From the NCBI GenBank assembly GCA_003415625.1, contig PYIU01000001.1, positions 3,224,746 through 3,288,745 of the forward strand: a stretch of DNA of 64,000 nucleotides. The letters are read 5' to 3'. Made by a program: the position numbers and the translations under genes. Each line of letters opens with the position of its first letter. Position 1 is the stretch's first letter. Positions 1 to 64,000 of the stretch are shown piece by piece. The stretch is from Aquanectria penicillioides. Taxonomy: Eukaryota > Ascomycota > Sordariomycetes > Hypocreales > Nectriaceae. The notes beneath the pieces are model-generated. The model saw nothing but the letters and a program-made list of their open reading frames with translations. It ran no database searches and had not been told where the DNA came from.

Positions 1-3000
1 TGTGACCTCGGTAGCGGTAGCTGCCATATGACTGAGCTTAGAATTCTTAAATATGTTGGCAATAGTTAAGCCGATGCCACGTTGCTGGGCGAGGGAGACT
101 AGTTGGATAGCTGTAATGGAGTCGCCGCCGATTTGGAGGAAACTATGATTCTTTCCAATCTGGTCTGCGGATGTCTTGAGCAGGTCAGCCCAGATGTTGC
201 GCAGCTCAAATTCCTTCTCAGTTGTGGGCTCCACCTTCTTCTCACTGCCGAGAGCAAAGCTGTTCAATTGCTCCTGAGGAAGATCGTGTGCAAGCTCTCG
301 CAATCTCTTTCGGTCGAGTTTAAGAGACGTACCAAACGGCATCTGCTCCATCGGTAGGAAGAGGCTTGGAACCATATAGGTAGGCAGCACACGCCTCAAA
401 TCTTCAACCACAGTGCTGAGGGACTTGTGCAGAGTGTCATTCATAGTAATGAGCCACTCTGAGAGATCCTTATCAGATGTCTTTTGGCTAGTCTTCTCCT
501 CACTAAAGCTGATGAAAGCAATTACCACGTCATGAGCATTGCGGCGGATAACATCGACAGCGGCATAGGTGACTTCAGGCATAGCACGCTTGATACTGTA
601 CTCGATCTCTCCAAGTTCGACACGGTAACCTCGAACCTTCACCTGTGTATCGCGGCGGCCAAGGTATTCCATGTTGCCATTGGGAAGATAGCGAACTAAA
701 TCACCAGTCTTGAAAAATTGACGAGTGTCATCTTTAGAAGGAGACGGCAACCATTCCACGCTCTTAATAAATGATGTTTCGGTTCTGTCTTTGTCGTTGA
801 GATAGCCACGAGCCATTTGTCGTTGAACCAAAAGCTCTCCGATACATCCAATAGGGACAAGTTGCTGGTGGTTCTCTGGCTCCACAATCCAGCAAGCACA
901 GCCAAATCCTCGGCCAATTGTAGTTGGCGGCTCATCTGCAGACTTGTATACGTGGTTGGTACAAAAGACAGAAATTTCTGATGGACCGTAGGCATTGGCG
1001 ACCGTGACATGCCTATGCCATGTATCAAGAATATCCTTTGCGGGTGCCTCGCCAACAAGGATCAACAGTTTTAATGATGGGACATCAGCAGGAGTCATAG
1101 TTCTCAAGAAGGTCGAAGTTAAGAGCGCAGTGTTGACATTTGTAGCCTTGATGAATCCTGCTATGTCCTGGAGTCGTTCGGTCTCGGATGGAATGCAGAT
1201 AGTACCGCCGAAGACAAGTGTTTCGAAGATCTCACTTAGACTGACATCGAATACGTTGCTTGAGAATTGCAACACACGAGATGATTGATTGAAAGAGTAA
1301 GCTCTGCCGTGGCCAACAGTGGTGGTGCTAAGAGCTGAGTGGTCAACGAGGAAAGACTTAGGCTTGCCAGTAGATCCAGAAGTGAAGATAATGTATGCAG
1401 CGTCAGAAGGACTAGGCTTCTTGTATATGGTGTTATTTTCGGTGATTGTCGAGGAAAGCTTGGCCATAAGAGATCGAGAGAGCTCAATTATATGCTCAAC
1501 CATACCCTCGCAGGATTTATTTGTTGATGAAGACACAAGCATAAATCGAGCTTGGAGCTCGTCAATAATGCCTTGGCGTCGGCTTGTAGGGTGCGAAGGA
1601 TCAATTGGGATAAAGACACCACCGGCTTTCATAATAGCAAGCATGGCCACAACAGTCCAAGGAGATTTCTCGAAGCACAGAGGCACCATAGTCTCAGGCC
1701 TGACACCAAGATGAGAGAGATAGGTAGCCAGGATGGTAGACATGCCATCCAACTGAGAGTATGACATGCTTCCTTGGTTCGACACAATGGCCTCCTGGTC
1801 AGGTGTACGCTTAGCGCGGTCAGTGATCAAATCGTGGACACAGGCATTGACAGGCGTAGCATCGGCCGAGTTCCACTTAATAGCTTGCTGAAGGTCCCAA
1901 TCACTTGCAAGAGACAATCTAGCCAACGGAGTGTCATTTTGAAGCAGGAGCTGTTGTACAACATGGCCAAAGTGTTGGACAAGTGCAAGAAGTTGTGATT
2001 CAGTAATGACATTGGGGTTATAGATCAACGAAAGCTCAATGTGATCATCATATGTCATGCACTGAAGGACAAGAGGATAGGTAAAGTAGCCCTCGACGGC
2101 TTCTTGATCCTCAAAGAGCTCAGAGTCAGCTGATTGTAGGATGGCACCATCCGAGTCCTCAAGAGTACCCATTTTGGGTTGAATAACCAAAAGACTGGAC
2201 ATTTCACAGGCCTCCTTGGCGCTGGGACTGACTTTGGAAATGTTTCGCAGACCAAACTGCTCGTAAGTCACCATATCTGAAGCCTGTCGCTGAACATCTT
2301 CCAGAAAGCTCAACACTCCTTGCTGGCCATTGAAGCGGACACGAACAGGAACCGTAGCCACAGCGGGACCAGCCATTCGTTCGATACCTGCGACAGGGGC
2401 GTGGCGACCAGAAACTGTAGTACCGAAGCAAACATCATCGGTGTCGGAATATCGTGCAAGCACTATACCCCATGCGGCTCGAAGAATTGTAGCCTTGGTG
2501 ATTGAAGTGTGGGTCAAATCGGGGAATTGAATGCTGGCCCTCATGATTTCAGTGGCTGGCTGAGAATTCATCGCAAGCTCGAGCTTGGGGAATGTAGCTC
2601 GCTGGGCGCCATTCAGCTGCTCCTTCCAGTACTCGGCCGCATCTGCATGGTCTAGCTGGGTTGTATAGTGGATGAAGTTGGAGTAAGGCTGGAGCTTTGG
2701 TACAGACTGGCCACGATATAGGCTCTGGAGTGTGCTGAGCACGATGTTCATACTCCATCCATCAAAGATCGCGTGATGGAGGATTAGGACAAAGTGGCGA
2801 TCCTCGTTGCTCTCTGTAAGTAGGGCATAACGGCAGAGGGGAGAGCCATACTGCATCTTGAGAGTCTTAGTCGTATTCATAAAGGTGCGCAGGTCGAGTC
2901 CATCCGTAGGTTCCCATTTTACGTCCTCGCGAATAATAGTCTGTACAGTGATGGTGTCATGAGCCACGATCCTGGTGCGCAGGTTGCTGCACACCTCGAC

Positions 3001-3270
3001 AGTTTGAGTCCATGCAGCTTTAAAGAGAGATGTATCCACACTGTCAGGCAAAGTGTAGATATATTTGGCAATATAGGAGCCAGGCTGTTTAACTGCAAGC
3101 GCCATAAGACCTTCTTGAAGACCGGTACATGGATATGCGTCTTCGATGCCTTGACTAGCTGATAGCTTGCACTGGAGCTCGATCTTGGTCTTGATGCTAT
3201 CAAGGGCATCGGCTTGAAGGAGAGTGAATGGCCCAGTTTCGTATGATACAGCATCCTCAGCCTCAACAAC
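1..3270 (-). other. NRPS1 module 12 (C-A-T, T truncated by window edge), A code DVSLIVAVF
   Basis: The C domain has LILHHAIFDGW near 2755-2790. The A domain begins near 1848, with FTSGSTGKPK near 1366-1387, NVFDVSLSE near 1235, NTALLTSTF, LLILVGEAP and NAYGPSEISVFC near 980. The pocket code is D-V-S-L-I-V-A-V-F. A KLDRKRL-type A10 motif lies near 300-325. The T domain has LQIGGDSITAIQL near 115, and the frame is open through base 1, so another C domain is expected beyond the edge. Confidence 0.82.
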
Positions 3271-6200
3271 TCTGCTGGCGATGGCGAGCAGGCGAGGATC
3301 GTCAAAGATATCCTTAACTGTGATGATTAGGCCAACTTCACGAGCATGGGTAACAAACTGAATTGCAGTGATAGAATCACCTCCACTGCGCAAAAAGCTA
3401 TCATCGCGACCAATTGTCTCCTTGGGAATCTTAAGAATGGTTGACCACATTTCTTGCAGATGAAGCTCCATTGGCGTTGCCGGTGCACGCTTCTCGCTAT
3501 TGACAAGTGACTGCTTAGCCAACTGCTTGCGGTCCAGCGAGGCTATCAAGCGCTTCAGACCACCTCGGTCTAACTTGGTTGAGGTGATGGACGGCATGAA
3601 CCGACAGGGGAAGAACATAGTTGGAACCATGTAGCTGGGCAGCGCCACACTCAACTTTGCAGCAGCGGCTGTCATTTGGCGCTTCTGGTCACCAGTGAGC
3701 GGCAGGAAAATGCTTTCAGCCTGATTGGCAGCAACATTGGTGCGTGTTTCGTCATTGAAACAATAGTATGCAACGAGGCTTGTGCCTGCGTCGCCTCTGA
3801 AGATATCAACAACAACCTGTCGCACTCCGTGCAATGCCTCACGCAAGTGATGCTCAACCTCGCCAAGCTCGACTCTTAGACCGCGAATCTTGACTTGGGT
3901 ATCCCGCCGACTAACAAACTCGATAGTGCCATCAGAGTTGTAGAAACAGAGATCACCAGACTTAAAAAATCGCTTCCAGCATGGTGAGTCACGTTGAGGG
4001 GCCCATTCGGGCAATGAAGTGATAGTGGCTGCGGTGGTTCTAATAGGGTCGGCTAGGTACTCGCGCAGTAGCGTAGGGCCCTGGATGACAACTTCACCAA
4101 TGCAGCCAATTGGAGCCAGCTTCTGAGGATCATCTTCATCGACAATCCAACAAAAGCCGCCGACTGGAAGACCAACAGTTAATGGGGACTCGGTAGTGGA
4201 CTTCCATTCATGGAGGGTGCTGAACACACAAGTCTCAGCGGGACCCCATCCATTAATAAGTCTGACTTTTCCAAACCAAGTGTCAAGAATATCCTGACCG
4301 ACAGCCTCACCAGCAAGAAGCAGAAGCTCCAGACCGGGAACATCATCTGGCTTTAAGGTACGGCTGAATGCAGGAGTGAGGAAGGCCCAGTTGATCTTCA
4401 TATCACGGATGAATTGCGTAAGGCCGCTCATGCGTGTCTCTTCGGACGGCACGCAGAGTGTAGCTCCAGCAATCATAGGTCCCACAATCTCACCAATGCA
4501 GAGATCGAAGACAAACGATGCAAACTGGAGAATCCGAACACTTGGGTTCAAGCCCAGGCGCTTTCTGATAGCTGACTGACTGGTACAGACAGCACCATGC
4601 TGCATAACAAGACCCTTAGGAGTACCAGTACTGCCCGAGGTGAAAAGAACATACGCGGCATGGTCTGGAGTAACGTTGCACTCAGGAGCCGAAGCAACGG
4701 CTCCTAGTGCGTCAACTAGTTTCTTGTCCAAAACAGGGGTCAGTTCAACTACCTTAGACACCAAGTTGGAGCACTTGGCGGAGTTGGCAAGAGATGCAAT
4801 AACGAGCTGCGCACCAGTTTGCTTCACGATTTGTTGCTGGCGTTGGACGGGGTGAGAGGGATCTAGAGGTACCCACGCACTGCCAACCTTGTTAATAGCC
4901 AGGATGGCAACGAAGAACCACATTGATTTTTCAAAGCAAACGTGGACAAGGTCGCCAGGGGAGACACCTGCAACATCGATCAAGTAGTGAGCCAGTCTGT
5001 TGGCAGCATTGTTGAGTTGAGAGTAGGTCAATTGGCCATCCCAAGCATCAATTGCAAGGGAGTTGGGTTGGCGTCGTGCATGCACTTCAACAAGCTCATG
5101 GACGCAGGCGCGGATGATTTCAGGTGCATTTCCGTTGTGCTCGACAGCCTTCTTTAAGTCCCATTCGCTGGCAACTTGGACGCTGCTGAGTTGAGCTTCA
5201 TTTTCCGCGAGGAGTTGCTGTACCACATGACCGAAGTGCTGAGTGAGAGCAACGAGCTGGTCCTCGGAGACTGAAGTAGTGTTGTATGTAAGCACCAATT
5301 CAATGTGGCCGTCATACGTGAAGCCTTGCATGACTAAGGGGTATGTAAAGTAACCTTCTGCTGCTTCTTCGTCTTGATAAATGTCGGCACCCGCAGAGAG
5401 AAGCAGAGCATCTTTTCCATCGCCGGCAACATGCTGGACAGGCTGGATGACCAACAAGCTGGAAAATTCACAAGCGTCTCTAGCTTCGGGACTCAGCTTG
5501 GAAATGTTTCGCAAACCAAACTGTTCATATGAAACCATGTCTGAGGCTTGTTGCTGCACATCCCGCAAGAGGTTAGAAACAGTCTGCTCCTTATCAAGGC
5601 GGACCCTAACGGGAACAGTAGCGACAGCTGGACCAGCCATCTTTTCGATGCCGGCGACAGGTGCATGGCGACCTGATACAGTTGTACCAAAGCAAACGTC
5701 GTCAGTGTCGCAGTATTTGGCAAGTACCATGGCCCAAGCAGCTCGAAGGATAGTGGCCTTGGTGATCGAGGAGTCTGCGATCTTACCAAAGTTAATCTTC
5801 GTCTTCATGATGCGGGTCAATCTCTTCACATCAGTGATGGCATCAGCCCGGGGAAATGTGGCGCGCTGAGCCCCATCTAGCTGAGACTTCCAGAATATTC
5901 CTGCTGCAACCTGGTCAATCTGGGTAGTGTAGTTGATAAAGCTGGAGTAAGGCTGGAGCTGAGGCACAGCAACACCTCGGAAGACGTTATAGAGAACACT
6001 GAGCGCAACATTCAAGCTCCACCCGTCAAAAACGGCGTGGTGAATGATGAGAACAAAGTGATGTTTTCCATTGGCTTCTTTGACAATCGCATAGCGGCAA
6101 AGCCTGGAGCCGTATTGCATCTCCACTGACTTCATGCTGCTCATAAAAGCGCGCAGGTCCAGGCCATCAGTTGGTTCCCATAATGCTTGCTCTTGAATGA

Positions 6201-9200
6201 TACCTTGCACTGATGCGCCCTCGTGAGCCACAATCCTTGTACGCAAGTTGTCGCACATCTGCACTGTTCTCTCCCAAGAGACGCGGAAGCGTTCAATGTC
6301 GATATCGTCAGGCAGACGATAAACATTCTTTGCAATGTAAGAGCCATGCTGCTTGACCGCTAGGGCCATGAGACCTTCCTGAAGGCTTGAGCAAGGATAA
6401 GCATCCTCAATGATATCCTCCGTGGCAAGCTTGCACTCCTCCCGGATTGTGGTCTTGAGCGTCTTAACATCACGACTTGGAATCATCTCAAAGGGTGCAG
6501 TGTTGTACGACTGGCCTTCTACATCCTCGCTAACCTTTGCAGCGACTGCAAAGAGGCGAGGATCAGCAAAGACATCATGGACAGTAATGTCCATGCCAAG
6601 ATCTCGACCGATGGTGACTAGTTGAATAGCTGTGATGGAGTCACCACCGAGCCCCATGAAACTGTCGTCCCTGCCAATAAACTCAACAGGGATGTTCAAG
6701 ACATCTGACCACATCTTCTGCAGACGAGCTTCCATCTCCGTCTCCACAGCTTGCTTTTTACCACTGACGAGGGAGTATTTTGCAAGTGATTCCTTGCCAA
6801 ATGTTGCGGTCATCGTACGAAGTGCCTTTCGGTCCAGCTTGGCAGAGGTGGATGAAGGAAGATATCTGCAAGGAATGAAGAGTGTAGGGACCATATAACG
6901 AGGCAGAACTGAGTTCAGGTATCCAATCATGGTGGTGATCTTGCCTTCTAGCTCAGAGGTTAGGGGCAAAAAGACGTCCTCAGCAATGATCTTGGATTTG
7001 TCGCTTGGCTCGCTACTATTGTCATTAAAGGAGAAGTAGCCAATCAAGTTTGAGCCAGCGTCGGATCTAAAGACATCGACAACAACTTGTTCAATGTCCT
7101 CAAGAGAAATACCAACTTGGTACTCAACTTCTCCCAACTCAATACGGAGACCACGGATCTTGACCTGGGTGTCCTTTCTTCCGATATACTCAATAGTACC
7201 GTCGAAGTTATACCGGACGAGATCTCCAGTCTTGTAGAATCTAGGCTCATCACCATTTGACAGAGTAGGAACAAGTTCCACGCCATCGATGAAAGATGCT
7301 TCAGTTCTAACAAGGTCGTTAAAGTATCCGCGAGCGAGAGTTGGTCCTTGGACGACTAGCTCGCCTACGCAACCGATTGGAGCCAGCTGGGTATGATCTT
7401 CGGAATCAACGATCCAGCATTTAGCGTTTTGGCTGCGACCGATAGTTGTGGGCGATTCAGTGCGAGACTGGAAGATGTAAGAGCAGCAAACAACGCAAAT
7501 TTCTGTGGGACCATATGCGTTGATAAGCTTAACGCGTCCGAACCAAGCCTCAATATTGTCTCTTGCCAGGGCTTCTCCACCAAGGACCATGGTATCCAAG
7601 GTTGGAACGTCATCTGGGTTCAAGGTTCGAGCGAATGAAGGAGTAAGCATGCCAACTGTGACCTTGCCATCATTGATGAACTTGGCAATGTTTGACAGGC
7701 GCTCCTCATCAGAAGGCACACATACAGTGCCTCCAAAGGCCAGAGGGGTGAATATCTCGCAGACGCTGCCGTCAAAGACGTAGTTGGAAAATTGAAGGAC
7801 TCTAGAGTGAGGTCCAAAGCCATAGACATTACCATGGCCAATGACGCTAGAGCATAGTGCAGCCTGCTCAACAACGACACCCTTTGGTTTACCAGTTGAA
7901 CCAGAAGTGAAGAAGACATAAGCAGCATTCTTAGGGCCAGACTTGGACAAAAGTTTCTCACCGCCGAAGGTAAGCTTGGGCAGCGAAGAGATCATTGAAG
8001 AAGAGACAGTAATCACATTATCGACCAGGCCGGCGAACGGAGTGGACGTAAGAGATGAGGCAAGGACAAAGCGAGCCTGTACCTCTTTGATGAGTGCTTC
8101 GCGACGGCTGATAGGGTGCGAAGGGTCAAAAGGAAGGAATGCGCCACCGGCCTTCATAATAGCCAACTGAGCAACGATTGTCCAGATAGACTTCTCGAAG
8201 CAGATGGGCACAATCATTTCCGGCAGAAGTCCCAGATCAATAAGATAGATTGCAAGCTGAGTGGACTTCTGCTCTAGCTCAGCGTAAGTCAGACTGGCTT
8301 CACGAGAGTACAGGGCCTCACGATCCGGAGTCTCTAGGGCCTGTCTTGAAATCATGTTGTGGACACAATCAGATCTCAATTCAGTGATCTTTTCCTTGTT
8401 CCATTTTGCAACTTGCTGAGCATCCCAGGGGCTAGTGAAGGAAACTTGGCTCAATGGTGCATCGCCAGCTGCAAGAAGTTGGAGGACAACATGATCGAGA
8501 TGGTTTGAGAGAGCCTCAAGCTGCAGCTTGGGTACCGCAACCGAATTGTAGGTGAACACAAGTTCGACCTTCTGCTCGTGGGTCACGGCTTCCACAATTA
8601 AGGGATAAGTGAAGTAACCCTCCAGTGCCTCATTCTGACCAAATACAGCCGTGTTAGCAGGGAGCAAAACAGCTTCATTATCGTCAACCGAAGAACCCAT
8701 ATGCTGCACAGGCTGAACGACCATTAGACTAGTGAACTCGCAGGCATCCTTGGCATCGGCGCTGAGTTTGGAAATATTGCGCAGACCGAATTGTTCATAA
8801 GGCACCATCTCAGTTGATTGTTGCTGAATTTCTTTGAGGAAGCTGGACACAGCCTTTTCTTGATCAAGACGTACGCGAACCGGTATAGTTGCGACTGCAG
8901 GTCCAGCAATGCGATCGATGCCAGCCACAGGAGCGTGACGGCCAGATACTGTAGTACCAAAGCAGACATCATCAGCATCACTGTATTTTCCAATTACCAT
9001 CGCCCAAGCGGCACGCAAGACAGTAGCCTTAGTTATTGACGCATCGACCGTCTTGGGGAAGGCAATTGTTGACTTCATCACGCGAGTTACAGTTTCTGAA
9101 GTCGCTGACATGTCGACTCGAGGGAACGAGGGAGGGTGGGCACCAGCAAGCTGGGTCTTCCAGTATTCACCAACCTCAACGTCATCGAGCTGCGTGGTGT

Positions 9201-12200
9201 AGTTGATTAGGCTAGAGTATGGCTCTAAAGAAGGGGCAGAATCGCCTCGGTATAGCTTGATCAAGGTACCGAGGACAATATTCAAGCTCCAGCCATCAAA
9301 GACCGCGTGGTGGACAGTTAGCACAAAGTGATGCTTGCCGGTCTTTTCGGTAACAATGGCGTAGCGGCAAAGCCTTGAACCGTACTGCATCTCCATAGTC
9401 TTGACGGCGTCCATAACAGAGCGAATATCACGGTTTTCCGTATTTTCCCAAGAAGCCGGCTCGCGAATAACAGCCTGGATGGATACTCCGTTTCGAAGCA
9501 CGATTCTGGTACGCAGGTTATCGCATAGATCGATTGTCTGCTCCCATGCGGCCTTGAATCGAGGGATATCAATGTTTTCGGGAAGGCTGTAGATATACTT
9601 GGCGATATAAGAGCCAGGCTGCTTAACTGCTAGGGCCATAAGACCTTCTTGGAGAGTAGTGCACGGATAAGCATCTTCGATGAGTTGCTTGGGAGCTAGA
9701 TGGCATTGGTTTCGGACATTAGTCTTGACTAACTCAACATCTGTGCGTCTAAGAAGGCCAAATGGTTCAGTTTTATAGGTCTTCCCACTGCCAGAATCGG
9801 TGGCGGTAGCGGCCATTTGGCTGAGGCGAGGGTCTTCGAAGATCTTGGCGATGGTGAGGCTAATTCCGTGCTTCTGGGCAATGGAGACTAGTTGAATAGC
9901 AGTGATAGAGTCGCCACCAATCTGGAGGAAGCTGTCATTCTTGCCAATTGACTCAGCTGATGTCTTGAGGACAGTGGCCCAAATATCGCGAAGCTTGAAC
10001 TCCATTTCCGTCGTTGGCTCAACCTTTTCCTCGCTGCCAAGGGCGAAGCTGTTAAGACGGTCTTGTGGGAGGTTATTAGCAAGATCCCGAAGTCTCTTGC
10101 GGTCAAGCTTTAAGGATGTTCCAAACGGCATAGCCTCAAGAGGCAGGAAAAGGCTTGGAACCATGTATCCTGGCAGACTACGCTTGAGATCATTAGAGAC
10201 AGTGGCGAGTTTCTTGTGAAGGGCATCGTCGATGGAAAGTAGCCATTCCGAGATGTCCTTGACATTAGTCTTTTTGCTTATTTCCTTTTCGCCAAAGCTA
10301 ACGAAGGCAATGAGAGCCTCACGAGACTCACGTCGGATAACGTCGACAGCGGCATAGGATACCTCAGGGAGCGCGCGCTTGATGTTGTACTCAATTTCGC
10401 CAAGCTCCACACGGTAACCGCGAACCTTAACTTGAGTGTCTTGTCTTCCAAGATACTCTATAGTGCCATCAGCAAGATATCGAACTAAATCACCAGTCTT
10501 GAAGAACTGGCGGGTGTCGTCAGCAGATGGGGAGGGCAACCATTCAACAGCCCTAATAAATGAGTCCTCAGTCCTCTCAACATCATTCAAATAGCCTCTA
10601 GCCATCTGTCTTTGCACAAGAAGCTCACCAGTGCACCCAATCGGAGCAAGGCGGTTATAGTTATCAGGCTCAACAATCCAGCAAGCACAGCCAAATCCTC
10701 TTCCAATGGTCGTCGGTGGCTCATCAACCGACTTATACACATGGTTAGTACAGAAAACAGAAATTTCTGATGGACCATAAGCGTTAGCGACTGTGGCATG
10801 GCCGTGCCATGCTTCCAGGATGTCCTTTGCAGGTGCCTCGCCAACAAGGATCAACAGCTTTAATGATGGGACATCAGCAGGAGTCATAGTTCTTAAGAAG
10901 GTTGAAGTTAAGAGCGCCGTATTGACATTTGTAGCCTTGATGAATCCTGCTATATCCTGGAGTCGTTCGGTCTCAGATGGGATGCAAATTGTGCCACCAA
11001 AAACAAGAGTCTCGAATATTTCGCTCAGGCTAACATCGAAGATGTTGCTAGAAAACTGCAACACGCGGGACGATTCATCAAAAGAATAAGCCCTTCCATA
11101 TCCAACTGTAGTAGTGCTGAGAGCCAAGTGGTCAACAAGGAATGACTTTGGCTTTCCAGTTGACCCTGAGGTAAAAATTATATAGGCAGCATTAGAGGGA
11201 GTTGGCTTCTGGTGGATGATATGGTTTCCTGTAATAGTTGACGAGAGTTGGGACATAAGCGATCGAGATAGCTCAATCACATTCTCGACCATGCCATCGC
11301 ACGATTCTTTTGTTGTAGGTGATACAATCATAAAGCCAGCGTCAATTTCATTGACAATAGCTTGACGGCGGCTTGCGGGGTGAGAAGGGTCAATCGGGAT
11401 AAAGACACCACCAGCCTTCATGATGGCAAGCATAGCAACAATAGCCCATGGTGATTTCTCAAAACAGAAAGGCACCATTGTTTCTGGTCGAACACCAAGA
11501 TGGGAAAGGTAGGTGGCAAGGATCGTAGACATACCATCCAGTTGGAAATATGACATGCTACCTTGCGAAGACAAAATAGCCTCTTGATCAGGAGTGCGTT
11601 TAGCACGAGCAGAGATTAGGTCATGTACACAGGCATTGACCGGTTTGCTGTCCGCAGTGTTCCAAGCGATTGCTTGTTGTAGGTCCCAGTTGCCAGATAA
11701 TGACACTGAGGCAACAGCAGAATTCCGATGTGAGAGTAGCTGCTGGATAACACTCTCAAAGTGGTGGGACAAGGCTCGGACTTGGTCATCAGATATAGAG
11801 GCGGGGTTGGAAATCAACGACAGACCCACATGATTAGGGTAAGTCGAGCATTCAAGAACCAGTGGGTAAGTGAAGTAACCTTCTAACGCTTCCTGTTCTT
11901 CGAAGATGTTCGACTCGGGCAGGAGAAGCATAGCATCCGCACCGCCATTGGCTGAAGCAATATGCTGAACAGGCTGGATGACAAGCAAGCTAGAAATCTC
12001 GCATGCCTCCTTGGCATCTGGACCAAGCTTTGAGATGTTGCGCAGACCGAACTGCTCGTGAGGAACCATCTCAGAGCCCTGTTCTTGAATCTGTTCGAGG
12101 AAGCTCAGAATGTCCTGCTCACGGTCGATGCGTACACGGACCGGAACAGTAGCAACGGCTGGTCCAACCATTGATTCAACTCCAGAGACCGCAGCTTGAC

Positions 12201-15200
12201 GCCCAGAGACAGTAGCACCGAAGCAGATGTCATTGGAGTCAGAGTATCGAGCCAATACAATGGCCCAAGCAGCGCGAATGATAGTAGCCTTTGTAATTGA
12301 AGTGTCTATCATCTTTGGGAAGGTAATTTCCCTCCTCATAACGTGGCTCGCAGGCTTGGAGTTGAGTACAGTGTCGGTGCGTGGGAATGTCGCCCGTTGA
12401 GCACCCTCCAGCTGAGAGGTCCAGTAGGCGCCAGCCGCAGATTGGTCGAGCTCGGTAGTGTACTTGATGAACCCAGAGTATGGCTGAAGCTCTTGTGTTG
12501 ACTGGCCTTGGTACAGGTTGTACAGGGTTGCAAGTATCATGTTCAAGCTCCAACCATCGAATACGGCGTGATGAATGATAAGGACGAAATACTTCTCTTG
12601 TTGTTCTTCCGAAACAAATGCATAACGGCAGAGCTGCGAGCCATGCTGCATCTGGATTGTCTTGGCACGATCCATCACAGAACGGAGATTCAAACCATCC
12701 GAATGTTCCCAGGCAGCGGGCTCTTGAATTATGGCCTGGAAAGAAGTGCCATTGTGTGTGATGATTCGTGTTCGCAGGTTGGTGCATAGATCAATTGTCT
12801 GGACCCAAGCCGTTTTGAAGCGAGTGGCATCAATGTGATCTGGCAGTCGGTAGACGTACTTGGCGATGTAGGAACCAGGTTGTTTGACTGCCAGGGCCAT
12901 GAGACCTTCCTGAAGTCCCGTACAAGGATACGCATCCTCGATAGTCTGAGTTCCAGATAGGCGGCACTGTCTTTGAATACTGAGCTTAACAGCATCGACT
13001 TCGCTGTTTTGAAGCAAGTCAAAGGGTCTAGCAGCGTAAGAGTTATCATACTCGTCCTCAATGACGTTTACTGCCACAGCGGAAAGACGAGGGTCGGCAA
13101 AGATATCCTTCACAGTGATCATCAAACCAGCCTCTCTTGCGGATGTAACAAAATGAATGGCAGTAATTGAATCACCACCAATGCGCAAGAAATTGTCATC
13201 GCGGCCAATGAGATCAACTGGAAGGTTCAAAATCTCCGCCCACATCTGCTGAACTCGGGCTTCCATGGGTGTCTCGGGAGCACGCTTCTCACTGTCGACA
13301 AGCGAGTACTTTGCCAGGGACTCTCGGTCAAGATTTGCCGTCACCTGCTTCAAGCCACCTCTATCAAGCTTGGTTGACGTAATGGAAAGCATGAACCGAC
13401 AGGGGAAGACCATTGTAGGGACCATATAGCTGGGCAGGGCAACGGTAAGTTGGCCGACAGCTGCTGCGATTTGATCCTTGAGATCAGCCGTAAGTGGGAT
13501 GAAGATGTCCTTGGCTGCATAGTTAGCGCCAGTGCTAGTGCGAGTCTCATCCCTATCACAGAAGTAGGCGATAAGGTTGGTACCAGCATCTCCTCTATGC
13601 ACATCGACCACCACCTGTCTGACATTAGGAAGCGCTGCGCGCAGATGATGCTCGACTTCTCCCAGCTCAACACGAAGACCTCGAATCTTAACCTGAGTAT
13701 CCTTGCGACTAACAAATTCAAGGGTTCCATCAGTGTTGTGGAAGCATAGATCACCAGATTTAAAGAATCGGCCCCAGTATGGCGAGGTGCGTTGAGGCGC
13801 CCAGTCAGGCAGGGAAGTTACCATAGCAGCCTCGGTTCTTACAGTATCAGCAAGGTACTCGCGGAGCAGCGTTGGGCCTTGGATGACAGCCTCTCCGACG
13901 CAGCCTGTTGGTGCGAGGCGCTGAGGGTCTTGAGGATCAACGATCCAGCAGAAGCCACCAACTGCTCGACCAACAGTGAGCGGCGACTCATCGGCAGCAG
14001 TCCATTCATGAAGAGTACTGAACACGCAGGTCTCGGCAGGACCCCAACCATTAATTAGACGAACTCGCCCAAACCAAGTGTTGAGAATATCACGACCAAC
14101 AGCCTCACCAGCCAAGAGTAGGAGCTCTAAGGTAGGCACATCATCTGGCTTCAGTGTGCGAGCGAAGGCTGGAGTGAGGAAAGCCCAATTGATATTCATG
14201 TCGGCAATAAAGGCTTTAAGGCCACTGAGACGGGTGTCTTCAGATGGAATGCATAGGGTAGCTCCCGAGATTAGAGGAGCAATAATCTCACCAATGCAAA
14301 GATCGAAAACAAACGAGGCAAACTGGAGAATCCTAACACTAGAGGTCAAGTGCAGCCTCTTGCTGATGGCTGTCTGACTGGTGCATACAGCGCCATGCTG
14401 CATAACCAAGCCCTTGGGGGTTCCAGTGCTACCGGAGGTGAAAAGGACGTATGCGGCAAGGTCTGGAGTGACATTCTTGCTTGGTACGGTTGGGGAAACG
14501 CCCAACTTGTCCAGCAGCTTCTTGTCAAGTGCGGGCGTCACTTCAAGAATTGTAGGTACTAAGCCCTTGCATTTGGCAGCGTTTGAGGCGGAGGTCAAGA
14601 TCAACTTGGCGCCAGTCTGCTGAACAATCTGCTGAAGACGTTGCAGAGGGTGAGATGGGTCCAATGGCACCCAGGCACCACCAGCCTTGTTGATCGCCAG
14701 CATTGACACAAAGAACCAAACCGACTTTTCGAAACAGACATGGACAAGGTCGCCAACTTGAACACCAACAACCTTGGTCAAGTGGCTAGCCAGCCTGTTT
14801 GCGGCAGTATTGAACTGACCATAAGTGAGTTGACCATCCCAGGCCTGGATGGCAATAGCGTCTGGTCGGCGCTGTGCCTGTCTTTCGATAAGTTCGTGCA
14901 CACAAGCTCGAATGATCTCGGGTTCATCATCGTTATAGGTGGTAGCTTGCTTAAGATCCCAGTCGCCAGTAAGAGAAAAGGCACCCAACAAGCCATCCCT
15001 TTGAGCCACAAGCTGTTGCACAGCATTGTCATAGTGATGAGTGAGGGCAGTGACTTGGGCTTCGGAAACGAGTTCAGGGTTGAAGGTGAAGGCCAGTTCA
15101 AGATGGTCGTTGTGAGTAAAAACCTGGAGCACCAATGGGTAAGTGAAGTAGCCTTCAGAGGCTTCTTCTTCCTTGTAGATGTCCTGATCTGCGGGCAGTA

Positions 15201-18200
15201 GGATAGAATCCTGGCTGGCGCCAGTGGAATGCTGAGCAGGTTGAATAACGAGTAGACTGGAAAACTCGCATGCCTCCTGGATTTGGGGGCTCAGCTTCGA
15301 AATATTTCGAAGACCAAACTGTTCGTATGCAACTGTCTCAGAGGCATGCCGCTGAACGTCTTCCAGGAAGCTTGAAATGGTCCGTTGGCTATCAAGGCGA
15401 ATGCGAACAGGGATGGTGGAAATGAGTGGTCCAGCCATCTTGTCCACTCCAGCGACGGGTGCATAGCGACCAGAAACCGTTGTTCCGAAGCAAATATCAT
15501 CGGTGTCGCAGTACCGTGCAAGCACTATGCCCCAAGCAGCCCGAAGGATGGTGGCCTTGGTAATAGAAGTGTTGCTTGCATTGGGAAGTTGAATTGTCGA
15601 CTTCATGATCTGGCTTGGGGATGGCGAATCACCAGCAGTGTCCAGCCTGGGGAAAGTGGCTCGCTGGGCACCCTCCAGCTGAGTCTGCCAGTAACTAGCA
15701 GCAGCGGTGCTGTCGAGCTGCACAGTGTAGTTTATGAAGTCGGAGTATGGCTGCAGCTTGGGCACATCGTCGCCTTGGTAAAGAGCGTGGAGGGCACTAA
15801 GCACCACATTCAAACTCCATCCATCAAACACTGCGTGGTGGATAATCAACACAAAGTAGCGTTTTCCGTTGGAGTTGGTAATCAAGGCATAGCGAGACAG
15901 TCTAGAACCGTACTGCATGGTAATGGACTGTGAGTTCTGCATGAAAGATTGCAGGCTAAGTCCATCTGTTGGCTCCCAGCTGGCTTCTTCATGCACAACA
16001 GTCTGAACTGAGGTTGCACCGCGGATAACAATCCTAGTACGAAGGTTGCTGCAGAGCTGGACGGTCTTGGACCATGCAGATTTGAATTGAGATGCATCAA
16101 CAGAATCGGGGACAGAATAGACATATTTGGCAATATAAGAGCCTGGCTGCTTAACAGCCAGAGCCATAAGGCCTTCTTGGAGACTGGTGCAGGGGTACGC
16201 ATCTTCAATTTCTTGCTCGTCTGCAAGGCTGCATTGCTCTTTAATAGTTGCCTGAATGGCTTCAACCTCACCGCTTGGCAGAATGCCAAATGACTCGGTT
16301 TGAGACATGTCTGTGTCATGCAGTTCTGACACCTTAGAAGCAACGGTTGAGAGTCGAGGATCATTGAAGATATCATTGACCGTGATCATCATGCCTTGAT
16401 CACGTAGGGTAGTGACAAACTGGATGGCATTGATTGAGTCACCACCTAGCACCATAAAGCTATCATCTCTTCCGATTGATTCAGCAGGGATCTTGAGAAT
16501 CTCAGCCCACAGTTGCTGTAGTTGAGATTCCATGGCTGTCTCTGGCGCACGCTTCTTGCCGCCAACAAGAGCATACATGGCCAGATTCTCTTGGCCAAGA
16601 GCTGTGGTCAAGGTTCGCAGTCCCCTTCGGTCAAGCTTGCCAGAGGTGATGACGGGAAGGTATCTGCAGGGGATGAATAGCGTCGGGATCATGTACCGAG
16701 GCAATGAAACGCAGAGCTGTCCAACCATGGCAGTGATCTGGTTTTCCATGTCGGCTGTAAGCGGCAGGAGGGCATCTTCGGCGTCAAGGTTCTGGCCAGC
16801 TCGCTTCTCTTCACTGAATGAGAAATAGGCAACGAGATTTGAGCCAGCATCGGTCTTGAGAACATCGACGGCAACCTGCTTGACACCTTCAAGAGCCACA
16901 CGAATGTGCTGCTCCACATCGCCAAGCTCAACACGCAAACCGCGAATTTTAACTTGAGTGTCCTTGCGGCCAACATACTCAATGGTACCATCCACGTTTT
17001 GAATTCCAAGATCGCCAGTCTTATAGAAGCGATTCCAGTGGGGCGAGGTACGCTGTGGAGCCCACTCGGGGAGTGAGGTCACTGTGGCTGCAGCAGTTTG
17101 AACTGGATCAGCCAGGTATTCGCGCAGCAGCGTCGGGCCCTGAACAACAACCTCTCCGATGCACCCATTAGGGGCGAGGCGTTGAGGGTCCTGAGGATCG
17201 ACAATCCAGCAGAAGCCACCAACAGCTCGGCCGATTGTCAATGGGGATTCGGTAGCCGTCTTCCATTCGTGAACAGCGCTGAGAACACAGGTCTCTGCAG
17301 GGCCCCATCCGTTGACAAGGCGCACCTTGCCGAACCACAAGTCAAAGACATCCTTGCTCACAGCTTCACCAGCCAAGACCAAGAGATCAAGGCTGGGCAC
17401 ATCCTCCGGCTTGATGGTGCGGGCAAATGTGGGGGTGAGGAAGGCCCAGCTGACGTTCATCGAGCGGATAAAGTCTCTCAGACCATTCATTCGGTCATGC
17501 TCAGATGGGACGCAGACGCAGGCTCCAGAGATCAAGGAAATAAATGTCTCACCAACAGACACATCAAACACATACGCAGAGAACTGTAACAGTCTGACGT
17601 CTGGTGTGATGCCGAGTCTCTTGCCAATTGCCTTCTGACTAGTGCAAACAGAGCCATGTTGGATAACGACACCCTTGGGGATACCTGTTGTACCAGAAGT
17701 AAAGAGAACATAGGCGGCGTCAGTTGAAGAGATTTTGCCTGTCGGTGGGTGAGAGCTCCACGACGATGAGCGCGCCGCAAGCTTTTCATCTGAAATGGAT
17801 GAGACCTCGATGACATGTGGAACCAAGCCAGTGCAGAGGGCGGCATTGGTCTGTGATGTCACTGTAATCGTGGCATTGGTCTGTTCAACGATTTGCTGGT
17901 GGCGAGTAGATGGGTGAGAGGGGTCAAGCGGCACCCAAGCAGCTCCGGTTTTGTTGATGCCCAAAATAGCAACAGTGTACCAGAGGGACTTCTCGAGGCA
18001 GACGTGGACAAGATCGCCCGTTTTGACACCAAAGTCGTTGATGAGATAGTGGGCAAACCTGTTTGCAGCTTGGTTCAGCTCCTTATATGTGAAATCTCCA
18101 TCCCAAGCAGAGATAGCTGGGGCATTAGGCCGGAGTTGGGCTTGCTTTTCGACGAGGTGATGGATGCAGGAGTCCGCAACCTCCAGATCCGCATCATTCC

Positions 18201-21200
18201 ATTCAATTGCGTTCTTTAAATCCCATGCACCAGCGACGGACACACTGTCCAGGACGTTGTTGCCACCAAGGCAAAGCTGTTCGACAACATGCTCGAAGTG
18301 GTGTGATAATGCATCAAGTTGGGACTTGGAAATGATGTTGCTGTAGTATGTGAACTCAAGCTCAATGTGATCCTCGTAAGTAAGACACATAACAACGAGA
18401 GGGTAACTAAAGTAAGCCTCTGATGCTTGGTCTTTGAGATCGGTGGGGGTAAGGATAGCTGGCTTCGCGTCCTCCGCTGACATTACTTGCTGCACAGGTT
18501 GAACAACGAAAAGACTGGAGAAGTCGCAAGCTTCCTTGGCTTCGACGCTAACATTGGAAATGTTACGGAGACCAAACTGTTCATATGCCACCATCTCAGA
18601 AGCCTGGCGTTGGACGTCCTGCAGGAAGCTAGAAACTCCCTTCTGGCGATCAAGGCGAACGCGGACGGGAACAGTAGCAACAGCAGGTCCAGCCATCATG
18701 CCAACACCAACGACGGGGGCTTGACGGCCAGACACTGTACTACCGAAGCAGATATCGTCAGTGTTACAGTAGCGGGCAAGCACTGTAGCCCATGCAGCTC
18801 GTAGAATGGTCGCCTGAGTGATGGAGTTGTCCTTGGTCTTAGAGAAGGGAATAGTGATGGTTGTGTTACAGCTAACAGGCTTGACACCAGCGGAAGACTC
18901 AATACGAGGGAATCTAGCATGCTGAGCACCCTCAAGCTGATTCTTCCAGTAAGCAGTAGCTGCAACCTCATCAAGTTGAGTGGTGTAGTTGATAAAGGCG
19001 GAGTATGGCTGCAATGCAGTGACCGACTCTTCGTGGTAGATGTCGGAAAGAGTGTTCAGCACAAGGTTCAAACTCCATCCATCGAAGACCGCATGGTGAA
19101 TCATGAGAATGAAGTACTGTTTGCCATTGCCATCTGAAACAATGGCATAACGGCACAGGCGCGAACCATACTGCATTTCTACAGAGCTGAGAGCGTTCAA
19201 TGCAGAACCAAGGTGAAGCTGCTCTGTAGGTTCCCAGAAAGCCTTTTCTCGGATAACACCTTGGAAAGAAACACCATTGCGAAGGACGATCCTTGTACGC
19301 AAATTTTGGCAGACTTCGACTGTGCGCGCCCAAGCAGCCTTGAAGCGAGGCATATTGATGTCGTCTGGGAGCGAGTACACATTCTTCGCAATGTAAGATC
19401 CAGGTTGCTTAACTGCAAGAGCAAGGAGACCTTCTTGGACACTAGTGCATGGGTAAATGTCCTCAATTGCTTGCTTGTTAGACAAATGGCATTGCTGTTC
19501 AAGTTCCACCTTGATTGAAGCAATCTCATTGCTCGGAAGCATGGCGAATGGTTGAGTGTCATAAGTCTTGACACTCTCTGCAGAAACAGCAGTGGCAGCC
19601 ATTTGGTTAAGGCGAGGATCTTTGAAGATCTTGGCAATTGTAAGACTGATACCATGCTGCTGAGCAAGGGAAACCAGTTGGATTGCGGTGATGGAGTCAC
19701 CTCCGATCTGAAGGAAGCTATCGTTCTTGCCAATCCGGTCAGCTGATGTCTTGAGGACAGTAGCCCAGATATCACGGAGCTTGAACTCCATCTCAGTGGT
19801 TGGCTCCACCTTCTCTTCATTTCCGAGAGCGTAGGCAATGAGACTATCCTGTGGGAGATTGTTCGCAAGATTGCACAGCCTCTTGCGGTCAAGCTTCAGG
19901 GTAGGTCCAAATGGCATGGCCTGAAGGGGCAAGAACAGGCTTGGTACCATGTAGCCTGGCAAGACGCGCTTTAGGTCATTCATGGCATCAGCAAAGGACT
20001 TTTGGAGCCGTTCGTCCATAGGCAGAAGCCACTCTGCAAGATCGCTCTTATCATTGGTGTGTTTGGCCTCCTCGTTTGCAAAAGTGACAAAGGCGACAAG
20101 TGCCTCCCGAGACTCACGGCGAACGACACTAACGGCAGCATAGGAGACAGATGGGAGTGCACGCTTGATATTGTACTCGATCTCGCCAAGCTCCACACGG
20201 TATCCACGAACCTTGACCTGAGTATCTTGTCTTCCGAGGTACTCCATGGTTCCATTAGGAAGATATCGGACCAAGTCACCAGTCTTAAAGAATTGTCGAG
20301 TGTCATTGGCGGATGGGGAGGGCAGCCATTCAACAGCCGTGATGAATGAGGCCTCAGTCCTCTCAGCATCATTCAAATAGCCTCTAGCCATCTGCCTCTG
20401 CACAAGAAGCTCTCCAGTACACCCAATGGGGGTAAGGAGGTTGTGATTATCAGGCTCAACAACCCAGCAAGCGCAGCCAAAACCACGACCGATAGTTGCG
20501 GGCGGCTCAACTACTGACTTATACACATGAGATGTGCAGAAGACGGAGATTTCCGAAGGCCCGTACGCGTTAGCAACTGTAGCATAGCCGTGCCATGTGT
20601 CGAGGATATCCTTCGCCGGAGCCTCACCAACGAGGATGAGAAGCTTAAGTGAAGGCACGTCGGAAGGGGTCATGGTTCGGAGGAAGGTTGAGGTCAACAA
20701 AGCTGTGTTGACCTGTGTGTCTCTGATGAAGCCAGCGATGTTCTGGAGTCGTTCGGTGGCAGAAGGAACACAGATGGTGCCTCCAAAGATAAGGGTCTCG
20801 AATATCTCGCTCAAACTGACATCGAAAACGTTGCTGGAGAACTGCAGAACGCGCGAAGACTTATCCATACTGTAAGCCCGGCCGTGTCCAACGGTGGTAG
20901 TACTAAGTGCAGCATGATCAACAAGGAAAGACTTCGGTTTGCCAGTAGATCCAGAGGTGAAAATAATGTAGGCTGCATCTAAGGGGTTAATCTTAACGTT
21001 AAGCGTGGAGGAAGGATCGATTGACGATTCAAGCTGAGCAATGAGGGAATCAGACAGCTCAACCAAGTTATCAACCATACCCTCACAAGCTCCTCGCGTA
21101 GATGGCGATACGACCATGAAGCAAGCATCAGTCTCGTCAACGATAGCTTGACGTCGGCTAGCAGGGTGCGAAGGATCAATAGGAATGAACACTCCACCAG

Positions 21201-24200
21201 CCTTCAGAATACCGAGCATAGCAATAATAGTAGTGGCGGACTTCTCAAAGCAGAATGGCACCATGGTCTCGGAGGTAACACCAAGTTTCACAAGATGAAT
21301 TGCCAACATGTTGGAAAGCTGCTCTAGCTTGGAATACGTAATAACACGGTCCGAGGTCACGATGGCCTCATGGTCCGGAGTATTCGCAGCACGCTCTGAG
21401 ATTAGATCATGCACCAGGTTCTTGACAGGAGTACTGTCAGCAGTGTTCCATGCGACAGCTTGCTTGAGGTCCCAGTCACTAGCAAGGGAGACTGTGGCCA
21501 GAGGAGTGTCATCTTGGGCAAGCAGCTGGTGAACGACATGGTCGAAGTGCTGGGACAAGGCAAGAAGCTGGGATTCAACAATGACGGTAGGGTTGTAAAT
21601 GAGAGCCAGCTCCAGATGGTCGCTGTGAGTAATGCACTGAGCAACCAGAGGATAGGTAAAGTATCCTTCAAGAGCTTCTTGGTTCTTGAACACTTCTGAA
21701 CCAGCAGATTGAAGGATGGCATTGCCTGAGTCCTCAGTGGTGGCCATCATAGGCTGGATAACCAACAAGCTTGACAGTTCACAAGCCTCCTCAGCACTTG
21801 AGCTTAGCTTAGAAATGTTGCGTAGACCAAATTGCTCGTAGGCAACCATTTCAGAGGATTGTTGCTGAATATCTTGAAGGAAGTCGAGAACTCCCTTTTG
21901 TCCATCCAACTGCACACGGACTGGGACTGTGGCGACAGCAGGTCCAACCATTCCCTCAATTCCAGCAACGGGGGCATGACGACCAGACACTGTGGTACCG
22001 AAGCAGACATCGTCGGTATCGGAGTATCTTGCAAGTACGATGGCCCACGCAGCGCGGAGAATTGTAGCCTTGGTAATTGAAGTGTTAGTTGCATCAGGGA
22101 ACTGGATCTTGGTCGTAATAATTTGGCTGGCTGTCTGCGACTCGGAAATATCCATCTTGGGGAATATTGCTCGATGAGCACCATGAAGTTGGGCGGCCCA
22201 GTACTTTCCAGCGGCAGAGGAGTCGATCTGCGTGGTATAATTGATGAAGCTGGAGTATGGTTGCAGCTCTGGGCCAGAATGGCCTTGGTAGAGGCTTTGC
22301 AGGGTACCAAGTACCATGTTCAAACTCCATCCATCAAAGACAGCGTGGTGCAAAACCAGAACAAAGTAGCATTCGCCAGTCTCTTCGGTTACTAGGGCGT
22401 ACCGGCACAGCCGGGATCCGTATTGCATCTTAATAGTCTTGATGTCATCCAAAACTGAGCGAAGATCTCGACGCAGGGTAGGTTCCCAATCGAACTGTTC
22501 GCTGATGATAGCCTGGAACGACATTCCATTTGAGATAATAATCCGAGTGCGTAGGTTCTCGCACAAAGTGACTGTCTGCTCCCAAGCACTCTGCAATTGA
22601 GCGGTGTTGACAGTATCGGGGACACGGTAAACATATTTAGCAATGTAAGATCCGGGCTGCTTCAGAGCCAATGCCATCAAGCCTTCCTGAAGGCTAGTGC
22701 AGGGATAAACATCGTCAATCATCTGGGTTGTGGAAAGAGCACATTGCTCTCGGACTGCTTTGACAACCATGTCCTGTTCGCTGGCATCAACGAGGCTGAA
22801 TGGCTCTGATAGAAATGTCTCCTCGCCTCCCTCGACCACCTTGGCTGCAACAGCCCACAGTCGAGGATCGGCGAAGATGTCCTTGACAGTTATTGCGAGG
22901 CCAAGCTCACGAGCAGATGTGGCGAATTGAATGGCAGTTATAGAGTCACCGCCAATCCGGAGGAAGCTATCATCACGACCGATAGATTCCATGGGGATCT
23001 TAAGAATGGCTGACCAAATTTCTTGAATGCGCGATTCTATAGGTGTAGCGGGAGCACGCTTCTCACTATCTATCAAGGAGTACCTTGACAGAGTCTCCCG
23101 AGACAGACTAGCGGCAAGGCGCTTGAGTCCACCTCGATCCAGTTTAGTTGAAGTAATGGATGGCATGAACCGGCAAGGGAAGAACATGGTAGGAACCATG
23201 TAGCTAGGAAGGGCAACACTAAGGTGACCAACAGCGGCAGTAATCTGACTTTGAAGCTCAGCATTCAGAGGCAGGAGAACATTCTTGGCATCGGGATCGC
23301 CGCCTCCAGTGGATGTGCGGGTTTCGTCATTGAAACAGAAATATGCCACAAGATTAGTACCAGCATCTCCCTTAAAGACGTCGACAACGACTTGTCGAAC
23401 ACCAGTAAGAGCCGCTCGCATGTGGTGTTCAACTTCACCCAACTCAACACGAAGACCACGGATCTTGACTTGAGTATCCTTTCGGCTGACAAACTCAATA
23501 GTGCCATCTGGGTTATAGAAACAAAGATCGCCAGACTTGAAAAATCGGTTCCAATATGGGGAGGTTCTTTGCGGTGCCCACGATGGGAGGATCGTCACAG
23601 TAGCTGCGTCAGTCCTGACCTGGTCCGCCAAGTACTCACGGAGCAAAGTTGGACCTTGAATGACGACCTCTCCAATGCATCCAGTTGGTGCAAGACGCTG
23701 AGGATCCTCTGGGTCGACAACCCAGCAGAAGCCTCCGACGGGACGACCAACAGTCAAAGGGGATTCATCAACTGCTTGCCACTCGTGCAAGGTGCTAAAC
23801 ACACAAGTCTCAGCAGGGCCCCATCCGTTGATAAGTCTGACCTTTCCGAACCAGGTGTCGAGGATGTCCTGACCGACAGCCTCACCAGCAAGCAAAAGAA
23901 GCTCCAATCCAGGAACGTCTTCAGGCTTTAAGGTGCGGCTGAAGGCTGGGGTAAGGAAGGCCCAGTTGATCTTCATATCACGGATGAATTGCGTAAGGCC
24001 GCTCATCCGCGTCTCTTCAGACGGGATGCAGAGAGTCGCACCAGCTATCAGAGGCCCGATAATCTCACCGATGCAGAGATCGAAGACGAATGAGGCGAAC
24101 TGAAGGATCCTAACGCTTGGAGTGAGGCCAAGTTGCTTTCTGATTGCAGTTTGACTAGTGCATACAGCGCCGTGCTGCATAACAAGACCTTTAGGAGTAC

Positions 24201-27200
24201 CAGTACTGCCAGAAGTGAACAATACATAAGCAGCATGGTCAGGAGTTACACCAGACACTGGCGCCTTCGGGGAGCCCAGTTTGGCAATCAGCTGCTTGTC
24301 AAGCTCTGTAGTAACCTCAACAACATCCTTTACCAAGCTGGCGCACTTGGCGGCGTTGGCAGGCGACACCAAAGCGAGATGAGCCCCGGTTTGCTTCACA
24401 ATCTGTTGCTGGCGCTGGGTAGGGTGAGAAGGGTCCAGAGGCACCCAAGTAGCACCGGCCTTATTGATAGCCAAGATGGCGACAAAGAACCACTTTGACT
24501 TCTCAAAACAGACATGGACACAATCGCCGACTTGAACCATGGTCTCAAAAATCAAGTAGCATGCCAGCCTGTTTGCTGCGATATCAAGTGCGGCATAAGT
24601 CAGCTTCCCATCCCAGGCATCGATGGCAAGAGCGGCAGGCTCGCGCTGGGCCTGTTCCTCGATAAGCTGGTGGACACAAGCGCGAATGATCTCGGGGTTT
24701 TCGCTATTGTACTCAATACCCTTGTCAAGATCCCAGCCGCTCACGATGGACACAGTATCCATAAGTCTATCGCTAGGCGCAAGAAGCTCCTGCACAGCAT
24801 TTTCGAAATGGTTGGAAAGCGCTTCTAGCTGAGCCTTGGGGATGATGTTTGAGTTGTAGATAAGAAGAAGCTCAATTCTGCCATCATGGATAATACCTTG
24901 AAGGACAAGGGGATAACTGAAGTATCCCTCCAGCGACTCTTCATCCTGTTCGTTGGACTCGACTGGAAGCAAGACTGCTTCGCTGTCACTGCTGGAAGTC
25001 AGCGCATGCTGAACCGGCTGGATAACGAGCAAGCTGGAGAAGTCACAAGCTTCCTTGGCCTGGGTGCCGAGCTTGGTGATGTTGCGGAGGCCAAACTGCT
25101 CATGTGGAACCATCTCAGAAGCTTGCTGTTGCACATCGTTCAAGAAGCTTGACACGGCCTTTTGCTTGTCAAGACGGACTCTAACTGGCACAGTCGCAAC
25201 AGCTGGGCCAGCCATCTTATCCACGGCAGCAACAGGTGCATGACGACCAGACACAGTTGTGCCAAAGCAAACGTCATCGGTATCGCAGTACCTTGCGAGC
25301 ACAATAGCCCAGGCCGCACGCAAGACAGTAGCAGTTGTTATGGAGCTCTTTATGGACTTGGGGTACGCAATAGTCTTCTTCATAATGCGGGGCCCCTGGG
25401 GAGAGTCGCTGGTGTCTGCCTGAGGGAATGTGGCGCGCTGAGCGCCTTCAAGCTGTGCGTTCCAATACTTGCCTGCGGCCTCCTGATCAATCTCGGTAAT
25501 GTACTTGATGAAAGTGGAGTATGGTTGAGGAGAGGCAGCAGCTCGATCAAAGTAAAGATTGCAAAGAGTGTGGAAGGCCACGTTCAAACTCCAACCATCG
25601 AAAGCAGCGTGGTGGATGATGAGGACGAAGTGCAATTTGTCGCTGTCGTCAGACACAAGAGCGTAACGGCAGAGTCTGGAACCGTATTGCATCTCCGTGC
25701 CCTTTGCGGATTCCATGAACGACTTCAAGTTCAGGCCTTCCATAGGCTCCCAAGCAGGGGCCTCTTGGATCATGGCTTGCGTCGAGACGCCGTTTCGAAT
25801 CACGATCCTTGTGCGCAGGATACCGCAGAGCTCGACCGTGCGGTCCCAGGCTGCCGTGAACCGGGAAGCATTGATATGATCTGGCAGGCGGTAGATGTTC
25901 TTGGCGATATAAGAACCGGGCTGCTTAACCGCAAGGGCCATCAGGCCTTCCTGGAGACTGGTGCAAGGGTAGGCGTCCTCAATTGTTTGCGAGCTGTTCA
26001 AGCGGCACTGATCCTTAATAGTGGTCATTATTTCCTCGATTTCTGTTGTCGGCAACATGCTGAAGGGTTCAACCTCAGAAGATTCAATTTCTTCCTCCTC
26101 AACGGTCTTAGCTGCAACGGCAGACAAGCGGGGATCAGCAAAAATATCCATGACTGTAACCGCCAGGCCAGCCTCGCGAGCCATATTGACGAATTGAATA
26201 GCGGTGATAGAATCACCACCAATGCGCATGAAGCTGTCGTCACGGCCAATGGAATCCGTGGAGATGTTCAGAATTGTCGCCCACATCTCTTGAAGGCGAA
26301 TTTCCATGGGCGTAGTAGGGGCGCGCTTCTCGCCTTCTACCAGAGAGTACTGAGCCAAAGCCTCTTGGTTGAGTGTGGCTGCGAGGCGCTTGAGACCACC
26401 ACGATCGACCTTGGTCGAAGTGATAGTTGGCATAAATTGGCAAGGGAAGAACATAGTTGGAACCATATAGCTTGGCAACTCGACACTCAGCTGGCTCGAC
26501 GCAGCCATGGCCTGGCTCTTGAGTTCATCGGTAAATGTAAGGAACATGCTGTCAGCCTGGTCGACACCAACATTGGTACGAGTGTCGTCACCGAAGCAAT
26601 AGTATGCCGCGAGACTGGCCCCAGAATCTCCCTTAACCACATCAACCACAACTTGTTGAACACCCTCCAATGCTGCACGAAGGTGATACTCAACCTCGCC
26701 CAGCTCAACACGGAGACCGCGGATCTTGACTTGGGTATCTTTTCGGCTGACGAATTCAATCATGCCATTGGCATTGTGGAAGCAAAGATCGCCAGACTTG
26801 AAGAAACGGTTCCAGAAAGGCTGGGTTCGCTTGGGAGCCCAAGCAGGGAGTGTTGTGACGGTGGCGGCCTGGGTCTTGGCAGGGTCTGCGAGATACTCAT
26901 GAAGTAGAGTCGGGCCTTGGATGACAAGCTCACCTACACAACCTGTGGGCGCCAGTTTCTTGGGGTCCTTAGGATCGACGATCCAACCAAAGCCTCCGAC
27001 TGGTCGACCAATAGTGAGCGGCGACTCATCAGCAGATGTCCACTCATGGATGGAACTGAAGACGCAAGTCTCAGCAGGTCCCCACCCGTTAAACAAACGG
27101 AGCTTTCCAACCCAAGACTCGAACACGTCTCGGCTGACAGCTTCACCAGCGAGAACCAGGTGCTTGAGAGTAGGAACGTCCTCTGGCTTTAAGGTACGCG

Positions 27201-30200
27201 CGAAGGAAGGAGTAAGAATTGCTGCATTAGCGCCTTTCTCATTCATGAACTTCTCGAGGCCGTTCATACGAATGGCGTCAGAAGGTACGCACACAGTACC
27301 ACCACACATTAAAGGAGCAACAGTCTCGCCAACACAGAGATCAAAAACGAATGAGGCAAACTGCAGCATCTTGACGTCCGATGTCAGACCCAATCGCTTG
27401 TTGATGGCAGTCAAACCTGAGCAAATAGCACCATGCTGAATGACGAGACCCTTAGGAACACCAGTACTTCCAGAAGTGAAAAGAACATAGGAGGCGTGGT
27501 CTGGTGTAACATTGCATGCTGGTGCAGCAGGGTATTGGCCCAGCTTGCTAATCATCTGCTCGTCAAATGAAGCCGAAACCTCAACGACGTTTGCGGCCAG
27601 GTCAGTACAGTTGGTGGCGTTGGTGGCGGAGGCAAGGACCAACGAGGACCCAGTTTGCTGGACAATCTGTTGGAGACGCTGAATGGGGTGAGAGGGGTCC
27701 AATGGCACCCAGGCAGCTCCAACCTTGTTAAGAGCAAGCATAGATACAAAGAACCAGACCGACTTCTCAAAGTAGACAGGAACAAGATCACCCATCTTCA
27801 CTACAGAAGATTTGATGAGATATTGGCCGAGTCGGTTAGCAGCGTTGTTGAGCTGGGAGTACGTTAATTGACCATCCCATGCATCGATCGCTATGGCCTT
27901 GGGTGATCGCTTTGTCTGCTCTTCAATAAGCGTATGGACGCAGTTGCGAACGACCTCCGCCTCTTCCCAGTTAGAATCAACGGCTTTGTCAAGATCCCAG
28001 TCGGTGGCAATTGAAATGGAGCCGAAGGGGACATTTGACTTTGTAGCGAGCTGCTGAACGGCATGGTCAAAGTGATAAGACAGAGCTTCAACCTGGGTTT
28101 CAGGGATAATATCAGGGTTGTAACTGAAAAGAAGCTCGACGGTGTCATTGTTTGTAAATCCCTGCAGAACCAATGGGTATGTGAAGTATCCCTCCAACGA
28201 TTCCTGTTTATTGGACTGTTCGGATTCATCCGACACAAGAATCGCGGTTGAGGGATCGGTTTCCGAATTCATGTGCTGCACCGGCTGGATGATGATCAAG
28301 CTGGAGAAGTCGCATGCTTCCTTCGTGGCCGAGCTGAGCTTTGAGATGTTGCGCAGACCAAATTGTTCGTGAGCAACCATCTCAGATGCCTGTGTCTGGA
28401 TGTTTTCAAGGAACCTGGACACGGTCTGGGTGGCTTCGAGGCGCACTCTAACAGGAACAGTAGCCAAGGCCGGCCCGGCCATCTTGTCAATGCCGGAGAC
28501 AGGGGCCTGGCGACCGGAGACCGTGGTACCAAAGCAGATATCTGTGGTATCAGAGTATCTTGCAAGAATCATAGCCCATGCCGCACGAAGAACTGTTGCC
28601 TTTGTAATGGAGTTGTCAGTAGAGCTGGGGAACTGGATCTTCTTTTTCATTGTGGCGTTGGCAGAACCAGAATCGGATACAGTATCCATACGAGGGAATG
28701 TAGCTCGCTGTGCACCCTCCAGTTGCTCACTCCAGTACCTGCTGGTCTCCCCCACGTCGAGCTTAGTAGTGTAGTTAATGAACTTGGAGTATGGCTGCAG
28801 TGCTGGAGTGGACTCGCCACGATAGAGGCTGGATAGAGTGCTAAGAATCACATTCATACTCCAGCCATCAAAAATTGCGTGGTGGATGATAAGGACAAAA
28901 GAACGCGTGCCACTCTTCTCGCTCACAAAGGCGTATCGGCAAAGGGCGGAGCCATATTGCATCTCCAGATTCTGGGTCGAATCCATGAAAGAGCGAAGAT
29001 CATGGCTCTCAGTGGTTTCCCATGCTGCTCCACGGATAACAGCCTGGTACGAGACACCGTTATGGTTCACAATCCTAGTTCGCAGGTTGCCACACAGCTG
29101 AATCGTTTGATTCCAAGCCGTTTTAAAACGAGTACCATCAACATATGTGGGGATAGTGTAAACATATTTGGCGATGTAAGAGCCAGGTTGCTTAACCGCA
29201 AGAGCCATAAGACCCTCTTGAAGACTTGTGCAAGGATACGCGTCATCGATGTCAATCTCACCTGAAAGGCTACACTGGTCTCGGATAGCCCTCTTAATCT
29301 TGCCAGCCTCACTGCTTGGAAGGAGCCTAAATGGCGCTGCATTATAGGTCTCCTCCTCTAGACCCTCGATCATCTTCGCAGCCACAGCCCACAAACGAGG
29401 ATCGGCAAAGACATCTTTGACAGTAATGGCCAACCCAGCATTATTCGCCGAGGTAACAAATTGAATCGCAGAGATGGAGTCTCCTCCAATGCGCAAGAAG
29501 CTATCATCTCGGCCAATCGACTCCGCCGAAATCTTGAGAGCCGATGCCCACAACTCTTGAACACGGGACTCCATTGGGGTGGCAGGCGCACGCTTCTCGC
29601 TATCGACGAGCGAGTACTTAACCAAAACCTCTTTTCCAAGGGCGGCTGTCATGCGCTTAAGTCCACCTCTATCAAGTTTGGTTGAAGTAATCGAGGGCAT
29701 GAAGCGGCAAGGGAAGAAGAGAGTGGGAACCATATAAGATGGAAGCTCCACACCAAGCTGACCTGCGGCTGCCAACACCACACTCTTAAGATCAGCAGTC
29801 AGCGGAAGGAAGAGGCTATTATCTTCATTGTTAGAAACTGCAGTATTGAGGTTGCGCGTCTCGTCACTGAAAGAAAAGTATGCAACAAGACTAGGGCCGG
29901 CATCTCCCTTTAGAACATCGACGGCAACTTGTCGCACACCCTCCACTGCGGAGCGGAGATGGTGTTCGACTTCACCCAATTCAACTCGGAGACCACGAAT
30001 CTTGACCTGGGTATCCTTGCGGCTTACGAATTCGATAGTACCATCTTCGTTATAGTAGCACAGATCACCAGACTTGAAAAATCGGTTCCAGCCTGGACAG
30101 GCACGTTGAGGAGCCCACTCAGGAAGCGAGGTGACTGTTGCGTTTTTGGTGATGATAGGGTCGGACAAGTATTCGCGCAATAGGGTCGGTCCCTGGATGA

Positions 30201-33200
30201 CAACTTCTCCGATGCATCCAGTTGGTGCAAGCTGATGCGGGTTCTGAGGATCAACAATCCAACATTTGCCACCTACAGGTCGTCCTACAGTCTGAGGTGA
30301 CTCGACTGTGGACTTCCATTCGTGAAGAGTACTGAACACACAAGTCTCAGCAGGTCCCCAACCAGTGACCAGGCGCAGCTTGCCAACCCAAGTCTCAAAT
30401 ACATCCCGACCGACAGCCTCACCAGTAAGGAGAAGAAGTTCAAGACCGGGCATATCCTCTGGCTTCAAAGTGCGAACAAAAGCAGGAGTCAGGAAGGCCC
30501 AGTTGATCTCCATCTTATTGATAAACTCCTTAAGGCCACTCATACGAGTATCTTCGGAGGGGATACACAATGTAGCTCCAGAGATTAAAGGCGCGACGAT
30601 CTCACCGATACAGAGATCGAAGACAAAAGAGGCGAATTGGAGAATTCTAACCTGCGAAGTCAAGCCAAGCCTCTTAGCAATGGCAGTCTGACTGGTGCAC
30701 ACAGCGCCATGTTGCATAACCAAGCCCTTAGGAGTGCCAGTACTTCCAGATGTAAATAGGACATAGGCAGCGTGATCAGGAGTTGCGTTGCACTCTGGGC
30801 TAGGTGGGGACGAGCCTAGAGTTCGGATAAGTTGCTGGTTAAGGTCGGCAGTCACTTCAAGTACATCAGCCACCAAGCTAGCACACATTCCTGCATTTGA
30901 TGGAGACGTGAGAGCAAGACGAGCTCCAGTCTGGCCCACGATCTGCTTTTGTCGCTGGGTGGGATGAGATGGATCCAATGGAACCCATGTAGCGCCAGCT
31001 TTATTGATCGCAAGCATAGAAACGAAGAACCAAACAGACTTCTCAAAGCACAAGTGCACAAAGTCGCCAGTCTTAATATAAGCAGCATTAACCAGGTGGG
31101 ATGCAAGTCGATTAGCTGCCGAGTTAAGCTGAGAGTAGGTCAGGTTGCCGTCCCAAGCGTCAAGAGCAATAGCATCAGGTCGGCGGATGGCTTGTGCCTC
31201 AAACAGCTCATGGAAAGTGGTGCGCAAGATTTGAGGGTCCTCTTCGTTGTACTCAAAGGCCTTTCCAAGGTCCCATTCGCTAGCAAGCGAAAGAGCACTG
31301 AGCTGGGCGTCTTGTTGGGTGAGCAGCTGCTGAACTGCACTGTTGAAGTGATATGACAGCGCTTGGATTTGGTAGTCAGGAACAACCTCCGGGTTGTAAA
31401 CAAGGAGGAGCTCAATGTGGTCATCGTATGTCAGACCTTGGACAACTAGCGGGTATGTGAAGTAACCTTCCAATGCCTCCTCTGCATACAGTTCAGAGGC
31501 CGAAGAGAGCAACATTAAGTCTGTCTTGTCGCAGACAGTAAACTCGTGCTGAGCTGGCTGAACAACTAACAAGCTAGAAAATTCACAAGCCTCTTGGACC
31601 TCGGGGCTGAGCTTGGAGATATTACGGAGACCAAACTGCTCAAACTCGACCATATCAGACGCTTGCTGTTGGATATCTTGAAGGAAGCTAGAAACCGGCT
31701 GGTGGCCGTCGAGTTGCACTCGAATAGGAACAGTGGAGACAGCAGGACCAGCCATTCTATCCACACCAGCCACAGGTGCGTGACGACCAGACACAGTTGT
31801 ACCAAAGCATATATCATTACTGTCGCAGTATCGAGCGAGTACCATTGCCCAGGCAGCGCGAATGATGGTTGCCTTTGTAATAGAGTTGTCAGTTGTCTGG
31901 GGAATCGAAATATCAGTCCTGACAACACGGCTTGCAAGGCTTGAGTCAGATGTAATATCAGCTCGGGGGAAGGTAGCGCGTTGAGCTCCGGACAGCTGAC
32001 CCTTCCAGTATGCACTGGCTGCGTTGTGATCAACCTGTGCAACATACTTGATAAAGTTAGGGTAAGGACGGAGAGCCGGGAGAGACTCGTCCTTGTACGC
32101 GCTATACAATGTGCTGAGGATAACATTCAAGCTCCAACCATCGAAGATTGCGTGATGGGCCATGAGCATAAAGTATTTCTCTCCACTAGCTTCACTAATA
32201 ATAGCGTAGCGAGTGAGACGAGATCCATACTGCATCTTCATCGACCTCGCAGAGTTAAGGACGGAGCGTAGACTAAGGCCATCTGTAGGCTCCCAAGCTG
32301 ATTGCTCGCGGATAACAGTCTGGATGGTAATACCGTCCTTGACGACAATTCTAGTTCTTAGGTTACCACAGAGTTCAAGAGTGCGACCCCAAGCAGCCTT
32401 GAATATAGGAATATTGACATTGTCGGGTAGTCGATATATGTTTTTGGCAATGTAAGATCCAGGTTGCTTAACCGCCAGCGCCATAAGACCCTCCTGGAGG
32501 CTAGTGCAAGGATAAGCGTCCTCAATGTCCTGTGCACTTTCAAGCTTGCACTGGTCTTGGATGGTTGACTTAAACCCTTCAACTTCATCAGCGGGCAGCA
32601 AACTGAACGTCATCAATTCCTGTGATTGAGTGCTCTCGTCTTCGATGACCTTAGCAGCAACAGCCGACAGTCGGGGATCGGCGAAAACATCCTTAACAGT
32701 GATCATCAAGCCTTTATCCCTTGCAGCAGCGACAAACTGAATGGCAGTAATGGAATCTCCACCAATTCGCATAAAACTGTCGTCTCGGCCAATCGAGTCA
32801 ACGGGGATCTTTAGGGTGGATGCCCACATTTGTTGAAGGAGGACTTCCATATGCGTTTCCGGTGCGCGCTTTTCGCTGTCAACAAGAGAGTATTGAGCAA
32901 GGAACTCCCATGTTAGAGCAGCTGTCAAGCGCTTGAGCCCACCTCTGTCCAGCTTGGTCGAAGTAATAGATGGCATATATCGGCACGGGAAGAACATTGT
33001 GGGGACCATGTAACTCGGCAATGCAATGCTTAGATGTCCGGCTGCTGCAGTAATCTGGCCCTTGAGATCAGCCGTAAGTTGAAAGAAGACGCTTTCAGAG
33101 TCATTCTCAATGTTTCCAGTAGTTGTTCGAGTCTCGTCAGAGAAGCAAAAGTAGGCTACCAGGTTGGTACCGGCATCACCCTTAAAAACGTCAACGACTA

Positions 33201-36200
33201 CTTGCTTAACACCGTCCAAAGAGGCGCGAAGGTGATGCTCCACTTCTCCTAGCTCCACACGAAGACCTCGGATCTTAACTTGAGTATCCTTACGGCTAAC
33301 AAACTCAATGGTGCCATTAGTGTTATAAAAACAGAGATCTCCAGATTTGAAGAATCGCTTCCAGTGAGGAGAGGTACGGCGCGGCGCCCACTCAGGGAGT
33401 GATGTAATAGTGGAAGCGGCAGTCCTGACTGGGTCTGCCAAATATTCTCGCAGCAAGGTAGGACCTTGAAGAACCACTTCGCCAACGCACCCGGTAGGAG
33501 CCAGCTTCTGAGGGTCCTCAGGATCAACAATCCAGCAAAAACCTCCCACTGGACGACCGACCGTAAGAGGAGACTCATCTGCAGACGCCCATTCGTGAAG
33601 AGTGCTGAACACACAAGTCTCAGCTGGTCCCCATCCATTGATAAGTCTAACCTTGCCGAACCAAGTATCAAGGATATCGCGGCCAACCGCTTCTCCAGCC
33701 AAAAGCAAGAGCTCGACTGCAGGCATATCCTCCGGCTTCAAAGTACGGGCAAATGCTGGAGTGAGGAACAGCCAATTGACCTTCATATCGTTTATAAATT
33801 CCTTCAGTCCACTCATACGAGTGTCTTCAGACGGAATGCATAGTGTTGCACCAGCAATCAGAGGTCCGATAATCTCACCAATACAGAGATCGAAGACAAA
33901 CGAAGCAAATTGAAGGATCCTCACACTAGGAGTAAGACGAAGTCGCTTCCTAATGGCAGTCTGACTGGTGCAAACAGAACCATGCTGCATAACCAAACCC
34001 TTAGGAGTTCCAGTACTACCCGAGGTGAAAAGAACATATGCAGCATGATCAGGAGTTACGCCACAGACTGGAGCAGAAGGAGTGCGTCCAACATTGACAA
34101 TCAGCTGCTTATCAAGGCCTTCCGACACCTCAATAACATTAGCGACCAAGTTAGCGCATTTAGCGGCATTAGCGGGCGAGGCGAGCGCTAAACGAGCACG
34201 GCTCTGCTGAACGATCTGTTGTTGTCGTTGGACAGGGTGTCCGGGATCCAAGGGTACCCAGGCACCACCAAACTTATTAATGGCCAGCATTGAAACAAAG
34301 AACCAGACGGACTTCTCAAAGCAAACATGGACCAGGTCTCCGGACTGAACACAGGCGGCTTTAATTAGGTAGTGAGCAAGTCTGTTTGCAGCAGCATCCA
34401 ATTGAGAATAAGTCAGTTCACCATCCCAAGCATGGATTGCAGTTGCATTAGGTTGAATCTTAGCCTGGACCTCAACAAGCTGATGGACTGTGCTGCGAAT
34501 AATCTTAGGATCCTCAGGGTTGAAGTCCGTAGCCTTTAACAAATCCCATCTGCTTGTAATAGACAATGCACCAAGAGGCGCATTCTGCTTAGCAATAAGC
34601 TGCTGAATAGTGCTATCGAAATGGTGAGACAGGGCAAGTAGCTGGGCTTCCGGTACAAGGGCGGGGTTGTAGATAAGGAGTAGCTCAACATGGTCGTTAT
34701 AGGTCAGACCCTGCAGAACCAATGGGTAAGTAAAGTAGCCCTCTAAGGCACCCTCTTCCTCATACTGCTCAGAACCATCTGCAACCAAGATTGCCCTAGA
34801 AGAATCACTTGTATTGGCCAGCTTTTGCACAGGCTGGATAACCAACAAGCTGGAAAAGTCACAAGCGTCCTTTGCATTAGGTCCAAGCTTAGAGATATTG
34901 CGCAGACCAAACTGCTCATATGTTGACATCTTCGATGCTTGCTTTTGAACATCTTCGAGGAAGCTGGAGACCTCCTGTTGCTTGTCAAGGCGAACGCGCA
35001 CAGGAACAGTAGCAACAGCCGGTCCAGCCATTTTCTCAATGCCGGCGATAGTGGCTTGACGGCCAGATACAGTAGTGCCAAAACAAACATCATCCGTATC
35101 GCAGTACCTGGCGAGGACGATAGCCCAGGCAGCACGGAGAATGGTTGCTTTAGTAATGGCAGTATTGGCCAGCTTGCTAAAGTGGATGTTTGTCCTCATC
35201 ACGCAACTGGCCGGGATGGTAGTAGCTGCGGTATCGGTGCGAGGGAAAGTAGCCCGCTGAGCTCCATTGAGTTGATCCTTCCAGTATGCACCAGCCTCAG
35301 CCTGATCCAACTGCGAGATATGGTTGATAAAGGTTGAGTAAGGCTGGAGCTCCTGGATGGGCTCCTTGTGATATGCGCTGTAAAGGGTTTCCAGGATGAT
35401 GTTCAAACTCCAACCATCAAATATAGCATGGTGAATAATAAGCACAAAGAATCGCTCTCCGCTTGCTTCCTTCACAAGGGCGTAGCGACAAAGCTGCGAG
35501 CCATATTGCATCTTAGAGGCCTTTGCAGAGTCCAATACTGTTCGCAGATCCAAACCCTCAGTAGATTCCCAGGCAGGCTCTTCTCGTACAACCGCTTGGA
35601 GCGAGATTCCGTTTAAGGTAACAATCCTGGTGCGAAGATTATCGCAGAGCCCCATTGTTTTCTCCCAAGCAGCCTTAAATCGCACAGTGTCAATGTTTTC
35701 CGGAATGCGGTAGAAGTATTTGGCGATGTAAGAACCGGGCTGCTTAACAGCCAAGGCCATGAGACCTTCTTGGAGGCTTGTGCAGGGGTAGATATCTTCA
35801 ATGTCTTGCTCGCTCGCCAGACCACACTGGCCACGCACGGTCGACTTGATAGTCCGGAGCTCACTGCTTTGCACCAGGCTGAAGGGAGCAGCCTCATACG
35901 TCTCTCTCTCCTCGTCCGCGATGGCCATCGAAGCCATGTGGCTCAGGCGAGGGTCCTCAAAGACATCTGCGATAGTAAGGCTGATGCCCTGTTGTTGTGC
36001 AAGCGATACGAGCTGGATTGCTGCAATAGAGTCACCGCCAATCTGGAGGAAGTTGTCGTTCTTTCCAATCTCCTCTGGTGACACATGAAGGATCTGCGCC
36101 CACATATCCCGTAGCTTCAACTCCATCTCTGTTGTAGGCGGCTCAGTTTTGACTGCTCCAAGAGAAAACTTCAATACATCAGGAGTAGGAATGCTGTGGC

Positions 36201-39200
36201 CAAATTCGATGAGATGTCGGCGGCTAACCTTTCCAGAGACAGTTTGATGGGGTTTTCCATAGAAAATGAGCCAAATAGACGGAATCATATATGATGGCAG
36301 TACCGTTATAAGAGACGAATTCAAGTGCGTAATAGTATTACGCATTTCGTCTGAAAGGTCATCAACAAGATGAACGCTAGTATCCTCAAAGTTTGGCCCC
36401 TCAGTGAACCAGAGGAAAGCGGTAAGAACACTGCGGTTGGTTGGTTGGAGAGATAGCACATCAACCACCGCACCTATATCTCCTGGGAGGAATTCATTCA
36501 TTCGAGTTTCGATCTCTCCCAATTCTATTCGTTGGCCGTGCAATTTAACCTGGGTATCCTTACGGCCAATATAGTCGAATGTTCCATCTGGGTTTCGTCG
36601 CACTAAATCGCCAGTGAGGTAGGCTCTTTGGAAGCCAAACCCATTATTGGGGACCGAGTCGACTTCCTCCAACCAGTTGGCAGCCGCCTTCGCATCTACA
36701 TTAAGGTATCCACGTGAGAGCATAGGTCCCTGGATCAAAAGCTCACCAATGCATCCAATAGGGACAAGCTCCTTATAGTCGGTAGGGTCAACTACCCAAA
36801 AGGCACTACATAAAGGTCTTCCAAGGTTAGTGGACTTGGGGGACTTACTTACTACAGGATTCCATGCACAGCAAGATGCTTCAGCAGGTCCATAAATACC
36901 GTGGAGGTGCACAGCATCCTTCCATCGATCTACCAGCTTCTTGGGGATAGCCTCTCCTCCAAGAATAACATCCTTAAATGTAGGGACATCAGCTGGGGTT
37001 AAGAGCTCAGCCACCGTAGGGGTCAAAAACACCCAGTTGGCTCGAGTGGCGTTAATAGCACCTGCGAGATCGTTGATACGGGCATGGTCTGAAGGGACAC
37101 ATATGCAACCACCGCGCATCAGTGTAACGAGAACATCCAGAATACCAATATCGAAGGTATAAGCTGAGAACTGGAACACCCGAGTGCCCGGTCCGACCTG
37201 AAGTGAACCGCCATATGCAGCAGCGGTAGAGGATATTCCATTGTGCTGGTGGACCATACCCTTCGGTCTTCCCGTGCTGCCAGAGGTAAAGATGACGAAT
37301 GCTGGGTCCTGGGGCTTAACGGCAGAGACCAGCTCGCCTTGAGGTGCAGCTGGCAACTCGAGCAATGTTGCCTCATCGATAACGAATACCTCGCTGCCTG
37401 TCTCAGGCAGCTTTGAGACACACTCGGGAGCGGCAATGGCCATGGTCGCGCTGGTGTCTTGCATAATGCCCTGGAGACGTTTCTCGGGTGCAGCGGGATC
37501 CAGAGGAACAAAGGCTGCACCCGTCATATTCACTGCCACCATGGAAATAATAGCCCACGCAGACTTGGGGAAGCAGAGAGGAATCATCATCCCAGGTCCA
37601 GCGCCAAGTTGCTTTAATCTCCAGGCTAAACGTGAAGCTAGGGAGCCAACCTCAGCATAAGTCAAGTCTCGGTCCCAAGAGTTAACAGCTGGTGCATTGG
37701 GGTTGGCTTCAATCTGTTGCTGGATCTGCCAGTGGGAACAGGAATCAACAGCAGGGAATAGTTCGTGGTCAGTGACAATCTGTGCCATGTCCAAGTCACT
37801 GATGACACTGATGTCGGCTAAGGCGTTCGATCGTGTGTTGAGAAGAGTGTTTAAGACCTTCTTAAATGAAGAGGCCAAACTATAAGCATGGGCCTTAGTC
37901 ATAAGAGAGGTAAAATAATCGAGAGAGATAACCATTTTGTCAACACCAAAATCGATATTAACGGTAATATCATACTGTTACAAATTATCAGCTAAACTCA
38001 AAGTCATTAGATTGGATCACTTACTTCAGTTGGGGCGTAATTGACAATTGATCCAATATCGACTTCAGCTTTCTCTGGAGACTCTTCTGGAGAGGAGTAC
38101 ATAATAGACAAGAGGGTGTTGAAAAATTGCCGCTTACCAGGCGCCACTATATGCTGAATTTCAGCTAGCGAAGTATACTGGTTATCCATAGCAGCATCCA
38201 GTTGACTCTTGAGGTTGGCAAAGAGGTCCTCAAAGGTCTTCATCTGGTCAAATGTTATCCGACAAACCAGAAGGTTAATTAAAGGTCCAATCATGCTATC
38301 AACTCCAGCAATAGGCACATCACGTCCTGAGGCCAGGAAGCCAAAGCTGACGTCGTCTGCTCGTGTGTAACCGCGAAGGACAAGACCCCAAACTGCTTGC
38401 AGGAGCATGGCAGCGGTGATACCATGAGACATGCAAAAGCTTTTGAGCTCCTTGGAACTGATATCCACTGGTACGCTCTTCATCTTGGATGGACCAACAT
38501 TTTGGTCAATCAAGGTAGGGAAATGGCAAGGTTGAACTCCATTGAGGAATTGCACCCAGTAATCCAAGGACAGTCCCTTCTGTTGGTTCTGAAGGAAAGC
38601 GATGTAGTCACCAAAGTCAGGGCCGTCCGCCTTTGGAAGTCGGCCGGAGTATGCGCGGCAAATATCCTTGAACACTAAGCCACCCGAGATACCGTCCATA
38701 ATTGCGTGACTAATCTCGAGCCTACAGTGGACTCGACCTTCTTCAGTGTCGCAGATAGTAAAGAGATGCGCGGGCTGATCGTCAACAAAAGTAGCCTGCT
38801 CAAGCCCAAGCAACGTCTCCACGGCAGTCGAACTGTTTCCAACAGTGTTTAGCCTTCGTACATCGGGCTTGACCTTCTTCAGAACGATCTGATCAAACAT
38901 AGCGCCATCGCGGACGCTGGAGGTAAAGACTGTGCGGAGGGTGGCATGGTGATCAACCACCTCCGCCCAAGCACCCTCCAAAATATCCAAGTCCACGCTG
39001 GCAGAAGCGGTCGAGTGGATGACTTCAAAAACACAGTCGATTCTATAAATATCGGGGAAGCGGACCTGGGCCAGTAAAATACCATCCTGCACAGAAGAAG
39101 CGGGGTATGCCTTCTCAATTGCGTCAAAGCCGAATTTCTTTGTCGCGTCAAGGAATCGATCGAGCTCAGGGTATGAAAGTGGGAGGTGGGGGAAATCTGA

Positions 39201-40522
39201 AAGTGAGTAGAGAGGGGTAGCCTGGGCGAGCTTGGGGATCTCGCTCTCTAAAACAGCTCTACATTGTTCGGCCCACTGCAGAACGTCGCCCTGGCGATTC
39301 AGGCCCCGAGGGTATTCGATGTCGATAACGAGGTCTCCGTGACTGCGAGTCGTGAATTTAACATGAAATAGTGACTTTAGTTCGACGTTGTATAGGTCGT
39401 GGAGGTCGATCTTGGAGTCGGTAGCATGGCCGTTGCCATTTGAGTGGCCGTTTGTAGAGCCATTGTTCTTGTTGGTAGGGCCGTTTCCATTGGTATATTT
39501 AACATCAGACTGGCGTTCGTCTGCATATGATACAAAAAGTTCCTTAAAGGGAATGTTGGTGCTAGGTGCTTGGGAACGTGCGACTGAGTCTTTGGCGCGG
39601 CGCACAGCCGTCGCGAAGTCAGTAGACGCAAAGGGCGATTCTTCAGTGACCACTGGTCCTAGAGTTGAAGTCTCGGGGGAAATGAAGAAAGCGGTCAGGT
39701 TCTCGCGATCCTCAAATGCCTTTTGAAACGAATGCTGGATAGCTGCCAAGCAAACCTCAGCCGGTGTCATTCTTGAGGCAGCGTGACAGATGTTGCGGAG
39801 AAGCTCCGCTTTTGTGTTGGTGATAATGAATTGGGTTAGGTCCCGGCGTTCTGGTGCAAACCATTCTTCAGGTGCCTCCCAGTATTCAAGAATCTCTTTC
39901 GTAAGGGCGGCTTCCTGGGCGTTGGCGCCGCCTGTAGGAGGGGCAATGGGCTCGGTCGCAGTTTGCGCCAAACCCGCAAGCTCGGCCAAGCTTTCGCATC
40001 GCATAATATCTCGGACTCGCAAAGTGATCTTCGCCGCCTGGCAGCGGGACATAACCTCAATGGCGGTAATTGAGTCTCCACCAAGTCGGACAAAAGACGC
40101 TGATGCCGCAACGTCGGCCAGAGGCAAGCGCAGCACTTGTGAGACAATGTTTCTCACTGTCTCCTCTATAGAAATGCCAGCGTAATCGTCAGCAGCGCCC
40201 ATTGCCATGCGGAGCTGCATATTGTCGACGCTACCATTTGTATCAAGCGGGAGCTCGTCGAGGACAAACCACTTCTTCGGATGGGTGCCTTCTCCTTGGC
40301 GGCCTTAAGCGCTGCCACCAATCGTTTTCGAATTCGCTTGACCATCATGGAAGATTCGGGCTGCTCTGGCTTGTCAGACTTTGCGAGAGCAATCGCGACA
40401 GCCCAGCGCGCATCCTCATCGCTTCGAGCGAGGTTGAAGACTCTGGCCTGGCGGACGCCCGCATCTGCAAGAAGTAGCTGCTCCATCATGTCGAAGTTGG
40501 AATCGGGAATTGGAGAGCCCAT
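1..40522 (-). CDS. Giant multimodular NRPS (NRPS1), 5' part, peptaibiotic-type; runs off left edge
   Basis: Assembles a peptide on phosphopantetheine carriers by amino-acid adenylation (A), thiolation (T) and condensation (C). Exon 1 is 40522-38025, an intron is 38024-37975, and exon 2 is open from 37974 to the window edge (12,658 codons, ending inside the T domain of module 12). Visible order is A C-terminal subdomain-T-C followed by twelve A-T units with eleven further C domains between them. Every internal C domain has HHAxFDGW, the first has SHAIMDG, every T has GGDSI, and the A3 motifs read FTSGSTG or FTSGTTG. No epimerisation, methyltransferase, ketosynthase or thioesterase domain is seen. 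ATG at 40522 has A at -3 and starts an A-domain-like C-terminal segment, but a one-base frameshift (40284-40304) separates it from the T domain. The alternative start is ATG 40220, in frame with everything downstream. The NRPS call is certain. The start is uncertain. The 3' end lies outside the window. Confidence 0.93.
3270..6535 (-). other. NRPS1 module 11 (C-A-T), Aib/Iva-type A domain
   Basis: The C domain has LIIHHAVFDGW near 6015-6050. The A domain has FTSGSTG near 4620-4645, FVFDLCIGE near 4505, WAFLTPAF near 4375, LLLLAGEAV and NGWGPAETCVF near 4240, giving pocket code D-L-G-F-L-A-G-V-F. The T domain reads LRSGGDSITAIQF near 3375; Ser replaces the Ile seen before GGDS in sibling Aib modules. 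That position is not catalytic. Confidence 0.82.
6535..9810 (-). other. NRPS1 module 10 (C-A-T), A code DGCMVGAVV
   Basis: The C domain has LTVHHAVFDGW near 9285-9320. The A domain has FTSGSTGKPKG near 7885-7915, YVFDGSVCE near 7770, GMLTPSF near 7650, MVLGGEAL near 7585 and NAYGPTEICVVC near 7510. The pocket code is D-G-C-M-V-G-A-V-V. It is closest, within the window, to the first A domain of NRPS2 (D-A-C-M-L-G-H-V-V), so the two probably take related, non-Aib residues. Identity not assigned. The T domain reads MGLGGDSITAIQL near 6640. Confidence 0.8.
9810..13070 (-). other. NRPS1 module 9 (C-A-T), A code DVSLIVAVF
   Basis: The C domain has LIIHHAVFDGW near 12545-12585. The A domain has FTSGSTGKPK near 11150-11175, NIFDVSLSE near 11035, NTALLTSTF near 10925, LLILVGEAP near 10850 and NAYGPSEISVFC near 10770. 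The pocket code is D-V-S-L-I-V-A-V-F, as in modules 6 and 12. DNA from about 10845 to 10980 is nearly identical to module 12 (about 1057-1190), while flanking parts are more diverged. The T domain reads LQIGGDSITAIQL near 9905. Confidence 0.82.
13070..16330 (-). other. NRPS1 module 8 (C-A-T), Aib/Iva-type A domain
   Basis: The C domain has LIIHHAVFDGW near 15810-15850. The A domain has FTSGSTG near 14420-14445, FVFDLCIGE near 14310, LLLLAGEAV near 14115 and NGWGPAETCVF near 14030, giving pocket code D-L-G-F-L-A-G-V-F. The T domain reads LRIGGDSITAIHF near 13170, with His in place of the usual Gln after the serine helix start. Confidence 0.82.
16330..19595 (-). other. NRPS1 module 7 (C-A-T), A code DVGFVAGVL with FTSGTTG
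   Basis: The C domain has LMIHHAVFDGW near 19075-19110. The A domain carries the A3 variant FTSGTTG near 17680-17702, YVFDVSVGE near 17560, WAFLTPTF, LLVLAGEAV and NGWGPAETCVL near 17290. The pocket code is D-V-G-F-V-A-G-V-L, likely a small or branched residue (Ala, Aib or Iva class, inference). The SGTTG variant and FDVSVGE are shared only with the last A domain of NRPS2, so the two modules look like paralogous copies. The T domain reads MVLGGDSINAIQF near 16435. Confidence 0.8.
19595..22845 (-). other. NRPS1 module 6 (C-A-T), A code DVSLIVAVF
   Basis: The C domain has LVLHHAVFDGW near 22325-22360. The A domain has FTSGSTGKPK near 20935-20965, NVFDVSLSE near 20820, NTALLTSTF near 20705, LLILVGEAP and NAYGPSEISVFC near 20560. 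The pocket code is D-V-S-L-I-V-A-V-F. I do not recognise the substrate. The same code recurs in modules 9 and 12 and in the third A domain of NRPS2. The T domain reads LQIGGDSITAIQL near 19693. Confidence 0.8.
22845..26110 (-). other. NRPS1 module 5 (C-A-T), Aib/Iva-type A domain
   Basis: The C domain has LIIHHAAFDGW near 25590-25625. The A domain has FTSGSTG near 24195-24220, FVFDLCIGE near 24085 and NGWGPAETCVF near 23815, giving pocket code D-L-G-F-L-A-G-V-F. Its DNA at 23963-24010 is essentially identical to module 11 at 4387-4434, about 19.58 kb (six modules) away. The T domain reads LRIGGDSITAIQF near 22945. Confidence 0.82.
26110..29375 (-). other. NRPS1 module 4 (C-A-T), Aib-related A domain with code DLGIVAGVF
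   Basis: The C domain has LIIHHAIFDGW near 28860-28895. The A domain has FTSGSTG near 27450-27480, FVFDLCVGE near 27350, AAILTPSF near 27220 and NGWGPAETCVF near 27080. The pocket code is D-L-G-I-V-A-G-V-F, an Aib-like frame with two changes at 278 and 299. Substrate: a small residue is likely, identity not decided. The T domain reads MRIGGDSITAIQF near 26210. Confidence 0.78.
29375..32645 (-). other. NRPS1 module 3 (C-A-T), Aib-like A domain with one pocket substitution
   Basis: The C domain has LMAHHAIFDGW near 32130-32165. The A domain has FTSGSTG near 30735-30755, FVFDLCIGE near 30620 and LLLLTGEAV near 30430, with TGWGPAETCVF near 30350. The pocket code is D-L-G-F-L-T-G-V-F. It differs from module 2 by Thr for Ala at position 301, and the NGWGPAE signature is TGWGPAE here. 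The substitution could shift preference between Aib, Iva and another small residue. The T domain reads LRIGGDSISAIQF near 29480. Confidence 0.8.
32645..35920 (-). other. NRPS1 module 2 (C-A-T), Aib/Iva-type A domain
   Basis: The C domain has LIIHHAIFDGW near 35400-35440. The A domain has FTSGSTG near 34010-34030, FVFDLCIGE near 33890, TPAF, LLLLAGEAV and NGWGPAETCVF, giving pocket code D-L-G-F-L-A-G-V-F. That code matches the kind reported for alpha-aminoisobutyrate or isovaline modules of peptaibol synthetases (from memory). The T domain reads MRIGGDSITAIQF near 32755. Confidence 0.82.
35920..39960 (-). other. NRPS1 module 1 (C-A-T), first C of divergent type, unusual A code DILFIGICC
   Basis: The C domain has SHAIMDG near 38690-38710 rather than the HHAxFDGW of all later C domains, and its sequence differs throughout, as expected for a domain that accepts the starter unit. 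The intron lies near its end. The A domain shows FTSGSTGRPKG near 37255-37290 and a YGPAEASCC segment near 36880. My pocket code (GrsA positions 235, 236, 239, 278, 299, 301, 322, 330, 331) is D-I-L-F-I-G-I-C-C. Among codes I remember, a fungal proline code of the DVLFCGLI type is the nearest, so a cyclic imino acid is possible, but this is weak. The T domain has LQIGGDSIAAIQ near 36020. Confidence 0.8.
37975..38024 (-). other. 50-nt spliceosomal intron in the first C domain of NRPS1
   Basis: On the minus strand the donor is GTAAGT immediately after codon GAA (38027-38025) and the acceptor is AACAG ending at 37975. Two branch-like motifs, CTAATGAC and GCTGATAA, lie between. Unspliced, the frame ends at a stop at 38007-38009. 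Spliced, the protein reads NYAPTE then YDITVNIDFG, a normal C-domain sequence. The length of 50 nt is typical of ascomycete introns and is not a multiple of three, so removal is needed to keep frame. Confidence 0.93.
39960..40522 (-). other. NRPS1 loading region: truncated A domain (C-terminal subdomain only) plus T domain
   Basis: The first about 75 codons (from ATG 40522) and the next frame (from about 40304) together read as the C-terminal lobe of an adenylation domain: VKRIRKRLVAALK, then HPKKWFVLDELPLDTNG. The A1-A7 core motifs that bind ATP and substrate are absent, and no A-domain-like reading frame lies upstream. A T domain follows, with FVRLGGDSITAIEV around 40060-40090 carrying the phosphopantetheine serine. 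The unit therefore has a carrier but cannot activate its own substrate, as in fungal NRPSs whose first carrier is loaded in trans by an acyl-AMP ligase or polyketide synthase (established pattern, applied here by inference). No such partner is in the window. Confidence 0.75.
40284..40304 (-). other. Apparent one-base frameshift in the NRPS1 N-terminus
   Basis: The frame starting at ATG 40522 carries A-domain sequence down to about 40300 but would stop at 40166. The frame holding HPKKWFVLDELP and the T domain opens just after a TAA at 40307-40305. Conserved A-domain sequence on both sides needs a switch within these 21 nt. Exon 1 is 2498 nt long, one short of a multiple of three, which fits a single missing base. 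I found no GT...AG pair of plausible intron length that restores the frame. It could be a sequencing error, a real mutation with translation starting at ATG 40220, or an unusual splice. Confidence 0.65.
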
Positions 40523-40720
40523 TGTCCCCGGATCGGAAGCGTGCAGCTAGAGTTCGTAATGTGAAATATGATTCTTAAAGATAAAATAAAAATGGCGAGG
40601 AATGTGTAAAGCGACACAAGAGGTCGATGGGAATCTATTTCGAAGCTGCTGAGTGTAGAGAGAGGGTGGTGTAGAAAGTGCGTTGCAGTAAAAGTGTTTG
40701 CGATGAAGAAACAGCTTCGG
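40523..40720 (-). promoter_or_regulatory. NRPS1 5' leader with pyrimidine-rich tract
   Basis: Reading toward the gene, a C/T-rich stretch (minus strand ACCACCCTCTCTCTACACTC, about 40652-40671) is followed by an AT-rich segment around 40560-40600 and then ATG 40522 in the context GGACAATGG. Pyrimidine tracts ahead of the start site are common in filamentous-fungal promoters. No TATA box or named transcription-factor site is convincing. Weak call. Confidence 0.3.
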
Positions 40721-43700
40721 GCGGCTAGGTTCGCGATAGAGCCATGACAGAGCAAGTGGGATGGATGCGGATGCAGGGGCACATCAAGACTGGCAATCAA
40801 CGATTGGGTATGGCATCGATACCCACAGCCCATCTACGAGTTTCACGGCTACGAGTATAGCACAGACACTGACAACTGCTGAGCATGCATGAGTGAGCAT
40901 GGGCTATTGCTTTACGTGGCTTAGCCTAAGTCATGGCATCCTACTCAGGCTACAAAGGTACGCTGGCCACCGCCTTTAGGACAGGAGGGGCCCAGTGTAT
41001 TCAGCATGTCCTCCCACGGATGCGCCAACTCGCCACAGAGTTTAATCCTACGACTTACTACGGGAATAGGTGAAGCTACACATGGACGAGAGCTCGTGTC
41101 TGTGTGTGGACGTGCGTCCGTTTATAGTCACCAATGAGCGTTTACGTGTTTGGAGGGGGGCCTATCCCGTAATGTGGAGTTACTAGGGCACAGGGAGGCT
41201 AAATTTGGCCAGGAAGCCGCCAGGAACAGCGGATGAAGACACAGCTCCTAGATTTTGGGGGGTGACTGGGGGGGGGGGGGGGGGGGGGGCAAGGCCAGGA
41301 TTGGGGCTGAGACAGGAAGGAATTGGAACAAGGGGTCCAGTTTCTCTCATTATTAGCCGTGGCAATCTGACGTTGTCGAAGCTAGCTGCAACTCTAACAG
41401 CCCAAAACCGGCGACATGGATTGACAGCCCACTTGTCATGGACGGAGAGATTCAAGCCCCACTGCCATTTATTACCTCCAGGTCCTCTCAGTCTCAGTGC
41501 AGCCCCCAAAGCGACATCCGGATCTTTTCAGGGGCAATCTCCAAGCCATCAGACAGTCCTTGAACAAAGGTGGCTTGTGGTCTTACCAGATCGTCAGCCG
41601 GGGTTGAGTCCTTGGCTCTGAAGCTGAAGAGCTGCTGCTGCGGCGGGAACTGCACCACTGTGCCAGATGGATACAAATAGGCATGGTATAAGTTGGTTCA
41701 TGCTCACCTCATTTCCGCCAACTTGTCCTAGCTAGCCAAAGAAGGCTTAAAGTCTCATGTTCCACCTTACCAATCGCAGGCATCCGCTTTTGAGAACCAT
41801 ATCTGCATCCTAGCCGGCGTGGTTGAGCCTCCTCCATTCACAGCTCACAGGGCCGTGGAGGCGGCAGCTCTGTCTACAGGAACGATTGAATACCTAGGTA
41901 TTTGAGGGGCGTGGAGATATAAAGGCCCCCACCCATGCCAATCGCACAGTAGGTCAGCCCTGTTTGACGAACCACACCTACAGACTGCCGTAGCTGTATA
42001 CCTACTCCAGTCTCATGCGAAGCACTCCGCCAAGCTGTGCTCCTGTAATCTGCAGACTCGATAGGAAAGTCAGTGATGGTCCCTGAAAAGCCAGCTCGGG
42101 TTGGCGGCACACCGATCGCCCCTCAGTCGGCAGTGCCGCCCAGGCTGAGCGGACCAAATCCTACAGGATGACTGTACTACTCCGTGCGCTTCCTTCGATC
42201 TTACGTGGTCGCCCACTAGTGCTTCAAGAGTAAGTTCAGTGATCCGCTAATGAGACCCCTGGGTTCAATGTTCATACCTTAAATATAAGGCATCACATCA
42301 AATCCGTGCCAATCGTCTCATAACACAAGGGTTCGTTTCACCTCTCTCATTGGTTGGAATTTTCCGATCTAAGCATACAGACTGGACATGAGCGACATTT
42401 CCTTTGCCGATTATCACCAGCAGATTTAGATAGTTGAAGGTGTGAGAAACTTCCGGATTAATTAATAGCCGTGCTAAAGTCACCTTTATCGGCTGTTAAA
42501 TTACAATATTTCACATTTATAGACAATGATTTGATAACGTTCATCGTGTTAACCCTTCCACGGCAATATTTACGACCATTATTATCAATCTGTGTTTAGG
42601 GTAGGTCCCAAGCCAGATTTCGCTTTTCGACCCACTTGCTTCCAGAAACTCGAGGATTGGTTTTCTGGCCACTCAACCCGTCAGACCCGGGCCGAACACA
42701 CCCCAGTGGATCGCCTGGCTCATGCACGGTACTCCTGCACAGTAATAAGCCACGCTTAGAGTAAGCTAAACTTAGCAAGGCGTCAGCTCGTTAAGGTTCT
42801 GGGCGAGAAAATTGGGCCATGAAACATCATGGTCAAAGTCGCCCTCATTGTTACGAGATCCTCATGTACCGTATTTGGCTGCAAGGCCGGGTAATCAAAC
42901 TCGGTCATGATATTGGAACTCTATCAGAGATGGTTCATGACCGTGTACTGATCGATTGGCTAGAAGGCTCCGGGGCCCAGTACTTCGCAACGACTTATTC
43001 GGCATGCAACAGTCTCAAAACAATGCTCTCCTCAACAGAAGGCGGGACCTTGGCGCAAACGTCCTTAATCAGGTAAGAGACAACTTCTAGATCAGTGACT
43101 GAAAATGATTGACCGGGGTTTTAAGCCGAACCGGGGCTTACAAGTTGTGACTGAAGCTCGCACGATGGAAAGTGAGGAAGCGGGGCATTCTGCCGATCAT
43201 GACAAGACTGATGAAACCAAGTAGCATGCTTACTCTCCTGTCACAAATCTGCTCCGGCTCTTCCTTGAAGAGCGCGAAGGAACCGGCGGCCTTCATCTCT
43301 GCACCTCCCGGAACCAGGAGACCGTCAGTGCTGGCTGTTTCTCTCTATTCGGTTGGGAGCCCCCCTGTTGTTTATCCACTTCAAGAGAACCATCGAAGCT
43401 TGGCTATCACGTGTCGACGAGCTGGATGTAGATGCCGTCGATTTGAATCTCAATTTGCGTACTTTCTGTCCTCTAGACGGCGTAGAATCTCAACCTGACA
43501 CATATTGCGAACCCAGGCGCCTTTCATTATAGCACATAGCTTCACATTTATTTGTATTCGCGACTAGGATGGAGTATGTTCGCCATGTTCTTGTGTTCTA
43601 TTCATGGTCACCCCGAACCATGTAGTTACCTGCACATCCAGAATAAGCCCCTTCAAGCAAAGTCTCCCTATTATTTTCAAAATGTTTGTGACCCAGTGAT

Positions 43701-43813
43701 GCGAATCAGTGCCTTGTAGACCTTAATATATTGTGTTACTCTTGACCGTGGCACAGATGGACCTTTTGGTGTAGCAGTTGAGGGTGACTCGGTGGCTACG
43801 CTGGGCTTGTGGA
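40721..43813. other. Gene-poor intergenic region, no supported gene
   Basis: All reading frames here are short (mostly under 140 codons), on both strands, and show no motif I recognise. One homopolymer is listed separately. I see no tRNA, no conserved protein fragment and no long repeat. The region could carry regulatory sequence for NRPS1, which is transcribed away from it. Confidence 0.5.
41268..41289 (+). repeat. Homopolymer of 22 G
   Basis: An uninterrupted run of 22 G lies on the plus strand, preceded a few bases earlier by TTTTGGGGGG. Such a run can fold into a G-quadruplex and is prone to replication slippage and sequencing length errors. It lies about 0.75 kb upstream of the NRPS1 start. 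Confidence 0.95.
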
Positions 43814-43909
43814 CAACCCCCACCTCTCTCCTCTGGAGAGGTGGTAACAAAACCCGTAACCGCGTCACTGGCGTAACCAACTTTGCCAACGTAACTCATC
43901 CACAACTTC
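43814..43909 (+). repeat. Left terminal inverted repeat of the pogo-like element
   Basis: This stretch pairs with the reverse complement of 46139-46234, with only scattered mismatches and a 3-nt indel near the inner end. The outer part contains its own short palindrome (CCTCTCTCCTCTGGAGAGG region), so the tip could form a hairpin. Confidence 0.85.
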
Positions 43910-43971
43910 TTCATTTGAAGCCCAAATTTGACCAAATTTGGCATCCTGGCACTTTTACTTTTAATGTCAAT

Positions 43972-45589
43972 ATGGCTCAAATTTCTCGCAAGTCCTGTGC
44001 CGCTGCGGCAAATGCCGCCCGTGCGTACCTGTCTGGTCAGAACGTCACACGGACGACTCGGGCGAATCCCTCACCGCCCCGTACACTGACTGTAAATGAA
44101 CTGGCTCATTTACACCACGCCAATGAGTCTCTCACTAAGAAATATATAACATTATTAAGAGCAGGAAAGCGGCTTCCTTCTGGTACTAATGAGGGGGGTC
44201 ACCCCGAGCTATAACTGCAGAGGAAGAGCGGGCAATTGTCACATATATAGGTAACGTGGAGAAGAGTGCATTTGCTGTAACAGAAGCCTGTATAAGCAAT
44301 TATGCTAGCCTCTTGAGAAAAAACCAAATACAAGGTCCAAAGAAAGCTGTTTCCAAGGCTTGGGCTCGCCGGTTTAAACAGCGGCATCCAGAGCTTCAAT
44401 TCAAGACTCCAAAGATCAAGGAGATCATAAGAGCTTCCGCTGAGTATAACCTTCCTGGTATAGAGGCCTGGTTTAAGGAATTTAAGGCTGTTACCAAGGA
44501 GCTTTTAATTGATCTAGCCAATCTATAGAACTTCAATGAAACGCCCTTGCAAATAGACTTGGTCAACAGCAGCCTGAAGATATACTCAACCCAAATAAGG
44601 AAAAACACCCGGCCCGTGACCTTCCAGCCGGGCAATAAGGAGTCCTTTACCTCTGTTGATGCTATTACCTAGTACTGCCGGAATTTCAATTCCTTCCTTC
44701 CTTATCCTCTCAGCAAAGGTCCTTCTTAAGGAATACTTCAGCCCCTTGATATTGGTGTTTACCAGCACCTCAAGAAGGCACAGCGGTCATCCCTAGGAAC
44801 TTCATCCAAGCCAAAGGCACACACATCACCCAATTAGACTTTCTTAACTACTGGAAGGCAATATATCGGGCTGCATTTAAGGCCTATTATATATATGTAG
44901 GCTTTGAAAAGGCAGGGCTAATGCCCCTTGCTCCTGAGGTCATTTTACAGCCCCTCCGCCAACTGGTCAAGGATCAGAAAGAGCCCTTGTTTCCTGTGCG
45001 GCTTAAGAAGGAAGCCATTACCCCTAGGGAAACCAAGAGAGACCTTGCCGCTATTCAGAGCGCACGGAAGCTAGACCTCCTAAGCAGCCGAACTAGGCAG
45101 GTCATATCAGACGCTACAGCCTGTATTGATCTTGCAATTGTCACTCGGTCGGCGCAAAAAGAGGTAATCCAGCAACACCAGGAGCAAATCGCTTTACAGT
45201 CCCGGCGAACACACACACAGCACCGCGTTCAGGTTAATTATGGGGCCTTTACAATAGAGGAATTGCATGAGAAGGTTAGGGACCGGGCTCATCATGACTG
45301 GAAGAAGGAAAATAAGAAGAATACCCGGTCCCAAAAGGAGCTATTTGATCAATTGCGAAAATATGAGGCCGAGAGGAGAAAAACAGCCCCTCCAGACTCT
45401 ATCCCTCATGGCCGGGCTGTGCCAAAGGCCACACAGGAACTCCGGGAAAATGCAATGATCCCAGAAGAGGTTGAAGCCATTAAAGCCTTAAGGGAGCTTT
45501 GGCTTCAGGCTGATGAGGCAAAAAAGCAGCTTTTATTGAGTACGGCCTCACCAACTTACCTCAATCATATCCCTGAAGTTATTGAATAG
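43972..45589 (+). pseudogene. Broken pogo/Fot1-like transposase
   Basis: The likely original start is ATG 43972, giving MAQISRKSC. The DNA-binding part is split. The frame from 43972 ends at 44214 but continues one frame over (ITAEEERAIVTYIG and then 44256-44528), consistent with a one-base slip near a run of six G at about 44191-44196. A stop at about 44526-44528 sits just before NFNETP, where active relatives have a catalytic Asp (NFDET), so that residue is Asn here. Further on, the frame passes abruptly from KVLLKEYF to LQPLDIGVYQHLK, so most of the catalytic core appears deleted. A 222-codon open stretch (44921-45589) matches the charged C-terminal region of such proteins. Not functional. 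Confidence 0.75.
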
Positions 45590-45840
45590 AAGGCATCACA
45601 GGGGTCATCCAGTTAAGCCAGCATAGCTCAAGCAGGCACCGCTGCCACTGCCCAAATCAGGCATTAAAGTAGCAGCCAAGATCACAGCCCAGAGACTTTA
45701 TATCAATAACGTCACACTCTTCAATTAGGCTGCCTTCTTTGCCCTCGGATGCAGGCTCTAACAACACTTCAATTAAGATCATTCGGACCACCCGAATTGA
45801 GGCTTCACATCAATCTCTTTTATGCATTTAAAATGCCACA

Positions 45841-46011
45841 ATGGATGAAGATATTGATGATCAAGCTTACAGCCAAATACCTAATATAAATTATGGTGGA
45901 TTTGTCTTTGAACGAGCGCCAAATAGGTATTCTAGTAAGGAAGAACCTAACGCTATTATTTCTGTGGGAGGCATACAAGTCACTATTCCAAAGTCGTGGC
46001 AGCGTCTGTAA
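45841..46011 (+). CDS. Small ORF inside the transposon, 56 codons, unrecognised
   Basis: ATG at 45841 opens an acidic start (MDEDIDDQAYSQIPN) and the frame closes with TAA at 46011. It lies between the transposase remnant and the right inverted repeat. I do not recognise a domain. It may be a decayed tail of the transposase or an accessory reading frame of this transposon family, and may not be expressed. Confidence 0.3.
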   Translation: MDEDIDDQAYSQIPNINYGGFVFERAPNRYSSKEEPNAIISVGGIQVTIPKSWQRL

Positions 46012-46138
46012 GCTCGAGCTTTACATAGCTAGAATTCAACAATAACACAACTAAAACGACACATATTAATAGAACTGGTTATTTCGAAGTAGGTGATTTG
46101 AATAATATATTTATCTTCCTCTTTGGACTTTATTTAAT

Positions 46139-46234
46139 GAAGTTGTGGATTAGTTACATTGGAAAAGTTGGTTACGCCAGTGACGCGGTTACGGGTTTTG
46201 TTACCACCTCTCTCCAGCAGGAGAGGTTGGGTTG
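46139..46234 (-). repeat. Right terminal inverted repeat of the pogo-like element
   Basis: This is the reverse complement of the left repeat. The central 45 bases, including GTTACGCCAGTGACGCGG, are identical to the left copy. High identity between the repeats contrasts with the broken transposase, suggesting that the ends were kept recognisable, or that the insertion is not very old. Confidence 0.85.
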
Positions 46235-47181
46235 AAAGCTAGCTTACATAACCCAGCGGGTACTTGTTTTCGAGCAAAGCCCCTAGGTTGGTCACTCCCT
46301 TGCATGCAAACTATATTTATACGTACATAAGGTTGCTGGACCTGGTGCAAGGATACGACTCTAGTTAATCGCACTGAAATTCTCATCTAATCCAAACAAA
46401 GGCTCTTCTTAGCCATCCTTCAGAACTGAAATTTTGTGCTATTGCTGGGAGGCGGCTGGTAAGTGACCGGAGCCTCCATCCTGAGCCCATCGGCATTTAT
46501 GACGGCAGTAATTGGTGACTCAAATATGTCAGATCCAGCTCAAGTGATGAGATTATCATCAGATACAACACATACCTGGAGATTGACGAACAAGCTTGCA
46601 TCAACGCGTTACTTTTAGGAGACAACCTGGATAATGTCCCTCCATTTCTTCACTGATGTAGTAGATTAGCAGTGAACATGAAGTCTCTGTCTACAGTGAA
46701 AAACATTATGGCAATATAGGTATATATTAAATGGCCATCTCAGGACTGTAGTGAGTTGCGCGTGGTGATGGATGTGATATAGCGAAGCAATGTCGCGGGA
46801 GGATCCGTGTTTGCGTCAGGTATCAAATGAGTTCTGGGGTTGGCACTTTCCACATTCCGAGATAAAGCTGGGCGTAAGTGTTACAAAAAGCCTTGCCATC
46901 CATCCTTGTTTCCCTTTTATCGTACTCCAAGGCGATTAATCTGACTTGAATCTCGTCCAAGCCTTAGATATAGTGAGGCAGGGTCTAGGGTAGTGACACA
47001 AGATTGTAGAAAGCTACAAGGCATAGAGCATTGAGTGAGCGACCAGGCAAAAATGACTTCAATTACTCTATGCGAGCTAACTGATCAATTCTGTGATAGA
47101 GAACAAGAACTAAAACAATAGACTATGGGAGACTATTGTACATCTTTTGAACCAGCTAATCCTTCGCTTATCATTTCCATG
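46235..47181. other. Intergenic, AT-rich, nothing recognised
   Basis: Only short frames occur, with no recognisable protein, RNA gene or repeat. Confidence 0.5.
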
Positions 47182-47467
47182 AGCAGCATAATGTTTGCTA
47201 CTTGCTAGATCTCGCCTATTAGTTTCAGTAGGCGGGATGTTTGCGGTTTGCGTCGCTTAAAAATCATGTGGTCTAACAATATTTGTTGAAAGTATAGAAC
47301 CCAAAGTACTACTTGTTTCGGCAAGGGGGTACCTCCAGTTTTTGCTGAGGTGCTATGGTTCAATAATCTTTGTTGGACCACATGATTTTTAAGCGACGCA
47401 AACCGCAAACATCCCGCCTACTGAAACTAATAGGCGAGATCTAGCAAGTAGCAAACATTATGCTGCT
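47182..47467. mobile_element. 286-bp inverted-repeat element (MITE-like or inverted LTR fragments)
   Basis: The arms 47182-47273 and 47376-47467 are perfect reverse complements over 92 bp, separated by a 102-bp spacer whose edges are imperfectly complementary. There is no coding capacity; any frame here is a by-product of the hairpin. No clear target-site duplication was found. Read outward from the centre, both arms start TGTTRGACCACATG, which resembles the start of a retroelement LTR, so two LTR fragments facing away from each other is an alternative to a MITE. Confidence 0.75.
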
Positions 47468-50200
47468 GACATGTAAAAAATGGGTTCCACCACCCAACTT
47501 GTGGCGTGAGGAGTAAGAATAAAGCAGTTTCAACAACATTACCACGGCACTGGAAGAACAAATCGAAGAGCCGTCGGCGTAGTCACCGAAATTCGCACGC
47601 CCTTGAGCGATGCGCAAGCTTGGGTAGACAGCTAGACTTTAGGCATCCGTATCCTTCTTCACTCGTCAGACTTACTCAAGCTTCGATGTCTTCTGGGAAA
47701 ATAGTGATCTGAAATGAAGAATCACCAAAACTGCAGGCGTATAGTAGTTCAATAAAAAGCTTTTGCTTTTTGAAAAGCTAATGAATTGGATTTTGGTGGA
47801 CAAGATGAGGTACAGAGTGATGGTGCAGAGTATTTTCTGGTTCTCAGTCATTAATAGTGGGCTAGAGTAGAACCGTGAGCTGTCGAGATGCCTCACCCTG
47901 CCGCTTTGGAACTGTTGTAAGATTTGTAGATGCTGTATGTTGGGATAAGACAAAGAAAAGTTGAATAAATGGATGATTGCGAGCTACTCCCTCCACAGCA
48001 GGTGCAGCATTGCTTTACTGGGTGCTAAACCGCTCGTAATCGCCGAGTGGCTCACATTCCTCGATTGCCAGATCTGACCTAAGAGGCGTCCTTTTTATGG
48101 CAAAAAGACGAGTAAAAATCAAAGAAGTTTAATACAACTGAACGCGTGATATTCTTGTGATTTTCGTACCGAATAACAGAGCTGTCAGTCGATTCTAAAT
48201 ATGAATAATGTTGGTTCCTTGATATTGTGATGAAGACGTTACGGAGGGCGCCGGAGTCCGGTTTCATAGGTGTTAGAGATACAGGCTTATCTCAGAGGGA
48301 TGTGAAACAGGCTCTTCTATAAGGAAGATGCCTTCAGCCCCTCCTCTAGAGGAAGGGAGAGATAGAGATGAATTGACTACAATAAAACCACTGCATGCAG
48401 TAACACCGCCTACCGACAAATAAGTTAAATACTACACCGGTCTGCGCTTGTCAGGAAGACTGGACAATAAGGACGCGACTTGAACCCAATGCCATCGTAT
48501 ACTGTTGGGTTAAGTGCTTGTACTAGCTGTTAATTAATGAGCGGAAGCTTGAGAATGGTTGCAGGTCTTCACATTCTCGTAGCATTATTCATTGCGCTGA
48601 GCAAACCAAAGTGACACTCAATGCGGAATTGCAGCCCTCTTGTTGTTCGAGGCAACCCGGAGTGATTAATTTAGGTTAGTTTACAGAATGATGCCATTCA
48701 TTTGCTTGCCTAATGGCTTGTTGTCTCATTCATTCCACCAACAACTGGACCTTGACCACATTGACTGATGATACTGAGAGTGTAGACCTGCGTAAATAGG
48801 GGAGATTGAGATACAAAGCCAGGCGTCTTATCATTAGGTAAGATGTGGACGTCTCTATAAGAAACTTTATTGATGGGCTAGATCTTACACAAGGACCCAT
48901 CTTGGCTGTCGTTGGACATAGATTATAACAAGTCAGCCAATGAGCAAAGCGAGCGAGGGTCACCAGCGAGTGGAGCAAAGAGTGCGAAGAGTGTGATTTG
49001 GGACTAATCGATCCTCCGTAACAGCGCAGCTTGTTGTTGCTAGTGGTGTTATCCTTGGAGTTGTGATGAAGTCTGCCCATCTCAAGGTTCTGGTGGGGGC
49101 GGTTGTTCTCATGGAAGTGAGCCGTAGGTCATGTGACCCAACATAGATAGTGATGAATACATCTGCACATCGGGCGGCTTGGTCAGCCCTCATGATGGAA
49201 TCTGTCATACCGGCATTAAGGGTTTAGCATGCTTTAATGCATTGATTCACGGAAGGGTAAATAACAAGTTGCTGAGAAGCACACAGTGGTGAGGGAGCCG
49301 TATGGAATGAATTTTCAGACGTGTCTCAGCTCATGTGCATGGGTCCTAGGAAATGAGAGAGGGATTGTATTTTTGAGGCCTGGGTGCGATTGAATGGCAT
49401 ATCTCGATTGCCGACCGAATTTAATACAATACTGACGTCAACGAGTGGGGTTTGCCGAATCGCCGTGAGAGACCTGTCCAGATGATACACAAGCCTCAAT
49501 GGATTATTCAAATGGTGGCTCTAGGCAAATAAACCCAGGGTAAGCCTGAAATATTTGCTATTAGTAGAGGGTCGAGGTTACTTTCATCCTCGATGGCCTG
49601 GCGTATCACCTGAGGATCTTAGGGAATTGAGGAAGTCGAGGAAAAACATGGGATCATACCTGGCCGTTGATTGATGATCAGGGCTATAAGAAAATACTTG
49701 GAGTTGCGGATTGATGAATGTCTAAAAATGCTCGATAAAGGCAAGCTGAAGGAAGCTATTCGTGACTGTGGGAGTCAATATGGCCGCAACTTTGGCTCAA
49801 GTGAGGATTAAAGCTGAGGTGGTGTTAGGTACAAGCTGCTGGATGGCAGTCACTTGATGAAAGATCTGCGGACGGTGGAATTTAAACTAATAATTGTAAT
49901 AAGACTAACACTAAATTCGAAGCGACACACATATTGAGCAAAACCATGCACTAACGATAACAAGTAATCAATCCACCGACTCCAAAGTCAAAACAAAATC
50001 AGAAAAATTGACCAAAACCATTGAAAACTAGACATAATACTGAAAAGGGCACTAGAAGGGAAAGAGAAAAGAAAGAGAAAATTACGCTTGAATGACGAAA
50101 GACATGACGATGGAAACAAAGAAAGAAAAGCATGTTTGGTAGTTGACGTGATGGACGATGGTGAATCACAGACATTGTGGTGTGAGTGAAATGTGTGAGT
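47468..50200. other. Intergenic region downstream of NRPS2, no supported gene
   Basis: Frames are all short, on both strands, and without recognisable motifs. The part next to 50200 is the 3' untranslated region and terminator area of NRPS2. On the minus strand it is rich in pyrimidines with no clear AATAAA. No repeat or RNA gene is seen. Confidence 0.5.
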
Positions 50201-51590
50201 TTATCGCTTCTTGCTCTTGGCAGACGATGACTTCTTAGAAGGCTTTGCTCGCTTCTTGAGCAACTGTTGCACCGCCTGGTTGATGTGTTGCGCCAATCTT
50301 TGAAGTTGAGTTTCGTTGAGGACAGAGCTGTCATAAATCATGACGAGGTCGACTTTGTCGTCAAAGACGAGACACTGAAGAACAAGAGGGTAGCTGAAAT
50401 AGCCCTCTACGGCATCTTCTGACTTGTATACATCAGGGTTGGCTGCCAGGAGAACAGCGTCGGGTGAGTCAGCTGAGGCGGCCATTTGTTGCATCGGCTG
50501 GATAACCATTAAGCTGGTGAAGTCGCAGGCGTCCTTAGCGTTGTTGCTGATCTTGGAAATGTTTTGAAGGCCAAATTGCTCATATGCGACCATGTCGACA
50601 GCCTGCTGTTGCACATCCTTCAAGAAGCTGGAAACTCCTTTTGCTTTATCGAGACGGACGCGGATAGGGACAGTCGCCACAGCTGGACCGGCCATCATGT
50701 CAACGCCAACAACTGGAGCTTGGCGACCAGAGACTGTTGTTCCGAAGCACACGTCGTTGGTGTCACAGTATTGGGCAAGAACCATGGCCCAAGCTGCACG
50801 AAGGATTGTTGCTTTAGTGATACCGTTCTCCATAGTTTGGGGGAATGGAATGGTTGTCTTCAACATGCAGCTGACTGCCTTTGAAGTTGATCTAGAATTA
50901 GACCGGGGGAATGTAGCGCGCCGGGCACCTTCAAGCTGCCCCTTCCAGTATCTTTCGGCTGTAACTTGGTCGATTTGTGTCGTATAGTTGATGAAGCTTG
51001 AGTAAGGCTGCATAGCCGGGATAGATTGACCTTGGTATAGACCGATCAGTGTACCCAGTAAAACGTTCAAGCTCCAACCATCAAAGACAGTGTGGTGAAT
51101 GACGAGCACAAAGTGGTGTTCGCCTGTTTTTTCCTCGGTAGCGAGGGCGAAGCGGCAGAGTCGCGAACCATAGTCCATCTCAATGCCCTTCACAGCGCTC
51201 ATGACTGATCTGAGATCCATACGGTCAGTAGGCTCCCACTGAGCCTCTTCGCGAATAACGGTTTGAATTGATTGGCCATCTTTGGCGACGATTCTTGTGC
51301 GAAGGATGCTGCATAGCTGTACAGTTTCATCCCAGGCCTTCTTGAAGCGACTTGCGTCAATGTGCTGGGGCAGGCGGTAGACATATTTCGCAATGTAAGA
51401 ACCGGGCTGCTTGACTGCCAGTGCCATCAGGCCTTCCTGAAGACTTGTGCAAGGGTAAGCGTCTTCAATGTATTCTGCACCAGGAAGCTCGCACTGTTTT
51501 TGAATAGTGGGCTTGAGTGTCTCCACTTCATTGGTTGGTAGGATGCTGAACGGTTCAGCATTGTACGTCTCTGTATTCTCAGCCTTCATA
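50201..51590 (-). other. NRPS2 terminal C domain plus basic tail
   Basis: A complete C domain follows the last T domain, with LVIHHTVFDGWSLN near 51070-51105 (catalytic HHxxxDG intact) and the late motifs RAAWAMVLAQY and GTTVSGR. No A domain follows. The last 18 codons (50204-50257) are mostly Lys, Ser and Arg. Terminal C domains in fungal NRPSs often release the product by cyclisation. Classic peptaibol synthetases instead end in a reductase that makes a C-terminal alcohol. Release by cyclisation, or by coupling to a free amine or alcohol, is inferred here. Confidence 0.85.
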
Positions 51591-54500
51591 ACCTTCTTTG
51601 CTACGGCTGAGAGTCGAGGGTCGGTGAATATGTCGTTCACAGTGATCATAAGTCCTTGATCATGCAGGGTGGTGACAAATTGGATAGCAGTGATGGAATC
51701 ACCACCAAGCACCATGAAACTGTCATCCCGACCGATGGAATCAGCAGGGATGTTAAGCATCTGAGCCCAAACCTTCTGCAGACGGGCCTCCATGGAAGTT
51801 TTCGGTGCTCGCTTCTTGCCACCAGCAAGGGCATACTTGGCTAGTTTATCCTTGCCGAGGGTAGCAGTCATACTGCCAAGTCCCTTTCGATCCAGTTTGC
51901 CGGAAGTAATGACTGGAAGATACTTGCAAGGAATGAAGAGTGTCGGGATCATGTATCGAGGCAAGGACACACGGAGTTGTCCGAGCATAGCGGTGATCTG
52001 GCCTTCGAGCTCAGCCGTAAGCGGGAGGAGAGCGTCTTCGGCATTGGAAATCTGGCCGACGCGAGTCTCGTCGCTGAAAGAGAAGTATGCCACCAGGTTG
52101 GAGCCAGCGTCAGTCTTGAGAACGTCTACTGCAACTTGCTTGACGCCGTCAAGACCGCTGCGAATGTGCTGTTCAACGTCGCCCAACTCGACGCGCAGAC
52201 CGCGTATCTTGACTTGCGTGTCCTTGCGACCGATGTACTCGATTGTGCCGTCCACGTTGTAGCAGCCGAGATCACCAGTCTTGTAGAATCTGTTCCAGTG
52301 GGGAGCAGTGCGCTGTGGTGCCCACTCAGGGAGTGCGACCACTGTAGCGGCCTCAGTCTGCGCGGGGTCTGAGAGGTACTCGCGCAGAAGGGTCGGGCCC
52401 TGGACAACGACTTCTCCAACGCATCCAGTGGGAGCAAGTCGCCGGGGATCCTGGGGATCGACAATCCAACAGAAGCCACCCACCGCGCGACCAATGGTGA
52501 GAGGTGACTCGGTGGCTGATTGCCACTCATGGATTGAGCTGAAAACGCAAGTCTCTGCGGGTCCCCATCCGTTGATGAGACGGACTTTGCCGAACCAAGC
52601 GTCGAACACGTCTTTGCTAACAGCCTCACCAGCCAAGAGCATGAGCTTGAGGCTGGGGACGTCTGCAGGCTCAAGAGTGCGTGCAAATGTGGGGGTCAGG
52701 TACGCCCAGTTGACATTTGCCTTGCCGATGAAATCCTTCAGAGCGTTCATGCGGTCATGCTCAGAAGGAACGCAGACGCAAGCACCTGAAATTAAGGCCC
52801 CTATGGCTTCACCAACAGACACGTCAAAGACGTAAGCAGAGAATTGCAGCAGCCTGACATCTGGAGTAATTCCAAGCCTCTTGCTGATTGCGACTTGGCT
52901 GGTGCAGACAGATCGGTGCTGGATAACGACGCCTTTCGGAACGCCGGTTGTTCCAGATGTGAAGAGGACGTAGGCTGCATTGGATGATGGGATGTTGCGT
53001 GCTGGTGGGCTCAAGCTCCACTGCTTTGATTGTCCTGTGATTACGGTGTCCAAAGCCGACGAAAGTTTGACAACATGAGGCACCAGGTCAGCGCAGATTG
53101 AGGCACTGGCCTCGGATGTGACCACAATCTTTGCACCAGTTTGCTGCACAATGCGCTGGTGGCGGTTGGTGGGGTGTGATGGATCCAGAGGCACCCAAGC
53201 AGCACCGGCTTTATTGATACCTAGCACTGCGACAGTAAACCAGACAGATTTCTCGAAGCACACATGGATAAGTTCGCCTGATTGAACACCATAGTTGTTG
53301 ACGAGATGGTGAGCAAACCGGTTGGCAGCACGATCCAGCTGGTTGTATGTAAGCTCGCCATCCCACGCACAAATGGCTGGTGCGTCAGGACGGAGCTGTG
53401 CTTGCTTCTCGATGAGTTGGTGAATGCAGGAATCAACCACTTCCAAATGGTCATGGTTCCACTCAATTGCATTTTCCAAGTCCCAGGTGCCAGCCACTGA
53501 GACTGCACCGACAACTGGCTCAGTTTGTCGGCAGAGTTGATCCACAACGTGGTTGAAGTGTTGAGTCAAGGTTTGAAGCGTAGACTCAGTAACAACATTG
53601 TCGTGGTAGGTAAACTCGAGCTCGACATGGTCGTCATATGTAAGGCACATTGCGACGAGCGGGTAGCTGAAGTACGCGTCGGAGGCTTCGTCGCTGAGAT
53701 CACTGGGGGTAGCGGGGGTGAGAAGAGCCTCATCCGCAGTACCAGCAGACATGACTTGTTGCACGGGCTGGATGACGAGAAGACTGGAGAAATCGCAAGC
53801 CTCCTTGGCTTCAAGACTGACGCTGGAGATGTTTCGCAGACCGAACTGCTCGTGCTCGACCATCTTAGAGGCTTGACGCTGAATGTCTTGGAGGAAGTTG
53901 GAGAGGTCCTTCTGTTGGTCGAGGCGAATGCGAACAGGGACAGTGGCGACAGCAGGTCCAGCCATCATTCCGACTCCGGCCACCGCAGCTTGACGGCCAG
54001 ATACAGTTGTTCCAAAACAAACATCGTCGGTGTTGGAGTAGCGCGCAAGAACCATGGCCCAGGCTGCACGAAGGATGGTTGCCTTCGTGATAGAAGCATC
54101 CTTGGATTTGGGGAATGGGATGCTCGTCTTTGTGATTCGACTGGTTGGTTTCTTGCTGGTGGTAGCTTCCATGCGAGGGAACGTGGCGCGGTGCGCGCCA
54201 TCTAGCTGATCCCTCCAGTAACCAGTTGCAGCAGCCTGGTCGAGCTGTGTAGTGTATTTGATGAAACCTGAGTATGGCTGGAGCTCTTGAACAGGCTCTC
54301 CATGGTATATGTTGTAGAGCGTGCTCAGGACAACGTTCAAGCTCCATCCATCGAAAATAGCGTGATGAATCATCAACACGAAATAATGCTTGCTGTTATC
54401 TTCGGACGTGAGCGCATATCGACACAGGCGTGATCCATAACGCATCTCAGCTGTGTTTAGGTCATCCAAGGCTGCGTGCAGGTCAAGGTCATCAGATTCC

Positions 54501-57500
54501 CACCTAGCCTCTTCTCGGAGGATGGTTTGGAATGAGACTCCATCTTGGAGCACGATTCTAGTGCGGAGGTTGTCACAAATATCGACAGTTTGCTCCCAAG
54601 CGCTCTGGAACCGGGCAATGTCAATGTTTTCGGGAAGGCGGTAGACATTCTTGGCAATATAAGAGCCCGGTTGCTTGACTGTCAAGGCCATAAGACCTTC
54701 TTGAATGCTTGTGCAAGGATAGATGTCTTGAATGAGGTTATCATTCGAAAGTTCACAGACCTGTTGAATCCTCTGCTTAATGGTGTCCACTTCCTTCTCC
54801 GGGAGGAGTCCGAATGGCTCGGTTTCATATGTAATATTCTGCTTGTCCTCAAGGGCGGCAGCAGCCATATAGCTCAGCCTAGAGTCCTCAAAGATCTTAG
54901 CAATTGTCAACTGAATTCCATGCTGCTGCGCAAGAGAGACCAGCTGTATTGCTGTAATAGAATCACCACCAATCTGGAGGAAGCTGTCATTTTTGCCAAT
55001 CTGGTCGGCTGATGTCTTGAGTACTTCAGCCCAGATTTCACGTAGCTGATGCTCCATCTTGGTGGTAGGCTCCACCTTCTCCTCAGAGCCAAGCGCAAAG
55101 CTGTTCAGGCGTTCTTGCGGGAGAGCATGGGCAAGATCGCGCAGCCGCTTGCGATCAAGCTTGAGGGAGGTTCCAAATGGCATCCGCTCCATGGGTAGGA
55201 AGAGGCTTGGGACCATATAGCCGGGGAGGACTTGCCTGAGCTCATCAGTCACAGAAAGAAGAGTCTTCTGGAGGGCTTTATCTATTGAGACGAGCCATTC
55301 CGAAAGATCGTTGCTAGATCCCTTCTTTCCACCCTTTTCTTCGCTGAAGCTGATGAAAGCAACAAGTGCCTCGCGAGATTCACGGCGAATAACATCCACA
55401 GCGGCGTAAGTTACCCCAGGCATAGCGCGCTTAATGTTGTATTCAATTTCGCCGAGCTCCACGCGGTAACCGCGGACCTTGACTTGCGTATCACGACGGC
55501 CCAGGTATTCCATGGTGCCATCAGGCATGTATCGGACCAAATCTCCAGTCTTGAAGAATTGGCGAGTGTCTTCTTGAGAAGGCGATGGCAACCATGGGAC
55601 ACTCTTGATGAATGATGTCTCAGTCCTCTCTTTATCGTTAAGATAGCCACATGCCATTTGTCGTTGAACAAGAAGCTCTCCAATACAACCAATAGGAGCG
55701 AGTTGCTGATGGTTCTCTGGCTCAACTATCCAGCAAGCACAACCGAAACCCCGGCCAATACTGGTAGGAGGCTCATCTGCCGACTGGTATACATGGTTTG
55801 TACAGAATACAGAAATCTCTGAAGGACCATAGGCATTGGCAATGGTGACATGACCGTGCCATGTATCCAGAATATCCTTAGCTGGAGCTTCACCCACGAG
55901 GATGAGAAGTTTGAGCGAAGGCACATCCTCTGGGGTAAGAGTTCGAAGGAAGGTCGAGGTAAGCAGTGCCGTGTTAACATTGTTCTGCTTGATGAATCCA
56001 TTGATGCTCTGGAGTCGCTCAGTATCGGACGGTATGCAGACCGTGCCTCCGAAGGCCAGAGTTTCGAGAATCTCGCTCAAGCTAACATCAAACACATAGC
56101 TGGAGAATTGAAGCACGCGAGAGCCCTGTTCAAAGCTGTAGGCTCTGCCTTTTCCGACAGTTGTGGTCGTGAGTGCTGCATGGTCCACGAGGAATGATTT
56201 AGGCTTGCCAGTAGATCCGGAGGTGAAAATGATGTAGGCCGCATTGAGGGGGGTAGGCTTCTCATATGAAATAGCTCGAGGGTCCATTGACTTGGAAAGC
56301 CAAGACATAAAGGGACTGGACAGCTCAATCATATGGTCAACCATGCCTTCGCAAGAAGCCTTGGTTGAAGGCGAGACAACTATGAAGTGCGCCTCAGCCT
56401 CCTTTAATAGCGCTTGACGACGGCTAGCTGGGTGCGAAGGATCAATCGGGATGAAAACTCCACCAGCTTTCATAATACCAAGCATTGCGACAATTGTCCA
56501 GATCGACTTTTCGAAGCAGAATGGGACTGTTGTCTCAAGTGCCACGCCAAGTTGAGAAAGATAGGCAGCGAGAAGAGAAGAGAGGTGATCGAGCTCCTCA
56601 TAAGTGAAACTGCCATCTGAAGACACAACAGCTTCGTGATCGGGAGTCAGGACAGCGCGCTGGGAAATGAGATCGTGGACACAAGATTGGGCGGGCATGC
56701 TATCAGCCGTGTTCCACGAAATGGCTTGCTGAAGATCCCACTCGCTGGCAAGAGACACAGAAGAGAGGGGTGTATCATCCTGTACAAGTAACTGTTGCAC
56801 AACGTGTTCGAAATGTTGAGACAGAGCTCGCAATTGGGACTCTGGAACAATGATCGGGTTGTAGATAAGCGATAGCTCGATGTGGTCACCGTGGGTCATA
56901 CACTGGAGAACCAATGGATAAGTAAAATAGCCTTCGAGAGCTTCTACCTCCTCAAAGATGTCGGAACCCGCAGGGAGTAAAATGACATCACCGGACTCCT
57001 CTGCGGAGGCCATGTTCGGTTGAATAACAAGCAAGCTAGACATGTCGCATGCTTCCTTCGCACCTGCGCTAAGCTTTGAGATATTGCGCAGGCCAAATTG
57101 CTCGTAGGCAACCATATCGGAGGCTTGTTGTTGTACATCCTGGAGGAAGGATAGGATTCCCTTATGTTCGTCGAGGCGCACACGGACTGGGACAGTGGCT
57201 ACAGCAGGTCCGTTCATTGTTTCGATGCCGGCAACTGGTGCATGGCGACCGGAGACGGTGGTTCCGAAAGAGACATCATCAGTATCGGAATATCTTGCAA
57301 GGACCATAGCCCAAGCAGCTCTGATGATTGTTGCCTTGGTGATGGATGTGTCGGTTGTGTTAGGGAATCGAATAAATGTTTTCAAGATTTGGCTGGCCGT
57401 CTGAGATTCGGGTATACGGTCCATCTTCGGGAAAGTGGCACGTTGAGCTCCCTCGAGCTGTTCCTTCCAGTATTCAGAAGCCTTGTCATGGTCTAGCTGA

Positions 57501-60500
57501 GAAATGTAGTTGATGAAAGCAGAGTATGACTCCAAGTTAGGAGCCTCCAAGCCCTGATACAATCCATGGAAAGTGCTGAGAGCGACATTCATGCTCCAGC
57601 CATCAAAGACAGCATGATGAATAATAAGCACAAAGTATCTTTTACCTGTGGCCTCAGTGACGAGAGCGTATCGGCAAAGCCTTGAACCGTATTGCATCTT
57701 GATTGACTTAGTGTAGTTCATGACTGAGTGCAAGTCACGGCCTTCTGTTAGCTCCCAGGTAGCATCCTCGCGAATGACGGCCTGGACGGAAGTGGCCCCA
57801 TGAACAACGATCCTAGTTCGCAGGTTGGTGCAAATTTGAACGGTTTGAGCCCAGGCTGCCTTAAATCGATATGTTTCAACATTGTCGGGGAGAGCATAGA
57901 CGTATTTGGCGATGTACGACCCAGGCTGCTTGACTGCGAGGGCGAGGAGACCTTCTTGGAGACCGGTACAAGGATAGATGTCGTCAACGTCTTGTTCACC
58001 GGAAAGCCGGCATTGAGATTGAACCCTCGTTGTGATAGATTTGACATCGTTGGTTGGCAACAGGCCAAAGGCTTCGGTCTGGAAGGAGACCATGCTATCA
58101 GCCTCAATAGCCTTGGTGGCAACTGCCAACAAACGAGGATCGTTAAAGATATCCTTGACTGTGATCATCAAACCTGCATCACGAGCAGCAGTGACGAATT
58201 GAATGGCGGTGATGGAGTCACCGCCGATGCGCAAGAAACTATCATCCCGTCCAATAGAATCGGCAGGTATCTTTAGGATCTCAGACCAAATTCCCTGCAG
58301 ACGAAGCTCCATTGGGGTTTCAGGCGCACGCTTTTCACTATCCACCAGGGAATATTTGACCAGAGAATCCTTATCTAGAGCCGTTGTTAGGCGCTTCAAG
58401 CCACCTCGGTCCAGCTTGGTGGATGTGATGGAAGGCATGAATCGACAAGGGAAGAACATTGTTGGGACCATATAACTGGGAAGGGCCACACTCAACTGAG
58501 CAACGGCAGCTGTGATTTGGGACTTTTGGCTACAACCCAGCGGCACGAAAATGCTATCCATGTCGGGATCGACAGTACTGCTGCTTCGTGTTTCGTCGCT
58601 GAAGCAGTAGTAAGCAACGAGGTTGGTGCCAGCTTCTCCTCTAAACACATCGACAACAACTTGTCGAACGCCTTCTAGCGCTGCGCGCAAGTGATGTTCA
58701 ACTTCGCCAAGTTCTACACGTAGACCACGAATCTTGACTTGAGTGTCTTTTCGGCTGACAAACTCGATTGTGCCATTTGTGTTATAGTAGCACAGATCGC
58801 CGGACTTGAAGAATCGCTTCCAATGAGGCGATTGGTTGCGCTGCGCCCACTTGGGAAGCGTTGTGACTGTTGATGCCGCAGTCCTAACTGGGTCGGCTAG
58901 GTACTCTCGAAGGAGGGTGGGGCCTTGAATAACAACTTCCCCAACACATCCGGTAGGAGCAAGTTTATGAGGGTCCTCAGGATCGACAATCCAGCAATAA
59001 CCACCGACGGGCAGACCAACTGTCAGCGGGGATTCGCTAGCAGATTTCCACTCGTGTAGTGTGCTGAAAACACAGGTCTCGGCAGGTCCCCATCCATTAA
59101 TGAGTCTAACCTTGCCGAACCAAGTGTTAAGAATGTCTCGGCCAACGGCCTCACCAGCCAGCAGCACAAGCTCAACACTAGGGATATCATCGGGCTTGAG
59201 AGTGCGAGTGAAAGCCGGGGTAAGGAAGACCCAATTAATCTTCATGTCATTAATAAACTCTCGTAGGCCGCTCATGCGCGTTTCCTCCGAGGGAACACAC
59301 AGAGTGGCGCCGGCAATAAGAGGGCCGATGATCTCACCGATACAGAGATCAAAGACAAAAGAGGCAAACTGCAATATCCTAACACTAGGTGTCAGACCGA
59401 GACGTTTGCGAATAGCAGTCTGACTAGTGCAAACGGCGCCGTGCTGCATCACCAAACCTTTAGGCGTGCCTGTGCTACCAGAGGTGAACAGGACATATGC
59501 GGCATGCCCTAGAGAGACATCACAGTCAGGTGCTGGGGGTGAGTTTCCGAGCCTTTGAATCAATTTGCTGTCGAAGGCAGCAGTCACCTCTACCACAACT
59601 TCCACTAAACGCTCGCACTTCTTGGAGTTGGCTGAAGATGCGAGCGCCAATCGTGCGCTGGTTTGCTTGACAATTTGTTGCTGTCGTTGGGCCGGGTGCG
59701 AAGGATCCAATGGCACCCAGGCACCGCCTGCCTTATTGATAGCCAGCATGGATACAAAGAACCAAACAGACTTCTCAAAGCATGTGTGGACCAAGTCACC
59801 GGGTTCAACGCCGGCAATATCGACCAGGTAGTGAGCCAATCTGTTCGCCGCGTTGTTCAACTCCGCGTATGACATCTGTCCATCCCAAGCTTCAATAGCA
59901 GATGCGTCCGGTCGATGACGTGCTTGATCTTCAACCAACTCATGTACGCAGGCAGGGATGATCTCAGGTTCCTCGCCGTTAAACTCAATAGCTTTGGCCA
60001 AATCCCAGTCACTTGCAATCTGGACGCTGTACAGTGGCTCGTCGTTCACAGCGAGTAACTGTTGAACGACATTATCGAAGTGGCGAGTCAAGGCAGTGAG
60101 CTGATCTTCGGATACAACAGCAGGGTTGAAGGTCATTACCAGTTCAACTTCGTTGTCGTATGTAAAGCCTTGCATGACGAGAGGGTATGTGAAGTAACCT
60201 TCGGCTGCTTCCTCTTCTTTGTAAATTTCTGGGCCAGGAGAAAGGAGCAGTCCATCATTTCCCTCGTCGGCGACGTGTTGGATTGGCTGGATAACTAAAA
60301 GACTTGAGAAGTTGCAAGCATCCCGAGCTTCAGGGCTCAGCTTTGAAATGTTGCGCAAGCCAAACTGCTCATAAGCAACCATGTCTGAGGCTTGTTGTTG
60401 CACGGCCTTGAGAAGCGATAAAATCGACTGTTGCTTGTCAACGCGAACACGGATAGGGATTGTCGCAACAGCGGGTCCTGCCATTCGGTCGATACCAGTC

Positions 60501-63500
60501 ACTGGAGCGTGGCGTCCAGATACCGTTGTGCCAAAGCAGACATCGTCGCTTTCACAGTACTTGGCGAGAACCATAGCCCAAGCAGCTCGGAGGATTGTGG
60601 CCTTTGTGATGGAGCTATCTACTGGTTTGGAAAACTGGATCTTCGTCTTCTTGATGCGTGTCATCTTGGTAGACTCGCCGGTGGCATCAGTTCTTGGGAA
60701 GGTAGCTCGCTGAGCGCCGTCCAGTTGCGTTCTCCAATATTTGCTTGCTTCATTGTGGTCGATCTGAGTAGTGTACTTGATAAAGCTGGCATAGGGCTTT
60801 GTGGCAAGCACAGATTCGCCTCGGTAAACCCCAAAAAGAACAGTAAAATCCACGTTCAAACTCCATCCATCAAACACAGCGTGATGAATGATCAGGATGA
60901 AGTAGTGCTCTCCAGTGGGTTCCGTAATCAGCGCATACCGACATAACCGGGAGCCATACTGCATCTCTATGGTTTTGACCTTGTCCATAAAAGTACGGAG
61001 AGTGAGGCCATCGGTCTGTTCCCATGAGGCCTCCTCCCGGATAATGCCCTGGACAGTAACTCCCTCGTGGACGACAATTCGCGTTCGTAGATTGTCGCAA
61101 AGCTCAACCGTCTTGTCCCAAGCGGCTGTAAATCGGGCTACATCAATGGTATCTGGGAGGCGATAGACGTTCTTTGCAATGTACGAGCCAGGTTGCTTTA
61201 CTGCCAAGGCCATAAGGCCTTCTTGCAGGCTCGTGCAAGGATAAGCATCCTCAATCGTTTGCTTGGTGGAAAGATTGCAGTCTTCCTCAATGGTGGCCTT
61301 GATCATCCCAAGATGGCCAGAATTCAACATGCCAAAAGGCCCCATGTCAAAGGACTCTCCTTCATCATCCTTACTAACCTTGGCAGCGACAGCCAAAAGT
61401 CGCGGGTCAGCGAAAATGTCATGAACTGTGATTTTCATGCCCCGATCGCGCACCATGGTGACCAGCTGGATAGCGGAAATAGAATCACCACCAAGGCCCA
61501 TGAAGCTGTCATCTCTGCCAATTGTATCAACTGGGATGTTGAGCACCTCGGACCAGAGTTGCTGCAATTGGGCTTCCATCTCAGTCTCAACAGGTTGCTT
61601 CTTGCCACTAACCAATGCATATTGGGCTAGCGACTGCCTTTCCACACTCATAGTAATTGTGCGAAGACTCTTCCTATCCAATTTTGATGAGGTCGAGGAT
61701 GGCAAGTAACTGCAAGGAACGAACAGTGTCGGAACCATATATCCAGGTAGCATGGCATTCAGGTATCCAACCATAGTAACTGTCTGTCGTTCAAGCTCAG
61801 GAGTCATGGGCAGGAATACATCCTGAGCAGTCGGTTGAGCTGCGATGTTGGCATCCTGGGGGTTCTCATTGAATGAAAAGTAAGCAATGAGGTTTGATCC
61901 ACGATCAGATTTGAGGATATCCACAACAACCTGCTGAATGGTTGGGAGGGCCACTGTCATCTGGTATTCGATCTCACCCAATTCAAGACGTTGGCCACGG
62001 ATCTTTACCTGTGTATCCTTTCGTCCCATGTATTCGATTGTGCCGTCAGAATTGTATTTAACCAAATCTCCGGTCTTGTAGAACTTTGCAACATCTTCAC
62101 TTGAAGGCGTTGGGGATAAATGAACGCCTTCAATGAAGGAGGCTTGGGTCTTCTCGGGATCATTGAAATAGCCGAGGGCAAGAGTGGGACCCTGGACTAC
62201 CAGCTCTCCGACACATCCCAGCGGAGCTAACTGGTTATGGTTATCGCGATCAACAATCCACAATTTAGCATTGAGGTTGGAACCAATGGTAAATGGTGAG
62301 GTTGTGCGAGATTTGACGGGGTTCCAGCAGCAGACAACGCAGATCTCAGTTGGGCCATAGTGGTTGATGAGGTTGACTCGATCTGCCCATGTCTCGATGC
62401 TTTCTTTTGATAAAGTTTCACCACCAAGAAGCATCATTTCAAGTGTAGGTACATCATCTGGGTCGATGGTTCTTGCAAACGAGGGAGTAAGCATAGCAAT
62501 AGTGCACTTAGCATAGTCCATGAACTTGCTAATGTTCTCCAGGCGCTCTTCTTCGGCTGGGATACAAACCGTACCACCAAACGCCAGAGTCGTGAAGATT
62601 TCGCAGATGCATGCATCGAAAACAAAGTTGGAGAACTGCAAGAAGCGGAATCTAGAATCGAACCCATATGCGGTGCCATGGCCGAAGATAGTTGAACATA
62701 CAGCTGCCTGCTCCAAAACCACGCCCTTGGGGCGGCCAGTAGAACCGGAAGTGAAGAAAATGTATGCCAGGTCAGTCGGGTGAGATCTATTAGCCAGCTG
62801 GTCATCGATAGTATTGTGCTCAGGAAGGTCATAGATCAATGATGGAGTAATAGTAAGGATGTTCTGAGCCATGCCATCAAAGTCCACGGATGTGGCGGGC
62901 GAAACAATGATAAATGTGCCATCGACCTCGTTGACGAGTGTCTCCCGACGGCTGATGGGGTGCGCAGGATCAAGAGGCATGTAAGCGGCACCCGCTTTCA
63001 TAACTGCAATGTGGGCTACAACCGCCCAAATTGACTTTTCGAAACAGACGGGTACCACTGTCTGTCGTACTACACCAATATTGATGAGATGAACGGCAAG
63101 CCTGGAGGAATATTGGTCCAGTTCTGCGTATGTAAGACTGCCAGCTCGTGAGAAGAGCGCCTGGTGGTCAGGAGTCTTCAAGGCTTGAGTGGAGATCATA
63201 TCGTGAATAGTGGAAGTGATCAACTTGGTAGGCTGGGAATTGCCCCACTGCTCGATGTGCTGGATATCCCAGGGGCTAGTGAAAGACACTTGACTCAATG
63301 GTGCGTCTCCGAAAGTAGTCAATTGTTTAACAACGTGATCCAAATGATTGGAAAGCGCCTGAAGCTGGAATTCAGGCATGACCACAGAGTCATAGGTAAA
63401 GACCAGTTCGACATGATCGCCATGAGTGACAGCCTCAAGAATCAAGGGGTATGTGAAGTAGCCTTCAAGAGCTTCTTGCTGGCCGAATGCACTAGAGTCG

Positions 63501-64000
63501 GGAGGAAGCAGAACAGCCTCGGACTCGTCCCTGACAGAGCCAACATGCTGAACTGGTTGTACCACCATCAAACTGGTGAATTCACAAGCATATTTTGCGT
63601 CAGCGCCGAGTTTCGAGATATTGCGCAGGCCGTATTGCTCATATTCGATCATATCGGTCGCTTGCTGCTGCAAATCCCTGAGGAAACTGGAGACCTTGTT
63701 GTCTTTGTCAATTCGGACACGGATCGGGACAGTGGCCACTGCCGGTCCAGAAATTCTATCAATGCCTGGGACCGGAGCGTTACGGCCAGCCACTGTAGTG
63801 CCAAAGCAGACGTCATCCGTATCACTATAGCGTGCTAGTACCATAGCCCAGGCTGCGCGCAATATAGTTGCTTGGGTGACGGATGCATCTGCCATCTCTG
63901 GGAATGAGATCTTTTGCCTCAAAACACGTGTTACGGGCTTAGATGATATAAAAGAGTCGATCTGAGGGAACGAGGCCGCTTGGGCTCCGTCGAGTTGGGC
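50201..64000 (-). CDS. Giant multimodular NRPS (NRPS2), 3' part, peptaibiotic-type, terminal C domain
   Basis: An open frame of 4,599 codons enters from the right edge and stops at TAA 50203-50201, with no intron in this part. Order in the window is C (partial)-A-T-C-A-T-C-A-T-C-A-T-C. A3 motifs are FTSGSTG in the first three A domains and FTSGTTG in the fourth. T domains carry GGDSI, and full C domains carry HHAxFDGW or HHTVFDGW. The last domain is a complete C domain followed by 18 strongly basic residues; no reductase, thioesterase, epimerisation or methylation domain is present. A TTG at 63920-63922 is not the start, because the frame and C-domain homology continue to base 64000. The 5' end lies outside. 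Close similarity to NRPS1 suggests the same pathway or a common duplicated origin. Confidence 0.95.
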   Translation of the reverse strand, partial: AQLDGAQAASFPQIDSFISSKPVTRVLRQKISFPEMADASVTQATILRAAWAMVLARYSDTDDVCFGTTVAGRNAPVPGIDRISGPAVATVPIRVRIDKDNKVSSFLRDLQQQATDMIEYEQYGLRNISKLGADAKYACEFTSLMVVQPVQHVGSVRDESEAVLLPPDSSAFGQQEALEGYFTYPLILEAVTHGDHVELVFTYDSVVMPEFQLQALSNHLDHVVKQLTTFGDAPLSQVSFTSPWDIQHIEQWGNSQPTKLITSTIHDMISTQALKTPDHQALFSRAGSLTYAELDQYSSRLAVHLINIGVVRQTVVPVCFEKSIWAVVAHIAVMKAGAAYMPLDPAHPISRRETLVNEVDGTFIIVSPATSVDFDGMAQNILTITPSLIYDLPEHNTIDDQLANRSHPTDLAYIFFTSGSTGRPKGVVLEQAAVCSTIFGHGTAYGFDSRFRFLQFSNFVFDACICEIFTTLAFGGTVCIPAEEERLENISKFMDYAKCTIAMLTPSFARTIDPDDVPTLEMMLLGGETLSKESIETWADRVNLINHYGPTEICVVCCWNPVKSRTTSPFTIGSNLNAKLWIVDRDNHNQLAPLGCVGELVVQGPTLALGYFNDPEKTQASFIEGVHLSPTPSSEDVAKFYKTGDLVKYNSDGTIEYMGRKDTQVKIRGQRLELGEIEYQMTVALPTIQQVVVDILKSDRGSNLIAYFSFNENPQDANIAAQPTAQDVFLPMTPELERQTVTMVGYLNAMLPGYMVPTLFVPCSYLPSSTSSKLDRKSLRTITMSVERQSLAQYALVSGKKQPVETEMEAQLQQLWSEVLNIPVDTIGRDDSFMGLGGDSISAIQLVTMVRDRGMKITVHDIFADPRLLAVAAKVSKDDEGESFDMGPFGMLNSGHLGMIKATIEEDCNLSTKQTIEDAYPCTSLQEGLMALAVKQPGSYIAKNVYRLPDTIDVARFTAAWDKTVELCDNLRTRIVVHEGVTVQGIIREEASWEQTDGLTLRTFMDKVKTIEMQYGSRLCRYALITEPTGEHYFILIIHHAVFDGWSLNVDFTVLFGVYRGESVLATKPYASFIKYTTQIDHNEASKYWRTQLDGAQRATFPRTDATGESTKMTRIKKTKIQFSKPVDSSITKATILRAAWAMVLAKYCESDDVCFGTTVSGRHAPVTGIDRMAGPAVATIPIRVRVDKQQSILSLLKAVQQQASDMVAYEQFGLRNISKLSPEARDACNFSSLLVIQPIQHVADEGNDGLLLSPGPEIYKEEEAAEGYFTYPLVMQGFTYDNEVELVMTFNPAVVSEDQLTALTRHFDNVVQQLLAVNDEPLYSVQIASDWDLAKAIEFNGEEPEIIPACVHELVEDQARHRPDASAIEAWDGQMSYAELNNAANRLAHYLVDIAGVEPGDLVHTCFEKSVWFFVSMLAINKAGGAWVPLDPSHPAQRQQQIVKQTSARLALASSANSKKCERLVEVVVEVTAAFDSKLIQRLGNSPPAPDCDVSLGHAAYVLFTSGSTGTPKGLVMQHGAVCTSQTAIRKRLGLTPSVRILQFASFVFDLCIGEIIGPLIAGATLCVPSEETRMSGLREFINDMKINWVFLTPAFTRTLKPDDIPSVELVLLAGEAVGRDILNTWFGKVRLINGWGPAETCVFSTLHEWKSASESPLTVGLPVGGYCWIVDPEDPHKLAPTGCVGEVVIQGPTLLREYLADPVRTAASTVTTLPKWAQRNQSPHWKRFFKSGDLCYYNTNGTIEFVSRKDTQVKIRGLRVELGEVEHHLRAALEGVRQVVVDVFRGEAGTNLVAYYCFSDETRSSSTVDPDMDSIFVPLGCSQKSQITAAVAQLSVALPSYMVPTMFFPCRFMPSITSTKLDRGGLKRLTTALDKDSLVKYSLVDSEKRAPETPMELRLQGIWSEILKIPADSIGRDDSFLRIGGDSITAIQFVTAARDAGLMITVKDIFNDPRLLAVATKAIEADSMVSFQTEAFGLLPTNDVKSITTRVQSQCRLSGEQDVDDIYPCTGLQEGLLALAVKQPGSYIAKYVYALPDNVETYRFKAAWAQTVQICTNLRTRIVVHGATSVQAVIREDATWELTEGRDLHSVMNYTKSIKMQYGSRLCRYALVTEATGKRYFVLIIHHAVFDGWSMNVALSTFHGLYQGLEAPNLESYSAFINYISQLDHDKASEYWKEQLEGAQRATFPKMDRIPESQTASQILKTFIRFPNTTDTSITKATIIRAAWAMVLARYSDTDDVSFGTTVSGRHAPVAGIETMNGPAVATVPVRVRLDEHKGILSFLQDVQQQASDMVAYEQFGLRNISKLSAGAKEACDMSSLLVIQPNMASAEESGDVILLPAGSDIFEEVEALEGYFTYPLVLQCMTHGDHIELSLIYNPIIVPESQLRALSQHFEHVVQQLLVQDDTPLSSVSLASEWDLQQAISWNTADSMPAQSCVHDLISQRAVLTPDHEAVVSSDGSFTYEELDHLSSLLAAYLSQLGVALETTVPFCFEKSIWTIVAMLGIMKAGGVFIPIDPSHPASRRQALLKEAEAHFIVVSPSTKASCEGMVDHMIELSSPFMSWLSKSMDPRAISYEKPTPLNAAYIIFTSGSTGKPKSFLVDHAALTTTTVGKGRAYSFEQGSRVLQFSSYVFDVSLSEILETLAFGGTVCIPSDTERLQSINGFIKQNNVNTALLTSTFLRTLTPEDVPSLKLLILVGEAPAKDILDTWHGHVTIANAYGPSEISVFCTNHVYQSADEPPTSIGRGFGCACWIVEPENHQQLAPIGCIGELLVQRQMACGYLNDKERTETSFIKSVPWLPSPSQEDTRQFFKTGDLVRYMPDGTMEYLGRRDTQVKVRGYRVELGEIEYNIKRAMPGVTYAAVDVIRRESREALVAFISFSEEKGGKKGSSNDLSEWLVSIDKALQKTLLSVTDELRQVLPGYMVPSLFLPMERMPFGTSLKLDRKRLRDLAHALPQERLNSFALGSEEKVEPTTKMEHQLREIWAEVLKTSADQIGKNDSFLQIGGDSITAIQLVSLAQQHGIQLTIAKIFEDSRLSYMAAAALEDKQNITYETEPFGLLPEKEVDTIKQRIQQVCELSNDNLIQDIYPCTSIQEGLMALTVKQPGSYIAKNVYRLPENIDIARFQSAWEQTVDICDNLRTRIVLQDGVSFQTILREEARWESDDLDLHAALDDLNTAEMRYGSRLCRYALTSEDNSKHYFVLMIHHAIFDGWSLNVVLSTLYNIYHGEPVQELQPYSGFIKYTTQLDQAAATGYWRDQLDGAHRATFPRMEATTSKKPTSRITKTSIPFPKSKDASITKATILRAAWAMVLARYSNTDDVCFGTTVSGRQAAVAGVGMMAGPAVATVPVRIRLDQQKDLSNFLQDIQRQASKMVEHEQFGLRNISSVSLEAKEACDFSSLLVIQPVQQVMSAGTADEALLTPATPSDLSDEASDAYFSYPLVAMCLTYDDHVELEFTYHDNVVTESTLQTLTQHFNHVVDQLCRQTEPVVGAVSVAGTWDLENAIEWNHDHLEVVDSCIHQLIEKQAQLRPDAPAICAWDGELTYNQLDRAANRFAHHLVNNYGVQSGELIHVCFEKSVWFTVAVLGINKAGAAWVPLDPSHPTNRHQRIVQQTGAKIVVTSEASASICADLVPHVVKLSSALDTVITGQSKQWSLSPPARNIPSSNAAYVLFTSGTTGVPKGVVIQHRSVCTSQVAISKRLGITPDVRLLQFSAYVFDVSVGEAIGALISGACVCVPSEHDRMNALKDFIGKANVNWAYLTPTFARTLEPADVPSLKLMLLAGEAVSKDVFDAWFGKVRLINGWGPAETCVFSSIHEWQSATESPLTIGRAVGGFCWIVDPQDPRRLAPTGCVGEVVVQGPTLLREYLSDPAQTEAATVVALPEWAPQRTAPHWNRFYKTGDLGCYNVDGTIEYIGRKDTQVKIRGLRVELGDVEQHIRSGLDGVKQVAVDVLKTDAGSNLVAYFSFSDETRVGQISNAEDALLPLTAELEGQITAMLGQLRVSLPRYMIPTLFIPCKYLPVITSGKLDRKGLGSMTATLGKDKLAKYALAGGKKRAPKTSMEARLQKVWAQMLNIPADSIGRDDSFMVLGGDSITAIQFVTTLHDQGLMITVNDIFTDPRLSAVAKKVMKAENTETYNAEPFSILPTNEVETLKPTIQKQCELPGAEYIEDAYPCTSLQEGLMALAVKQPGSYIAKYVYRLPQHIDASRFKKAWDETVQLCSILRTRIVAKDGQSIQTVIREEAQWEPTDRMDLRSVMSAVKGIEMDYGSRLCRFALATEEKTGEHHFVLVIHHTVFDGWSLNVLLGTLIGLYQGQSIPAMQPYSSFINYTTQIDQVTAERYWKGQLEGARRATFPRSNSRSTSKAVSCMLKTTIPFPQTMENGITKATILRAAWAMVLAQYCDTNDVCFGTTVSGRQAPVVGVDMMAGPAVATVPIRVRLDKAKGVSSFLKDVQQQAVDMVAYEQFGLQNISKISNNAKDACDFTSLMVIQPMQQMAASADSPDAVLLAANPDVYKSEDAVEGYFSYPLVLQCLVFDDKVDLVMIYDSSVLNETQLQRLAQHINQAVQQLLKKRAKPSKKSSSAKSKKR
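51590..54865 (-). other. NRPS2 module d (C-A-T), A code DVGYLAGVF with FTSGTTG
   Basis: The C domain has LMIHHAIFDGW near 54335-54370. The A domain has FTSGTTGVPKG near 52940-52965, YVFDVSVGE near 52830, WAYLTPTF, LMLLAGEAV and NGWGPAETCVF near 52560. The pocket code is D-V-G-Y-L-A-G-V-F, in the Aib/Iva class by resemblance. It shares the SGTTG variant, FDVSVGE and the MVLGGDS T-domain motif with NRPS1 module 7. It activates the last residue added by this enzyme. Confidence 0.82.
54865..58115 (-). other. NRPS2 module c (C-A-T), A code DVSLIVAVF
   Basis: The C domain has LIIHHAVFDGW near 57590-57625. The A domain has FTSGSTGKPK near 56210-56235, YVFDVSLSE near 56090, NTALLTSTF, LLILVGEAP and NAYGPSEISVFC near 55830. 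The pocket code is D-V-S-L-I-V-A-V-F, as in NRPS1 modules 6, 9 and 12. DNA around 55640-55760 is very similar to NRPS1 module 12 around 800-915. The T domain reads LQIGGDSITAIQL near 54965. Confidence 0.82.
58115..61380 (-). other. NRPS2 module b (C-A-T), Aib/Iva-type A domain
   Basis: The C domain has LIIHHAVFDGW near 60860-60895. The A domain has FTSGSTGTPKG near 59460-59490, FVFDLCIGE near 59350, LVLLAGEAV and NGWGPAETCVF near 59080. The pocket code is D-L-G-F-L-A-G-V-F, identical to NRPS1 modules 2, 5, 8 and 11. The T domain reads LRIGGDSITAIQF near 58215. Confidence 0.82.
61380..64000 (-). other. NRPS2 module a (partial C, A, T), A code DACMLGHVV
   Basis: The C-terminal half of a C domain enters from the edge (ATILRAAWAMVLARYSDTDD). 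The A domain shows FTSGSTGRPKG near 62740-62765, FVFDACICE near 62620, AMLTPSF, MMLLGGETL and NHYGPTEICVV near 62350. The pocket code is D-A-C-M-L-G-H-V-V. The nearest relative in the window is NRPS1 module 10 (D-G-C-M-V-G-A-V-V). His at position 322 is unusual. Substrate not assigned. The T domain reads MGLGGDSISAIQL near 61480. Confidence 0.8.

Follow-up and report, generated by a model that had tools for sequence, protein, structure and literature searches.

What orders the substrate codes of a fungal NRPS assembly line in triplets, and did this order arise by recent duplication of three-module blocks? We addressed this question in a 64,000-nt stretch of DNA (the window) and its surroundings; all coordinates below are window positions, values below 1 or above 64000 falling outside it. 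Four NRPS proteins, A, B, C and D, are encoded within approximately 260 kb of the genome. NRPS A and B have 13 modules each with a condensation domain at the end, and NRPS C and D have 8 modules each with an A domain first and a reductase last. The peptaibol-type feature is present: the four proteins comprise 42 C-A-T modules, 23 of which have pocket codes starting with DLG (Aib-type). NRPS A (13 modules and terminal C; minus strand) was traced by open frames and motifs over 1..40522 and continues left to about -4633. The C-terminal part of its paralogue NRPS B, from most of module 10 to the terminal C, lies on the same strand at 50201..64000 and continues right to about 95466. The N-terminus of NRPS A consists of a truncated A lobe, a T domain and then C1, with PF00668 and PF00550 matches in the first exon, and the gene has one intron, near 37.95–38.00 kb, which is common to NRPS B (start codon and joins placed by eye). 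An N-terminal KS-AT-ACP starter as in Tex1 was not found on A or B, which have the truncated A lobe-T-C arrangement instead, and a separate reducing PKS is encoded between NRPS B and D. Frame breaks are present in both NRPS A and NRPS B and may reflect assembly errors or damage. A C-terminal reductase, which in peptaibol synthetases yields an amino alcohol, matches PF07993 in NRPS C and scored above the cut-off of a thioester-reductase model; that of NRPS D was recognized by motif and sequence read by eye. Rfam gave no match above thresholds within the window.

The codes of NRPS A, all on the minus strand, were extracted anew, and those that the initial annotation had given for modules 2–12 were reproduced identically in 11 of 11 cases. 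The first slot of each triplet is uniform, as claimed, with DLGFLAGVF (Aib-type) in modules 2 (32629..35904), 5 (22819..26085), 8 (13045..16311) and 11 (3250..6513); the same code is found in module 13, beyond the window. The second slot holds DVS from module 6 on, also as claimed, with DVSLIVAVF (proposed beta-alanine) in modules 6 (19570..22818), 9 (9784..13044) and 12 (1..3249). The remaining codes are DLGFLTGVF (Aib/Iva-type) in module 3 (29353..32628), DLGIVAGVF (an Aib-type variant) in module 4 (26086..29352), DVGFVAGVL in module 7 (16312..19569) and DGCMVGAVV in module 10 (6514..9783), which falls in the non-Aib part of the tree. Module 1 (35905..37782; A-T, with its C domain mostly in the upstream exon) carries DILFIGICC and groups in the A-domain tree with the DVLFCGLIC modules of Trichoderma proteins. 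The latter are taken as proline-type and may correspond to 'Clade 3', described as proline-only in a passage of PMC4517408. A literature search on four pocket codes found no paper.

To quantify the register, codes were binned into classes and same-class pairs a multiple of three modules apart were evaluated by permutation. With statistic, class bins and code pattern all set after the codes had been seen, the period was not significant in NRPS A alone (p 0.072), nor in NRPS B alone (p 0.069; B04 is absent from the 41-module alignment owing to a frame break, and B was counted as having six Aib-type modules). When the proteins were joined into 13+8 lines, whose pairing we infer, p was 0.021 for A+C, 0.019 for B+C, 0.0005 for A+D and 0.00045 for B+D. 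The period-three order is real at the level of the confirmed codes, and the i, i+3 substrate repeat is a genuine order in a peptaibol-type line, but it is not significant within NRPS A on its own. A coincidence of Aib-rich composition with a handful of DVS modules would fit the p of about 0.07 within a single protein; the joined-line values of 0.0005 to 0.02, and the DVS-type codes three apart also seen in a separate protein, P0012, make it very improbable. The initial annotation had further let a second synthetase continue the first in register through X, Aib, DVS and DVG. These are modules 10–13 of NRPS B. The continuation was rejected, because B is a paralogue with 13 modules and a separate N-terminus, encoded upstream; the register does continue, but in NRPS C and D beyond the window. 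The helical face suggested for the product would depend on the helix geometry: DVS positions 6, 9, 12, 15 and 21 align in a 3-10-like helix (resultant 1.0 at 120 degrees) but are spread around an alpha helix (0.20 at 100 degrees).

The order had been attributed to growth by duplication of three-module blocks of about 9.79 kb. Three modules do span about 9.8 kb, but the DNA match at this offset is not block-wide. In a self-comparison, the 51 shared 20-mers at offset 9789 map exclusively to the A domains of modules 9 and 12, and the 42 at offset 19575 exclusively to those of modules 5 and 11; at offset 9786, modules 6 and 9 share 10 in their A domains and 4 in their T domains. When all offsets are pooled, the 20-mer matches number 149 for A-A, 41 for C-C, 11 for T-T and 4 elsewhere. 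Four-fold sites are near saturation (0.32–0.34 vs 0.29 expected). For the C domains of the Aib modules, being in register makes no difference (58.9% vs 59.0% off register), and the C tree pairs domains by position (A02-B02, A03-B03, A04-B04, A05-B05, A08-B08, A09-B09 and A11-B11). Because synonymous sites are nearly saturated, C domains go mostly by position and the 9.79-kb signal is almost wholly confined to A domains, recent block copying is unsupported. Recent tandem block duplication was rejected, since C, A and T domains are not alike at the three-module offset with low synonymous divergence.

The trees also bear on an older origin. These were quick trees without bootstrap, in which A14 is represented by a 234-residue piece in the C tree. 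Groupings were evaluated by AU tests on C and A domains, in three of which better trees existed than the free search had found. For C domains, {A02,A05,A08,A11} (p 3e-83) and {A06,A09,A12} (p 0.034) were both rejected, results that argue against a duplication postdating the A/B split. A tentative alternative is that blocks of two or three modules were duplicated in register before that split, with later divergence erasing all but the DVS and DVG traces. It draws on the same C-domain tests, in which {5,8,11 of A and B} was not rejected (p 0.152) and {6,9,12 of A and B} was slightly favoured, and on the grouping of C domains by substrate class, namely the nine DVS modules (aLRT 86) and the DVG/DIG modules at 7, 13, 16 and 20 (aLRT 93). 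The closest match of module A07 is B13 for each of its C, A and T domains, with C and A also pairing in the trees. When all modules are compared, C-domain similarity is slightly higher at multiples of three than otherwise, both in A (58.5 vs 57.7%, order-permutation p 0.050) and in B (58.8 vs 57.8%, p 0.036). The Aib modules, however, keep no memory of register in C, A or T; the C domains of A05/B05 join A03/B03 (aLRT 92) and those of A02/B02 join A04/B04 (88); and for A domains, though conversion blurs them, {2,5,8,11 of A and B} was rejected (p 0.009). The clustering expected under block growth was found for the DVS modules as a class, but modules 2, 5, 8 and 11 are not separate from other Aib modules.

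The A-domain matches take the form of short tracts. Among 41 modules there are 6 exact runs of at least 38 nt, all in A domains and all between Aib-type modules, and none occurred in 4 null draws. Near-exact tracts (at least 60 nt, at most 2 mismatches) also number 6, all in A domains, all within the same class and 5 in register, against none in 10 null draws; the bias towards register (5/6 vs 134/271 same-class pairs) is suggestive and not significant. Within NRPS A, a 53-nt tract is identical between module 5 (23953..24006) and module 11 (4378..4431), and a 71-nt tract with at most 2 mismatches, placed by hand, links module 9 (about 10822..10893) to module 12 (about 1033..1104), all on the minus strand. 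In NRPS B, 203 nt of module B11 (59288..59491, minus strand) are identical to B08 (69086–69289, beyond the window), and four-fold sites of this pair are identical at 39/40 inside the tract and at 5/13 and 5/24 outside. From these patterns we infer gene conversion between A domains of like specificity. It is quite unlikely, in our estimate, that the register is actively maintained by conversion copying pocket patches, mostly between modules multiples of three apart, with the starters A and B and the finishers C and D, which have matching kinds of ends, combining freely into four 21-residue products from two paralogous alpha-alpha-beta lines.

Given that the DVS code recurs every third module, we wondered which residue it selects. 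It probably stands for beta-alanine, an assignment based on a pocket resembling a leucinostatin-like beta-Ala slot and on a gene of the glutamate-decarboxylase family in the locus. Ranked by BLOSUM62 against DVSLIVAVF, the P0061 code DVAMVVAMF came 5th among 1042 codes, taken from 187 listed proteins of larger match sets (2015 and 432), and was the first beyond the DVS lineages, with a score of 31 vs 30 for P0027 (DVGFLVAVF). By mismatches, P0061 differs at 4 places, and four codes outside the DVS lineages differ at 3 (P0004, P0027, P0096 and P0246). The view of P0061 as leucinostatin-like comes solely from its module order and its reductase; the fourth A domain of this protein is garbled. For LcsA, A9 is stated in part of PMC4946873 to accept beta-Ala. 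Of the comparison proteins, 17 were cut into modules, 9 were used in one A-domain tree and 13 in the tree with P0061; the P0061 module did not join the DVS clade in this whole-A-domain tree. Possible, though clearly less probable, is that DVS selects an ordinary alpha-amino acid, so that the product would be a conventional alpha-peptaibol in which one residue recurs every third position, as the place of the DVS A domains in the non-Aib part of the tree and the four unrelated codes only three places away would allow. Against this alternative stand the BLOSUM62 match to the P0061 slot, the decarboxylase gene and the precedent of gichigamin, which Du et al. in 2017 reportedly described with a repeating alpha-alpha-beta motif and beta-alanine.

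The genome has seven PF00282 matches, of which only the decarboxylase cited for the beta-alanine reading lies in the locus. Its closest relatives are glutamate, cysteine-sulfinate and GADL1 decarboxylases, and it scores far below every NCBIfam cut-off, including that of aspartate 1-decarboxylase PanP (149 vs 606 bits). Genes for Aib supply are present as well, with TqaL and TqaM relatives close to solved structures and a less specific HAD hydrolase. The TqaL relative matches PDB 7eeh (E 1.5e-136) and is the sole PF10014 match found in the genome; the TqaM relative matches PDB 9m09 (E 1.3e-87), second to the class II aldolase 9n43 (1.8e-92). The TqaF-like HAD hydrolase reaches 107 bits, below its own NCBIfam cut-off of 125. 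Aib would be provided by the TqaL and TqaM relatives, and in other producers some of the three genes may sit elsewhere, according to a section of PMC12192607. The best matches of the TqaL relative are 77% and 76% identical, the latter in Cylindrodendrum hubeiense.

We consider it somewhat likely that the locus encodes split peptaibol lines, each with a 13-module starter and an 8-module finisher, in which DVS most likely specifies beta-Ala and the order did not come from recent blocks. A starter, A or B, with its terminal C domain and basic tail, would pass a 13-residue chain to a finisher, C or D, which begins with an A domain and would free the chain by reduction. The predicted 21-residue product would have Aib-type residues at 2, 5, 8, 11, 14 and 17 (and 20 with D) and DVS residues, most likely beta-alanine, at 6, 9, 12 and 15 (and 21 with D), giving an Aib/beta-Ala/X, alpha-alpha-beta repeat. 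The module classes would be old, with C domains mostly keeping their place in the line and A domains that share a specificity swapping short tracts by gene conversion. End domains and charges suggest that the 13- and 8-module proteins cooperate: the last 18 residues carry +8 in A and +10 in B, and the heads carry -6 in C and -5 in D over the open frame (falling to -3 or 0 with the first or second in-frame ATG of D as its start, charges counted by eye), compared with -4 to +2 for 18 internal linkers. The acidic heads are weak evidence of docking. Among the other A-first proteins listed, head charge was computed for P0001 and P0012. Docking, product and beta-Ala content are all putative.

Among the closest known systems is NPT2, the gichigamin synthetase of Tolypocladium sp. 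Sup5-1, which has 21 modules split over two genes, 8 + 13, as given in part of PMC11610996; the proposed lines here would have the same total. The predicted product would resemble the gichigamins in being an alpha-alpha-beta peptaibol. In NPT2, however, KS-AT and 8 modules are N-terminal and 13 follow, whereas here the 13 come first, the reductase is on the 8-module proteins, no KS-AT was seen on the NRPS and two paralogous pairs share one locus. None of 120 proteins listed (longest 7935 aa) bears the name NPT2. The JGI protein P0001 (7708 aa) is 54% identical over the 5000 residues searched; like NRPS C it has an A domain first, in its case behind a DSSDEEE stretch, and a much similar code order (.-DVS-DVG-U-U-U-.), but unlike C its gene model ends before any reductase. 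The Purpureocillium leucinostatin synthetase LcsA and TOPH_08469 resemble this locus in their Aib modules, beta-Ala module (only proposed here), terminal reductase and PKS genes in the cluster, features given for LcsA in part of PMC4946873; LcsA differs in that all of its 10 modules sit on one protein, with only one beta-Ala and no register, and the pocket likeness to leucinostatin is seen only in the presumed relative P0061. Trichoderma synthetases of the Tex1/Tex2 type share the Aib-type and DVLFCGLIC-type A domains, and P0006, P0022 and P0026 of this kind end in a reductase (Pfam), as here. They differ in being one protein, and we know of no alpha-alpha-beta register in them. Tex1 starts with KS-AT-ACP, as stated in part of PMC11610996.

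If a 21-module line does place beta-alanine at every third residue, it would provide alpha/beta-peptide helices from nature, which are otherwise built by chemists as foldamers, with candidate supply genes in the same locus. The finding also bears on NRPS re-programming: nature appears here to edit selector patches of approximately 50–200 bases while the condensation domains stay where they are, nearly what engineers attempt by A-subdomain exchange.

Four NRPS genes lie within ~260 kb of the genome (53.8 Mb in 13 contigs), a stretch that takes in the window (C1:3224746-3288745, C1 being the contig) and its flanks. Introns, the 13-module synthetases, and TqaL suggest a filamentous fungus. NRPS A (window about -4633 to 40522, minus strand) and NRPS B (50201 to about 95466, minus strand) each contain 13 modules and finish with an extra condensation domain. 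NRPS C (about -72107 to -45827, plus strand) and NRPS D (159968 to 186122, plus strand; read by eye) each contain eight modules, with an A domain first and a reductase last. The initial annotation, which saw only the end of B, took it as a continuation of the first NRPS; B is instead a separate 13-module protein with its own start. At the N-terminus of A and B (38010-40522 and about 92839-95466, respectively), a truncated A domain, retaining the C-terminal lobe only, is followed by a T domain and then a half-C-like stretch. This is an unusual loading end, which the PKS of the locus (see below) perhaps charges in trans. The reading frame is broken close to both ends of A (40166-40546 and 38010-40304; about -3980 to -3880) and at two places in B (81639-81854 and 94731-94948), in one case within eight consecutive T; these breaks may reflect faulty assembly or damaged genes. 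A and B end in KKR...KKR tails with charges of +8 and +10, respectively, over 18 residues, and internal linkers range from -4 to +2 (18 fitting the search pattern). The acidic stretch ahead of the first A domain in C has a charge of -6, the head of D has -5 over the open frame (by eye, -3 or 0 if the start is the first or second in-frame ATG), and those of P0001 and P0012, two A-first relatives, have -4 and -5. A hand-over from A or B to C or D would fit both the domain ends and these charges, and docking is proposed from these sequence features.

Between A and B lies a probable Tc5-type transposase remnant (44193-45589), with PF03221 in 44193-44528 and no family match in 44750-45589. On the plus strand opposite modules 4-5, an open frame of 581 aa (25162-26907) is most likely a coding shadow. 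Beyond D (L026:1-9999, minus strand) there are several very long open frames with cysteine-rich repeats such as CTDDGNCASTQICQFGNC.

The nine pocket residues were taken at fixed positions from the A domain cut out of every module, with numbering based on a GrsA stretch. Across the 42 A domains the anchors flanking the pocket do not shift, so every pocket is read in the same way; this reading reproduced all 11 codes read initially. When A is placed ahead of C or D, Aib-type codes fall at positions 2, 5, 8, 11, 14, and 17 (and 20 with D), and DVSLIVAVF (DVS) codes at 6, 9, 12, and 15 (and 21 with D). In module-order permutations, this three-step register gave p values of 0.021 (A+C), 0.019 (B+C), 0.0005 (A+D), and 0.00045 (B+D) for the joined lines, and 0.072 and 0.069 within A and B alone. 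P0012, which comes from another source, has DVS-type modules at positions 2 and 5. P0008 and P0012, both NRPS proteins with DVSM-type modules, are perhaps on one contig and may represent another split line. Whether the suggested i, i+3 helical face would form hinges on the type of helix, as the DVS positions align at 120 degrees per residue (resultant 1.0) and not at 100 degrees (0.20), and beta residues would alter the helix geometry further.

The A domains of protein A are 63% alike at multiples of three versus 52% otherwise (p 0.013), and the T domains 62% versus 54% (p 0.045); the condensation domains barely differ, with 58.5 versus 57.7% in A (p 0.050) and 58.8 versus 57.8% in B (p 0.036). 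Among the Aib modules of A alone, the values in and off register are 76.0 and 72.1 for A domains (p 0.146), 68.4 and 69.7 for T domains, and 58.9 and 59.0 for condensation domains. Because the in-register excess among Aib modules is not significant in A, B, or the four joined lines, the period-three likeness of A and T domains is a class effect. In the condensation-domain tree, A and B modules pair by position at 2, 3, 4, 5, 8, 9, and 11 (aLRT 97-100), at 10 (aLRT 80), and in the terminal domain (aLRT 93), with exceptions at 6 and 12 (A06 with A12 and B12) and at 7 and 13 (A07 with B13; A13 with D03). The nine DVS rows also cluster (aLRT 86), so condensation domains sort by class as well, and modules as a whole acquired their class long ago. 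The condensation domains of C08 and D05, each ahead of a DGAMVGAVD A domain, share 58% identity with each other and at best 37 and 40% with others, and keep HHxxxDGW.

For condensation domains, the AU test rejects {A02,A05,A08,A11}, {A05,A08,A11}, and {A06,A09,A12}, and does not reject {5,8,11} and {6,9,12} once B is added. For A domains, the test does not reject {A02,A05,A08,A11} (p 0.389), favours {A06,A09,A12}, and rejects {2,5,8,11 of A and B} (p 0.009). Such a contrast, with A domains alike within a protein and condensation domains alike by position, is expected if A domains evolve in concert. Four-fold sites agree at near-random levels (means of 0.323, 0.334, and 0.342 for condensation, A, and T domains; expected 0.29), so no module pair is recent as a whole. 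This, together with the mostly positional pairing of condensation domains, speaks against a recent date for the growth by 9.79-kb block duplication proposed initially.

The 9.79-kb DNA repeat signal itself is present, but its source is short tracts in A domains, probably left by gene conversion, not whole blocks. Six exact runs of at least 38 nt occur among 41 modules, whereas four null sets made by redrawing synonymous codons gave no run above 36 nt. The longest observed run, 203 nt shared by B08 and B11 in the A3-A4 region, has 39 of 40 four-fold sites agreeing, versus 5/13 and 5/24 outside it. Near-exact tracts (at least 60 nt with up to two mismatches) join B08/B11, D03/D06, A09/A12, B03/B05, A05/A11, and C02/D08, and none appeared in ten null draws. 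All six are inside A domains and within one class, five are in register, and, when located manually in the alignment, all except C02/D08 include one or more pocket residues. The code of B05 is DLGFLTGVF, as in B03, and that of A05 is DLGFLAGVF; the distinguishing residue adjoins the B03/B05 tract, outside its span. The A domain of B05 groups with A03 and B03 (aLRT 99), while its condensation domain is still with A05.

We read DLGFLAGVF-like codes as Aib or Iva for two reasons. A domains of this type fall in the Aib clades of peptaibol synthetases, as described in PMC4517408 and PMC4946873, although the code's own link to the substrate is inferred. The locus also has TqaL (C1:3375078-3376232), a TqaM relative (C1:3371305-3371859 tested; it may include a frame that extends to 3372570), and a TqaF-type HAD hydrolase (C1:3218134-3218832); the roles of TqaL, TqaF, and TqaM are covered in PMC12192607 and PMC11880133. 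Module 1 clusters with Trichoderma modules that carry DVLFCGLIC (aLRT 100), and its substrate is taken as proline on this grouping.

For DVSLIVAVF, the best BLOSUM62 match outside its own lineages, among the 1042 codes of the 187 proteins listed, is DVAMVVAMF of P0061. This Purpureocillium protein has a reductase at the end and a module order consistent with leucinostatin synthetase, whose penultimate module takes beta-alanine according to PMC4946873. If mismatches are counted instead, four further codes of this set from outside the lineages are nearer (3 versus 4). The pattern DV.[LM][IVL]VA.F, devised after the codes were seen, fits 6 of the 1042 codes, five in P0001, P0008, and P0012 and the one in P0061. 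In the A-domain tree, the P0061 module and the DVS clade are not joined, nor are they clearly set apart. The locus also holds a decarboxylase (C1:3367047-3368855) whose closest matches are glutamate, cysteine-sulfinate, and GADL1 enzymes and which reaches no NCBIfam cut-off; it is a candidate beta-alanine source by analogy to dtxS4, proposed in PMC4946873 to make beta-alanine for destruxin. DVSLIVAVF probably specifies beta-alanine. Between B and D (C1:3352657-3376232; window about 127912-151487) lie a reducing PKS (C1:3352657-3360822), an SDR, this GAD-family decarboxylase, the TqaM relative, and TqaL, candidates for providing the NRPS lines with building blocks and an acyl starter.

Gichigamin A reportedly contains beta-alanines within a repeating alpha-alpha-beta motif. 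The gichigamins are made by a 21-module peptaibol synthetase over two genes of 8 and 13 modules, as outlined in PMC11610996. The present lines would be relatives in kind of that synthetase, but would have the larger, 13-module part first; the reducing PKS is separate from the NRPS genes, and the full set-up is present twice in the locus.
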